Source: Beroe forskalii | Lineage: Eukaryota; Ctenophora; Nuda; Beroida; Beroidae | Assembly (NCBI GenBank): GCA_011033025.1 | Contig: WFMF01000616.1 | Span: 25,450 to 89,449, forward strand | Direction of reading: 5' to 3' | DNA: 64,000 nt | In this document: positions 1 to 64,000 of the stretch, piece by piece | Layout: every line of letters begins with the position of its first letter | How positions within the stretch are numbered: the stretch's first letter is position 1 | The notes under the pieces: model-generated | Databases searched by the model: none | What the model was told of the DNA's origin: nothing | The model's input: only the letters and a program-made list of their open reading frames with translations | Made by a program: the position numbers and the translations under genes

Positions 1-112
1 GCTGTTGCTATCCCAGGGTAACGACTGAGGATAGCAGAGCTGCTGCTATCACAGGGTAACGACTGAGGATAGCAGAGCTGAGCTGTTGCTATCACAATTC
101 ACAGGGAAAGGC
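1..112. repeat. Short tandem repeat at window edge
   Basis: A unit of roughly 50 bp containing GCTATC, CAGGGTAACGACTGAGGATAGC and AGAGCTG is present about twice, with a third decayed copy. It continues off the left edge, so the full array length is unknown. The stretch from 113 to 552 is AT-rich and shows nothing else I recognise. Confidence 0.7.
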
Positions 113-552
113 TCTGATAATAGTTGTGCTATTGCTATCTGAGTGCACTTGAAGTTTTATTGGGTATTGTTCTTTTTTTTTATCAAATTGTTATTTAAGA
201 GGTTAATGAACATTATTTTACTTAATAACATTATTGATTTAACATTACACGACTTATGTTTTTAATCTTGATATTGCTTTATTCAGAGTACGTATAATAC
301 CGACAATGTATTCTCTGTATTGTTTGAGTAATTTATTCTATACTTCATCCAAATTTAACTTATAATCCAGGAATTTTCTTAGTAATATTTTGCTAAAATT
401 GGTTTTCTATGTTGTTTCACTAAAAACGTCTATATTTATCTTAATTTGTGCTCTTGTTACACATTAATGAAATTTAATTAGTTTGATTACATTACATCTC
501 CATCACTTCACACCACCACTTTCACACATTGCTTCGACCCAGGTAGTCTGAC

Positions 553-2455
553 ATGTCGAACATCCTGTTCATCGTTACGGGTGCCAGTGGCGGCTTTGGA
601 TCCGCCATCCTACGGCAAATCAACACCCTTCACGGCGCTGACGCTGCCATCATTGCCTGCACCCGAAACCAGGAAACAGTCGCCGAACTCACCAAAGACT
701 TTTCATCCGTTGTCAAGCTAACATCCGTGGACTTTTCTCAACGGGAAGGGATTAAAGAGCGGTGTGTCTCCATGTTACAGCTGTTTGAGGCTGATGATTC
801 GTCCTTTTCAGAGGTTGTGCTGGTCAACAACCACGCGTCAGCTAACGATGTGAAACGTTTAGTTGCGGAATACGATGATTACCAAGAACTCGATGATTAC
901 ATGTTCCTGAACTTCACTTCGTTCCAAGTGCTGACGGCCGTGTTTTTAAAGGAATTCAGGGGAAGAGAGGGAACGGCAGTTTCGGTTATCAATGTTTCAT
1001 CCTTAGCGTCAATTGTAGGGATGCCATCACTGTCCATTTACTGTGCTGGTAAAGGCGCTAGAATGATGCTTTACAAGGTAATTTTATGATGCATTGAGTT
1101 GAATTCTTCTGAAAACGGCTATATGAAAGTAATGTGCTGTTTACTTAATACTTATTGAGATTTTTTGGTCATCAATTATAATTTTTTCCCTCCCCATTGG
1201 CATTTTTGTGTATACAAAAAGGCAAATGAGAGGGTTGGCAGAGATCGTGGTTTGGGAAGGTGAGAAATAGGATATGTGTATATCAGGTCGAGGTTTGCAA
1301 TACAACTACTGTAATTTCTGGAAAGTGCCCGGATTGCTCCTTTATAATATCAGTCGCGAAAATGTCCCTCCGTCCGTCCCCTTTTCACACAAATCTTCAA
1401 AATCACGAATTTCCTAATTCATGAAGCTTTCGGTTGTCAAAAATTTTAATCTCATACGTTGACCAGGCCCATCCGTGCCACATTCCCAGTCACTAAAGTT
1501 TTCATATCGACCAAATCTAATGTCCTGGAAATTGATTTTCATTTCGACTATTTCAAACACAAAAAACACGATTTTTTCGCCAAAAAAGATATTGACCGAG
1601 TAAATGTGAAGAAGGCTTGCCAAATTTGACTATTCTCTGAGAAATGATGTGGAAAATTGAATCAGTATCACAATAAAAAGACTGAAATTTTACACGTATT
1701 GTTACACATAATTAACATGTCATTTCAAGATTTCGTAGCTCAATCGGTTAGCGCGTCAGACTTTGTAGCGCTGACACGCTAGAGGTCACGGGTTCAAGCC
1801 CCACTATAGTCAAATTTCAAATTATTATTTTCTTAGCTTATCTTCAGTTTTCTGATAGCAAAAAATGATCCTGTACAGCCCAATCAGTTCATCAGAAAGG
1901 TTTTAAATCAGGTCACAGAAAATTTTCAGTAATAAGTTTAATTCAGCAGTTAGATTTCGAAATACACGATGGCACGATACAGTACTCAAATAAGCATGTT
2001 GCCCAGGTCGTTAAGACTAGAATTTCCAAAATGTTGAGTTACAAGACATCAAGCATCGCGGGGGAGGGAAATTAAGCGCCTGCATACGGGAAATATGGAC
2101 AAACAAGAATTGTGTCGGCAGGCGCAATTCTTGTTAATATCGAATAAACATTTGCTCATAATCATCAAATTTTCCCTCTCAGTTCCCATACCTAATTTGT
2201 TTAATTACCTTTCAGACGCTGGCGGGAGAGTACCCCGATGTTAACGTTCTCAACTACTCCCCCGGTCCCATGCTGACAGCCATGACATCCCACTTCAGTA
2301 CTGACAGTGTGGGTCCCATGGTCAAGGACTTTTTTGTGGACCTGGCAGCTAAGAATTCCTATGTGGATCCTGATGAGTCGGCCAAGAAGATGCTGGATCT
2401 TTTGAAGGAGAGGAAGTATAAGTCGGGTGATCAGGTGGATTTCTACGATCGTTAG
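553..2455 (+). CDS. SPR: Sepiapterin reductase (SDR family), two exons
   Basis: Exons are 553-1077 and 2216-2455, joined in phase 0, giving 254 residues, close to the 261 of human SPR. The enzyme makes tetrahydrobiopterin from 6-pyruvoyl-tetrahydropterin by NADPH-dependent carbonyl reduction in the cytosol. Visible motifs are the Rossmann dinucleotide loop TGASGGFG (residues 9-16), the catalytic Ser in NVSS (about 149-150) and the YxxxK pair in YCAGK (Tyr163, Lys167). Exon 2 contains the family C-terminal pattern VLNYSPGP and ends KSGDQVDFYDR, very like the mammalian SGAHVDFYDK end. The donor AAG|GTAATT and the acceptor TTTCAG are standard. A polyadenylation signal AATAAA lies at 2792-2797. 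The intron holds a tRNA-like sequence. Identification is firm. Confidence 0.95.
1729..1811 (+). tRNA. tRNA-like sequence (probable tRNA pseudogene or tRNA-derived repeat)
   Basis: Inside the SPR intron there is a clear A-box-like TAGCTCAATCGG and a B-box-like GGTTCAAGCCC at normal spacing. An anticodon-like stem GTCAG/CTGAC is visible, but its loop is 11 nt instead of 7. The acceptor stem pairs poorly and the T stem only partly. It may be a decayed tRNA, an intron-containing tRNA or the head of a SINE. I do not assign an anticodon. Confidence 0.4.
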
Positions 2456-3112
2456 TCTAGAAAAGTACTACGTGATAGGGTGAAAGTCACAAATTTTCAT
2501 TGTCAGATAATACGTTTCAATTTAAATTAGGGTGAGATGTTTTTAAGTTTTTAATTTTAGTCGCTAAGTTATAAAGTTCAGATTTGTTTCAGCCTTTCAA
2601 ATTTTCATTTTTTATTTTTCAGAATAGCATCCAAGATTGTAATTGTAATATAGTGTTCATAATATCTTCTTATTAAGTTATTATGTAGTGTAAAGCCCAT
2701 TATAAGTCATTTTCTTAAGATTTTTCACTTGTAAACATCACAGCTCTTTCCACCATTAACTACCCTTATTAATGTGTGTAAATCACCGATAAATAAACTG
2801 TATTAATAGTTTATATTGTTAAAATGTTTAATGTGTAATTTGTGTGGAATATATGGTACCAATTATATCATGTTATGAATGTATTTTATATCCTTTATTT
2901 CATTATTTTTAGCTGGGATTTTCAAATCATTTCATTGCTGCTGTAGAAGCTTATTAATAGAAAACCCACTGAAATCTCAGGGTGAAGGTTTTGCCGCTTG
3001 TCTTCTCATCTCTGTGTAACTTTATAGTTATGTACAAAAATATCATTCTATTCTTTGATTCTTTCGACTATTTCTATTTTCGTCTCTGTTTGCTAGGTCA
3101 TAGGAACTTACC
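2456..3112. other. SPR 3' UTR and intergenic spacer
   Basis: AT-rich sequence with the AATAAA signal at 2792-2797 near the likely SPR transcript end. The rest, up to the TenA-like start, would contain that gene's promoter. I see no conserved element. Confidence 0.5.
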
Positions 3113-3814
3113 ATGGAAACAATCAAGAAACTTGAATCGGAGCAGTTTAACATCTCCACAACTAAAAGACTTGCTGCTCACCCTGTTTTAACTGCTGCTG
3201 AAAATGGAACTCTATCTGTTGAATGTATCAAGCTTTTCCTCTTAGAACAGTATTATATTATTAAAAGTGACACTAAAAGTTTAGAAGCTGGCTTAGAGAT
3301 GCACGGCCAAACCTCGGCTGCTTATAAAGACTTCTTCGAATTCTTCCTGTCCGGCGAGAAGATTGCCAGTGATCTGCACTCCAAAATGGCTGATGCTCTT
3401 CACATTTCTCCCCAAGAGATGGCTGAACACGAACCGAGCCATTTCTGTCAAGCTTACCCCTCGAAGTTCTGTCAGCTAGTGTACCATAGTGACCCTGCGG
3501 TTGTGGCTATAGCTTTTGCAGTGAACTTCCCTGCCTGGGGTAGAATGTGTGGTCGGTTTAGGGATGCTTTGCTGGCTAAATACGCGGATAAACTCGATCT
3601 TTCAGAGGAAAAACTAGGTTTTGTATCCTATTTTGCTGAACCAATCGAATGCCTTCCTAGTTTGGTGGATAAGGTTTCAAATGCCAGCAGAGAACTGAAG
3701 CAGTATGGTAATGCAATTTCTTACAAAGAGATAAAGGATGCTGTTCGACTTCTTCAAGAATATGAGATTTTGTTTTGGGATGGGGTATATTTGGCTCAGG
3801 GAGAAGAGAAGTAA
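3113..3814 (+). CDS. TenA/THI-4 family (heme-oxygenase-like fold) protein, single exon
   Basis: An uninterrupted 233-residue frame starting METIKKLES. The all-helical pattern, its length (TenA enzymes are about 220-240 residues) and stretches such as LFLLEQYYIIKSDTKSLE, SHFCQAY and VAIAFAVNFPAWGRMC fit the TENA/THI-4 family, whose members hydrolyse aminopyrimidine breakdown products of thiamin or are related heme-oxygenase-fold proteins. The C-terminal helix carries EYEILFWDGVY, matching the E..FWDxxY pattern near the end of TenA proteins. Substrate cannot be assigned from sequence. No intron is seen, unlike its neighbours, so a retrocopy or an ancestrally intronless gene is possible. A cytosolic location is inferred from the lack of a signal peptide. 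Confidence 0.75.
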   Translation: METIKKLESEQFNISTTKRLAAHPVLTAAENGTLSVECIKLFLLEQYYIIKSDTKSLEAGLEMHGQTSAAYKDFFEFFLSGEKIASDLHSKMADALHISPQEMAEHEPSHFCQAYPSKFCQLVYHSDPAVVAIAFAVNFPAWGRMCGRFRDALLAKYADKLDLSEEKLGFVSYFAEPIECLPSLVDKVSNASRELKQYGNAISYKEIKDAVRLLQEYEILFWDGVYLAQGEEK

Positions 3815-4487
3815 ATTTCTCTCTCCAGATTACTTACTTAATCAAGATTTTAATCAAATTCTTACGAAATTGATATCAATTAATTGAGATTTAGATAATT
3901 TATTAAGCTCTTGTTAATTTACTCTTGAGCTCTTATTAACTTTTGATATAATTTATGATGCATTCCTTTTGATTTTTTGAATGCATATAGAAACAATTGA
4001 TATATTTTGCACACTAAATCTTTGATTTATTATATTTAATCACCACAAAATTCATTGCTTGTAAACTTAATTAATCATTTTTTATTCCGTTTTGTAGGTA
4101 TGCTGAAAATTAGGATTCAGAGCAATTTTACTATATCATGTTTTAGCTTTTTAAATTTAAACATTTATATTTTTTCTTGTCTAGTTATATCTCGTATTTT
4201 AATGAATTGGGTATGATGTTTTATGAGGTTGTTGTTATTATTTGGCAGTCTTATTTTACATTCAACATTGTGTGAAATGATTGTAAAAGATACTCAAATT
4301 GAATTAGTAAATGGAGAGTTAAGTAGCGAAAAGTTAATTCGAAGTTCAATATTACACCTTTTTAAAATTTGTTTATTGACTAATTGAATAAAAATCCATG
4401 AATAAAACATGAAAACTCCTCTTCGCTAAGATTACTTAAATAGTTACCTTACAACGTGTTTATCTCATTATCTAATCGCTGATTGAG
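3815..4487. other. AT-rich spacer
   Basis: Strongly AT-rich; holds the 3' UTR of the TenA-like gene and the promoter region of the next gene. An AATAAA at about 4387 could end the upstream transcript. Nothing else recognised. Confidence 0.4.
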
Positions 4488-4865
4488 ATGACCACAGCGG
4501 ATGTTCCGCAGCCCCCACAACAACAAACACAGCACCAGCAACAACAAGTCCCCACACAACAGCAACAAACCCACGTCTCCTCAAAACGGAAGTGTATGAT
4601 GGAGTCCGCTCGGATCGCCACGCGCGAACGTAACCGAATCCGAGAACGCGAGCGTCGGATGATGGAATCAGATGTGGAGAAGGAATTCCGAAGGAAACAG
4701 AACCGGGAACGAATGCGGTCGTATCGTCAGAATATGAGTCTGGAGGAGAAGGAAGTGATGAAGGAACTGAACAGGGAGCGGCAGAGGATGAGGAGGAAGA
4801 GGTTACGAGCTGAGAAGGACTTTCAGAAACAGTACGCTGTTTCGCTGGTGCAACCTCGAGGATGA
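4488..4865 (+). CDS. Small basic Q-rich protein with STPR-like arginine repeats
   Basis: A 125-residue frame. Residues 1-30 are rich in Gln, Pro and Thr. From about residue 40 to the end it is extremely rich in Arg, Glu and Met, with two roughly 23-residue units of the form NRERMRxYRxNMSxEEKE. This periodicity resembles the STPR repeat (23-residue DNA-binding repeat of FMBP-1-type proteins). Such proteins are nuclear and bind DNA along the major groove, but here the assignment rests on pattern alone. Coding use is GC-richer than the flanks, which supports a real gene. No intron is evident, and the stop is followed by ordinary spacer. Other exons cannot be excluded. Confidence 0.55.
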   Translation: MTTADVPQPPQQQTQHQQQQVPTQQQQTHVSSKRKCMMESARIATRERNRIRERERRMMESDVEKEFRRKQNRERMRSYRQNMSLEEKEVMKELNRERQRMRRKRLRAEKDFQKQYAVSLVQPRG

Positions 4866-6369
4866 AGACTTGATAAGCGTTTCGTTTTTCTTGAAATTCC
4901 GCGTTGTAAGAGATGGTCTTCGATTTGGTGGGTGTGTTTCAGCAGAGGACAGTCTGTTTGGAAAATACTGAATATGAAACAATTGCTCACGTACGAAGTA
5001 TCAATCGTTTTACTTAGGTTTCGATCATGGTGATTTGTGGGTGTAGTGTAGAGTTTTGTGCAAGTGATGAAACGGCAACCAACACGCATTTGGCTTGGAA
5101 ATTAGAAAAGTAAACGTTGTAGTTATTGAAAATTGGTATTTATGAGTAGCTATCTCTTTGTGAAGTTTGCATCAATCAGCATCATTTAACATATACTTCT
5201 TTGTAAGTTTCTAGGTACTTGTTATAGAAGTATAGACTTTAAATTAACATTGAAAATTTAAATGCATGATAGTTTTCTTCTAATATTTCGTCTAATATTA
5301 ATGATAGCTGTCTGTGTAATTTGTACCCTACAGGCCCCTTTTTACCAAACATCATTGAATGAGTATTATCTCCTTCAACTGAGGAGCTAAGATTACGCAG
5401 TTTCAATTTTCTGACAGACAAGGCCCATTTCAAATAAGAAATGTTGACTTTTCCTGGTCAACATTGATTACTCAGATATGCTTTGACCTCAAAAATCGTA
5501 TTTTTTGAAAAATGAAAAAAATATTTACTTTTCATTTATATTTGGAGTTTTAGGACATAGGTGAATCGAGAGCCCCCAAAAAATTTGCTCTGCTTGACTC
5601 ATTACCCTTTTTTCTATCATTACAAATGATTTTCTTGGCGCTCAGATCACTGAAATGTGGATTATAGCAAAATGAAAAGGTGTCCAAAATGCCCTTCAAG
5701 GGTACATTTTATGCTTCAAAGCATATGACCCTTTTAAAGTGGTAAATTACGCTCGGTTTTTATGAAAAAGTTTCAAATATATTTTTTGAGTATTATACGC
5801 CACAAACATGACACAATTTGAAAGGTAATTCTGAAAATTTCATTCTGTACAGGCCTTTTTGTAACATAAATTTTTCAAATATTGTATTTCAATGCTTCCA
5901 TGGACTCCAATTCGTACATTTGGAAATGGTTTTCATAGTTTTTGATGAGCCAAGACACTAACAATCTATCATCAACCACTTTTTGACTCAAGGAACTAAC
6001 TTTAATAAAAAATCAACCCAATGAAAGCAAATTTTGCCATTTCAAAATGGGTCCTAGAAGGGACATTTTATTATTTTTCCATAGTGAAAAGTCAGAAGCA
6101 GTGAAAACTAACATGTATCTTTTACAGTGATCTTCAGTTAACCATGTTCAATGAAAATTGAAGGCTTAATAATATTTTATTTGCCATTTTAGAGCAATTT
6201 AGATAGCAGTGCTGAATATTCAACATCAATTTTCAAAATTGTGATCCATTTCTTCCAGTGAAAGGTATCAGTACATGTTATTTGTCATCACTAGGCATCT
6301 TACACGATCCTGTAACACAGAAACAACTTCAGAATCAAGGTAGGGACGGAATATCAGGGGTATTTAAGT
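4866..6369. other. Gene-free region
   Basis: AT-rich, no convincing exon on either strand; the short frames here have no composition bias or family pattern. No clear repeat structure except scattered short inverted pieces. Confidence 0.4.
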
Positions 6370-6472
6370 CAATTTTGTCCAATTATGTCCAAGGTTAACC
6401 TGATTTTTAGAATTGGACAAAAATCATTGGACAAAATTGGACAAAATTAGACAAAATTGGACATATTCACTT
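6370..6472. repeat. Small inverted repeat based on TTGGACAAAA (copy 1)
   Basis: TTTTGTCCAATT units on the left face ATTGGACAAAATTGGACAAA units on the right around GGTTAACCTGATTTTTAG. A second copy lies at 10,085-10,182 with the same arm-centre-arm order, so this is a dispersed foldback repeat rather than a chance palindrome. Confidence 0.7.
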
Positions 6473-6698
6473 TAAAAATTCCGGAAACTAAATTTCACTC
6501 ACTTGTGGTGTTTTGAATTTCACAAAGTCCACAAATGAAATTTTACTCTAGCTCTATATCACAATAAAGGGTGGTCTTGTCAGATTTTAGGGGCAAAACG
6601 TGAACGGAAACGTACGTATATGGCACACTGGAAGAACGCCAGCTGGCAAAAACTAGAATAATGGAAAGATGGAAGTGGAAATGATTGCTGGATTACTA

Positions 6699-7499
6699 GG
6701 GCGTTTCATAATTTGCCAACAAAGAGTGTATATTGTTCGGGGTCAAAAAGCTATATCCTTTAGGACATAAAAAACTGGCAGAAAAAAGTTTCAGACGAAA
6801 AAAAAATATTTTAAGCACGTGCACAGGCCACAGCCATTTTTACCTGTAAAAATCATGATTTTCGGTAAAAAGTTACCCATCTCTTTTTCCGCTCGAGTGA
6901 CATATTTCTAAGCCTTCTCATCGTGTTCCTCAGCCCAGAAAATGGGGGTATAGGTCCAAAAATTTTTGACCTACGACCTTCAGATTTCAGAAGCTGAGTT
7001 ATCACCGATTTTCATATGCCCATATATGGGCATACGCGAGCAAAAACAGGCGCATGCCCATATATGGGCATATGAAAATCAGTGATAACTCAGCCTCTGA
7101 AGGTCGTACGTACACGATGAGAAGGCTTAGAAATATTTCACTCAAGCAGAAAATCATAATTTTTACAGGCAAAAATGGCTGTTGTTATGTTATTTGAGTA
7201 TTTCATATGCTTTGAATCATTGATAATCTCATGAATTATATATGTTATATGTTACCCTTTGTTGATAAGTGATTGTTATCTAAATTGTACCTTTTCAGTT
7301 TATATGGTTAAAGCTTTAGGTTATTCATGTCTATCATTTGACTCCTACAAAAAGTACAACAGCTGTGGCCTCTGTTCGTGCTTGAAATTATTTTTTATGT
7401 CTGAAACTTTTTTCTGCCAATTTTTCATGTCCTAAAGGATAGCTTTTGACCCCGAACAATAGGTATACAGTTCTCTTGTTGGGAAATTATGAAACGCCC
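6699..7499. mobile_element. 0.8 kb foldback MITE-like element with TA target duplication
   Basis: The left end GGGCGTTTCATAATTT is mirrored by AAATTATGAAACGCCC on the right, and each end is flanked by TA (6697-6698 and 7500-7501). Inverted similarity continues inward for about 200-300 bp (GTTCGGGGTCAAAA against TTTTGACCCCGAAC; the GGCCACAGCC segment against GGCTGTGGCC-like sequence), with a central CCCATATATGGGCATA palindrome. No transposase frame. A TA duplication and long terminal inverted repeats fit a non-autonomous Tc1/mariner-type element. Confidence 0.75.
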
Positions 7500-7519
7500 T
7501 ACTGGATTACATTAAATTG

Positions 7520-9260
7520 CAGTATGGCGAGTGATGTATCAATGACACCATTCTGACGTACCAATGGAGCAATGGCTTCAGTTTGTCTGACGTGGTATCG
7601 CTGACATCAGTCTCTCAGTATGACGTTAGATGAATTACAGACACCAGTCTGACGTTACAAGGAGCACAGAAACCAGTCTGATTTTAGACGTATCACTGAA
7701 ACCAGTCTGACGTTAAATGCATCAATGACACTAGTGTGACGTTAGACACTTCACTGTCTGACGTATCACTATCATTACACCCGTCCTACATATCACTGAC
7801 TCCAGGCTGACGTAGTATTGAAACCAATCTGGAGTATCACTGACACCAGTCTGATGTACCTTGACACCAGTCTGACGAATTGCTGACACCAGTCTGGCGT
7901 ATCACTGACACCAGTCTGATTTATCACTAACACCAGTCTAACAGATCATTGACACCAGTCTGACATACTACTGATTCCAGTCAGACGTATCGCTGACACC
8001 AGTCTTAAGTAAGACGTATTCCTGACGCCAGTCTGATGTTAGACGTGTCACTGCCACCAGTTTGAAGTTAGACGTATCACCGAAACCAATTTGACGTATC
8101 ACTGATACCAGTCTGGCGTATCACTGACACCAATTGGCGTATCACTGACGCGAGTCTGACATATATCATCGACACCGGTCTGATTTATCGCTGACACCAG
8201 TCCGGAGTATCACTGACACCAGTCCGGAATATCACTGACACCAGTCTGGCACATCACTGACACCTGTCTGACGTATCACTATAATTGACACCGTCATATC
8301 ACTCACCAGGCTGACGTATTATTGAAACCAATCTGAGTATCACTGACACCAGTCTGATGTACCTTGACACCAGTCTGACGAGTTGCTGAAACCAGTCTGG
8401 CGTATTACGACACCAGTCTGATTTATCACTTACACCAGTCTAACAGATCATTGACACCAGTCTGACATACTACTGATTCCAGTCAGACGTATCATCGACA
8501 CCAGTCTGAAGTAAGACGTATCGCTGACACCAGTCAGATGTTAGACGCATCACTGCCACCAGTTTGAAGTTAGACGTATCACCGACACCAATTTGACGTA
8601 TCACTGATACCAGTCTGGCGTATCACCGACACCAATTGACGTATCACTGACGCGAGTCTGACATATATCATCGACATCGGTCTGATGTATCGCTGACACC
8701 AGTCCGGAGTATCACTGACACCAGTCCAGAATATCACTGACACCAGTCTGACATATCACTGACACCAGTCTGATTTATCACTAGCAGCAGTCTAACGCAT
8801 CATTGACACCAGTCAGACGTATCACCGACACAAGTCTAGGTAAGACGTATCGCTGACACCAGTCGTAAGTAAGACGTATTCCTGACGCCAGTCTGATGTT
8901 AGACGTGTCACTGCCACCAATTTGAAGTTAGACGTATCAATGATACCAGTCTGAAGTTAACCGTATCACCGAGACCAGTCTGATTTATCACCAAGACCTG
9001 TCTGTTCACATTAGACGTATCGCTGACACCAGTCCGACGTTAGACATATGGGTGTCATCCGTCGGACGTTTGACGTATCCCTGACACCAGTCTGATGTTA
9101 GACGTATCACTGAAACCAGTCTGAAGTTAGACGTATTACCGACACTAATTTGACGTATTACTGACACCAGTCTGACGTATCGCTGTCTCCAGTATGACAT
9201 TTTGCTGACACCAGTCTGACGTATCACCGACACCAGTCTGACGTTAGACGTATCACTGAC
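7520..9260. repeat. 1.7 kb minisatellite, unit about 20-22 bp (GACACCAGTCTGACGTATCACT)
   Basis: About 80 degenerate copies of a unit whose core is TGACACCAGTCTGACGTATC. A higher-order period is visible: the series starting near 7,780 recurs near 8,290 with the same order of variants (the CCAGGCTGACGTA..ATTGAAACCAATCTG block), about 510 bp apart. Short open frames inside are a by-product of the repeat. Confidence 0.9.
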
Positions 9261-9279
9261 TAGGAAACTGCTGGTAACT

Positions 9280-9660
9280 GGTTAACCAAACCGTAACTGA
9301 AATACTGATTGACCAGACTTTTTTGCCAACTGTAAACGAAACCGTAACCGTAACCGAATATTAAGCCGAAACAAGCGGAACAAGCCGAAACCACCCCGAA
9401 CCAACCCAAAAACTTCCCCAAATGTAGCCGAAACGATCCGAAACGAGCCGAAACAAGTCAATCAACCCGAGTCAACCCCAACCTTAACCATAAAACCATA
9501 ACCCGGGTTGATTCAGGTTGATTTGCGTTGATTCGCTCACAGTTTCGGATTTTTTCGTTTGTTTCGGGTTCATTTTCTTGTTTCGGTTCGTTTCGGCTTG
9601 TTTCGGGGAGGTTTTTGGATTGTTTCGGGTTGTTTCAGATTGATTTGGCTAGTTCCTACT
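9280..9660. repeat. Inverted array of CCGAAAC / GTTTCGG motifs
   Basis: Left half is built of AAGCCGAAAC and AACCGTAACCG-like units; the right half carries GTTTCGGCTTGTTTCGG and GTTTCGGGTT units on the same strand, so the two halves can fold back. The centre is AACCATAACCCGGGTTGATT. It abuts the minisatellite. No coding capacity. Confidence 0.7.
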
Positions 9661-10084
9661 TGTAGTATCGACGATGATTCTGTGTAGTGGTCCTAGAGAG
9701 GTCATGGTCCTCTGTGATGGAAAGATTAAGAAAGAGTATTGGTTCAGAATGCCGTGGCAATCACTTATAATATAGTCCATCCAACGGAGTAATCAGCTCT
9801 GTACTACAGACAGTAACCAAGCAATCACAGAATCAAGCATTATGTTGTTTCCACTTTCATTTTTATTTCCATTTCCACTTTTTGCCTGTCGATGTTCTTC
9901 CACTATATAGACTATATCATGAGGAGTTAATTTCCGAAGGAAAATCGGCTACAGTAAGATACCATAGCTATAGTCATGTATGATACTGACACTCATTAGA
10001 GGGAGGGTTGGATTGTATATTTAACTATGGTATTATAATTGATGAACTCATCCAAAGCTATACAGCCTAAAAGTTGGAAGCAAA

Positions 10085-10182
10085 AAAATGTCCAATTTTG
10101 TCCAAAGTTAACCTCATTTTTGAGAATTGGACAAAAAACCATTGGACAAAATTGGACATAATTGGACAAAATTGGACTTGGC
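10085..10182. repeat. Small inverted repeat based on TTGGACAAAA (copy 2)
   Basis: Same structure as the copy at 6,370-6,472, with centre AAGTTAACCTCATTTTTGAG. The two copies are in the same orientation 3.7 kb apart. Confidence 0.7.
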
Positions 10183-11668
10183 CCCGCCCCAATATCAGGC
10201 ATTTTCTATCATCATCGAAATGTACCTTCTAGGGGACATTTTTCAAATTCTTCAACCTAAAATTTCTCGTTTCCTTTTAAAAAAGGGCCAGATGCACCGA
10301 TGTTTCTTAAGAATAATAAGCTTTATATGTAACATAAAGTAATTATGCTTAACCAGTGAGCTGATTTAAACATGTTAAAGTGTGAAGCAAAACTACTATA
10401 AAATGTCCCTTAGGAGGAACATTTCTCTTGAACATGTCCTCTTGTGCCCAGAATTTCAAGATATATGATATAGAAAAACAGTTGTTTTTAAAATCATTCT
10501 TTTTACTGTCATATTTCATGAAAACTTTAGGCTGCCCATATCTGTAAAGGGTGCAGTAAGTAACAGCAAATACGAAATTGGTCATTTTGGGGCAGTACTC
10601 AAAATGGGCAAGATATAACATGAAGTGATGAATTTGCATAGAATTTTTCATCAAATACTGTGCTATTAGTGTCTCCCTTGAAATAAAATAAGCCCAGACA
10701 TCACAGGATTATAGCAGAAGGTTAAAATAATGAAGGAATTATGAAGCCGGTTTTTATGGTTTTGAAAATGACTCCATTTCAACATCAATTGCAGAAAAAT
10801 TGGGGCCAGTGCAACAAGAGGAATTGTTCCAGGTTTTGCCTACACCATTGACAGAGAGTGTGAGGCAAAATTGAAACCATAAAAACTTGTTCCAAACATA
10901 GATAACTCATGTTTTGTAAAAAGTACCATGGAAGGTACATTTTCTTGAAAATGTACCCTAGAAGGGACATTTAGACAGTTATCATTAAGCACTCAAAAAT
11001 TAAATTAAAAAGTAAAATAGTTGATATATAGCGGTCTGGTCGATCCTGGAGTATATAGAATCATCGAATTATTATTAATGTGACTAATTTCATTTCAAAT
11101 AATATGTAATATTTTAAAATTATGATAAGATGATATTTTGATAAGTTTTGTCTATGTGAAACAATATTTGATTTGAGAATTATCCGTCATGATACCTAGT
11201 ATAGATCTATGTTGAAAGTTAAGACTTTCTTATTTCCTCATTTTGCCATTTTGAAAATGGTTAGAATGCACACATAATCATTTATGGAAGGATTTAATAT
11301 TCTTTAAGTTTGATTATCATACAGGTATCTTTATATTAATGAACTTTCAAGTTATAGTTGGAAAGTTAGAAGTTTAGAAATTATACGTGATCTTTTTATT
11401 TGCGAAGGTACAATTAAAAAAGAAATCATGCCGAGTCTTGAGAAATGGGCATTCCTGTCTCAAATTCTCCTAGTACCTTAGAGATAATATTCCTTGTTTA
11501 ATTCGCTTCATTCTATCAAAAATTTAGAGTTGGATATTTTAGAATTCGAAATTAATGGGCAAAGTCTGATGACACCTACATTTTCCATTTAACATCAGCA
11601 ATGTGAATTCAACTCACTTTCCTTGTTAGTATTAATTAGCGAATAATAACACCCTTCGCCAACTGAGA
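10183..11668. other. Gene-free spacer before the armadillo gene
   Basis: AT-rich. A short inverted pair, GGTACATTTTCTTGAAAATGTACC, lies near 10,930. Short frames show no family features. The promoter of the next gene should lie in the last few hundred bases. Confidence 0.4.
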
Positions 11669-14600
11669 ATGCCTACTAAAAGCCGAGCCCTCCGGAAGCG
11701 GATAAACCAGATCATGGACGATCTTAGGTAACACCAATGATATTCATTATAATTCTATGTGTTTGGTCTTAGCTATGTTTTTCAGCTATCGAAATTAAAC
11801 ATTATGTAATTCTAAGAATCAAAATTTTAGCTTGATAACCAGACAATGATTTTTTAATAAACTATAAGATTCTCCATTTGTTCTTCCATCAATTGGACTT
11901 ATAGACCATCATTAAAGTAATAACAAATCAGTGCCCCTGGCTCAGGTCCAAAGATCCCCGGAGGTTGTTTCGGGGAACGTCCAAAGTCAGTAAAATCCTC
12001 CGAGCCCCGGCCAAGGAGCTCGAATGGGACAGTGATCAGGTTAGTGGGTATCAATTTCCTATTTTAGTATTTATCCTCCCCAGCATTTGGCACAAGAATT
12101 GTTTCGGTATATGTGTATTCGTGTATTCGGTACGGAATTTGTAAATTTCATGATTTGCCGATTCAATATTTTTGGTGTACCATAACCTTGGAACCAATAA
12201 CCTTCCCTCCCAGGTTATAGACGCTGTAGTGAAGGCTGGAGCCCCTACTAATAACCCTTCCCTCTCAGGTAATAGACGCTGTAGTGAAGGTTGGAGCCCC
12301 TTCTAATGACACCTCCATCCCAGGTTATAGACGCTGTAGTGAAGGCTGGAGCAGTGCCCCTACTCGCCTCCTTCCTGACCCACATTGAGGATCAGAAGCT
12401 GCAAAGTGAAGCCGCTAACGCCCTCGCTAACATCAGTGCCGGGTCAGCGGATAATACCCGGGCAGTGATTGATGCTAAGGTGGTACCCATTGCTACTCTC
12501 CTGTTGGAGTCACCCAGTATAGACTTACAGGACCATGTGAGTTGTTGTATCTGGGGATAGTGGGGGATTTGAGTTTCTGTGTGGGTTATAATATCTTTAC
12601 TTTTAGGGCTTCTAAACGGTGTTTTCTGCTTTTCACCAGTGAATTTCATATGAAAGTATTATTTCTTTCTTAACGGATGGAATACATTTTATTGTTTTTA
12701 TTTTTAAATTCCGTACATCACTTAAGACTTATTAAATGGTTAATCATTCCAAATAATAGGTGAACTGTTATCCTTCACTCCCGTTTCAGGCAGCCTGGTT
12801 GCTAGCTAACATTGCCTGTGAGAACTGTTCTTGTGTGCTGGATGCCGGGGCTCTCGCCCCTCTTCTCAGACTTCTAGATTCATATTTCATTGAAAGTACA
12901 TGGAAATATCATTCCAATTCGGGGGTTTCTTGATGAAAGATTTGATTTTACCAATTTCACCGGACAATTTTTTGCTTCAAATTTCAGTATTATGTACTTG
13001 TTTTGAGTGGTCACATTTGGTCCACAATTTATATTTCATAACATGAGAAAAATTGACCATTCCATCATTTCCGAAATGCCAACTAACTCTTATTTCAGAT
13101 TCATTGTGTATATCAGATTCTTTGTGCGAGAGTGCCAAGTCGAACAACACGTCCGAGCAATCGCTCATCAAAACAGCGACCTGGCTGCTGTCCAACCTTT
13201 GCCAGTACACGGATTCCTTCGAAATTGTAAGTTTTGCAGAAAACTTGAAGAGTTACTAAACATTTACGTTTAATGTTTCTTGTGTTTGCGAAAGTTCTAC
13301 CAATCTGCTTTTGTCTGTGCTGCGTAAAATTTAACTAATCAAAGTGTGTAAGCTTAAAAGAGTATAATCTACAACATCAGTCCTTGATTTCTTAAGATTA
13401 GGTATTACATGACCGAACCTTGATAATTCAAAACCATGTATAATATGTCATTTTATCCTCATTCTTTAATGCAGGTTAAGGAATGTTTACCCCGGCTAGC
13501 TAAGCTGATCAAATCAAACAACGAGGCTGTACTCCGAGACGCATGTTGGGGCGTAATGTACATGTGTAAACTTAGCATACAAGAGGTGCTCGATTCAGGC
13601 GCATGTGAGTACATCAAGTTTATAATGTGTACTATGTACAGTGTACACTGTACCTGCATAATTTACATCATAAAATGTGTACATGATGTCAAATAGGTGT
13701 ATAATGTACAGGGCCCTTTACCATGTACATATTGTGTGAACTTAGCATAGAATGTCTAAGTCCATGTCAGTCCTCTATTACATGGTCTACAGTTACTGAT
13801 TAGTTTACACACCTTATTATGATGTACAATGTACAATGTGCGATTCGATCACATTTATGTCGAAGAAATCAACTGATGACCTTTTCAAAGATTATAAATA
13901 AATTTCTCCCAACTCAGTGCGGAAAAAGTTGTCACAGAATACAGATTGTAAAAATAGTACCTAGTGATAGTTGAAATAGTAGCACTGATAGTTAAAGTTG
14001 TACCTAGTGATTTTAAAAATAGCAGTGATATTGTTACCAAGATCAACGACCTTAATTCACTGACTGCGTTACATCAGGTGATACGTTGGTGAAACTACTG
14101 ATGCACAGTTCGGACGATGTTACCTGTGTTGCGTTAGAGGCACTTCTTGCTATATTCACCAATGGGAACCTAGAACAGAAGAAGGTAGAATAATCCCTAA
14201 CTTTATCCAGCTACAAATCTATCAAACATACAAAGATCAAATAATTGAAAAATTCCTAGATCGGAATGTTCTTGTATTGATGACTTGGAATCGATTCCTC
14301 CAGTCCAAATTCCCTCCATACCTCATTGCTTTAATATTGCTGCATTCCCTCCCTAACCTCACACTGATTGAGCATTCCTGCATTCCCTCCTAACCCCGTA
14401 CTAATTGAGTATTCCTGCAGTATGCCGCCATAACGTGCCGTGCTCTACCCCGTCTAAGGTTCCTGCTTCACAACAAGAGGGAACGAACCAGGGAAATAGC
14501 CTGTCAAGCACTGTCACACATTGCTATTGGTTCAGTCGAGTTAGTCCAGGTGTGTATCTCGTGATGTATGATGGCAGCAATGGTTTCGTTTTCGAAATTT

Positions 14601-16457
14601 CATTCTGTTGTGCAACTAAATTCTGTGTACGTCAAGTTCGAGTAGCCTTAACAGAGAAATGCAGTTACATAATTATTTATTACGGATGACTTAAAAACGG
14701 CTTTATTCGACCAAACTGTGAGAGAACAAGCGGCACAGTTCTGCGACAGAACCCGCAGCAGTTCTTTCACAGAACCCGCGGCAGTTCTGCGACAGAACCC
14801 GCGGCAGTTCTGCGACAGAACCCACGGCAGTTCCGTGACAGAACCAGCCTTAGTTCTGTGACAGAACCCGCGGCAGTTCTGTCACAGAACCCGCGGCAGT
14901 TTTGTGACAGAACCTGCGGCAGTTTTGTGACAGAACCCGCAGCAGTTCTGTGACAGAACCTGCAGCAGTTCTGTGACAGAACCTGCAGCAGTTCTGTGAC
15001 AGAACCCGCAGTAGTTCCGTGACAGAACCCGCGGCAGTTGTGTGACAAACCTTCAGCAGTTCTGTGGCAGAACCCGCGGCAGTTCTGCGACAGAACCCGC
15101 GGCAGTTCTGTGACAGAACCCACGGCAGTTCTGTGACAACACATTTGTTTTTTACTTACAACTTTTTATTTAAACTTATTTTTATTTTATTTTTTATTTT
15201 ATTTAAACTTATTTTTATTTTATTTTTCATATTTTTTATTTACTTTACCTGTTCACATCCAGTTGTGGAAATGAGGAAATGGTAGTGAGCAGCCCCTTAT
15301 ATACAGGTGTTTGCTGACACCACTATGACACGCGTAATGCTACGAATCCTTGACACCACTTTATGTCAGACTATGCGTCTCTTGAGTTCATACGTCATAA
15401 CATGTTTCCTTGACACCACCCAGCGGTCTACGCGTGTGTGGCACCTATCTTATCAAGATCTGTGCTTAAACTGCTAAAACTTGACGCTGTGACACCAATA
15501 ACTTTTTCATCAATGAAATTGTGTATTCCCAGGGGCTGCATCAAAACGGCGTATATCCGTGTCTGGTACACCTTTGTATGCGACAGTCACATTCGCGGGG
15601 TAGCTGGCTCACTTGGAAAGAAGCGGTCAAAACCCTCTCCAACACCCTCACAACATCCATGTTCAATCGGAGATAATCAAGTGGGTGATTGGTATGAAAA
15701 TTTAATGAAAAGATAATTGAGTGTTTCACATGGTAATTGAGACAATGATTGGTTTTCGACTGCAAACCTTGTTGCTTTTCGCATGTGCCACTTAAAAAGC
15801 TGATTTTATATATTGTTTTTGAATAATTAATTGTGCGGGAATCTTGATAGACTGTCAATAGCCAGTGATTCGTCACCAGAAATAGCAATTTTGTAAAATT
15901 GCCGCGCGGCGTAATGTATTGCTAGTTTTTTGCGCGCGTTTGTGACGAAAGCAAAATTCGTATCCGATTACTAAAGTCACATCGTGTCTTTTTGTGAGAA
16001 TGTAGAAATTAGTTTGTCCTAAATTTTCGAATAAACCCATAAATTACCGTTAATTATGCGTCAATTTTTCCAAGTACTTAGTCGGTTTGGGGGCTGTAAC
16101 GGCAATTGTAGATTCCTTAGTGGAAATAGTTCGGAACCAGGCGTCTATACACCTGTGTTTTGATGTGGCTCTACAGTTCATTGAACTTCTCGTTACGGCG
16201 GGAACTAAAGATTCAGAGGTTTGTGGGGCTTGTTTTGACTTGAAATACGGACATAATTGTATGTTCTGCAATATCACATGATATCTTTTCTTGATATCAT
16301 ATAAGGACGCTCATTCAAACTGATATTCATTTCTGTCTTTCGGTATTTTCATTGAAAACTGTTGTATCAGGAAAGAGGGGACACAGTCAACGATTACAGG
16401 GAGTTTTTGGAGGACACCGGAGTCCCCGAGATTATTGCTGTAGCTGCACTAGACAGA
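11669..16457 (+). CDS. Importin-alpha-like armadillo-repeat protein, 11 exons
   Basis: Exons: 11669-11727, 11946-12039, 12324-12536, 12790-12895, 13099-13226, 13475-13604, 14078-14184, 14421-14549, 15533-15680, 16075-16218, 16371-16457. Phases agree at every junction except inside exon 9. The N terminus (MPTKSRALRKRINQIMDDLR, then KDPRRLF) is basic, as in an IBB domain. Armadillo repeats follow: SEAANALANISAG, AAWLLANIACEN, ATWLLSNLCQY, RDACWGVMYMCK and KEAVKTLSNTL match the importin-alpha E.AWALTNIASG, W.LSNL and D.CWA.SYL series. The role would be binding nuclear localisation signals for import with importin beta. It is divergent: ARM tryptophan-asparagine pairs are only partly kept. Exon 9 reads well to TTSMFN, then needs removal of one base near 15,670 to reach GDNQ and join the next exon YLVGLGAV; as written it hits a stop. 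This suggests a sequencing indel or a decaying gene. The last exon stays in phase with the TPR exons that follow. Confidence 0.75.
12205..12360 (+). repeat. Triplicated splice acceptor plus exon start
   Basis: About 55 bp comprising a pyrimidine tract, CAG and the exon start (GTTATAGACGCTGTAGTGAA) is repeated three times; acceptor AGs are near 12,214, 12,269 and 12,323. Only the third copy runs into the rest of the exon (GCAGTGCCCCTACTCGCC). The first two continue into CCCCTACTAATAACCC-type sequence and would be decoys or tiny alternative pieces. Confidence 0.85.
14715..15142. repeat. Minisatellite, unit about 23 bp (GCAGTTCTGTGACAGAACCCGCG)
   Basis: About 18 copies with an internal palindrome (GTTCTGTGACAGAAC), lying in the intron between exons 8 and 9 of the armadillo gene. 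It is followed by a (TTTTATTTTATT)-like tract to about 15,245. Both strands are open across it, which is a repeat artefact. Confidence 0.9.
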
Positions 16458-16620
16458 GTAAGTGGTTTTGACACTTGTTTATTTCATTTTACCTTGCCAA
16501 ACCGACTCAAATGTGGTCTTATATCCAAATGGATATTCAAAATTACCAATTTGAGGAGAGAACAGCAGCAACTCCGCTGATACGTCTCCGAATATGGAAT
16601 AATTGCCCTCAAAATAGCGG

Positions 16621-16626
16621 TATATA
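16621..16626 (+). promoter_or_regulatory. TATA box of the 7SL RNA gene
   Basis: TATATA lies 24-29 bp before the inferred 5' end of the SRP RNA at 16,650, the spacing used by Pol III type 3-like or mixed 7SL promoters. It supports an active gene rather than a processed copy, which would lack upstream signals. Confidence 0.55.
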
Positions 16627-16649
16627 GCGCATAAAATTTCTACATGTTC

Positions 16650-16946
16650 GCTGGGCTCAGTGGCGTGAGTCTGTAATCCAGCTACTTGGAGGCGTTCAAA
16701 GTGGGGAATGTGTTGAGGTGGGGAGTTCTGAGCTGCGTTGCGCTATGTTGAGCCGGTGTCCGCACTAAGACCGGTGCCAATATGGGTTTCTCCTGGTAGC
16801 TAGAGGAGTCCAGGTTGATAGTGAGGAGCGTACCGGCCCAGGGGCGAAAGCCAGCAGGCAAAAGCACCCGTACTGGTCAGTAGTGGGATAGCACTGGTGA
16901 ATAGGCGCGTAGTTCAGCCCTACCAAAATATACAAACCCTTCTTTT
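16650..16946 (+). ncRNA. 7SL RNA, RNA component of the signal recognition particle
   Basis: About 297 nt, matching the roughly 300 nt of animal SRP RNA. The 5' Alu domain reads GCTGGGCTCAGTGGCGTGAG, CTGTAATCCAGCTACTTGG, the same order as human 7SL. The S domain keeps GTGTCCGCACTAAG, GGTGCCAATATGG, the SRP54-binding region ACCGGCCCAGG..GAAA..AGCAGG, then CAGTAGTGGGAT and CTGGTGAATAG near the 3' end. A T-run at 16,943-16,947 is a Pol III terminator, and TATATA lies upstream. The gene sits on the sense strand of the intron between the armadillo and TPR exon series. The RNA scaffolds SRP and targets ribosomes to the ER. Short frames on the opposite strand here are spurious. Confidence 0.92.
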
Positions 16947-17028
16947 TATGCAAGGTACAAAATTTAATTTTGTCTGGGATATCCCAAGGTATTTCCTAAA
17001 CAAGTTCTCTATTTTATCATACGTCCAG

Positions 17029-20000
17029 GTGTGTCGTGACGGTATCGGGAGTGGTAGTGAATCGTCCACTGAGATAGGTCCCATAGCTAACGAGTCAGCG
17101 CACCAAGCGGCTAGAGTGGCGAGCCTCTTCACCTACAGCAGTGTTGAGGGGTGCCATGTTCCGACTCTCAAACGGCTCTGTAGACGCAAAGTCTTTCCAG
17201 AGCGAGTGGAAAGAGGTTTGTGATCCGGCACTTTTGAATTTTTCTGGTAAAATAGATGATTGTATCAAACATTTTGGATCAATTTTTCATGAATCTTTCT
17301 TATCGCGTGTCATTTATAGTTCCTTTACAGTCCTTTTTTCTAAGTCCTATACATCGTTAGGTTGCCCAGTTTGCATTATCTTGCCCACTGCGCTGTTTCA
17401 TGGTCGGGTTGCGTGCAGAAGATGCTGATTTGGTGACTGGTATCTTGCTGTGTACGGTGAAGGAGGCTCTGTCGGTCAAATACACGGGGGATAACGCCTT
17501 CTTTTCGGGTAAGTGTCAAGAATCATTCAACTTCTTAATCGAAGTTCTCTCTTGAAATCTCGAAATTTAGAGGTTCTGCCACAATAAGTCTAAAAGTTAA
17601 ATTCCGATATTTACCCGCCCTCTTTTTAACCAATCACCACGCCTTTTCTCCACCAATCACCACACCTTTTCTCCACCAATCACCACATTCACACGCCCTT
17701 TTCTCCTCCCAGGAAGGTACCAGGAAGCAGCTAAACGGTACAGCGAAGCACTCCAGCTGATTGAGAGTTTAGACAGCGAGAGTTTCGAGCAGCTGACACC
17801 CTCACCGTACTCCTCAACCGGACAGGATGCAACATGAAGCTGTCCATGTGGCCTGATGTCATCCAAGACTGTATCAGGGGTCTTGCCATACACCCAAAAC
17901 ATCCTAAGTTCTTACAGGTAATTAACTATGAGGACTACCAGGGTTTTTCTAGATTCAATGATGAACATGTTAATATGTAATTTAACTTCATATTTTATTA
18001 AATGATGAACATATTGTACAATTACAAGGGCAACTTTCAGTAGTTTTTGTTTAATTAAATTTTCACTCCGGTTTATACTCTGCAGATGCGAGCCTCAGCT
18101 TACGAGAAACTGGGGATGTATCAGAACGCATTGGACGACTACAGTCTCGTAAAGACAGAGGAGAGCGAAGCTGCCCGTATCAAGTTAAAAGAGAGGATCG
18201 ACTCTCAGCAACTCCTAGCAACACAGCAACAGTTGCTTAACAACCAGCAACTCCTTAACAACCAGCAACTGCTCAACAATCAACATCTACTGAACAACCA
18301 ACAGTTGCTGAACAGCCAGCAGATCCTGAACAACGCCCAACTGCTCTCAACCCAACAATTTAACGCCGCTCAACAGCTCGCTGCCACGCAGCAACTTTTC
18401 AACGCCCAAACGGCCGCCTCATGCGGCACCCTGTTCAACCAAGGCGGCAGTGGTTTAATCAACCCTGGGGGCGGTCTTATGCCGAATACATCCCAACTCC
18501 TGGCAAACCACCAACTGTTGCTAAACCAGCAACAACTGGGCAACCTGTCTCTGTTGGACCAGAGTGTGCAGCAACATGTTAGCCACAGTACCACGCAGCA
18601 GTGTACGACTACCACGCAGATCACTACCACACAGATTACCACAACTACAACGACTGAAACTACAACTGTAGAGGAGAGCAGGTGAGTTGGTGATAGGTTA
18701 AAGAAGGGTCTGCGTGTTTTATTGATTCATTTAGAGAATCTTATCAAAGTTTAAATAAGTTTTTGGAGATCTAAATAATATCACTTAAATCACAATACAT
18801 TATTTTCAGTGAGGCCCAAATGGCAGCAGTGGAAAAAGCCCAGCGGCAGTACATCATGAAGCAGTTAAACTTCAACCAGCAGAAGAAGATGAAAGAGCAG
18901 CAGGTTCAGCAGCAGGACCCACAGCAGCAACAGATCACTGCTCCTCCACAGAAGCCAGCCACTCCAGCAGCGGCGGAGCAGCAGCTGGCGCCGCAAGTTG
19001 CTACGCCGCCAGTTCCAGAGCCGCTCCCACCACAGCAGCCACCGCCGCCGCAGCAATCCAAGCAACAGCAGCAGCTGCAAAAGCAACAATTGCACCAAGC
19101 TCAGTTCGAACTGCAGCAGCAACAGCAAAAGTTGCTTCAGCAAGCTTCTCAAGCAAAGCAACCCCCGCAGCAACCTCAGACGCCGCCACCGAAGCAACAG
19201 CAAGCAACTCCCGAGGTTCAGCAACCTAAACCACAACCAGTGAAGCAAGAGCAGCCTAAGCAGCAAACAAAATCTCAATCAAAGAAGGTTTATATTTTAG
19301 ATGGAATTTCTGCTTTAATCATGAAAATCAAATTGATTTTTTTCATTTTTGTGGAGAGGGTAACAATTTTATTCGTGGCAGATTTATTTGACGATTATTT
19401 TTCAATCTCATCATTTCAGCAGGCATCTAACCAAGCCTCAGCAACTGCTGCAAGCAACCCACAGCCTGCACCAGCTACGCAGCAACATGGGAAAGATCAA
19501 CAACACCATCAGCAACCTTCCCTAGCAACTGCACAGCAACACGTGAACGCTGCTTTACAGCAACAACAAGCATCGCTAGCAACTGCTCAGCAACATTTGG
19601 TTGCTCAACATCATGGCCATGGTATGAAATCACTTTAAATTATTGTGTAAACTTAAACTTTTACTAAGTGAAGAACTCAATGGAATACTTATTTTATTTG
19701 ATTCACACTCCTATAGTTGGAATCTTCGAAAAATAAGTTCTGAAGAGGTTTAGGCTGCACACTATATGATTGAAAAGCCCGCCTCCATCTAATCAATCCC
19801 CCTCCAGCCCATCAGCAGCACTCGGCTGCACACAGCGCACCACCGAGTGGTAACCAGAAGACAGCACAACACAAGTCTCACGAGCACAAGAAGACGAGTG
19901 GAAGTTGCATGCATAGCACCTCCCACCACATCACCAACATTCTCAACTGCGCGCAGCAGCACCAGGTATGATAAATGGAGAATGCGATTTGGGATTGGGT

Positions 20001-20638
20001 CTGACGTTGTCAGTTTGAGGGTGCGTCGGGGTTTTTCAAACGCCAGACAACATTTGGAGGTTTTAATGCTATTTTGATAAGTGTGTTTTGATGAAACCCC
20101 CATCAGATGAAACAAATTAACACTGAATATAATCCACCTAGGTGTCCACCACTACCACTCAGCAGCTGATGACTGAGGAAGAGTTGCTCAAAGCATCCAA
20201 CATGGAGCTATCCCATCACTTGGTGAGATATGTTTTCCTACCATTCATGAGACGAATAGTCACCCCTATTCCCTAATTTTGAATACCGTCTCTGAGACCC
20301 TAAGACCCTTGAAATTAAATCAATTTCAATCATCCCTAATCCCAAGTGTCGTATTATTGTCATCAAACTCCTCTGATGTGTGGTCTAACCTCCTCCAGGT
20401 ACACGAGTCACTATCGGAGTTCGCAGCGCCGCCCACCTCTCCCGTCAACATGCCGGACACCTTTGAGCTGGAGGAGGAGATCCACCTGCCGGGCCCCCTC
20501 CCCGCCCCTCCCTACATCCGGGCTCCCTCCCGCCAGCAGCTGGCAACCTTCCAGTTCATCATGAACACCTACATCCGAGGGGAGGACCCCACCAGACGGA
20601 GGAAGCGTGCGGAGCGCCCCAAACAAGTCGAAACATGA
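17029..20638 (+). CDS. TPR plus glutamine-rich protein (possibly the 3' half of the armadillo gene)
   Basis: Exons: 17029-17215, 17419-17508, 17713-17917, 18086-18681, 18810-19287, 19420-19621, 19808-19965, 20142-20222, 20399-20638. Exon 1 starts after an acceptor in phase 0, the phase in which the armadillo exon at 16,457 ends, so one long transcript is possible; I see no convincing separate start. TPR repeats occupy exons 2-4: GRYQEAAKRYSEALQLIESL, LLNRTGCNMKLSMWPDVIQD and RASAYEKLGMYQNALDDYS. Then come seven or so QQLLNN repeats, a long Q/P-rich region, a His/Gln region and a C-terminal exon with FELEEEIHLPGPLPAPPY ending in a basic tail. In the third exon the frame slips near 17,795 (CAGCTGACACCCTC): the sequence before and after is good TPR, but an AC insertion or a one-base loss separates them. 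The Q-rich part resembles transcription or RNA-binding cofactors; no name is justified. Confidence 0.6.
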
Positions 20639-21090
20639 ACCCGGAAGGCGAACACTCCGACTTGATCGGTGTGCTTCCCAGGCTGTTATATACTGGCAAC
20701 TGCAACCAATAATTGATAATTCGAACTTATATTCGTTTATCCCATTTAGTGAGACCTCGTTAACCGAGGGTTCAGGGCCCCTTCCTGAATTTACTGATTA
20801 TTGAATTTGATGCTAACGCAAATCCAGAGTTATATCGATGACGATGATATGCGTTTTTAATTAATAATTAATATTATAATTAAGAGCGGCTTTGAATTTG
20901 ATATGACGTTGTTAAATATTTTAGATGTAATTAATATTATCATATGTGATTGTCCCTATGTAACGCATAATGATAACCATTGCCAATTCTGAATTCGCTA
21001 AGGTTTTAAATTAATCCTACCATTAAGATTTGGTCTCATTGTGTTATGAATCACTATCTTGTAGTTGTATCTCATATCTGAGAATGATTA
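20639..21090. other. 3' UTR and spacer
   Basis: Follows the Q-rich gene stop; AT-rich, no recognised element until the foldback element at 21,091. Confidence 0.4.
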
Positions 21091-21498
21091 CGCATATGTG
21101 TGCAGACCGCTCGATACGGAGGACTTGATAACCTTACATACTAACGGTGGCGTGTCGAACTCATATATGCGCGGCTTTTCGTGTTGCTAAACACGTATAT
21201 CCCTGTCTGCGTTGCGCGGCGCGCTTCCCCAGTGTGTCCCGTAGGGAAGCGCCGCGCGCGTACACACACCTATGCGGGCTTAGGAACTTTTCGTGTGCGG
21301 CTTACGCTGCCTGTAATTATAACAAAGGCAGCGAGCCGCGCATGGAAAAGCCGCGCACATATGAGTTCGACACGCCCCTGTAAGTTGTAACACTCGCGCG
21401 CCGCGCACAATTCTTTTATACGGTAACTAACTGCATAAAAGAGTTGTGTGCGCAAGTGTTAGTATGTACGGTTATCGAGCGATCTGCACACATATGCG
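21091..21498. mobile_element. GC-rich palindromic MITE (copy 1), probable TTA target duplication
   Basis: Terminal inverted repeats CGCATATGTGTGCAGA and TCTGCACACATATGCG (one mismatch) are flanked by TTA on both sides. Inside is a nested palindrome with CGCGGCTTTT, AAACACGTATATCCCTG, GCGCGGCGCGCTTCCC and GGGAAGCGCCGCGCGCG. The inner GC-rich module recurs at 47,680-47,895. No coding frame. Confidence 0.7.
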
Positions 21499-23024
21499 TT
21501 ACACTACCGATCGAATCCTGATGTAAAAAAAGCTTCGATATGAATGGGTTTTATATTAAGTTAAGTATGCACATTATTACATTAAAGAATAGTTAATCAA
21601 TTCATGACATCAATCTGTTAAGTATGCATTGCCATTACATTCAGTATCATCTTCATTAAAACACAGAACAAATACAGTGGTACTGTAAAAGTACCACCAT
21701 CTATAATCTATAAGCTAGAAAAACAAAACCCCGAAAGCTGAGGTAGGTATTGGACTGATGATGCCTGATGCCTGATTACTTGTTTCACTTGATTACTTGT
21801 TTCACTTGCTTGACCTCTCATCTTGGTGTGACTCACTAAGATCTTACTGCTCTAAAAAACGAAGTTTATTTTTTATTAACATTTTCAATACATAGTACAA
21901 TTATAAACCAAATCAATTCCTTTCCTTTTCTCAATGATTCACCCAATTTTTAATAATTACAAGTGTTTCGAAGCATATTTAAATTAAAAAGCATGCTTTG
22001 AATTAAAAAAGCATGATATCTATTGAATTGTGTTGTGCCAGTTTGCAAAATTCTTTTATTTATTTATTTCTTTTACATGACCCAGGGGTCCCGACCTCTC
22101 TAGGCACTGGTCTCTGTAGTCTAGAGGTATCCCAGATCTAAACGTCAATCTTTTTGTATCCTAAACCTAACCTTAATCATTACCCTCAACCTTACAAATC
22201 CTGGCCCTAATCCTGATCCTAACCCTTATCCTTAAAGTTCTAGATGAGCTTAATTATATATTCTCCAAGCGACATCTGAAATCATTGTCAAAAATAATGA
22301 AGGCTCTCATTTATTTATGGGAGACTGACCCAGCTCTCCACATGTAACCCCCCTGGAAAAAACCATGATGCAATGAAAGAAGTGCTGCAACACCCCCCAA
22401 ATGACCATGCCCATCCCCAGCATGGGAAAATTCTGAAACTACAAACTTCATCCAATTTCATCATGATTGATTGCTATCAAACCAGTACCCCCTGACCCTC
22501 TGAATTGATTCCCAGTATTACTCCTTCACTCCATGTCAAGCATCAGCCCCAGTTCCGAATATTAAAAACAACTTCTGTCAACCTCAAGGCATGTGGGGCA
22601 CCTAAACAGTGGTTTCAGGACATGATAAATTGGCTCCCAGTGCCACTTTGATGCTTCAACCATCCCCTGAACCCCCAGGTCAAAGCACACCCTTTCTCTA
22701 TGACACACCCAGGCCCCAAAAATCAGCCAACCACTGCCATCTCTATCCCAGCCATGTAGGGCTTCAAAACTGCAGCTCTTCAGCTTGCCTATGGTGCTTA
22801 CTTGAAGCTCTGACCATCCCCCAAGCCTCCACACATGAACAAGCCTCCCCAAAGTGCATATGAGGCCAAAAATCACACAAACTATTCCTTTCACTATTAT
22901 AATACTAACTTATTTTATCTGCTTAATTGATTGCTGGTGTTATTCTATGTTGTAAGAAAATAATTCTTTCATTGTTAACCTTATCTACAATTTTATTGCT
23001 TTTCTAGGTCAATTCACTACTATT
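21499..23024. other. Spacer with a decayed MITE copy
   Basis: Between the palindromic element and metaxin. Positions about 22,132-22,331 are a diverged copy of the element at 48,347-48,589 in the opposite orientation (shared AGATCTAAACGTCAAT, TATCCTAAACCTAACC, AATCCTGGCCCTAA, AATAATGAAGGCTC and GGGAGACTGACC). No exon recognised in the remainder; a TTTCTAG acceptor at 23,007 suggests a 5' UTR intron of metaxin. Confidence 0.5.
22132..22331 (-). repeat. Diverged copy of the CCTAACC-rich MITE
   Basis: Reverse-complement relationship to 48,347-48,589; one terminal repeat is kept (ATGGGAGAC) and the other is degraded. The CCTAACC-like stretch is degenerate telomere-like sequence inside the element, not a telomere. 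Confidence 0.65.
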
Positions 23025-25658
23025 ATGTCTATCATGGACCAGCTAAACAACTTATCGCCAAGTTTCAATAATGAGATTGAAAGTATACGCCTGATTGACC
23101 ATCCAAAAGGTAAGTCGTTGGAAATTTCTTTTAGTTAATGGAAGTCTACTATCTCATAATGGAAGTCCACTATCAGTTAATGGAAGTCTACTAAGTCGAT
23201 AGTGGAATTCCACTAACTCGATAGTGGAATTCCACTAAGTGTGTCGGGCAACTTGGATACTGCCTTAATTTTTTCTGCTGAGTGGGATCAGTCTAACATT
23301 CTTATGAACACTAAATATTCTCAGTTCAGTTCATTGTGATATAGTGTGTTTTAGACTTTATCATCAATTAGGTAAGTTTTTATAATTATCTATACTGCTT
23401 CATAGTTCACTTTCTCTCTTTCAGGTATGGACCTACTGCCAAGCAGATGTGAAGCAACTTGTATCAAGGTTTTACTAGAACGACATGAGTATGTATTAGC
23501 TTATCAATTAAACCATCAAATCTTTTCATCAGCTATTATGAAGTTATGAAATTATGATTTGTCATATATCTACACTGACCAAATGCTTTCTATAGTATTT
23601 GACATGTGTGAAATAAAATTCAATGAAATTTAGGTTATGGTTTTGATAAAAGTTAAAATCAGGAAGAATTAAGTTTAAAAAGAACGTTGGTTGAAAATAA
23701 AGCTCAATTTATCAGCTATTTCATGGATTCAGCCAAGAAGTCATATTTCTAGTGACCACTGGAAACATTTTGGTCTTAAGTGAAGTTAAAATGGTTCAGA
23801 AATAATTCGAGTTTGGTGTTTGGACCCGGTTAAACATAGATCAGTCATTAAATAAGGGCTGATGAGGAATTCAAATTCTGTTCTTTACTTTCTAATAGTG
23901 GAATGCACATATATTAATAACACCATGGTCTTTAGATGTGAATTCCATACGTGAGCTGTTACAAATCTTATCAGAAATCAAGGGGGAGGGGTTTCAAAAT
24001 GCTGACCATTTCTCAACATAAAGGGTTGGTTAACACTGACATCAGCAGGGAAGCAGGTTTGACATTGCTAACTGAGGGGGAGGGTAAAAGCTCAAAAATG
24101 GTCCACAAAATTCCTGATTTTATATGCAGCAGCTCCCTCATAAAAACCCTGCAGTGATTTTGATATTCATTCCCTAATTTAGGCTTAGGTATCAAGTAGA
24201 GACAAAGTCAAATGTGGAGTATATTTCAAAGAATGGGCGGTTTCCAGTTCTCATCTTCAATGAAAAAGATGTCGTCAGTGGATTCTCTGAGCTTGTCGAG
24301 TATCTCAACAAGTAAGATATTCTTGTTTATCTGATATCTATCTACTTCAATCATACACGCTTTCTGTGTGTATATCAGTGTTCTGCCTAATTTCAACTGT
24401 ACACCCTCAGTATCCCTTAAGAAAAAACTAGGACATACATTCAAGTATGCATATTTCTCTCTTTTATAGGAACAACCAGAATTGCTTCCATATCTTTGAT
24501 CTCATTTTCTTTCAAACGTGGATACACTCTAAGTGACAAGTTATCTCAGGAAGAAAAGTGTGACTTAGATATTTACTCTTCTCTCATTACCGGGAGACTT
24601 GAGGTAATTATCTAATCCACAGTCCACACCTAATAACATTAGGTGCTTGTAAGCATTTTGGTTGCAATGTTTTCAGACGTTGGATGATCAATATGGACGA
24701 TGTTTGCCTACAATGGGAATCTAACTATAGCCTATATCACACTATGTTGTCTAAATATTCACACCATTAGATGGGCTATATTCTGATAATAACTTACCTC
24801 TGTTAGGCATTAGAACACCGTTAGATAGGCTATCCGCTATGCAATGATAATAACTTACCTTTGTTAGGCATTAGAACTGTACACCTCTTGGCTGATAGAA
24901 GATAACTATAACCATGTGACTCTGCCGGCTTACACTCGTCACACAACATGGCCTCTCTCTGCCATTCTACCGTTCTACAAGAAACGACAGGTAAGTTTGG
25001 ATAGCTTTTATCATCTGCAATAATCTCATTTTGCTGGCCCTCATTCTATCTAAACCGTTCATTTTATGAAATTAACATGGTACCTAATACCTATCGACTC
25101 TATTCTCATTTCAGGTGTACAGGCTGATTGCAAGTCAGGGAGAGTGGAATGACATAAGCGCTGAGATGATGATGTTAGCCAGTAAGACGGTGGCTAGTGC
25201 CCTCACGGAGCGGTTATCTAGCAGTGCTGGAGGCACATTCTTCAGCGACCCGGCCACAGAAGAGGTCAGCTTTTGATTACAGCTGATATCCGCAGAGTGA
25301 CTTATGTCAGATTTAACAAAACTAATCATGATGATACTGGTGGTGCTTTAAACTCCGTTTTGATTGGTTTGCTTTAGGTTTAATGATATAATTGCGATAA
25401 ATTGTTGAAGATGATAGGAATGATTAAAAGGGCATGTCATATCAAGTGTGCCACGTTTTGCAATCTGTGTAAACAGCCTATCTTCCTCAGGATATCATCA
25501 CAGAGCTCGACTGTCTCGTGTACGGACACCTGAACGCCATCTTCATGACAAAGCTACCGAGCTACAGACTGAAACGTGCTCTGGGGCAACACCCCAGACT
25601 CATTGAGTATTGCAAATACGTGGAGTCAAAGCATGGTCTCAAAGCTCAAAGAGTGTGA
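23025..25658 (+). CDS. Metaxin family protein, seven exons
   Basis: Exons: 23025-23109, 23425-23488, 24183-24311, 24480-24603, 24868-24990, 25115-25264, 25491-25658; phases agree and give 280 residues. Metaxins sit on the mitochondrial outer membrane in the SAM/TOB beta-barrel assembly and MICOS-linked complexes and have a GST-like fold. Visible are the N-terminal thioredoxin-like half (LPSRCEATCIKVLLERHELRY, split here as LPSRCEATC and KVLLERHELRY; then NGRFPVLIF and SGFSELVEYL) and the helical half: TWPLSAILPFYKKRQVYRL, LTERLSSS, FFSDPATEE, then ELDCLVYGHLNAIFMTKLP with the conserved LD.LV.GHL motif. Length and the PLSAILPFYKKRQ segment lean towards the MTX1/MTX3 side; the GHL motif is seen in MTX2. 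I therefore give no number. Exon 4 start is the least certain (acceptor AACCAG at 24,479), because using the earlier TATAG gives a stop. No C-terminal transmembrane segment is seen. Confidence 0.85.
24781..24880 (+). repeat. Duplicated acceptor segment in metaxin intron 4
   Basis: ATAATAACTTACCTCTGTTAGGCATTAGAAC, or nearly so, occurs twice (near 24,786 and 24,848). Each copy carries TGTTAG|GCATTAGAAC, the true exon 5 acceptor being the second. The first copy then diverges after GAAC. Confidence 0.75.
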
Positions 25659-26408
25659 GAGTATACCGTTCAATGTACACTGAGTATTGTTCTTCGAATG
25701 TACAGTAGTGTACAGCTGATGTACAAAGTCCACGGCGATTGGCGATAAATACTATACAGCAGGGAGTTAAGTGGTTAATAAGTAAGCTATTATTGTGATA
25801 TTTCGTTTTATGGTATCGAAAACTGCTCCAAATTATCGATGTCTTGAATGATGAATACTCGAGACGCTCCATAGGTATTTATATAAGCTATTACTCTACG
25901 GATGACTGCTCAGCATCTGCACCAATCGAACTCTGCTTCTGATATCCATTGTAAATGATAATTTTCGTACCATTCCATTATAATACGACTGTAAATGCTG
26001 CTCTCTATCTTTTGTATGACTTACGATTTTCTGATTGAGTTTTTGTTTCTATGAAAGATTTTACTGTACTGCAGTATAACCTGCATATTATCTGAATTCT
26101 GAGTATGTCTTTTGATATTTCCAACATATCGCACTCCAATGGAGTATCCTCTCTCCCAACTTCCCCATATTCTTCTCTCTAATTATCCGATTACCACATA
26201 CCTACGTGGAAGTGGTAAGGGCTTCCAAATACTGATGCATTTTTCTCATGCTCACAGTACTCCCATTGTATCTTCCTATCTCTTTATCCAGCTATATAAC
26301 TCTAACAAATCAATTAGGAATTTAACAAAGGGTATCGCTCATATTAATTAAGAAAGTTATCCGAGCTAACATCTAGTAACACAAATTAAATTAACTAACT
26401 GAGTTAGG
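25659..26408. other. Spacer between metaxin and MRGBP
   Basis: Contains the metaxin 3' UTR and the MRGBP upstream region. AT-rich, with no further exon or repeat that I can support. Confidence 0.4.
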
Positions 26409-27393
26409 ATGAGTGATGACGACTCCATTGCTTGGGACGCAGAGTTGGAAGTGAGTTTGTTCCAAAGCCTGAGGGGTCACAAGCCAGTGGGGTTCAACAA
26501 GCACTTTCACATGATGTGCATACAGCAGAGGTAAGAAGTTACTAGTTTACTACTACTAAACCGGCGCTAGATCCGGCGTTATTTCTGCATTAAGATGAGG
26601 TGTAAACCGGTGTTTTTTAACGGTGGATAGTCCTTCGACTTTTTGAGTACCCAATTAATTACATCACTTGAGCTTTTGATAACTTTGTAAAGCGTAAGTT
26701 AACATTCTGCATTTCTGCCCCTCTTAATTCGTGACTAAAAAGTTGTATTTCTCAGGTTTTTCGAACTAACAAATATAAACGTGTCAACTGCGTGTCTCTG
26801 GAATCACATCAACAGTCTTTGGGATACGGCTATACTTGACGCAGCTCAAGATCAGCGTGTTATGCTGATTTGTAATGAGCGATTAACTAACGAAGGGGAG
26901 TGTATTATCGAAAATTATCGCACGATGCGTTAGCCGAGTTTGACAATTTTCGATGACACACTCTAATCATTACTCTAATTATCACACCCTACTTATAACC
27001 ACGGGAGGGTGATGATGTATTTTGATTGTATCAACAATCGGACAGGACACTGCATAATAATGGTTGAATGAATTCCTAAGTCGTATCTATAAAGGTATAT
27101 GGCAAACATGAAATAAATACTCAATATCGATTTCCCAGTGATCCAAGGATCAGGGAAGAGGAGAGGGAAGGCACTAGACTATGAAAGTGTCAAAATCATT
27201 CCATACAATATAATCATTTTCACTTAAATGATTCGATTTAATTAAGAACACCGTCCCTTCAGATCAGCCCTTTCCCGAGGTGATGGAACACGGTCTCTTC
27301 ACACTGCCCCTCGAGCAAGCTGAGATCATTGAGGAAGTCCACAGTTCAGAAGACAGTTCCGGGGAGGCTGGGATAAAGAGGAAACAGAAATGA
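26409..27393 (+). CDS. MRGBP: MRG/MORF4L-binding protein (EAF7 family), NuA4 subunit
   Basis: Exons: 26409-26530, 26756-26856, 27263-27393; phases 2 and 1 agree, giving 117 residues. The N-terminal domain matches the family closely: WDAELEVSLFQSLRGHKPVG, FNKHFHMMCIQQRF, then VSTACLWNHINSLWD and the acidic PFPEVMEHGLFTLPLEQAE segment that follows LPFPNPE..F.LPEEI in the human protein. It is a subunit of the NuA4/TIP60 histone acetyltransferase complex and binds MRG15. The protein ends with HSSEDSSGEAGIKRKQK, so the long acidic and basic tail of the 204-residue human protein is absent; a further exon is not needed because the stop is in frame. The second donor (ATCAGC|GTGTTA) is non-consensus but fixed by phase. 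Confidence 0.9.
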
Positions 27394-28096
27394 GAGTGGT
27401 CCAGGAGAGGACTGGAATCAGTATTGTGATACCTCCCACAACGGCAATATATCATTTCGGACTAGTAATCAAGTACTTATGACTGCATTGCTTTCCTGTA
27501 AAATCAGAGAGTCAGTATTCAACTCTTCATGCCTAGATCCAAAATTCATTACTTGACTTACTGTGAATGAAGATTGAAGAATGAATTCAGATTTGAAACT
27601 GCAGAGCCCCATTCTTATACCGAATGCGACCATCAGCAGAAAGTGACATAAAGTGAAGCAATAGCCGATAGAAAATAACCAAAAACATCAGCAAGTTGGT
27701 GTTACAATGATGTATGAACTCTGATGCTTTGATGCTTCACAGTACATAATCAAATGAAGTGAATCAAATGTATCAATGAATCAAGTCTATTAATGATTCA
27801 ATGAATTACTGAATAGGACATCGTACATTTTGTCTGTTGTAGTCATTGCGATAGCATATTTTCACCTTCCTTTCATTCTGATTATTCCCTATTGGTAGAT
27901 TTGGATCTTGTTCCCACTTTCCTTGAATTGAAATCTACTTTTGGGTATAAAATAGCTGTCTCAAAAAACTTAAATACATAATATGAAAATACTTATATAG
28001 ATGAAACACGTTGTGATGATGTTTTATCCTTGTATTTACAGATTAGCATCATGGGAAGTTAGGTTATGGAACGGGTAGCATCTCATGAATGTGTAG
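27394..28096. other. Spacer between MRGBP and WDR48
   Basis: AT-rich; no exon or repeat recognised. Should hold the WDR48 promoter. Confidence 0.4.
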
Positions 28097-31000
28097 ATGG
28101 CAAAAAAGAGGACAAGTGTTTCATATGTAATTAGAAACGACCATGGTGAGTGAATGTTGCTACTTTATACACCTAGGACACTCCACGAGTTGACACCAAT
28201 TCACCAAATGCACTTTGACACGAGTTCATCAAATACACTTTGACACCAGTTCATCAAATGGACTTTGACACCAGTTCACCAAATGCACTTTGACACCAGT
28301 TCATCAAATGTACTTTGACTCCAGTTCACTAAATGTACTTTGACACCAGTCCACTTAATGCCCTTTGACACCAGATTACTGACAACACCTTGACACCACT
28401 ATTTTACCCGCCACAGAACCACTACACAAGGGTGGTGTCAACGCACTGGTGATTGCAGAGCCACCTTCAGACTGTCTTTTCACTGCATGCAGAGATTCTC
28501 TGATCAGATCATGGAACTACAAGTCTAAAACAGTGAGTTAAAATAACGTGCATAGGAATAGAGGAAATAGAATTTTGAATTTTCAGGTTACTTGACTTTT
28601 TCACACTTCAAACTTGTTTATTACATAATTGCCGATACCTATCAATTAGTGCTTAATTTTCCCAAATCGTTTTTTAGTCTTACCCATTTACTGTAAAGTC
28701 TTTTCATTTCAGAACATCAACCTTATTGACACATATGAGCATCATAACGATTGGGTGAACTCTATCTTCTACACGGCCAGACACGACCTTTGTGAGTAAT
28801 GTTCCCAAGTGACTATGAATGCTTTAATGCATATTTTCATAAACAAACCATAGTACAGAGGTGCTGTACTCTGATCAGCTATGTTTGTTGTTATTAGTTT
28901 ATCGTTTATTAGTTTATTTAAAGTTGTTTACCAGTCAATATCGAACATAATTAACTCTAGCTATTGATATGATTCATGAAAAATGATAGTTGACACTGTT
29001 GATTTTCGCTCTGTTCCCATTAAATTTTGCTTCTAAAAATTTAAACCTCTCATTTCCTATTTTCAGTATTTTCGGGTTCATCTGACACTGGAGTCAAGAT
29101 ATGGGACGCTTCCAAAGGTTTTGTCAAGTCGTCGCTGCGAACGCACCGTGACTACGTTAAGAAACTCACGTACGCCCAAGAGAAAGACATATTCGCTTCA
29201 GGGGGCCTAGACAGGAAGATTTATGTGTGGGACGTGTGTACCTTGAAGTGCCTGACCGTCACCCACAACACTGTTTCGAGTAAGGATGTTCTTTAAATGT
29301 CAGAAATCGAAAATTTCCCAATTTCTCGTGAATTATTCAGTTTCTTACTCCAATTATCAATGTTTTTGAATAAATTCAGTGTTTTTTGAATGATTTGACT
29401 TTTAAAATGCAATACTTTCCCAGCTGCAATCTGCGAAGGACACAAAGACTCAATCTACAGTCTTGCTATATCACCGATGGGAACGCTTTTGGTCAGTAGC
29501 GGAACGGAAAACTTCATCAGAATGTGGGACCCACGGTCGTGTACCAAGATCGGAAAGTTAAAGGGTCACTCGGAAAACGTCAAAGCACTGGTTTTGAGCC
29601 CCGATGGCACACAAGTAAGTGAACGTTTTTGTAACGCGCGCGATGGTTTTTGTGATTGTTTCTGCGCGTCACGTATGTATTTGCGTGGTATTTTGTAGAT
29701 TCGAAGATGCATGAGGAGATATTTAATTTGTTAAATACCATGATTTGATTGTACTTCACGTATGAAGTGCAATTAAGGGATTCATGAAATTTTATTGGAT
29801 TGAATCTAGTGTGACAGGCCTCTATTGAATTTCATAATCCAAATGGCTGACTGAACAGTACTATGTGACAACTTGAGCGTAACCTATGTAGGGACATTTA
29901 AAAAGTTTAAAATACTTGAACATTTTTGGAGGTTTCCGTGATTATTAAATTGACTTGCATAAGCCTTCGATCGTTTGTTCCATTAAGAATATAAGGTTAC
30001 GTTTCATTTCAGCTATGCTTCCCGAATTCTAGATGGCTATTTAGCCATTCTATAATTATAACATTCACGCTACATTCGCTTCTCTCCAGGATTGAAGATG
30101 CAGTTGGCTTTGTGCCAAGCAACTGGTTCTTCCAGTGAACTATTCGAATCTAAACTGGAAGTTCAATTTCAGTGTATGCAATAAACGTGACCACAATATC
30201 TATGCATGAATATCGTATCTCGTTTCCCTTCGATCATGAAATTTAAACTCTTTAAAACCAGAGTTTAAATATGAATCGTCTATGAGTTTTTGAAGCAAAA
30301 TTTTAAACTTTCTAGATACTACAAACTTATGGAGGTCATCCAACAATGAATAATAACATGCATTTCATAGCCCCACGATCAAATGGCATTCACCGGATTC
30401 GATGAATCCGATAAGATAAAACACGTTTATATTGCGAGATATAGAGTTATTTTAACTATTTTAAATCCGTGCTTCACTAGATCAGGCACGTGAATGGTGT
30501 GTTGTTGAGTTTAGATTGAGTCTTGGAAGAAAGCTGGTGGAGGTACAGGTATAAGAATTCATAGTTAAAGAACTCTGCTAAAATGAGGAATGGTATTAAC
30601 ATTATATTCGCCTATAACAGGATTTTACCAAAATTATGACCTCCCTCAATTTCTCTGCAAAGGTGGCGGTTATGAAATTACGTTTAAGGGTTACAATACG
30701 AATGATTCAATGTCTGGAAGTGGATGAATTACTTTGGTGTAAGCTGATGGGTTTCTCTTATTTTGTGCATCAATTTGCACCTTCATGATTGAATGAATTC
30801 ATGCTTTCAAAAGACAGTAAACCACCTCAAATTCTTTCCATTGCTTCAGTTAACTACCCCGTTTTTATTGACTGCACCATTAACAATAACCCATATAACA
30901 TTAAGAAACTAGAAACTTGACTAACAAAGTAACCCACCCAATTCCAGCTTATCGTGACGTAACGCGTCACCTCATTCTGCACTTGTTGTAACTATAATCG

Positions 31001-31160
31001 TTACGTAAACTACGCCCGTATTTCAGCTGTTGTCAGGCAGTACGGACGGCTCGGTGAAGTTGTGGAGTATAGCCCAGCAGCGGTGTATAGCCACGTACCG
31101 GAACCACAGTCAGGGGGTGTGGAGTATTGCTGTCAACGAGGCGTGGAACAAGTTCTACAG
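28097..31160 (+). CDS. WDR48: WDR48/UAF1, 5' part (exons 1-6), separated from its 3' exons by an inversion
   Basis: Exons: 28097-28145, 28417-28532, 28713-28791, 29067-29279, 29424-29614, 31027-31160, totalling 260 codons plus two bases. WDR48 is the WD40 cofactor that activates the deubiquitinases USP1, USP12 and USP46. The start is fixed by [10 protein letters not shown], matching the human N-terminal VQVSYVIRDE. WD40 blades follow: [132 protein letters not shown]. The last exon ends FY plus AG at a good donor (CTACAG|GTAAAA). No continuation exists downstream on this strand. The next WDR48 exon, beginning C GGT GGC (SGGRES), lies on the minus strand at 51,558, phase-matched. Confidence 0.95.
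28175..28412. repeat. Minisatellite in WDR48 intron 1, unit about 26 bp (CAAATGCACTTTGACACCAGTTCAC)
   Basis: About eight copies. The core TTGACACCAGT is shared with the large minisatellite at 7.5-9.3 kb. The final degenerate unit (CTTGACACCACTATTTTACC) runs directly into the exon 2 acceptor CCACAG at 28,416, so the repeat lies within the polypyrimidine/branch region. Confidence 0.85.
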
Positions 31161-31567
31161 GTAAAACACTCGGCTTTTAGCCAGCCTTTTTCTATAACGG
31201 GTTCTTTTAATAATCGGCCTTTTTAAGAGGCCCTCTGGACAACAGTTGAATTATTTTTGAACCATTTAAACCTGGTTGGAATATCAAGGATTTCATGCTC
31301 TAAAATAACCACCAGAATCCGTTTATACTCAATGATTTGCATCTAAAGACCTAAATTCCGGTCTAATATGATGATTTAGGTCATTATATATGTTATATAA
31401 TGACATTGAAGTGAATTAAACACTGTATAAGCCAAGTAATGCGAGTTTCATTTGACCTAGATTAACTGGCATTCAGACTCCATTCAATTCAACCGCCGGT
31501 TGAATTGAATCAACCGGCCTTTGTGTCAAAAATCTCAAATGTCGACAACGGTTCCGATTTTAATAGT

Positions 31568-34500
31568 AAGATGGGACATCGCCATGATAGTTCATTGGGA
31601 GCTCTGATGTTTCTCACTGTTTTTTTTTTTTGCTTTTTCGCTACATAGAGCGTGCTATAAAATAATAAATTTGATGATCTAATGTCTGCTGGCCTAGATT
31701 AGCTCCCTAGAAACCGATTAAACGTCAAGAGTCCATTCGAATGTTTCATCTCTAATTGATAGCCGATAGGTCATGCTTGTGATTTGTGCTAGATTGTACT
31801 GCTTGCTCAATTCAAACAAACCACAAGGAAACATGATTTTAGTGCGACGATAAATATATAAATTTAATGGGATTTGTTGAACAGTCCCGCGTAAAATATT
31901 GAAATGTGATCAAAGATTAATTCCGTTTTGAATATGGCGATCTAAACCAAGTTTTTGACCTCATTCTGATTTGAATAATATTACAATATCAAGCAAACAT
32001 ACTGTTTAGGATGGTAAAACAAATCAGTTATCATTATAGACTACTGTTATATTTTCAATATTGATACCAAATCTTTCCTTTTTTTCATTTATCAAATTCA
32101 TAGTCTTTGATCGATCTACTAAATTAAATGCTGATTTAACCTCGGTGCACTTTTCATGATGTTTATTCAGATTTCATCCATTTTACATCAAAGTCTTGGT
32201 ATTTCAACTTGTATACGCTACTTTACTCGTCACTCAAGTCTCAAATTGGCGTCCTGTTACATTATAACAGGACTCCTTGATTAAGTTCAGTTTCCTCTGG
32301 GTTTTTGTCCTTCGCTTCAATGCAATGAACTTCGTATTATCGCATTACTTCAATTGAATTTGCTCTTCATTATAGCCTAAAGAACTGCGTTCATCTTGTT
32401 GCCTTCTCAATACACTTCGTTTCAATACAGTCTGAATGTCTGGGCTCAGGATGCCCCTCCCTTCCTTCTCAAACCCACCTTCTTCCCGGGCCTATTCCCG
32501 CCCTTAATATCCAAGTTACTATCAAACTTCTCCTTGGGTACGAGTCTCTTGAGCCTCTGAATGAAGTAGTCACTGCTGGGGTGCTTGTGCCGCTCCATCA
32601 CCGCTATCCATTGTCGGGCAAGTATCGGGTGCTTTCCCTTCATTAGAATATCTGCTAACTTCACCACCAGGTTCATGTATTGCTCGTTCTCCGGACCCCT
32701 GTTATCTGTGTAGAGTTTTAGGTGTTTCCCGGCCTCCTCCGCGTTCCGCTGATCGATGTAGCAGACCGCCAGCCGGAGATATGTCATGACTTTCTCCCCT
32801 CCCGGGCACTTCCGTAGTGCCTCGTGGAGGTAGAGAATAGCCAGGTCGATCTTGTGACAGATCACCAGGATTTCCGTGAGGAGGATTATTTGGGTAACCT
32901 CGGAGGGGTCGAGGAGACACGCCGATCTGATGTTATCGAACATGTCCGCTATCCGGGGATCAACGTCCCCCTCATCGTCTAAATTGGAGCTGGTCGCTGA
33001 GGTGGTCAGGAGTTCCGATCCCTTGGGTGATGTCGATCCCTTCACCATCATCGATCCCTTGGTTTTCCCCGACATTACACTAGCATTATCGATACTCCTC
33101 ACGGGCATTACCCGTGCTGAACTCACATGCTTGGTATCGTGCTGCGTTTCCTCGATCACCACTTGGCGCGATGTCGCCACCGTGTCTGTAGCTCCGTCTG
33201 AGGAGGAGAGAGGCGGCAACTCCGCCGCCTCCTCCAAGTCCTTCTCGTAGAGTCTCTTCTGGCAGAGCGCCAGGAGGTAGTGTGCCGGGGCGGAAGTGAA
33301 GGTCTGGAGACTCTTCTTGGTTTGTTCAACTGCTGCTTGGTGAAAGTCTAACTTGTACAGTTCCTTGGCGATCAGAAGTTTGATAAACGCGCACGGCGAA
33401 GCATCGCCTTTCCACTGCAGTTTTTCCTGAAGAATTGCGATCTTTTCGCGCCGCAAAAACGCAGCCTTCGTTTCAATGATCCACAGCAAGTCCTGAACGA
33501 ATGAAGTGTTGGGTCTGCACGTTAACACAAAGGCTAGTGATGACGTGTGATAAGACACATCTTCTGGCGTAAGATAGGATATCTTGTCTGAGGTATAGGA
33601 AAAGAAGCTGTAGTAAAACCGGGACATGAAACAGGTTGGGTTGATGTGCAGAGCGTTCGTCAGATGGTATTTCGTCGCTTGGCGTAACCCCGCGTAGAAG
33701 TAGAAGAACGCGATGTCTAGGTGAGCGAGAGCGATGTATTTCCGACTAACTGAGTGGTGTTCGCTCAGCCATTGTCCGAGTTTCCTGTCCAACTCCGACT
33801 TTTCTTCCGTGGCTCCGGCTTGTCCTGCTCGGTACGCCAGATCAGCAGTTGCTACGATATTGTGGGGGTCTAGTTTCAGTACTGTCCTGTAATACTTGGT
33901 AGATTCCGCGGCTGAATCCTTGAGATGGGCGATGTATCCGAGGAGATTCCACAGGGGAGTTTGGAAATCTGGCGGTATGGCGGGCAGTAGGAAGTTAATG
34001 TGATGGACGATGGACGTTATCTGATCTTCGGAAAGTGGGATGTCTATTCCGAAGTGGGAGGGGTAGCCGTGGAGTCCGGGAAACTTGTCCAGTTTAGGGG
34101 TTTTGGTGGAGAAGTGTTTGTCCTGGGGCGGTAGTTCGACTTCCAACATATTGTCTGTGTGCTGGGCAGATGTAATATTTATTAGCAATAAAATAACAGC
34201 GCGATTTGGCAAGCAAGTGGTAAGAAATGAAGAAATGGTAATATTTTCGCTCCTATATTTTATAGCCATTAGGCTATAGTGTCATAACGGGTTATAAATT
34301 TAAATACCTAAAATGAGATGGTACATATGGAGGTAAATTTGAAAGAGTGAAATAAAACGGTAGTCAGGGTGTGGTCGCAACATGTTCAATCGCTTTATGG
34401 TCGAAATTGCCCTTGGAAATTGGAAAAGTTACTAAGACGAAAAAAAGTGGGCAAATTCAAACAACCTGACGTTTTATATTCACGTTACACGTAAAACCAA

Positions 34501-36032
34501 TAATGCGTGGGTGAATCTGGCTCACATGTATTGCAAATTGCAAACAATTTTGGTCTCAACTGCATTAGCAGCCATCAGCTTTCATTTGCAAGCATCAGCC
34601 TATCGATCCATACATATTATGAAAGTGTTGCTTGAATCGATAAAATGGGCAATTTGAATCTTGGCTGTCATAATATCACCTATCATAGAACAAAAACAAT
34701 AATAAAAGCAAACTTCAAACAGAAACAGTTCATGATCACACGGGAAGATACACATTACACAACAGCTGTTGGACTGTTCAACACCAGAGAATGGACAAGG
34801 AAAAACTGCATAAAAATATTTTTTTAAAGTTTTTAAAAAACGAAAAAGAAAAACAAGCTACCCAAACCATATAAACAACAAATCGATGAAACATGAAATA
34901 AAAGTGAATATGTATCACTGACACCGTACCGTATACACAATGTCTATAACTCTCTAGTCTCACACAATCTCTTATATTCTACTGCTGCTACTGCTGCTTG
35001 TCTTTCTTTGCACGCGACCCTCACATCCACTTTCAAATCATTTTAAACATCTCCTCTTCTATCTCTTTCTCTCTTACATACACACATCATTACAACCATG
35101 TGGCATTATATATCAATATGTGTCCTGGTTTCATCATCCTAGAGAGTTTAAAAACCATGTCATATGGACCGGATTATCGTAATATCTTACGCCTATGTAA
35201 GCGCCGAATATCGGGCTCATTGTAAACCGTTTAATTAAGTAATTAGTCTGGAACATTCGACATTCAAATTGTATTCAACGTGCGGCCAAACGAGATTAAA
35301 TTGGAGTCATAAGAAACACTTAAACAAAACGGTATTATGTGCTTGTCGTATTCATACATAACAGATATTATTTGAGAGTGCCAAGTGGCATTCAATAAAC
35401 ACTTGTTCGTTTTGGCTGATATTATACGTGTTTGTAACAAAAGCGATGCATTTGAACTGCAAAACGAAAACAATGCATTACGAAATGAACAGCAAATCAA
35501 ACAAGTTTAATGGAAGTTTTGACAATGTAATGAATAACGCCATTGTTCTCGAGTGCTGCGCAATAAGTTGTCAGGATTAGCGACTGAATTTAGATCGACC
35601 GATCGGACTACAGTGATCCTTCAGCGATTAGTTTTAAAATGCAACTCGTGATGACCCTCGCATTGGCATTCGGCTGTATGGCGACAAAACTGATAACAGG
35701 ACTTTGAGATTAAATTTTATCTCTTCCTTGGAGGAAATTATGGCTATCATTTTTCAAATTTTTGCATGTACCAATTGCAGTTAATTCAATTACCGCTGCA
35801 ATACGCAAAACAAAACGCTCATGAATAATTGAATATTATTATTTTGTATAAGATTTATGAATGTATATTATCGTTTAAAAATTGCCGAAACATATTCTGT
35901 AGATTTTAAACCCAATGTTTAATAAAAAATGAATTTTATGCAAACAAGCTAGACAGGTGTTGAAATTTAAAACTTCTTTAACTAATATACTGAAAAATGA
36001 TTGATAAGTCAGAATTTTTCTTGCTACTTTCA
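31568..36032. repeat. Left arm of a large inverted duplication
   Basis: The sequence matches the reverse complement of 51,560-57,662, including the whole TPR gene body, its downstream flank (left 31,640-32,440 against right 56,800-57,600) and its upstream flank (left 34,730-36,030 against right 51,560-52,890). The outer boundary lies at GGGACATCGCC near 31,570 and the inner at CTTGCTACTTTCA near 36,030. Coding parts differ by scattered substitutions and flanks by more, so the copies are not identical. Confidence 0.93.
32446..34269 (-). CDS. TPR-rich protein, intact copy, nested antisense to the WDR48 intron
   Basis: A continuous frame of 607 residues from 34,269. The more likely protein start is the Met at 34,149-34,147 (MLEVELPPQDK), since the 40 residues before it look like untranslated or intron sequence and a CTGCCCAG acceptor-like site lies just upstream; this gives about 567 residues. 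Helical repeats are TPR-like: ESTKYYRTVLKLDPHNIVAT, ALAHLDIAFFYFYAGLRQAT, KYHLTNALHINPTCF and EILVICHKIDLAILYLHEAL. A Ser/Thr-rich linker with SMMVKGSTSPKGSELL separates the two repeat blocks, and the C terminus is basic (GGNRPGKKVGLRRKGGAS). Similar layouts occur in TTC- and IFIT-like TPR proteins, but I do not recognise an orthologue. A second, 5'-truncated copy lies in the other arm. Function unknown; a scaffold role is the usual one for TPR proteins. Confidence 0.8.
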   Translation of the reverse strand: MAIKYRSENITISSFLTTCLPNRAVILLLINITSAQHTDNMLEVELPPQDKHFSTKTPKLDKFPGLHGYPSHFGIDIPLSEDQITSIVHHINFLLPAIPPDFQTPLWNLLGYIAHLKDSAAESTKYYRTVLKLDPHNIVATADLAYRAGQAGATEEKSELDRKLGQWLSEHHSVSRKYIALAHLDIAFFYFYAGLRQATKYHLTNALHINPTCFMSRFYYSFFSYTSDKISYLTPEDVSYHTSSLAFVLTCRPNTSFVQDLLWIIETKAAFLRREKIAILQEKLQWKGDASPCAFIKLLIAKELYKLDFHQAAVEQTKKSLQTFTSAPAHYLLALCQKRLYEKDLEEAAELPPLSSSDGATDTVATSRQVVIEETQHDTKHVSSARVMPVRSIDNASVMSGKTKGSMMVKGSTSPKGSELLTTSATSSNLDDEGDVDPRIADMFDNIRSACLLDPSEVTQIILLTEILVICHKIDLAILYLHEALRKCPGGEKVMTYLRLAVCYIDQRNAEEAGKHLKLYTDNRGPENEQYMNLVVKLADILMKGKHPILARQWIAVMERHKHPSSDYFIQRLKRLVPKEKFDSNLDIKGGNRPGKKVGLRRKGGAS

Positions 36033-37564
36033 AAGTGTGGTTATAATCATATTAGGAAATTATAAAACATCAACTTTAATAGCCACGAACGAAAATCAGG
36101 CAGCTCATAATCATCAATTCACCAGTCTAAACAGTGATGATTTTGTCAGTCCCAATCGCCTATTTACTAGATTACAACTTCTGATACTATACCAATGATC
36201 GTAGGAGGTTTTCTTTGGCAAGCACGAAATGTCAGGTTAATTGGGAAAAACTCCCTCGCGTGATGAATTGAGATCGATTGGTAACGGACAACACCCAACG
36301 GATCAGAAGTCATGCGTGTGAGAGCATTCAGTCAGATGATTCTATCAGTCAAATTGAGCTAATTCTGGAATATGGTATTTCGTCTAATTGAAAGTGATGG
36401 TATTGGTGCTGGGTAGCATGATGTGCAATTGATTAGGAAGTTTTTAATCGCCATTTTCATCCCATATAAAGCAGGAAGGAAAATAGTCAACATACCTTTA
36501 TTGACACAGGCTTAACCATCCGATCCACCATAATATATTCCAATCATTGGACAATGCAACCGTTCCTGAAATAACATTGTTTAGCACAAATAACAATGCC
36601 GTGGATGTGATTAACGGCTCTACACTCTACAGTCTACCTGAGTTTCAGAGCACCATTTTGAAGACAAAACCCAAACCTTCAACTTCAGCTTCTTCATGAA
36701 TCAGCATTGTTTTAAGTTTAAACCGTAACAGTTTCAACTGAACTAAGTATTTATGTCAAGGAAAATGTTAACAATGCAGACAATTTAAACTAGGTATTCT
36801 GAATAAAATAACCTGAACTCACGCTATTTACAACAAAACTTCATCAATAAATCCCCAGCATTGTTTTCATAGTAAATCATTCAAGAAAAACTGATTGAGC
36901 AACCATAATCTGATCATTGTTCAAATGTTCAATGTGCCTTTGTTCAGAGATAGGTGCATATTATGACAGTGAAAACAAAGTTTTCACTGTCACCCAGATA
37001 CCGTTTTTTTCGGTCGATCTCGCCATGGCTCAAGAGCTCACTGCTGAACACTTTGGGGATTCGGAATCAAACCTAGAAATGTTGTAACCCTAGGAATCCT
37101 TCAACTTCAGCTGTTCCAACATGAAGCTTTTACAGAAGTTCCTTACTGGAGCCGATGAGGGAACGAAATGTCCTGAAATAGTGATAGTACTTGATTTCGT
37201 GAAATTTCAGGAGCTGCATGCACCAGCTTTCAAGCAGCTGTGACTTGTGATTGATCGTACTTTTTCTAACATCCTTATCCTGCGAGCGACGGGTACAGAG
37301 TAAAATAATCGATGGAAATTCGATTTCCTACGTACGGAAAGTTTCGTTCCGACAATGAAAATTTCAAGAATTCCAGGCCAGGTAATCGAATTCACTGTCC
37401 CCTACAAGACCCTTCACAGGCATATAATAAGCCACTCAAGTTGAATAACGTTTTTCATAAGCAAACAGTACCTACCTTCAATATTCCAGTAAATGAAACA
37501 GTGATATGATTAAAAAACACGGAAAAAAGATTAATAATTAATTAAAGAACCGGCTTTCTCAAGA
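36033..37564. other. Gene-free stretch inside the inverted interval
   Basis: Starts immediately after the left arm. No exon that continues WDR48 or OVCA2 is found on either strand; the AT-rich sequence includes short A/T runs only. A piece near 37,160-37,180 (GAACGAAATGTCC) repeats a motif of the last OVCA2 exon. Confidence 0.4.
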
Positions 37565-39354
37565 TTACGAGACTATTGCAACCTCATCTTGAAACGTACG
37601 CCTAGCATTTGGAACGAAATGTCCTCCTGGGTGTTTCATTACAACCGGATCAACGAAGCTCGAAACCAGCTTTTCACTCATTTCTAACGGAAATGAATTT
37701 TATTCATATATTCCCCATGAGATTTTAGTAAAAAAACACTGCTGGGATTGAAATCTGTATAGATTGATATAAATTGATCAATTATCACAAAAAAGAAAGT
37801 TGGAGCGCATCTTCCTCGCATACCTAACGGAATGACATCATCCGTTTCTCCGAAAACGTGCAAACTCCGGACATTGTCAAAAGGTTGCGTGTAGTACCGA
37901 TCGTGTTTCGTGATCCGTGACCTAAACCCGCAGAACAGCATTACAAAGGATACGGAGTTGAGAGCCGGTTCGCGTCGCTTCATGTCACACAGCATCGAGG
38001 CGAGGCATGCTCCCTGGCTGAATGCCAGAATCCCTGAAAATGCGACAGCGTCGTGCTATTTGGTCGAAGCACCGGGATCGTGTTGAAATTACCAATGATC
38101 TTGCGGAAAATCATTTTAAATGTGGAAATGATTCCTCTATTTACCTCCTAATAATAAGATGTTACATGGTTATCTCAAAATTAAACGTTAAAAAACTTGA
38201 CAAGAACAGCCCTTTCATATTAATTATCTTACCGTCGTATGGTCCCTGAAATGAAGAAAGATTTAACTTGGCCAATAGAAGAAATAAACGTATCTTTGAA
38301 CTTTCGTAGATGCAATATTTTCGACTTCATTGATCGAAGAGAAATCTACGGAGTTAAGGTATCGAATTTCCTCGAAAAATGCCCGTTACCAAGCTATGCA
38401 TTGTATTTTGAAGTACAGTGCATGGCAGTGTAATAAAAATATGATGGCGTGCGTGCTCAGTGCGCGAACTAATTTGACGCGCGGCGCATTTAAAAAGTTT
38501 TTGTTACAACAAAAGTGCATGATACGCAGTGAAAAATTTGTCTTTTTTGGGAGGCGCGAAAATAGTGGCAACTCATCACAAAACTCAATTTTTCCTGAAT
38601 GTCGATTGTGGTACAATCAAATAACCATTCAGAAATGGAAATGATCGAAGATAAATTATAATCAAAGCGTTTGAATAACGTCGGCTTGGTGACTTGACCC
38701 GAAACTGTAAACTGACCTGAGATAGAAACTCAATCAGCAACAGACTTGTCACTTCCAGTTCATACAAAATGGAGGTGACACTCCATGTACTGAGTATTTG
38801 AAGTTAATAGGTTTTCCTTTTACTGCCTCAGATCAGATCAAAGTTTTCTGTCCCATGACCAAGCCGACACAATTCAAATACGTCGATTGAAATACGGAAT
38901 GCAAGTTTTACGCATGTGTACTTACGTTTTCCTTAAGGTACTTCATAAGAAACTGGATTGTTTCATCGAATCCAGGGTCCTCAGTGCTTGGATCTTGGCA
39001 GTCGTAAGATAGGATGTTGTGAGTTGCTGGGTTGGAGTAAAACCAACTCAAGCTGTCTTCTTCACCGTGAACAGCATGGGGTGCTCGGATAAACTCTGAA
39101 AATTAATGTTGCGTTAGGACTTCTTGAGTTGTGGTCAAGTTACAGAAAAGAGAAAGTCATATTCCAGAAGTAGCTAAGTTACTGGATTTATATCGATAAA
39201 TTTATACTCATTTGGTGATAATTAGATGATAAATAAACTCACCAAATTCAGCAACAGATTTCAGGGTCTTCCTAAGTCCCCCTGTTTTCTCTCTGAAACT
39301 CTTATCACTCTGCCGGTAACCATGGAGACACAGGACACGCAACTTGTTTGCCAT
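37565..39354 (-). CDS. OVCA2: OVCA2-like serine hydrolase (FSH1 family), five exons including a 13-nt microexon
   Basis: Exons in transcript order: 39354-39243, 39095-38926, 38246-38234 (13 nt), 38033-37824, 37683-37565; phases agree and give 207 residues (human OVCA2 227). It is an alpha/beta hydrolase; OVCA2 cleaves long-chain esters. Residues: [20 protein letters not shown] with the oxyanion-region [38 protein letters not shown] with the nucleophile elbow [16 protein letters not shown] with the catalytic Asp region, and HPGGHFVPN with the catalytic His. All three triad regions are present. The microexon encodes only GPYD and one base, and is needed to complete the nucleophile strand. The end ([12 protein letters not shown] then TAA) assumes exon 5 is terminal; a GAG|GTTGCA donor there could lead to another exon. 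It lies tail-to-tail with nothing and follows PPP1R8 on the same strand. Confidence 0.9.
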
Positions 39355-39926
39355 GTGACTGAATACTATCTTAATATTAACGGAACCAAATTAAACCATA
39401 TTCCTCAGACCAGAATAATCAGTGAGCTGGGAGGTCTTCAATTTTCAATAAATAGGGAAGAAATATCGACAAAAAGTGAAGCTCAAAGTTATCATTCAAA
39501 ATTTTAAAAGTAAAATATATTGCGTTATAACATATCCTAGAGTTCCATAAAACGATAAATAAGTAAATAGTCAAAATAATGTTCCCTTAAGCGTTCAAAT
39601 GGCTTTCAAACTTGTGACTGATGATCAAAAAATAGCCATAGGAATATGGCAATTTCACGATTCGTCATTTGAATAAATACTCAAGTCATGGAAAGATGGA
39701 ATACTGATCATAGAGCGGCTAAATCTAAAATCTGTGCGCTAGTCCTTGAAACGTAACTCGCTGTGGTGTAGTGTCAAACTCACGTAAGGATAAACTGTAT
39801 CAATTCGAGTCTAGAAATCTTGGTGCAATAAATAGTGTTCGTATAGTGTATGAACAGAACAATCAATATATCAATTTACTGAGTAAGAAGTGTCCAATTA
39901 ACATTGATAAAAAGAATATATGAATA

Positions 39927-42504
39927 TCAAAATAGCAACGGAGCAATGGTTCCTTGCTGCTTGCGGCCAGGCCAACTTTCTTTTGCGTACTTTTTCCTCT
40001 TGGGCTCTGAATCATCTGCTTCTGCGAAAGTTGTAAATTTGAAATATGCTGCAGCATCCATAAAACAGACACTCGAGGATTTGTTAAAAAGGAAATAATA
40101 TGGTTATCCCTGATCGGTTATTGCTGCAAACTGCGATCACTGATTATGCGTTGATCATAAATAATTCACCAGGGGGTCACCATGGGGTCAGTAGCGGGTC
40201 ACTTAGGGTTCACCAGGGGAACCAGGGGGTCAGTTAGGGTTCACCAGGGGGTCAGTAGGGGTTCACCAGGGGGTCAGTAGGGGGTCAGTAGGGGGTCATT
40301 GGAATACTTTCATACGACCCATTCGTTCACTATGTACAATGTACATACCTGTTCTAGTGAATGGTTCTGGTACTACTGGTGCCACCGTTACCGATAAGTC
40401 CAGCGGTTCTGGAGCACTGTTAACCACAGGTAAATAGCTGCAAAATCAAACGTTTATTATCAAGGTTGATGAACAGGGTTTATGAACTTGGAACTCTGGA
40501 ATACTAGTGTCGTACGTAATTGAAAAACCGAGAATTAAGTTATAAGAAATGGAACAGTTGGGGCTTGGACTTGATAAATTTGAACAATTTTTTACGATCG
40601 AGAGAAAGAACTAAGAAGTAACCTTGCGGTTTGCTTAGTGGGGGTTTTGGTAGGCGATGTTAGGGGCATGTTGTTTGGAACACCGTCCTTCTGTTGCTGG
40701 CCTCGGGAACTGTCGTACAGCGTGGAGGTGGGCGTGGGCATCTGAATACGTACTCGTATTTAATATGGAACAAACAAGATTCACTAAATAATATGCTCAA
40801 TCGGCTTGAATATAGATCAGTGAAAAGTAGCTTTCATCAATCATTCATGGTCAATTTGACGTTTATTCAGCAATCAAGTTTAATCCTTATTCCTATGCAG
40901 TCATTGAGCATTTAGGAATCATCGATATGTCTACACATCAAAAGGTAGGGGTGGGCATCGTGTTGGTGACAGGAACTACAATGGAAGTCGCTATCATGTT
41001 CCTAAATCTCCCAATGCTCGGATCCACGTCCTCCGGGTTTATGACATCCGTTTCCTCGTTAAAGGATATCCGCCCGGAGCTGCTCTGCCGGCGGGTTTTG
41101 GGTTGTTCTGTCTTGTCGCCCGCCGTCGCTATGACAACCCGCTTGTTGTGCGCCGTGTTGAATTCGGTCAAGTCATCCAACTCTTTCTCATTCTCAATAC
41201 CTGCCGAGAATGGAATGCTAAATGAGTAAATCGTATTTTAAGTTGAAACGGCAAATTTTAGTCAAACTTTAAAGAGAAACTTTAAAGAGATATAAATGAA
41301 GTTACCAAAAACTGATAAGACTTGTGAAATGCAGTAATAATCAGGAGATGCCTCCCTCCCTGAACTAACCCAGCAATTCCTGGAGCTGCTTATTCTCGCC
41401 CTGGATCGAGTAGAGCGCCTGAGTGCCCTGAGGACGCTCCCTCAAGGTGTACGTCCGGGAGGACGCCCCGAAGTGGACGGACTGATCCACCAGCATCTGC
41501 TTAGGGGTGTGCGGATCTAGCTTGATGGAGCCGATAAAGGAGCCGTGAGCTGGAAAAGAGGTTTTGGTTTAATATGGCTCAGTATAGGTAGGCCCAAATT
41601 TGACAAATAATATTCCTTTCAAGCATTTACCTAAACCGTGTTAACTAAAATAAAGGCAGTGAATCGATCAAACGTCCTTGTAACGTTGGAGCTTGATTTG
41701 GGCTACGACAAAAAGTGTACCTCACCAAGAAGATAAACCAATTTAAGATTTTAGATTCAACAGTTACTGTAATATTCTATTTAATCAACTAGGTGAAAAG
41801 GTAATTTAACAGATGAATTAAAACTTACTGCTTTTTAAATCGATAATGAAGGAGCGTTTCAGAACTTTGTGATAAACGAGGGCAGCATGGTATCGGCTGG
41901 CAGATCCGTGATCTATCGGGACGTCAACAACGTCAGCGTTGCGACCTGGTAATACAGCGTTTCTAGGGTATCAGAATGGAACTAAATATAATGTGGTTTG
42001 ATGTTCAAGCTCAAACAATTATGAGCTAAAGCACTTTATAAAACCGTATCAATTAGCATATTCCTTCTGTGATCGCTAGAGATTCCAAATCACATTTTAT
42101 CATGATTCTAAAAAACGCACATTGAAAACATTCATTGTCACTGGAAGTGGCATACCAAAGAGATAGTAAGGTTTTTCATCTATCATCTTCTTCTCGATGA
42201 GTTTTTCATTCTTGTGAACATCCAAATGCAAGCCAGGAGGGGGCTTCCCGATCCTGAATGAATGTTTCAAACATTCAATATTTAGTATTCATTGCGGGAA
42301 TGAAATACAATATACATTTGAGCCAATGCCCTAACTAGTGTAACCACTATGATCTACAATTTATAGTGTGAGAGATCAAAGGATCCCGTTTGATAAAAAG
42401 CAAGTTCACCAGTCAGGAGGAGTAAAAGCTTTGGCTCTTTCAGCTTCCTTATCAAACTTTCGCTTAGGGGCAGTTCTAGTTCTGTTTCTTGGGGCAGGTT
42501 GCAT
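39927..42504 (-). CDS. PPP1R8: NIPP1, nuclear inhibitor of protein phosphatase 1, eight exons
   Basis: Exons in transcript order: 42504-42410, 42253-42156, 41945-41829, 41549-41370, 41200 to about 40980, 40741-40623, 40437-40349, 40021-39927. NIPP1 binds and retargets PP1 in the nucleus and links it to splicing factors and EZH2. The FHA domain is clear: WIGKPPPGLHLDV, EKKMIDEKPYYLFGRN, VPIDHGSASRYHAALVYH (phosphothreonine-binding Arg/Ser region), FIIDLKSTHGSFIGSIKL. The PP1-docking region is conserved: DDLTEFNTAHNKRV, then a basic RRQSSSGRISFNE containing the RVxF-type RISF, and the strongly conserved INPEDVDPSIGRFRNM. The C terminus EPKRKKYAKESWPGRK matches the human end. All junction phases agree except that the donor of exon 5 is unclear: the conserved IVVPV runs past the best GT (40,979) and the next exon repeats ATGCCCAC. 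The N terminus is a basic extension absent from the human protein. Confidence 0.93.
40165..40302. repeat. Minisatellite in the last PPP1R8 intron (AGGGGGTCAGTAGGGGTTCACC)
   Basis: Seven or so degenerate units of 13-22 bp made of GGGGTCAGTAGG and GGTTCACCAGG, ending in three near-identical GGGGGTCAGTA blocks. Confidence 0.8.
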
Positions 42505-43242
42505 TTTCGCTTTGCTAGTCTTATCAAATACCTACATCATTACATCCTCAAATATCCGTTATGCAGTAAGAACTTCACTTTTATTCGTTACTTAGAATTA
42601 GATTTTAACGAATAAAATTTATTTTCAAATTGCATCTGATTCCATGTAGTTTCAAAAAAACCTTAAAAATTTTGGTAACTAAAAGTTCGCCTGATGTTAA
42701 TGAATCAATAAAACAAGGTTATTATTCATTATCATGAATGCAGATTATCTTAATTATGTAAAAAAGGAAATAAACTTCGAATTCGTCATAGTCTTATCAT
42801 GACGTGATGATCATAAATTACTACTATAATTATTAATTATGCATTTTTAAAAACGAGATTGTATTATACCAAAACATGCCATTCTAATTACAGCATAGAC
42901 AAAGAAATAAACTAATAAATTGTTATACACATCTATAGACATAAAATAAATACATTCGTTTTCATATCAAGACAAGGAACCCAAAGTGTTTAAGTGAACA
43001 ATATGGTATGCTAGCCGAATGTTAGCTATTTGGTTATATAATGTTTTTGATCCATTTCAAAAGCAATTACTGTTACATGCTTTGAAAGAAAACATACCTT
43101 GATAATTATCTTAGTGACATTTATAACTCACATGGAAAGATAAAGCGCACTTTAAATGAAGTGCTGCCTAATCTCAATCCATATAAATCAATTATCAAAT
43201 AAAATCGCGAAAATTACAATATAAGAACCATTCTGTATAAAT
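42505..43242. other. Spacer between TPX2-like and PPP1R8 genes
   Basis: Very AT-rich. Serves as the 3' region of the TPX2-like gene and the upstream region of PPP1R8, both on the minus strand. No other feature seen. Confidence 0.4.
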
Positions 43243-45325
43243 TCATTTCTTCAGAGGCCTCACTTTAGGTCTTGAAGGCGAACCCAAATGAAGTGATACC
43301 TGTTTCCCAGTCTTCAAAGTTTTACCAGGTATCTTATTAGGGCATGATTTTGCCTGTATTTTGGCATTATGTTTTTTAAGTTGGGCAGTAATGAACGAAT
43401 CAAGATCATCATCGTTTTCTGAAAGCAGTTCGTCTCTATGGTGTGGCGAAGGTGTTTCGACAGAATATCTGGGCTTTACTTCTTTTGATTTACATTTAGA
43501 AGGCGACTTTGCATTGATTATGGATAAGACACTGCTACTAGCACTGAAATTACTTGATGATTTGTTGTTTTGAATTTGACTCAAAGTTTTTCTTGAAGTT
43601 ACACCTTTTTTGAGCTGAGAAGAAACTGATGGAGTTCTTCTGTTGAGAGTGAATGTTGATGCAGATGATGGTTTGGGAACAGCTGCTACGTTTTTACCAC
43701 ACTTCACAGTACTTTTCACTGATACAAAGTCTTTTTTGCATGCTGATGCTCCATTAGTACTTCTAAACCTATTTTGAACTTTACCTTGAACTTTATTTTT
43801 ATCCACCACACGTTTTGACTCAGTAAGATGCGTCGAATTTGTTTTTTCGTCAATAGCCTTTTGCTTTACTGCTCTACTGTTTTGAACTTTTTGAGATGTT
43901 ATGGATGGAATAGAAGCAGATTTGTCATCATCTCTATGATGTGAAGAGGGAACACCATCTGAAGATGTTTCTTTCGAAGAATCAGGGGGATGGTCTTTAG
44001 CTAAACCATTGACTTTGTAACTATCTGGCTTTGTAGCCAATAACTGAGTCCTTCTCCTCAGAGATGCATCTTTACTTAAAGTTTTCACTGACGTTTTCTG
44101 GTTACAAATCGGAGGAGCCATACTTTTCCTATTTCGGCAAACCACACCTGCTAAATTGTTACTTCGAGAGAAAGTTTTTACACTATTCGATTCAGTGGTA
44201 TTTTCTGCAATAGGTGAATCTAATTTACCTGCACATTTGATACTTGTATTTGTTGAAAGAAGAACACTCTTTCTTTGGTTGATTGCTGAATTTGAGGATT
44301 TGGATTCATCAACAGCAGTACTTCCAGAAAAAGATTTGAGATTATCCAAATCTCCAACATCTCTTGTATTAGGTGAATGTAATTTACCAGGGTATTTGCA
44401 ATTCATATTTGCTGGAATAAGAACGCTCCTTCTGGGATTAGTTGCTGTTTTTGAGGTGAGATGCAAGGGCTTGGATCCAGCAACTGTAGTCTCTGTTTTT
44501 GGAAGGACACTTCTTCTAGGGTTTGGCATAGGTCTTGCTGATAAACGAGCAGCTTTATGTTCCTTATTACTATTAGTGAGTTCAGTTTTAGCATTTGATT
44601 TATTAACTGCTGGTTTTAAGCTTTGTATCTTTTTGTTGTGAGCTCGCAACATTTCCGTAATTTCATCTTCACTAGAAGAAAATTCTATTTTTTGTGGCTT
44701 GGGTGCATTGTTTTTTGCATGGAATCGTTTTTTCACGTTAGGGGTATTCTCAATTTCATTGCATTGCAATGTATTTCTGATATCCTTAGCCTCTAATGCA
44801 ATAACACTGGCTGGAGTTTTAAGATGAGGCTGTAGAGACGCAAACCACTGAACATCATCTGCCCTGGAAAACGGGTTGATACACAGCAATATAATAGTGG
44901 CAAAACTTAAACCTAATAATCTTCGAAGTAACATAAAAAGGGAAAGCCTGGAAAAATGTTCCCTACAACCAAAATAGCTTTTAGGGGTATAGTAAATTGC
45001 TAATATTGTAACCCAGGTGTCTCAACCTTTTGAGGCGCGTATTACACTGCGCCTGGGTGCTTTTTTGCTGCACGTGACAGCAAGCAAAGTCCTTTCAATG
45101 CAACACATTTAAAAAGCACCCAAGCCTGGCGTAATAGTGTAATATGCCGTGCCTGAAAAGGTCGAAACATCACGGTATTGCTTATGGTTTGAATTTCAGT
45201 TAATTATGATAAAGCTACATAGATTACCTAGGTCTGTAGTCTTCTTCCTCAAAATCGATCCACTGAGGACAATCTATCTTCTCAAAATCGAATAAATCTT
45301 CTTCATTTCCATCATCCATAATCAT
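43243..45325 (-). CDS. TPX2-like spindle protein (short form), two exons
   Basis: Exons 45325-45228 and 44863-43243, joined AG|G, give 572 residues. The N terminus reads EEDLFDFEKIDCPQWIDFEE, then after a short acidic linker DDVQWFASL. This has the spacing of the Aurora-A-activating region of TPX2 (FDAP..FINF...DSWF in vertebrates). The rest is low-complexity, Ser/Lys-rich and very basic, with repeated (N)PRRSVLxP-type motifs and two copies of an (L/M)(L/K)xxHNxKIQ element near residues 95 and 545. Such features fit a microtubule-binding spindle assembly factor regulated by importin alpha. The classic C-terminal TPX2 domain (KLEE..EL..) is not present, so this would be a reduced version or a TPX2-domain relative. 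The in-intron Met that would add a hydrophobic leader (MLLRRLLGLSFA) is intron read-through. Assignment is tentative. Confidence 0.5.
45013..45172. mobile_element. Small MITE in the TPX2-like intron
   Basis: An inverted repeat: CAACCTTTTGAGGCGCGTAT and GCGCCTGGGTGCTTTTT on the left face AAAAAGCACCCAAGCCTGGCG and GCCGTGCCTGAAAAGGTCG on the right, with about 50 bp in the centre. No coding capacity. Confidence 0.65.
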
Positions 45326-45905
45326 ATATGTCTACTATGAAATTGAAATTATGGCTGATATGGGCTGCTAAAATCTGAAGTTATCTTATGAATGCAGAAT
45401 GAATAATTGATTATCAACAATCATTGAACATTGGAATGAAAAATTTCAAGCATGAATATCTAACAGTCATTTTAAGCTATGAGAATCAATAAAAATTTTC
45501 TGGAATAAATTATTTCACTTATAACAATGAGTAAATCTTATCAATGCCATGAGATTTCATCATTAATGATGATCACACATACCAAGTTAGTTAGTTGAAC
45601 ATTGAATAAGCTTACTAGATCCATAATTGAGTCTCAAATCAGTGCTCCTCACACCTTTAAATTGGAATACATTTACTGTAATTGAAACATGTTTAGATTG
45701 TGACATCTATCAAAATCGATTTTTGTGCTTATTCTCATTAATCTAGGAATTTACAGAGTGTGAAAAACAGTTTTATACAAATGCATTTTAACTATCAAGC
45801 ATAGATTTATTAAAGATATCTACTTTCCACCAATCAATGTTTCTATGTTAATATGCCTTAATGTAATTACCCAATCTAAATCAGGTTGATACACAAAAAT
45901 TGACT

Positions 45906-46446
45906 TCAATGATCATGATGAGCTTTATCAGCAAATTCTCTGAGCTGGTTCTTCTCATAGTGAAATTCAGTTGGGTCAACATATTTTCCAGGGTGATCCA
46001 ATTCTCCAAATATTTCTTTGTACTTGTGTCGCAGTGGCTCTGGAAATTCATATGATCTTCTAACCTCTTCACTTGGGAATTCATCGTAACTTACCATGTA
46101 ATTTCTTGCCAAGAATTCAGAGACAACCATTGACCCAATGAGAACAATTGCTGCCTGTTTCACAGGTGCCCTGAAGATTATGATCATTAAGACAATAAAA
46201 AATGTGATTAAGTAGCCCTTGAAATGCTGTAGGCAATGCAAGAATTACAAAGAACTCAATGGTAAGCAACTTATTTTGAGAAATTGATTTATTTTTGTAA
46301 ATCCATTTTATCATTGATAAATCAGCAACGATAGTAAGCCATTAAGTATCACACCATCTACTCTTGACTGGGTCAGGCTTGTACCAGAATGATCCCCAAA
46401 TTGATTGGAAAAAGTAAGGGTATCTCTGTCTTGGCATTGGACCCAT
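45906..46446 (-). CDS. Small membrane protein, two exons, family not recognised
   Basis: Exon 2 (46226-45906) encodes a hydrophobic stretch YLITFFIVLMIIIFRAPVKQ and a second weaker one (AAIVLIGSMVVSEFLA), followed by a charged tail rich in Glu, His and Tyr ending FADKAHHDH. A first exon starting at 46,446 encodes MGPMPRQRYPYFFQSIWGSF, then WYKPDP. The exon 1 donor is uncertain: only CCA|GTCAAG at 46,369 gives the right phase. Size, a single strong membrane span and an aromatic N terminus are like small accessory subunits of mitochondrial respiratory complexes, but that is a guess from shape only. Confidence 0.5.
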
Positions 46447-47679
46447 TATAACTTATCCTCCTAGAAATTGTTACTGATTAATTTGAGGTAAAATGGAAAC
46501 TAGAAAAATTGTTTTTAAAACTTAGAATCATTGACACAAATTGAATTATTAATAACTCTTAGATAACAACTCAATTATTAAATTAAAGAGGCCCTGAACC
46601 AGCTTTCCTAAAAGTGCATTTTCTTGGCCAGTTTTTATGAAATAACTGGTAGTTCTTACAGTCAATTGTGTACTGTGGACCCATCTCAGCCCCTTTTCTG
46701 TAAACGAATATACAGCCAGGGAGGTCAATTATTTATTTATTTCTTCTAAATAAATATACACACAATGTGTCACCTTCGAAAACTTATTAATTTACAATAA
46801 CTTAATAATCTAAAATCATCTAAAATACCTAAATGAACTAACACTGTGACACACAGGTCAACTGAGATTAAGTATACATTGGGACATAACACAACACCAA
46901 AATGATAGTAGGCATAATCAATGCCCAAGTAGGAGACTCATCATTATTCAATGTTGGCTCCAGTATCTTCAAGAGCCAAATAAATAAATAAATAAATAAA
47001 TGAATCTAAAGTGGCAGAGCCAGCCTCTTGTTGTAGGCCTCTTGTTGTAGAGCCAACAATACAAAATACTCTGCATTGGCATCTTTCCTGTAGTAATTCC
47101 CTTTGACTTCCCCTTGATTCCTGAATCATCAATCAAGAGACCAAACACACAAAAGCAAGTCTCAATTATCAAAGAAATGATTAGTTATTCAAATCATGAA
47201 GAAAAGGCAAGGATAAGCATTTTCAGGACAGATTCAGTCGAGGCAGCATTAAATTTATTTCTTGGATCGGTGGTGTCTTCACCGATGTTTCGGAATAATT
47301 CTGACTGTCATGTCCACCACTTTGATGTCGATTTTAATCATTCAATCTCCCTGCATTAACATAGAGTTTTTTCTCTTTTGGTCGTGTAAATGTTATCCTA
47401 CCTTCGCGCGCGGCGCAACGTTCCACATTTGGACGTCACTTTGCGCTCTAGTTTTTCCCTAACCAGCGGTGTCGCGAAACGACACTGGTTTGGACATGGA
47501 GCAAGGCGCGGCTAGCCCTAACCAGCGCCCTGGTTTCGCGCACGGAGCTGAGTGCGCGGCGCCCCTGGTTAGGGGAAGGCGCGGCGCGCGTGTAAAACTA
47601 GGGATCTGGTTAGAGCAACGCTCCAGTCAAAAGAAATAGACGGGCAACGTCTGTCGATAATTGTTCAACTTCCTATTAA
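46447..47679. other. Spacer with AT-rich and GC-rich patches
   Basis: Contains an (AAATA)n-type microsatellite near 46,977-47,002 and, from about 47,405 to 47,610, a GC-rich block with many GCGC and CGCG words and a repeated CTGGTTAG / CCTAACCAGCG motif. No exon supported. Confidence 0.4.
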
Positions 47680-47895
47680 GCCCGCATAGGTGTGTGTACG
47701 CGCGCGGCGCTTCCCTACGAGGAAGCGCCGCGCGATTTGCTAAACACGTATATCCCTGTGTGCGTTGCGCCGCGCGGCGCGCTTCCTCAGCACAGTGTGT
47801 ACTGTTCCGTAGGGAAGCGCGGCGCGCGTACGCACACCTATGCGGGCTTAGGAACCGCGCGACGATAACAGGGGTATACGTGTTTAGCAATTGTT
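47680..47895. mobile_element. GC-rich palindromic MITE module (copy 2)
   Basis: Shares with 21,170-21,290 the words AAACACGTATATCCCTG, GCGTTGCGC, GCGCGGCGCGCTTCC, GGGAAGCGC and CACACCTATGCGGGCTTAGGA. It is itself an imperfect palindrome: AAGCCCGCATAGGTGTGTG on the left, CGCACACCTATGCGGGCTT on the right. The outer CGCATATGTG ends of copy 1 are not present. Confidence 0.7.
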
Positions 47896-48346
47896 TAACA
47901 AATAGCAATATTATGGCCGTTATATTACATGCAATGATTCGCTGCACTTCATATCTTCAACTTCAAGAGTCAACATTTGCATTCATGATTCAACGAACAT
48001 AACAATGAAAAAGCGAAATATCGTTGATCTACAAAGTGATATCATATATTTTGATGAGACGAATTGAAATACAACATGAACATCAACAAGTAACATAGCA
48101 ATACCACATGGCAATTGGCAAAACCACAGTTGAATCAAAATTGGCCAGTCTATTTTCTAAAACTAAAAGGTATGATTCATCCATCATTGCCGCAAGAGCC
48201 AATAATATAAATTTAAACGTTAAACGATATCGTCTGATAACATTCACAATATTGAGTTTGAATAAGAATATGTATCGACAAGGACGCCCAATGTCACCTA
48301 CACTTACAGAAAATCTTAATCACGTTCTTCAGCAATAAATTTGGTC

Positions 48347-48589
48347 AGTCTCCCATATAAACGGGAGCCTTCATTATCTATGACAATGACGTCACTCAGA
48401 AAAATATAATTAAGCGCATCTAGCGCTTTCAGCAGTAAGGTTAGGGTTCTGGTTAGGGCCAGGATTTGTTAGGTTTAGGATAAGGATTAAGGTTAGGGTT
48501 TTGGTTAGGGCAATGGTTAGGTTTAGGATACAGAAAAATTGACGTTTAGATCTGTGACGTCACTCAGAGCCGTTTATATGGGAGACATA
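48347..48589 (+). mobile_element. MITE with GTCTCCCATATAAACGG ends and TTAGGG-like interior
   Basis: Terminal inverted repeats GTCTCCCATATAAACGG and CCGTTTATATGGGAGAC are nearly perfect; TGACGTCACTCAGA is repeated near both ends. The interior has GGTTAGGGTTCTGGTTAGGG-like degenerate telomere-type repeats. A diverged reverse copy lies at 22,132-22,331. Confidence 0.8.
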
Positions 48590-49083
48590 CCATAAATTTC
48601 AACATTTACTATTATTGGATTCGATATTGGAAAGGATATTTCAATTCACGTGAAACTGCTTTAAATTGGGTATGATATAAGGAATATGGCGTGACATAAC
48701 ATTAACACGTTTTAATTTTAAATGATTACCGAATGAGTCTTCACCAAGATAAAAGCTTTGTAGCCTTACTTTAAAGTGTAAAGAATATCAAATTAAAAGA
48801 TTTAAGTCAGTTTAATTTAAAATGAGAGAATATAAAGTTAGTCCGTTACTTTAAATTTAATAATACTCAGTTATGTGTCAGGCAGATTTAATCACTTAAC
48901 ATATCGATCCTGAATAATCATAATACTGTCCAACTCTAGTTCAGTAATTCGAACCTCTGCTTTGATTCCTCAAATAATGATAAATACACAATCACCGCAA
49001 CTTATACAGCAACCTCGCCGGGAGATAGTGGTATGAAATTATAGACTAGGGATAGTAACCGACTAAACACAGACTACACAACC
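48590..49083. other. Spacer downstream of WDR48 3' end
   Basis: AT-rich; holds the WDR48 3' UTR on the minus strand. Nothing else recognised. Confidence 0.4.
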
Positions 49084-51558
49084 TCACGTTACGAGGTACA
49101 TTAACCTAAGATCTGACCCACTTTTCCAGATGGCGTGTTTTACCGTCCGTAGGTCCATGCCGGGCTCCAGCCTCTGTTTGTTACAGAAAATAACGATATC
49201 TGAGGGTGTCGGGTTGGGTCCCTCCTGGGGCCCCAGGATCTTGTCTCCCACGTACTCGATAACCTTGGAAATAGCTAGGAAATCGTTGGCAGACAGACGG
49301 CCCTCCCGGGATTTGGGTGGCGGATCTTCTGCGTAGGGCTCGATGTAGAAGGCTATCTTGGTGAACTTGGGCATCTCGTGTTTGACCCTGAGATCGTAGA
49401 CCCATCCCGGGATCAGCTCCTCCAGAATGCGACCATCGCAGGGGTTGCCGGTCTCGTCCACCTTGATGCGGAAGAGAGTACGGCCGCAGCCGTCACTCCC
49501 CTCTACTAATGCGAAGGGGGTGTGGGGCGGGAGGGCGCACTGCTTGCTGTACAGTGCGCGGCACTCCTGCTCACTCTCGTCGTTAACTGGGGAGAGAGAG
49601 AGGGGTTTAGTGGGGGAAAGGACGGTTTAACTGGGGAGGACGGTTTAACAGGGGGAGGATGTCTTAACAGAGGGAGAAGGACAGTTTAACTGGGGAGAAG
49701 GGCGCTTTATCAAAACTATCAGCTCAAATGCCAAATACCGGAGATGCCATGCCATTCGGTTCAAATTATCCGGCCTTTGATTCAACCGGCTGCAATTTAG
49801 CCAGCCTTTTTGACCGGGCATTGATTCGGTTAAAAGTGAATTTGGTCCTTCAGAGCCGATTAAATAGAGAGCTGGTATGATATGAGCATTGAGCACCAAA
49901 CGCATGAAGTTGTGAACACGAGAATTATATTTTTTGCGCCGCTTCCACAAATTGAAGTATTGGTAACCATGGTATCGGGGAAGATAAAATGCAAAGAATT
50001 TGAAAAGTCCTGCTTCAGGGCTCGTTCTAAATTCAGTGAATTGCCATTTAATTTGTTATGTTTCACGTCACCACAGTAACTAAACATACATCTTCCTATC
50101 CCTATCTTAAACCTAAATTTAGCCTCCTATGAGAGCTTTGAAACTCGACACTTCTATAAAATAACCACAGCCACTTCCACATTTACTGCGCTTGGAATAG
50201 GTAGCCACTGGAAAGTAATCAATTCTCCATTCTAACCCCTGATAATGACGTCACTCTACTAAACAACCCTGGATCACCCGGGTGTTTGAGTACCTGTTTC
50301 ACTGCAGACCCAGTTCTGAAGGAGAGCCTGGATGACCAGTCCGCCGTAGTTAATCTTGTTGTCACTGTTGGTGTCAATGTCGTCCTTGACACAGACCCAC
50401 GCCGCGTAGCATTCCCCCTCGTCCAGGTGGATTGTCAACATCTGGAGGAGGGTTTGGAGTGAATTATAGGAATTTGTTGAGAGTTGGAATGTTTTTTAAG
50501 CTTCAGGAATTTGGCGACTGCGAATGTTCATCAACTTGAATAAAACCAAAACATTTTCGATAAAATCCACCCTCCAAAGCACATTTCATGCTTGAACCAT
50601 TCCCCCGAACTCACCCCCGTTTTGACATCCGCACTGAACCAGTTAGGAATGTACTCCCTCCTGTTCCGTGACTCTATCTCTTCCTTCAGATCGATCTTAC
50701 CCAACTCCTCGATTAGCTTAGCTCGCAGTACGTCGTACAGGAAACCGTTACCGAGACTATCCGTGCAGATCACATGCTGCTTGTCGGAGAGAATGTAGGC
50801 TTTCTTTAGGCCCTCGCCACCTGCGAGATTAAGATGGTTTAGGAGATTAAGATGGAATTAAGATGGGTGAGGAGATTTAGATGGATCATTTAGATGGATT
50901 ATATAGATGGGTTAGGAGAGAAAAGTAAAGGCACGGTATGAAGAGAATATGATCGAGGGTGTGAGAGGAATTGAGATATAGAGATAAGAATAAAAGGAGA
51001 TGAAATAGGGGATGGGAATGACTATAACTAAAAATTAGAAAGTATACTGTTATAGAGATAAGATTCACATTCAAAACAGCGCATTATAACCCTACCTTTG
51101 ATAGTAGCAGACGGGGCAGCCACCTGTGGTTTATCTATCATGCAGTGCGATGAGCGAGAGTGAGGTATCTGCCACTTGTTTACTGAGGTTTTAGTGGTTC
51201 CTATCCACAGCGCGTTACTGTCGTTGTCAATCACTATCTGGTAATATGATGGGTGTCACAAACAGAAGTCAAGGAAAAAATAGAGTGTTTGGTTTTTAAA
51301 ACTCTGCAGGATTTCAAATAAGAAATTTCCTTGCATTTTTCAAGGGTGGGCAACTGCAGTGTCCATATTGCATCGAATAAATGCACGTCCGTCGTCCATC
51401 TCCTTAGTCAGTAGTATTGGTTACAATTTTTCAAATTAAGAGCATAATAAAAGAGTTGGAATACACTTACATCGAGGATACTCCCAGTTTCCTTTAACAG
51501 CAAAGAACTTTCTGCAATTTTCAGATCTGATTCGAATAGGGTACTTTCTCTGCCACCG
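49084..51558 (-). CDS. WDR48: WDR48/UAF1, 3' part (exons 7-11), on the opposite strand to its 5' part
   Basis: Exons in transcript order: 51558-51471, 51237-51096, 50820-50615, 50441-50294, 49586-49084. Exon 7 starts with C completing AGC (Ser) from the plus-strand exon ending at 31,160: FYS then [11 protein letters not shown], aligned with human VYSGGRDRKIYCTD. Downstream matches are strong: [107 protein letters not shown] and the SUMO-like C-terminal domain ending with [20 protein letters not shown]. Together with exons 1-6 this makes 622 residues (human 677) with all eleven exons in phase and no damage. There is no start for this half alone, so in the order shown it should not give UAF1. 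Confidence 0.95.
49600..49710. repeat. Minisatellite in the last WDR48 intron (AGGACGGTTTAACTGGGG)
   Basis: Five degenerate units of about 20-25 bp with core GGTTTAACTGGGGAG. Lies immediately upstream of the exon 11 acceptor on the minus strand. Confidence 0.75.
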
Positions 51559-52892
51559 CTGAAAGTAGCAAGAATAAATTTCCTGACTTATCAATCATTT
51601 TGCAATTATATATTAGTTAAAGAAGTTTTAAATTTCAACACCTGTCTAGCTTGTTTGCATAAAATTCATTTTTTATTAAACATTGGGTTTAAAATCTACA
51701 GAATATGTTTCGACAAATTTTAAACGATAATATACATTCATAGATTTGTACGAAATAATAATATTCAATTATTCATGAGCGTTTTGTTTTGCGTATGCGG
51801 CGGTAATTGAATTAACTGCAATTGGTACATGCAAAAATTTGAAAAACGATAGCCATAATTTCCTTCAAGGAAGAGATATAAATCCTATCTCAAAGTCCTG
51901 TTATCAGTTTTGTCGCCATGCTGCCGAATGCCAATGCGAGGGTCATCACGAGTTGCATTTTAAAACTAATCGCTGAAGGATCACTGTAGTCCGATCGGTC
52001 AATCTAAATTCAGTCGCTAATCCTGACAACTTATTGCGCAGCACTCGAGAACAATGGCGTTATTCATTAGATTGTCAAAACTTCCATTAAACTTGTTTGA
52101 TTTGCAGTTCATTTCGTAATGCATTGTTTTCGTTTTGCAGTTCAAATGCATCGCTTTTGTTACAACCACGTATAATAACATATATCAGCCAAAACGAACA
52201 AGTGTTTATTGAATGCCACTTGGCACTCTCAAATAATATCTGTTATGTATGAATACGACAAGCACATAATACCGTTTTGTTTAAGTGTTTCTTATGACTC
52301 CAATTTAATCTCGTTTGGCCGCACGTTGAACACAATTTGAATGTCGAATATTCCAGACTAATTACTTAATTAAACGGTTTACAATGAGCCCGATATTCGG
52401 CGATTACATAGGCGTAAGATATTACGATAATCCGGTCCATATGACATGGTTTTTAAACTCTAGGATGATGAAACCAGGACACATATTGATATATAATGCC
52501 ACATGGTTGTAATGATGTGTGTATGTAAGAGAGAAAGAGATAGAAGAGGAGATGTTTAAAATGATTTGAAAGTGGATGTGAGGGTCGCGTGCAAAGAAAG
52601 ACAAGCAGCAGTAGCAGCAGTAGAATATAAGAGATTGTGTGAGACTAGAGAGTTATAGACATTGTGTATACGGTACGGTGTCAGTGATACATATTCACTT
52701 TTCATTTCATGTTACATTGAGTTGTTGTTTACATGGTTTAGGTATTTTCTTATTTCGTTTTTTAAAACTTTTTTAAATATTTTCATGCTGTTTTTCTTTG
52801 AAATAATGAAAGAATGTGTTCGCTCTCTGGTGTTGAACAGTTTTACAGTTGTGTAATGTGTATCTTTCCGTGTGATCATGAACTGTTTCTAG

Positions 52893-55293
52893 TACAGTCA
52901 AATCTGGCAAAAATAGCCAAAAAAGTGGACAAATTCGACTCCAAGCGATTTTGCGTGGTTTCCATGGTTTTTTGCAGGAAAAATCGATCTAGCAACTTTC
53001 CACACCTCTCCGAGTTGTGGAAAGTGCCGAAAAATCGATTTTTAGCCGAGGCACAGCCGACTGATATGTAAAAAATCGTATCTCGGCTCAGGAAGGTCGT
53101 AGAGACTTCATCTTGGGCGGAAAATGTGCGCAATGGCCATTTTTATATACGACTTGTTAATAAACATATGCTCTAAAATGCTCACAAACTGAGTTATGGG
53201 CCAAAAACCATTTTTGGGGCACCTGCATGGCCTAATTTAGGCTATTTCGATATCTTGGCTCAGGAAGGTCGTAGAGAATTCATCTTGGGCGGAAAATGTG
53301 TGCAATGAGCATGTTTATGCACAATTGTAGTAGACAAATGTTCTGAATTACTCAGGAACCGTGTTATGGGCCAAAAACCATTTTTTGGGTCACCTGCATG
53401 GCCTAATTTAGGCTATTTCGATATCTTGGCTCAGGAAGGTCGTAGACACTTCATCTTGGGCGGAAAATGTGCGCAATGGCCATGTTTATATACGACTTGT
53501 TAATTAACATATGCTCTGAAATGCTCACAAACTGAGTTATGGGCCCAAAACCATTTTTGGGGCACCCATGGCCTAATTTGGTATTTTATCTTGGCTCAGG
53601 AAGGGGTATTTCTTGGGTGGAAAAAGCAATATTTCGACTTGTTGATAAACATATGCCTTGCAAACTCTTGGCATAATCATTTATCAGCAGGGTATTTCAG
53701 AAACTCTTGGCTCAGGAAACATGCAGATATTTGGTTTAGGAGTTTTGGGTTGTGTGTGCGCAGTTTATTGACAACTTTTAAACAAGCTTGCACCATAAAA
53801 TGTTCGAAGGCCGAATTATGGGCCAAAACTGGTCTCAGGACACCCATGAGATGAATTCCATGCTTCAGCTAAGGAAGGTCGTAGAGAATTCATTTCCGGT
53901 GTGAAAATGTGCGCAATGGCCATGTTTATATACGACTTGTTAATAAACATATGCTATAGACTGCTCACAAACTGAGTTATGGGCCCATAACCATTTTTGG
54001 GCACCCTCATGGTTTAATTCAGGGTATTTCGGCGTCTTGACTCAGTAAAGCCGTAGATATTTTGATTTGGGTTGGCCCATATATATTGGTTCGCAGCCTT
54101 GGCATTCGACTCCTACTAGACTCGAACCAAATTTTTGAGTTGTTGGTATTCCAGAGCAAATCTTTATGAGCAAATCATGACGTATATAAGAAACATGACC
54201 ATTGCATAATGCATATAGTTTTCACAGCGAAAATGAATTCTCTGAGACCTTCCTTAGCTGAAGCATGGAATTCGCCTCGTGGGTGTCCTGAGACCAGTTT
54301 TGGCTCATAATTCGGCCTTCGAACATTTTATGTTGCAAGTTTGTTAAAAAGTTGTCACTAAACTGCGCACACACAACCAAAAACTCCAAAACCAAATGTC
54401 TGCATGTTTCCTGAGCCAAGAGGCAAGGCACCGAAATACTGAAATAAACCATGAGGGTGCCTCATGAATGATTATGGGCCCATAACTCAGTTTGTGAGCA
54501 TTTTAGAGCATATGTTTATCAACAAGTCGTATATAAAAATGGCCATTGCGCACATTTTCCACCCAAGATGAAGTCTCTACGACCTTCCTGAGCCAAGATA
54601 CCGAAATACCCTAAATTAGGCCATGCGGGTGCCTCAAAAAATGGTCTTTGGCCCATAACTTGGTTTGTGAGCATTTCAGAGCATATGTTTATTAACAAGT
54701 CGTATATAAACATGGCCATTGCGCACATATTCCGCTCAAGATGAAGTCTCTACGACCTTCCTGAGCCAAGATATCGAAATAGCCTAAATTAGGCCATGCG
54801 GGTGCCCCAAAAATGGTTTTTGGCCCATAACTCGGTTCCTGAGTATTTCAGAACATTTGTCTATTAACAATTGTACATAAACATGCTCATTGCACACATT
54901 TTCCGCCCAAGATGAATTCTCTACGACCTTCCTGAGCCAAGATATCGAAATAGCCTAAATTAGGCCATGCGGGTGCCCCAAAAATGGTTTTTGGCCCATA
55001 ACTCAGTTTGTGAGCATTTTAGAGCATAAGTTCATTAACAAGTCGTATATAAACATGGCCATTGCGCACATTTTCCGCCCAAGATAAAGTCTCTACGACC
55101 TTCCTGAGCCGAGATACGATTTTTTACATATCAGTCGGCTGTGCCTCGGCTAAAAATCGATTTTTCGGCATTTTCCACAAATCGGAGAGGTGTGGAAAGT
55201 TGCTAGATCGATTTTTCATGCGAAAAACCATGGAAACCACGCAAAATCGCTTGGAGTCGAATTTGTCCACTTTTAAATCCAATTTTGACTGTA
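52893..55293. mobile_element. 2.4 kb foldback element with tandem-repeat arms
   Basis: Ends are TACAGTCAAA and TTTGACTGTA, flanked on both sides by CTAG (either a 4-bp duplication or part of the repeat). Each arm has a roughly 200 bp outer unit (GTCGAATTTGTCCAC, GAAAGTTGCTAGATCGATTTTT) and then tandem units of about 170-190 bp that contain TATCTTGGCTCAGGAAGGTC, CGCAATGGCCATGTTTATA and TGAGTTATGGGCC. The units point inward and reverse orientation near 54,090, so the whole can form a hairpin. No transposase frame. A TACAGT end fits Tc1/mariner-type ends; the architecture resembles Foldback elements. Confidence 0.85.
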
Positions 55294-56789
55294 CTAGGTA
55301 CATCGCCCATCTCAAGGAATCAGCAGCGGAATCTACCAAGTATTACAGGACTGTACTGAAGCTAGACCCCCACAATATCGTAGCTACTGCTGATCTGGCG
55401 TACCGAGCAGGACAAGCCGGAGCCACGGAAGAAAAGTCGGAGTTGGATCGAAAACTCGGACAATGGCTGAGCGAGCACCACTCCGTAAGTCGGAAATACA
55501 TCGCCCTCGCTCACCTTGACATCGCGTTCTTCTACTTCTACGCGGGGTTACGCCAAGCGACGAAATACCATCTGACGAACGCTCTGCACATCAACCCTAC
55601 CTGTTTCATGTCCCGGTTTTACTACAGCTTCTTCTCCTATACCTCAGACAAGATATCCTATCTTACACCGGAAGACGTGTCCTACCACACGTCATCACTA
55701 GCCTTTGTGTTAACCTGCAGACCCAACACTTCATTCGTTCAGGACTTGCTGTGGATCATCGAAACGAAGGCCGCGTTTCTGCGGCGCGAAAAGATCGCGA
55801 TTCTTCAGGAAAAACTGCAGTGGAAAGGCGATGCTTCGCCGTGCGCGTTTATCAAACTTCTGATCGCCAAGGAACTGTACAAGTTAGACTTCCACCAAGC
55901 AGCCGTTGAACAAACCAAGAAGAGTCTCCAGACCTTCACTTCCGCCCCGGCACACTACCTCCTGGCGCTCTGCCAGAAGAGACTCTACGAGAAGGACTTG
56001 GAGGAGGCGGCGGAGTTGCCGCCTCTCTCCTCCTCAGACGGCGCTACCGACACGGTGGCGACATCGCGACAAGTCGTGATCGAGGAAACGCAGCACGATA
56101 CCAAGCATGTAAGCTCAGCAAGGGTAATGCCCGTGAGGAGTATCGATAATGCTAGTGTAATGTCGGGGAAAACCAAGGGATCAATGATGGTGAAGGGATC
56201 GACATCGCCCAAGGGATCGGAACTCCTCACCACCTCAGCGACCAGCTCCAACTTGGACGATGAGGGGGACGTTGATCCCCGGATTGCGGACATGTTCGAT
56301 AACATCAGATCAGCGTGTCTCCTCGACCCTTCCGAGGTTACCCAAATAATCCTGCTCACGGAAATCCTGGTGATCTGTCACAAGATCGACCTGGCCATTC
56401 TCTACCTCCACGAGGCACTACGGAAGTGCCCGGGAGGGGAGAAAGTCATGACGTATCTCCGCCTTGCGGTCTGCTACATCGACCAGCGGAACGCGGAGGA
56501 GGCCGGGAAACACCTCAAACTCTACACGGATAACCGGGGCCCTGAAAACGAGCAATACATGAACCTGGTGGTGAAGTTAGCGGACATCCTGATGAAGGGC
56601 AAACACCCGATACTTGCCCGGCAATGGATAGCGGTGATGGAGCGGCACAAGCACCCCAGCAGTGATTACTTCATTCAGAGGCTCAAGAGACTCGTGCCCA
56701 AGGAGAAGTTCGATAGTAACTTGGATATTAAGGGCGGGAATAGGCCAGGGAAGAAGGTGGGTTTGAGAAGGAAGGGAGGGGCATCGTGA
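55062..56789 (+). pseudogene. 5'-truncated TPR gene copy fused to foldback-element sequence
   Basis: The TPR homology begins at residue Y of YIAHLKESAAES (about 55,301) and runs to the same C terminus as the intact copy, ending GLRRKGGAS. It remains open through about 495 codons, with only scattered substitutions. The first 100 or so residues of the intact protein, its start codon and its upstream flank are absent. Upstream, the foldback element supplies about 80 in-frame residues from a Met at 55,062. Whether this chimera is expressed is unknown. An open frame of this length in a promoterless copy means either recent truncation or continued use. Confidence 0.75.
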
Positions 56790-57662
56790 ACCGAGGAGTT
56801 CAGACTGTATTGAAATGAAGTGTATTGAGAAAGCAACTTAATGAACGCAGTTCTTTAGGCTATAATGAATGCAAATTCCATTGAAGAAATGAGATATTAC
56901 GAAGTTCATTGCGTTGAAGCGAAGGACCCAAAACCCAGAGGAAATTGAACTTGATCAAGGAGTCCTGTTATAATGTAACAAGACGCCAATTTGAGACTTG
57001 AGTGACGAGTAAAGTAGCGTATACAAGTGGAAATACCAAGACTTTGATGTAAAATGGATGAAATCTGAATGAACATCATGAAAAGTGCATCGAGGTTTAG
57101 CATTTAATTTAGTATATCGACCAAAGATTTTGAATGTGATAAATGAAAATACCGAAACATTTGGTATCAATATTGAAATTATAACTGTAGCTTGAAATAA
57201 TAGATGATCTGTTCTACCATCCTAAACAGTATGTTTGCTTGCTATTGTAATAATATTGAAATCAGAATGAGAACAAAAACTTGGTTTAGATCGCCTTATT
57301 AAAACACGGAATTAATCTTTGATCACATTTCACTATTTTACGTGGGATTGTTCAACAAATTCCATTAAATTTATAAAGTTTATCGTCGCATTAAAATCAT
57401 GTTTCCTTGTGGTTTGTTTGAATTGAGCAAGCAGTACAATCTAGCACAAATCACAAGCATGACCTATCGGCTATCAATTAGAGATGAAACATTTGAATGG
57501 ACTCTTGACGCTTTATCGGTTTCTAGGGAGCTAATCTAGGCCAGACATTAGATCATCAATAGATAATAATTTCATAGCACGCTCTTTGTAGCGAAAAAGC
57601 AACAAAAAACAAGTAGAAGCATCAGAACACCCAATAAACTAGGTATCATGGCGATATCCCAC

Positions 57663-58335
57663 TTCACCAATAAAGTCAGGTACATTATTGAGTAGGTTAC
57701 TATAGGCCCATACGAACCGTGTATAAATCCACAAAAATCAGTTTTAAGCATGTATAAAATATGTTAAAACCATGTATATGGGTCTAGAATGTACATCAAG
57801 CTTATACCAAGTTACAATATACATTCTTAGATCGGAAATATACATTTTAAAGTGAAAATAAGACTGTTTCACGGTAAGTTTAGATTTTTAGACTAAGATT
57901 GATCTAGAATTCATACACTCGGTAAAAAACATGTAGTGATGTACAGAAATGTAAAAAAAGCTAATACCAAGTTAGAAAGTACATTTCTAGAACGATAATT
58001 TACAGATGATTCCACTGAAAGGTTCCTAGACCGAGGTTGTTCAAAAATCGTGTATAAATAAAATCATAGTTTTGTGTGTTGTTAGCATGTATTGACATCA
58101 AGGTGTTGTTTAACATGTTGTTTACATCCTGTGGAGGGGAAGGGTAGTTATTGTAGAATAAAAACAATGAGGGTATAGGAGACCTAGGGCTGGTTATATT
58201 TCTTTGTTTCTCAATAGTGGGCTGACAAAGTTCTCGGCAAAACCTGTTCTAACCATGTACAACTTGACAATGTATTGAAGGATAGCGATGAGTCCAATTG
58301 CACTTATTGCATATAATAGAGCTCTATTTTTGTAT
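57663..58335. other. Spacer between the right arm and the terminal inverted structure
   Basis: AT-rich; repeated words such as CATGTATAAA and ATACCAAGTTA suggest a decayed tandem or dispersed repeat. No exon supported. Confidence 0.4.
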
Positions 58336-60957
58336 TGATCAACCAGCGCTCTGCTCCAGCTCCAATATCTTAGAATGTTCCCGAATGTTCCAGATGTAGT
58401 GTACCTTTGTTTATCAACTGTTGTTCAATTTAGAAAAGAACTTTCCAGTAAAGGTGAATAATAGGTAGGTTAATCATTGTGATACTGGGAAAATAGAACA
58501 CAGCAGCTGTTGGAAGATGAAAGGCTTCCACACAAACTGTATAGTTCTGTTGATCAACCAGCTCCAATATCTTAGAATATTCCAGATGAAGTGTACCTTT
58601 GTTTATCAACTGTTGTTCAATTTAGAAAAGAACTTTCCAGTAAAGGTGAATAACGGGTGGGTTAATCATTGTGATACTGGGAAAATAGAACACAGCAGCT
58701 GTTGGAAGATGAAAGGCTCCCACACAAACTGTATAGTTCTGTTGATATACCAGCGCTCTGCTCCTGCTCCAATATCTTAGAATATTCCAGATGAAGTGTA
58801 CCTTTGTTTATCACCTGTTGTTCAATTTAGAAAAGAACTTTCCAGTAAAGGTGAATAACGGGTGGGTTAATCATTGTGGTACTGGGAAAATAGAACACAG
58901 CAGCTGTTGGAAGATGAAAGACTCTCACACAAACTGTATAGTTCTGTTGATCAACCAGCTCCAATATCTTAGAATATTCCAGATGAAGTGTACCTTTGTT
59001 TATCAACTGTTGTTCAATGTAGAAAAGAACTTTCCAGTAAAGGTGTCGCCAATTCGAGAAAATTTAATCATTCTGCAATTTCCGATCGCACGGCACCATA
59101 TACGTACGTGAATATACTGTTAAATAGCAGTTTTGTGGAAATCAGGGGGCTGGCAAGCCCCCCGCGGCGGTTTGCGAGCCCGAGGGCCCGAAGGGCCCGA
59201 GGGCGAGCATTGGACGGCGATCCTAACAGTGCGAGGCCGAAGGAGCTGCGAGCCTGAGGACCCGAAGGGTCCGAGGGCGAGTTACTGGACGGCAGACCTA
59301 ACAGTGCGAGGGCCGAAGGCCCGAGCGCGAGCCCGAGGACCCGAAGGGTCCGAGGGCGAGCATTGAACGGCGATCCTTACAGTAAAAGAGCTTCCGGACA
59401 TCGGAAGTGAGTTTTGTTAACTTTGCTTGCCAGCCCCCCAACTATATGTTTTCATGGATTGGCCATATTTCACGTTAAAATTTGAGTAAGTTCCCGTTGC
59501 CGGAATTGCACCAAAATTTGAACATCGCATGTTTAGAGGTCAAAGGTGCAACTGTCAAAATTTCAGATCGATTGGATTAAAAATGGCCGAGTTATTACAA
59601 CTTGAATATTGCCAAAATCGAGGGTGTTCTTGTTAAATAGGGTTACGACCATATATATACAGAGGTATATACATATAGAGAGATGACGCTTTATTGCGAG
59701 AAGTATACCCTATTTAAACGGCTATATCTCGGGAACCATAAAAGATAGAGAGCTCATCGACCCAGCGTTGGAAAGTAGAAAGATGGAACTTGCAGATATT
59801 GCCCTTGAAAAGCATTTTTCGTCATTCTGATGACGTCATTATGACGTCATAAAGTCTTGAATTTCAAATGTCAATTTCCCCAAAAATAGGCGTTTTTCAA
59901 CGCAATTTTTCGGTATGAAGCTTTCGAGATAGGAAAAAATGTTCCTCCTAGCGTAGAAAGGAAATTTAATGTACTTTTCAAAAATGTGGTCGAAAAGTTC
60001 TGGGTTCCCCGGCATCATTGAGATATATGCGATTGTTTGAAACACTTTGACACGAAAAAAATCCCAAAAAATGGCGAAATTTGTGAAGCTAGTGGAGAGA
60101 AAGCGGGACCACCCCAGAACTTCATCTTTGGATATGTTGTCGGTCATAGTCCCAATTGTGTTAATGAATGGGTCTCAGATAGCTTATCTAATTTTATGAC
60201 GTAATCGTGACGTCATCAGTAATGCTAGGTAACGCGAATCTTGTATGCGCGATTTGACGTCAAATTTCAATATCTGGGCACAGAAAAAGGGTGATATTTT
60301 TTCCCAAAACCAAAAAGAATTTGGTTGTGATGGTCCGCGGCGGTTTTAAGGCGTTCTTTACTGTAAAAACCATGATATGAGAAAGAACGCGACGGTTAAA
60401 ACTGCTGTAACGTCACTTATAAAATATTCAGCATTCACGTAACTTTATTGCATCAAAAAAGTGCCGTTGCGGCAGTTTTAACCGTCGCGTTCTTTCTCAT
60501 ATCATGGTTTTTACAGTAAAGAACGCCTTAAAACCGCCGCGGACCATCACAACCAAATTCTTTTTGGTTTTGGGAAAAATTTCAGACACCAATCTCAGAT
60601 GTGGCGACACCTCTGTTACTCAAACAAACTCCGTAGCTCGCCTAAAAAGTTGGTACAAAAATCCCCCCTGCTGTAACCCTAATTATTTAGTTTATGTGCT
60701 CGCTCTAACCCTAAATCTCTGACGTCATGTGTATTCATGTGTATGGGTGTGCGTGTATATGTGTGTACGTGCGAACTGTGTATGTATGTACGTACATGTG
60801 TAAGTTCATGGCATTGTTTCAACGGATCAAATGATGTTATTGTCACACTCCCCGGGGGAAATCAAAAGGATCTTTTTATTAATAAGCGTGTTTGTATGCC
60901 TGCTCCACGATCCCATTCTGAAAAAGCACTCCCCAGGGGATGTCAGAAGTATCTCGC
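58336..60957. repeat. Left arm of the terminal composite inverted repeat
   Basis: Begins with four tandem units of about 190-210 bp (starts near 58,337, 58,551, 58,742 and 58,949), each containing CCAATATCTTAGAATATTCC, GTACCTTTGTTTATCAACTG, AACTTTCCAGTAAAGGTG and GAACACAGCAGCTGTTGGAA. The arm continues through ACGGCACCATATACGTACG, is interrupted by an insertion at about 59,143-60,583, and resumes with TTCAGACACCAATCTCAG to about 60,957. The reverse complement of all this, without the insertion, lies at 63,160-64,000. Open frames within the arm are repeat artefacts. Confidence 0.9.
59143..60583. mobile_element. 1.4 kb insertion in the left arm, ending in a near-perfect palindrome
   Basis: Its limits are defined by comparison with the right arm, where GTGGAAATTTCAGACACC is continuous at about 63,535-63,550. 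It starts CAGGGGGCTGGCAAGCCCC. From 59,150 to 59,400 it is GC-rich with three copies of a GAGGACCCGAAGGGTCCGAG block; the middle is AT-rich and unrecognised. The last 285 bp (60,297-60,583) are an almost perfect inverted repeat with arms of about 120 bp (TTTTTCCCAAAACCAAAAAG on the left, CTTTTTGGTTTTGGGAAAAA on the right) and a short centre. It may be one element or a MITE next to a second insertion. Confidence 0.7.
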
Positions 60958-61009
60958 GTCATAATATTCCACATTTCTGCACATTTGTTCGATAAAATAT
61001 CATTTCGTA

Positions 61010-61745
61010 TAATGACAGGTATAAATAATGATGACTGGTATTATTAATAATAATGACTGGCATTAATAATAATGACGAGTATTATTAATAATAATGACGG
61101 GTATTATCAATAATAATGACGTGTATTAATAATAATGACGGGTATTAATAATAATGACGGGTATCATTAATAACAATGACGGGTATTAATAATAATGACG
61201 GGTATTATTAATAATAATGACTGGCATTAATAATAATGACGAGTATTATTAATAATAATGACGGGTATTATCAATAATAATGACGTGTATTAATAATGAT
61301 GACTGGTATTATTAATAATAATGACGGGTATCATTAATAACAATGACGGGTATTATTAATGATGACGGGTATTATTAATAATAATGACTGGCATTAATAA
61401 TAATGACGAGTATTATTAATAATAATGACGGGTATTATCAATAATAATGACGTGTATTAATAATAATGACGGGTATTAATAATAATGACGGGTATCATTA
61501 ATAATAATGACGGGTATTAATAATAATGACGGGTATTATTAATAATGACAGCTATTATTAATAATAATGATAGGTATTATTAATAATAATGACGGGTATT
61601 ATTAATAATAATGACGGGCATTAATAATATCAATGGCAGATAATGATAATAACAATGATCTGGATTCTGGGTATCATCTATAATAATAATAATAATAATG
61701 ACTTGTTTTAATAATAATAATGGTTGGTACCTATTATTATTAATT
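61010..61745. repeat. Minisatellite (AATAATAATGACGGGTATTATT)
   Basis: About 35 units of 17-21 bp mixing ATTAATAATAATGACGGGT with TGACTGGC and TGACGTGT variants. Blocks of several variants recur in the same order with a period of about 170-180 bp, so there is higher-order structure. It ends about 140 bp before the zinc-finger gene. Confidence 0.9.
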
Positions 61746-61884
61746 TTGCAGAATCTGAATTGACATCTATAAAAGGGATTCGAAAAGGAGCAAATCAATT
61801 CATTAAATTGTGTATAACTTCTTAACTTGTGCCACGCATCAATATTCAATATTTGTGCTCTCGCTATAAACTTATAATAGTCTT

Positions 61885-62904
61885 GTGATGGAAAAATCAT
61901 TTTCCTGTCGGTTGTGTGGAAAAACATACAAAAATGCCAAAAGTCTCCGAAGTCATAGATATTCATACCATAGGAAGGGAAAATCTGTAATTTCAACAAG
62001 CCATAACCCGCAACTTGCTATGAGAAAAGCTGAAACAGACCCACTAGCTGAAAGTGAAAATATGAGTAGCTCATTTTCATCAAGTGTTTCCAACAAAAGC
62101 TCTGATGAGCTGAGTATTGCTGAATTTGACAGAGAAGAAAGACTGATGGAAGTTGAAATTGAAACAATGGAAATTAATTCAGAGGTAGAATTGCTCAAAT
62201 TATCTGTTGATGAGCTCAAATCCATGATCACAAAATTAGAGAAGCAACTATCGGAAAATCAAGTTGAACACTTGGACATCGGGCCTCCCGATAGCCATGA
62301 TAAAAAATACCTAGAACTGAAATCTGCTATTCAAATAAACAAAGAGGATATAGATGAGTTGAAAGATACACTAGATGGTATTGAATTTAGTGGAAATGAT
62401 ACTGACGGAGAGGAAGGCCTTGAAGAAAAGGATCTCATAGATGATCTGATTGAAGTGAAGGATCTTTTTATTGGTCATAATTTTGAAAAAATTGTATCAG
62501 ATATCTCAAAACTTCGGAGAGTTCTCAAATTTATGCTGGAAAACGTAAATTTTGACAACAAAGAAGGTGATGGAATCCAACTTTTGGATGACATTGCCAA
62601 TTCTTCGAAATCAACTGCTAAAGAACTGGTTAGGGATAACTTCCCTCGACTATCGAACATTTTTACACAGCAGGAAAATAAACTCGATTTCTAAGGACAG
62701 TCCTGATTCAGAAAACTCTGAAATTGAGACTGAAAGTTCTGTAGATGGTGATTCAAAATATGCAAGTGGGGATGATGGCTATGAAAAGTTCACTCGGATA
62801 CCGATGAAGAAATCAATGTGCTTGATACAACCATTTCGTCAGATGATGATGACAATTTGACAAGTAATGAAACTGATGCTCAACGTAGCAATGACTCTGA
62901 ATAG
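61885..62904 (+). CDS. C2H2 zinc finger plus coiled-coil protein with two compensating frameshifts
   Basis: The main frame (61,885-62,694, 269 residues) starts MMEKSFSCRLCGKTYKNAKS with one C2H2 finger (C-x2-C then H-x4-H, with LRSHRYSYHRKGK) at about residues 8-31. A Ser/Glu-rich segment and a predicted coiled coil (IETMEINSEVELLKLSVDEL, KSMITKLEKQL) follow, then another helical region. It stops at NKLDF. The acidic continuation (KDSPDSENSEIETESSVDG) lies in frame +1 up to about 62,790, and the final part (SDTDEEINVLDTTISSDDDD to a stop at 62,904) is back in the first frame. The composition argues that all three pieces were one protein. It is the only coding gene inside the 58.3-64 kb inverted structure. 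A DNA-binding or protein-interaction role is likely; no orthologue recognised. Confidence 0.6.
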
Positions 62905-63157
62905 CCATATAAACAGCTTCTGCTGTCAAAGACATTTTAATAAATTTTCTATGTTTGATGAAGATAGATAAGTTGGATGAAGTATCTTTTACAATAATTT
63001 ATCAATGTACAATTTTACAATATTCGATGGATTCTGTATGAACATTGCGTTTCACTGTTTTATACATGTTATTGTATCGAACCAATGTGCGGCAATGCGG
63101 CATATTGTACAAATGAGACTCTTTAATTTCTAAGTTGTTATAACTACAATGGTGATG

Positions 63158-64000
63158 CAAGATACTTCTGACTTTCTGACATCCCCTGGGGAGTGCTTTT
63201 TCAGAATGGGATCGTGGAGCAGGCATACAAACACGCTTATTAATAAAAAGATCCTTTTGATTTCCCCCGGGGAGTGTGACAATAACATCATTTGATCCGT
63301 TGAAACAATGCCATGAACTTACACATGTACGTACATACATACACAGTTCGCACGTACACACATATACACGCACACCCATACACATGAATACACATGACGT
63401 CAGAGATTTAGGGTTAGAGCGAGCACATAAACTAAATAATTAGGGTTACAGCAGGGGGGATTTTTGTACCAACTTTTTAGGCGAGCTACGGAGTTTGTTT
63501 GAGTAACAGAGGTGTCGCCACATCTGAGATTGGTGTCTGAAATTTCCACAAAACTGCTATTTAACAGTATATTCACGTACGTATATGGTGCCGTGCGATC
63601 GGAAATTGCAGAATGATTAAATTTTCTCGAATTGGCGACACCTTTACTGGAAAGTTCTTTTCTACATTGAACAACAGTTGATAAACAAAGGTACACTTCA
63701 TCTGGAATATTCTAAGATATTGGAGCTGGTTGATCAACAGAACTATACAGTTTGTGTGAGAGTCTTTCATCTTCCAACAGCTGCTGTGTTCTATTTTCCC
63801 AGTACCACAATGATTAACCCACCCGTTATTCACCTTTACTGGAAAGTTCTTTTTCTAAATTGAACAACAGGTGATAAACAAAGGTACACTTCATCTGGAA
63901 TATTCTAAGATATTGGAGCAGGGAGCAGAGCTGGTATATCAACAGAACTATACAGTTTGTGTGGGCCCTTTCATCTTCCAACAGCTGCTGTTCTATTTTC
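63158..64000. repeat. Right arm of the terminal composite inverted repeat (cut by window end)
   Basis: Reverse complement of the left arm without the 1.4 kb insertion. The inner end is near 63,158-63,170, where CTTCTGACTTTCTGACATCC has a small duplication compared with the left arm. The outer tandem units of about 200 bp start near 63,640 and run off the window, so the outer end of the structure is not seen. Confidence 0.9.

Follow-up and report, generated by a model that had tools for sequence, protein, structure and literature searches.

A ctenophore WDR48 gene split between strands, with inverted repeats around the flipped interval: a possible recent inversion

How do the exons of one conserved protein come to lie on opposite strands of a single contig? 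The question is raised by WDR48, a protein-recycling helper, in a 64,000-nucleotide stretch of DNA from Beroe forskalii (hereafter the window).

WDR48 on two strands

We rebuilt 11 WDR48 exons from the window, six on the plus strand (exons 1-6, 28,097-31,160) and five on the minus strand (exons 7-11, 51,558-49,084):

28097..31160, plus: WDR48 exons 1-6, roughly the first 260 codons
28097-28145, 28417-28532, 28713-28791, plus: exons 1-3
29067-29279, 29424-29614, 31027-31160, plus: exons 4-6
49084..51558, minus: WDR48 exons 7-11, with the stop codon at the end
51471-51558, 51096-51237, 50615-50820, minus: exons 7-9
50294-50441, 49084-49586, minus: exons 10-11

With exons on both strands, the gene as assembled does not form a contiguous single-strand transcription unit. 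The joined coding sequence is 1869 nt, that is 622 codons plus a stop, with no internal stops or frameshifts. Each of the ten introns has GT-AG ends and keeps the phase, including intron 6, which crosses between strands. A phmmer search of PDB chains gave a best E-value of 5.4e-175 (query 3-620 of 622 against chain 31-692), and all of the best 10 of the 60 matches listed were WDR48. When the model was compared with the window by tblastn, all 11 exons were placed at their expected positions; the remaining matches were weak (E 0.003 or worse), in a search that could miss a second copy of the shortest exons if it had diverged. The initial annotation's description of a WDR48 split between strands, with in-phase junctions over 622 residues and no disabling change, is thus borne out. 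It had also read FYSGGR across the exon 6-7 join, as in the human protein; the join is indeed in phase, but the human sequence is VYSGGR, leaving only YSGGR in common. Flipping 36.0-51.6 kb restores the gene as had been claimed, but these limits are not mapped breakpoints: they are the inner ends (36,032 and 51,560) of an inverted repeat, so the real exchange point could be anywhere in its arms.

The genes recognised in the interval 36,033-51,559, with six frames scanned, are the WDR48 3′ half, an FSH1-like gene and a below-cut-off FHA match, all on the minus strand. Those recognised to the left are on the plus strand, a partial statement because all six frames were scanned for 19.7-28.1 kb and selected ORFs further left; the flip makes the interval's genes co-directional with them. 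The Pfam searches covered all six frames of 36,033-49,083, 57,678-64,000 and 19,700-28,096, and 10 chosen ORFs, five of them left of 19.7 kb (four of these five plus). To the right of the interval and its bracketing repeat the sequence is repeat-rich; at the window's end, 12.4 kb upstream from exon 7, it is part of an apparent transposable element with perfect inverted repeats. A pattern search for WDR48 among genome contigs, in a collection not of animal genomes, gave 41 matches and no relatives.

Inverted arms and a nested gene

A long inverted repeat, absent from the initial annotation, brackets the flipped interval (31,556-36,032 against 57,677-51,560, with 93% identity in aligned parts); together with the antisense TPR-like gene nested in it, it is the likely cause of the split. 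One arm stands at each end of the interval, of about 4.5 kb (A) and 6.1 kb (B):

31556..36032, plus: arm A, lying in what remains of WDR48 intron 6
32449..34281, minus: TPR-like copy A, a 611-codon open frame needing no intron, antisense to WDR48
34900..35670: block of arm A with the least divergence from arm B (there at about 52,702-51,927), a candidate tract for exchange or conversion
36033..51559: the flipped unique interval, its recognised genes all minus
51560..57677, minus: arm B, inner end at the exon-7 splice acceptor
52891..55298: fold-back transposon-like insert in arm B, where arm A has 784 bp instead (33,937-34,720)
55299..56786, plus: TPR-like copy B, 496 codons, differing from copy A by 1 residue

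Each arm carries one intronless copy of the TPR-like gene, which in the rejoined WDR48 is antisense within intron 6. Copy A is free of frameshifts; in copy B the counterpart of its first 115 codons has been replaced by the insert. Over the 496 codons the copies differ by 65 synonymous changes and 1 nonsynonymous change (Ks 0.22, Ka 0.0009), and the arms are therefore old. The protein itself gave Pfam TPR matches below cut-off and, among PDB sequences, a weak match to IFIT1 (E about 0.1); its single-sequence structure prediction from the ATG at 34,146 was poor (mean pLDDT 36.8). Five pattern matches to copy A among viral contigs, again in a collection not of animal genomes, included no relatives. 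The arm B insert has 421 bp inverted repeats near its ends and tandem units of 171-173 bp. The repeat-finder located its two arms, which are 96% complementary, at 17 and 11 bases inside its outer limits, and the ends are only 20% alike when compared base by base from those limits with no shift. Its three forward frames yielded only two Pfam matches, both below cut-off.

The longest exact match between the arms, and the only one over 200 bp, is 245 bp and lies inside the least diverged block. This block has 7 substitutions in 769 columns (0.9%) and 2 indels, against 6.6% substitutions for the remaining inner arm (Fisher 2e-8) and 7.9% for the noncoding part of the outer arm (Fisher 3e-12), values to be read with the block limits having been set after seeing the data. 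A 700-column stretch as low was found in 0 of 5000 permutations. The block is a plausible site of exchange, although it may instead have been conserved as an upstream element of the TPR-like gene.

The inner end of the arm homology coincides with the WDR48 exon-7 acceptor. A 5′-truncated retrocopy of the excised intron 6 would fit this boundary, but it lacks a target-site duplication: no word of at least 6 bases is common to the two flank stretches, of 46 and 81 bases, that were set side by side. We rejected the idea that the arms are terminal repeats of a single large transposon, because the interior carries WDR48's own exons.

Age of the split and its possible origins

The absence of disabling change caps the split at roughly 1% neutral change per lineage, or about 2.6% ignoring indels; at 1% the probability of no disabling hit in WDR48 is 0.07 (0.32 ignoring indels), all under assumed rates. 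Since the arms are old and WDR48 is undamaged, the split should be far more recent than they are, an artefact, or bypassed. Support extends to the options offered by the initial annotation, of a gene intact very recently, a gene intact on another haplotype, or a mis-oriented assembly.

The explanation we favour, though we rate it at slightly under an even chance, is a real recent inversion mediated by the inverted repeats on the sequenced chromosome. At the start, WDR48 exons 1-11 would have lain on one strand, with the intronless antisense TPR-like gene inside an intron 6 of roughly 4.9 kb, and an inverted copy of the intron 6 block would have stood some 15.5 kb beyond it. These two blocks would have undergone homologous exchange, most likely at 34.9-35.7 kb and 51.9-52.7 kb, flipping the intervening segment and leaving exons 7-11 on the opposite strand. 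Because neither WDR48 half has decayed, the event would be young, or segregating against an intact allele that presumably exists. Consistent with such an inversion, the interval has inverted arms at both ends, and the flip restores one undamaged WDR48 of 622 amino acids and gives the recognised genes a common direction. Against it, ectopic recombination is poorly served by arms that are 93% identical and contain one exact stretch longer than 200 bp, the end of homology at the exon-7 acceptor is left to chance, and the strongly constrained TPR copies resemble alleles more than redundant paralogues.

A possible objection is that the assembler set the 15.5-kb unique interval backwards and that WDR48 is intact in the chromosome itself. 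An assembly graph has two valid paths through any segment that lies between inverted repeats, and here the arms have in common the 245-bp exact match and the 0.9%-diverged block; such an error would also account for the undecayed WDR48 and for the co-directional neighbours that the flip produces. However, arms at 93% with an exact match of this length are easily separated by accurate long reads. The use of such reads is suggested by the intact frames of WDR48 and TPR copy A and by the 64 kb without any N, despite crossing perfect inverted repeats of 372 and 312 bp. Moreover, a collapsed consensus would be identical in the block, which is diverged. On the favoured reading the exchange would have occurred in the DNA and not in the assembler; mis-orientation is somewhat less probable but a serious contender.

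A different objection needs only one false or new junction, at 36,032/36,033, and no ancestral repeat pair. The minus-strand half would belong to a second allele or copy of WDR48 folded back onto the first, its own exons 1-6 lying beyond 64 kb, and the arms would be two haplotypes of one intron 6. The TPR copies do differ nearly only silently (65:1), as alleles of a constrained gene would, and the repeat-rich sequence right of arm B, with its transposon-like edge, could hide upstream exons. But a Ks of 0.22 would be very high between alleles, the plus-strand half would be left without exons 7-11 in the window, and to the right of arm B the window shows no trace of exon 6 (tblastn) or of 31,161-31,555 (blastn). 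We regard this reading as improbable. It bears nonetheless on the initial annotation's claim of a broken essential deubiquitinase cofactor, which was overstated: a second minus-strand set of exons 1-6 may lie beyond 64 kb, and essentiality is known from mice, where WDR48 loss is described as causing early embryonic lethality (PMC6599204).

The split gene might also be alive, its two half-transcripts being trans-spliced. In the trans-spliced mod(mdg4) gene of Drosophila, exons of one protein are described on both strands, as the probable outcome of small inversions (PMC4528330). Here too the exons of one coding sequence lie on both strands; mod(mdg4), however, swaps alternative 3′ ends, whereas here a single WD40 domain is cut, and we would expect the halves alone to be unlikely to work. 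All splice sites and the frame are kept in both halves with no decay, but youth or artefact explains this equally well. We give this reading very little weight, and equally little to its stronger form, in which an old, fixed inversion has left WDR48 as a trans-spliced housekeeping WD40 protein encoded on both strands; that form would explain undecayed halves despite arms at Ks 0.22.

Finally, staggered breaks could have made the arms during the inversion itself, as in Drosophila subobscura, where inversions with inverted duplications at their breakpoints are described (PMC5080602). The likeness is an inverted duplication at both ends of the inverted segment. The age of the arms would then be the age of the inversion, and Ks 0.22 (about 0.11 per lineage) predicts about 29 disabling hits in WDR48 under assumed rates with indels included, against 0 seen. 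Only if the split gene has stayed functional could the duplication here be of the same age as the break instead of far older, and only then does this reading, the least probable of those weighed, survive.

Comparison with the haemophilia A inversion and with Hormiphora

For the favoured repeat-mediated inversion, the nearest parallel is the human F8 intron-22 inversion (Inv22), mediated by int22h repeats (PMC3211038). There the host gene is left in two halves of opposite orientation, the flip is bracketed by an intron repeat block and an inverted extragenic copy, and the block carries the intronless F8A, transcribed against F8; int22h is 9.5 kb and the extragenic copies lie about 500 kb from the F8 start. 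The Beroe locus likewise has a split host gene, an intronic repeat and its inverted copy, one on either side of the flipped segment, and, within the repeat, a predicted intronless antisense gene (the 611-codon frame). The int22h arms are nearly identical, whereas the arms here, of about 4.5 and 6.1 kb at 93% and 15.5 kb apart, come down to 0.9% divergence in one 769-column block only. Nor did the search link the nested gene to F8A/HAP40: no HAP40 chain was present among the 23 PDB sequences that matched the TPR-like protein at E up to 1. If real, the Beroe split would be a natural animal counterpart of the haemophilia A inversion, with a host gene made prone to breakage by the inverted duplication of the gene nested in it; an artefact would instead show how nested inverted copies split gene models in assemblies. 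A literature search of limited scope found no paper placing WDR48 at an inversion breakpoint.

Another ctenophore, Hormiphora californensis, is described as highly heterozygous, with heterozygous inversions and with genes nested in introns (PMC8527503), so that nested genes and within-individual inversions appear together in a compact animal genome. The inversions described there are about 2 Mb and apparently break between genes, whereas the one proposed here falls within WDR48. The Hormiphora leader sequence is absent from the window at up to 3 mismatches. As a separate observation, the window contains a metazoan SRP RNA.

A WDR48 gene divided between strands

The initial annotation held that WDR48/UAF1 is split between strands, and the gene model of 11 exons that we rebuilt from the window bears this out.

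28,097-31,160, plus strand: WDR48 exons 1-6
51,558-49,084, minus strand: WDR48 exons 7-11

The claim of in-phase junctions over 622 residues with no disabling change also stands: all ten introns are GT-AG with consistent phases, and the 1869-nt coding sequence has no internal stop. Human WDR48 matches the predicted product with E 5.4e-175, covering residues 3-620. The exon 6-7 join had been read as FYSGGR, as in human; YSGGR is indeed common to both proteins, but it is preceded by F here and by V in the human protein. No extra WDR48 exon copies were found in the window by tblastn, matches outside the exons all having E 0.003 or worse. Loss of UAF1 in mice is described as early embryonic lethal (PMC6599204). 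Intron 1 holds a 25-bp minisatellite, TTGACACCAGTTCACCAAATGCACT (28190-28374, 7.4 copies); a similar core, GACACCAGT, recurs in the minisatellite at 7616-9244.

The inverted repeat and its nested TPR-like gene

Self-comparison of the window revealed a long imperfect inverted repeat, with arm A to the left of the interval to be flipped and arm B to its right.

31,556-33,936 versus 57,677-55,299, inverted: outer repeat segment, 93% identity
34,721-36,032 versus 52,890-51,560, inverted: inner repeat segment, 93% identity
52891-55298: insert in arm B, containing tandem units of 171-173 bp and, close to either end, inverted repeats of 421 bp

Between the outer and inner segments, arm A has 784 bp versus the 2.4-kb insert of arm B; the insert ends read TACAGTCAAA..., with CTAG on both sides, and by its look it is probably a fold-back transposon. 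The flipped interval terminates where the repeat terminates. The flip limits first proposed, 36.0 and 51.6 kb, mark the inner edges of homology, and the exchange site may lie anywhere within the arms.

Each arm carries an intronless TPR-like reading frame, antisense to WDR48 in the reassembled gene, whose TPR repeats are weakly recognized, below Pfam cut-offs. Copy A has 611 codons; copy B retains the last 496, the insert replacing the first 115. Because the frame of copy B runs on without a stop into the insert (578 codons in all), this copy may be broken or may have gained a new N-terminus. The copies (32449-33936 versus 55299-56786) differ at 66 of 1488 nucleotides and one of 496 residues, that is, by 65 silent changes and one replacement (Ks 0.22, Ka 0.0009), the silent changes being distributed along the frame, including its serine-rich low-complexity linker. 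Selection has therefore acted strongly on both copies during most of the time since they separated, a constraint remarkable for a duplicated gene. Such near-silent divergence is unusual for redundant paralogues and speaks for a fold-back join of two copies or of two haplotypes, a reading that we nevertheless hold improbable.

Inversion or misorientation

In the F8 intron-22 inversion, as described in PMC3211038, the intron contains the intronless antisense F8A, with inverted copies outside, and exchange between copies flips the DNA between them. The anatomy of the WDR48 locus is alike in kind, and F8 is its closest working model: exchange between the inverted arms would likewise flip the intervening DNA. 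A candidate trace lies at 34,900-35,670 of arm A, where the arms differ, within limits picked after inspection of the data, by seven substitutions in 769 columns (plus two indels), compared with 33/500 elsewhere in the inner arm and 61/777 in the outer noncoding arm. When inner-arm substitutions were permuted, an equally low 700-column stretch arose in none of 5000 trials and an equally long substitution-free run (309 columns) in three of 5000; the longest exact match between the arms, 245 bp, is inside this block. Recent exchange or conversion would be expected to leave such a trace; alternatively, the block may be conserved as an element of the TPR gene. Exchange placed here would give a restored WDR48 intron 6 of ~4.9 kb.

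The arms separated by ~0.11 per lineage. Had WDR48 been dead for that long, ~29 disabling hits would be expected, and none is seen; the chance of escaping every such hit falls to 0.07 at 1% neutral change and to 0.005 at 2% (0.32 and 0.10 with indels excluded), assuming 0.12 indels per substitution. Hence the gene was split long after the arms diverged, unless the split is artefactual or does no harm. The lack of decay is what one would see if the assembler had picked the wrong orientation, an error that the same inverted arms would enable. We consider this artefact somewhat unlikely: the sequence runs without N through perfect repeats, and WDR48 and TPR copy A are frame-perfect, which suggests accurate long reads, and the low-divergence block is not fully identical. 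Both points count for a real inversion, which is plausible and is our tentative preference.

The arm homology (36015-36040 versus 51545-51570) ends exactly at the exon-7 splice acceptor, arm A reading TTTCA and arm B TTTCAG, then exon 7. By our own after-the-fact estimate, this coincidence has a chance of the order of 0.1-1%, and it is predicted by none of the inversion, artefact and fold-back models. Such an end is what retrocopying of the excised intron would produce, but comparison of two flank stretches (46 and 81 bases) found no target-site duplication.

Neighboring genes and repeats

547-1086, plus strand: SDR gene
3,104-3,811, plus strand: TENA/THI-4 gene
16650-16947, plus strand: metazoan SRP RNA gene (Rfam RF00017, 232 bits)
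24.2-25.6 kb, plus strand: Tom37/GST gene, which we take to be metaxin-like
26.4 kb, plus strand: EAF7-like gene
37.6-38.0 kb, minus strand: FSH1 gene, presumably OVCA2-like
41824-41946, minus strand: FHA domain, a weak match below cut-off

The recognized protein genes left of WDR48 and those of the flipped interval, where all six frames were scanned for families and the three plus frames gave none, are co-directional once the interval is flipped, a tidiness that also favors misassembly. Positions 1-19.7 kb were sampled through five chosen ORFs, four of them on the plus strand; at 19.7-28.1 kb, no family was found in the minus frames at E 0.01. Upstream of the weak FHA match, on the same strand, is a 592-codon frame without Pfam family (43246-45021).

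Repeats abound right of arm B, and the last feature of the window is a probable transposon (58383-64000) that continues beyond the window end. Its perfect inverted repeats lie at 60577-60948/63174-63545 (372 bp) and 58831-59142/63542-63853 (312 bp). It also carries tandem units of 192 bp and a frame of 274 codons, in which one C2H2-like finger scores below the Pfam cut-off.
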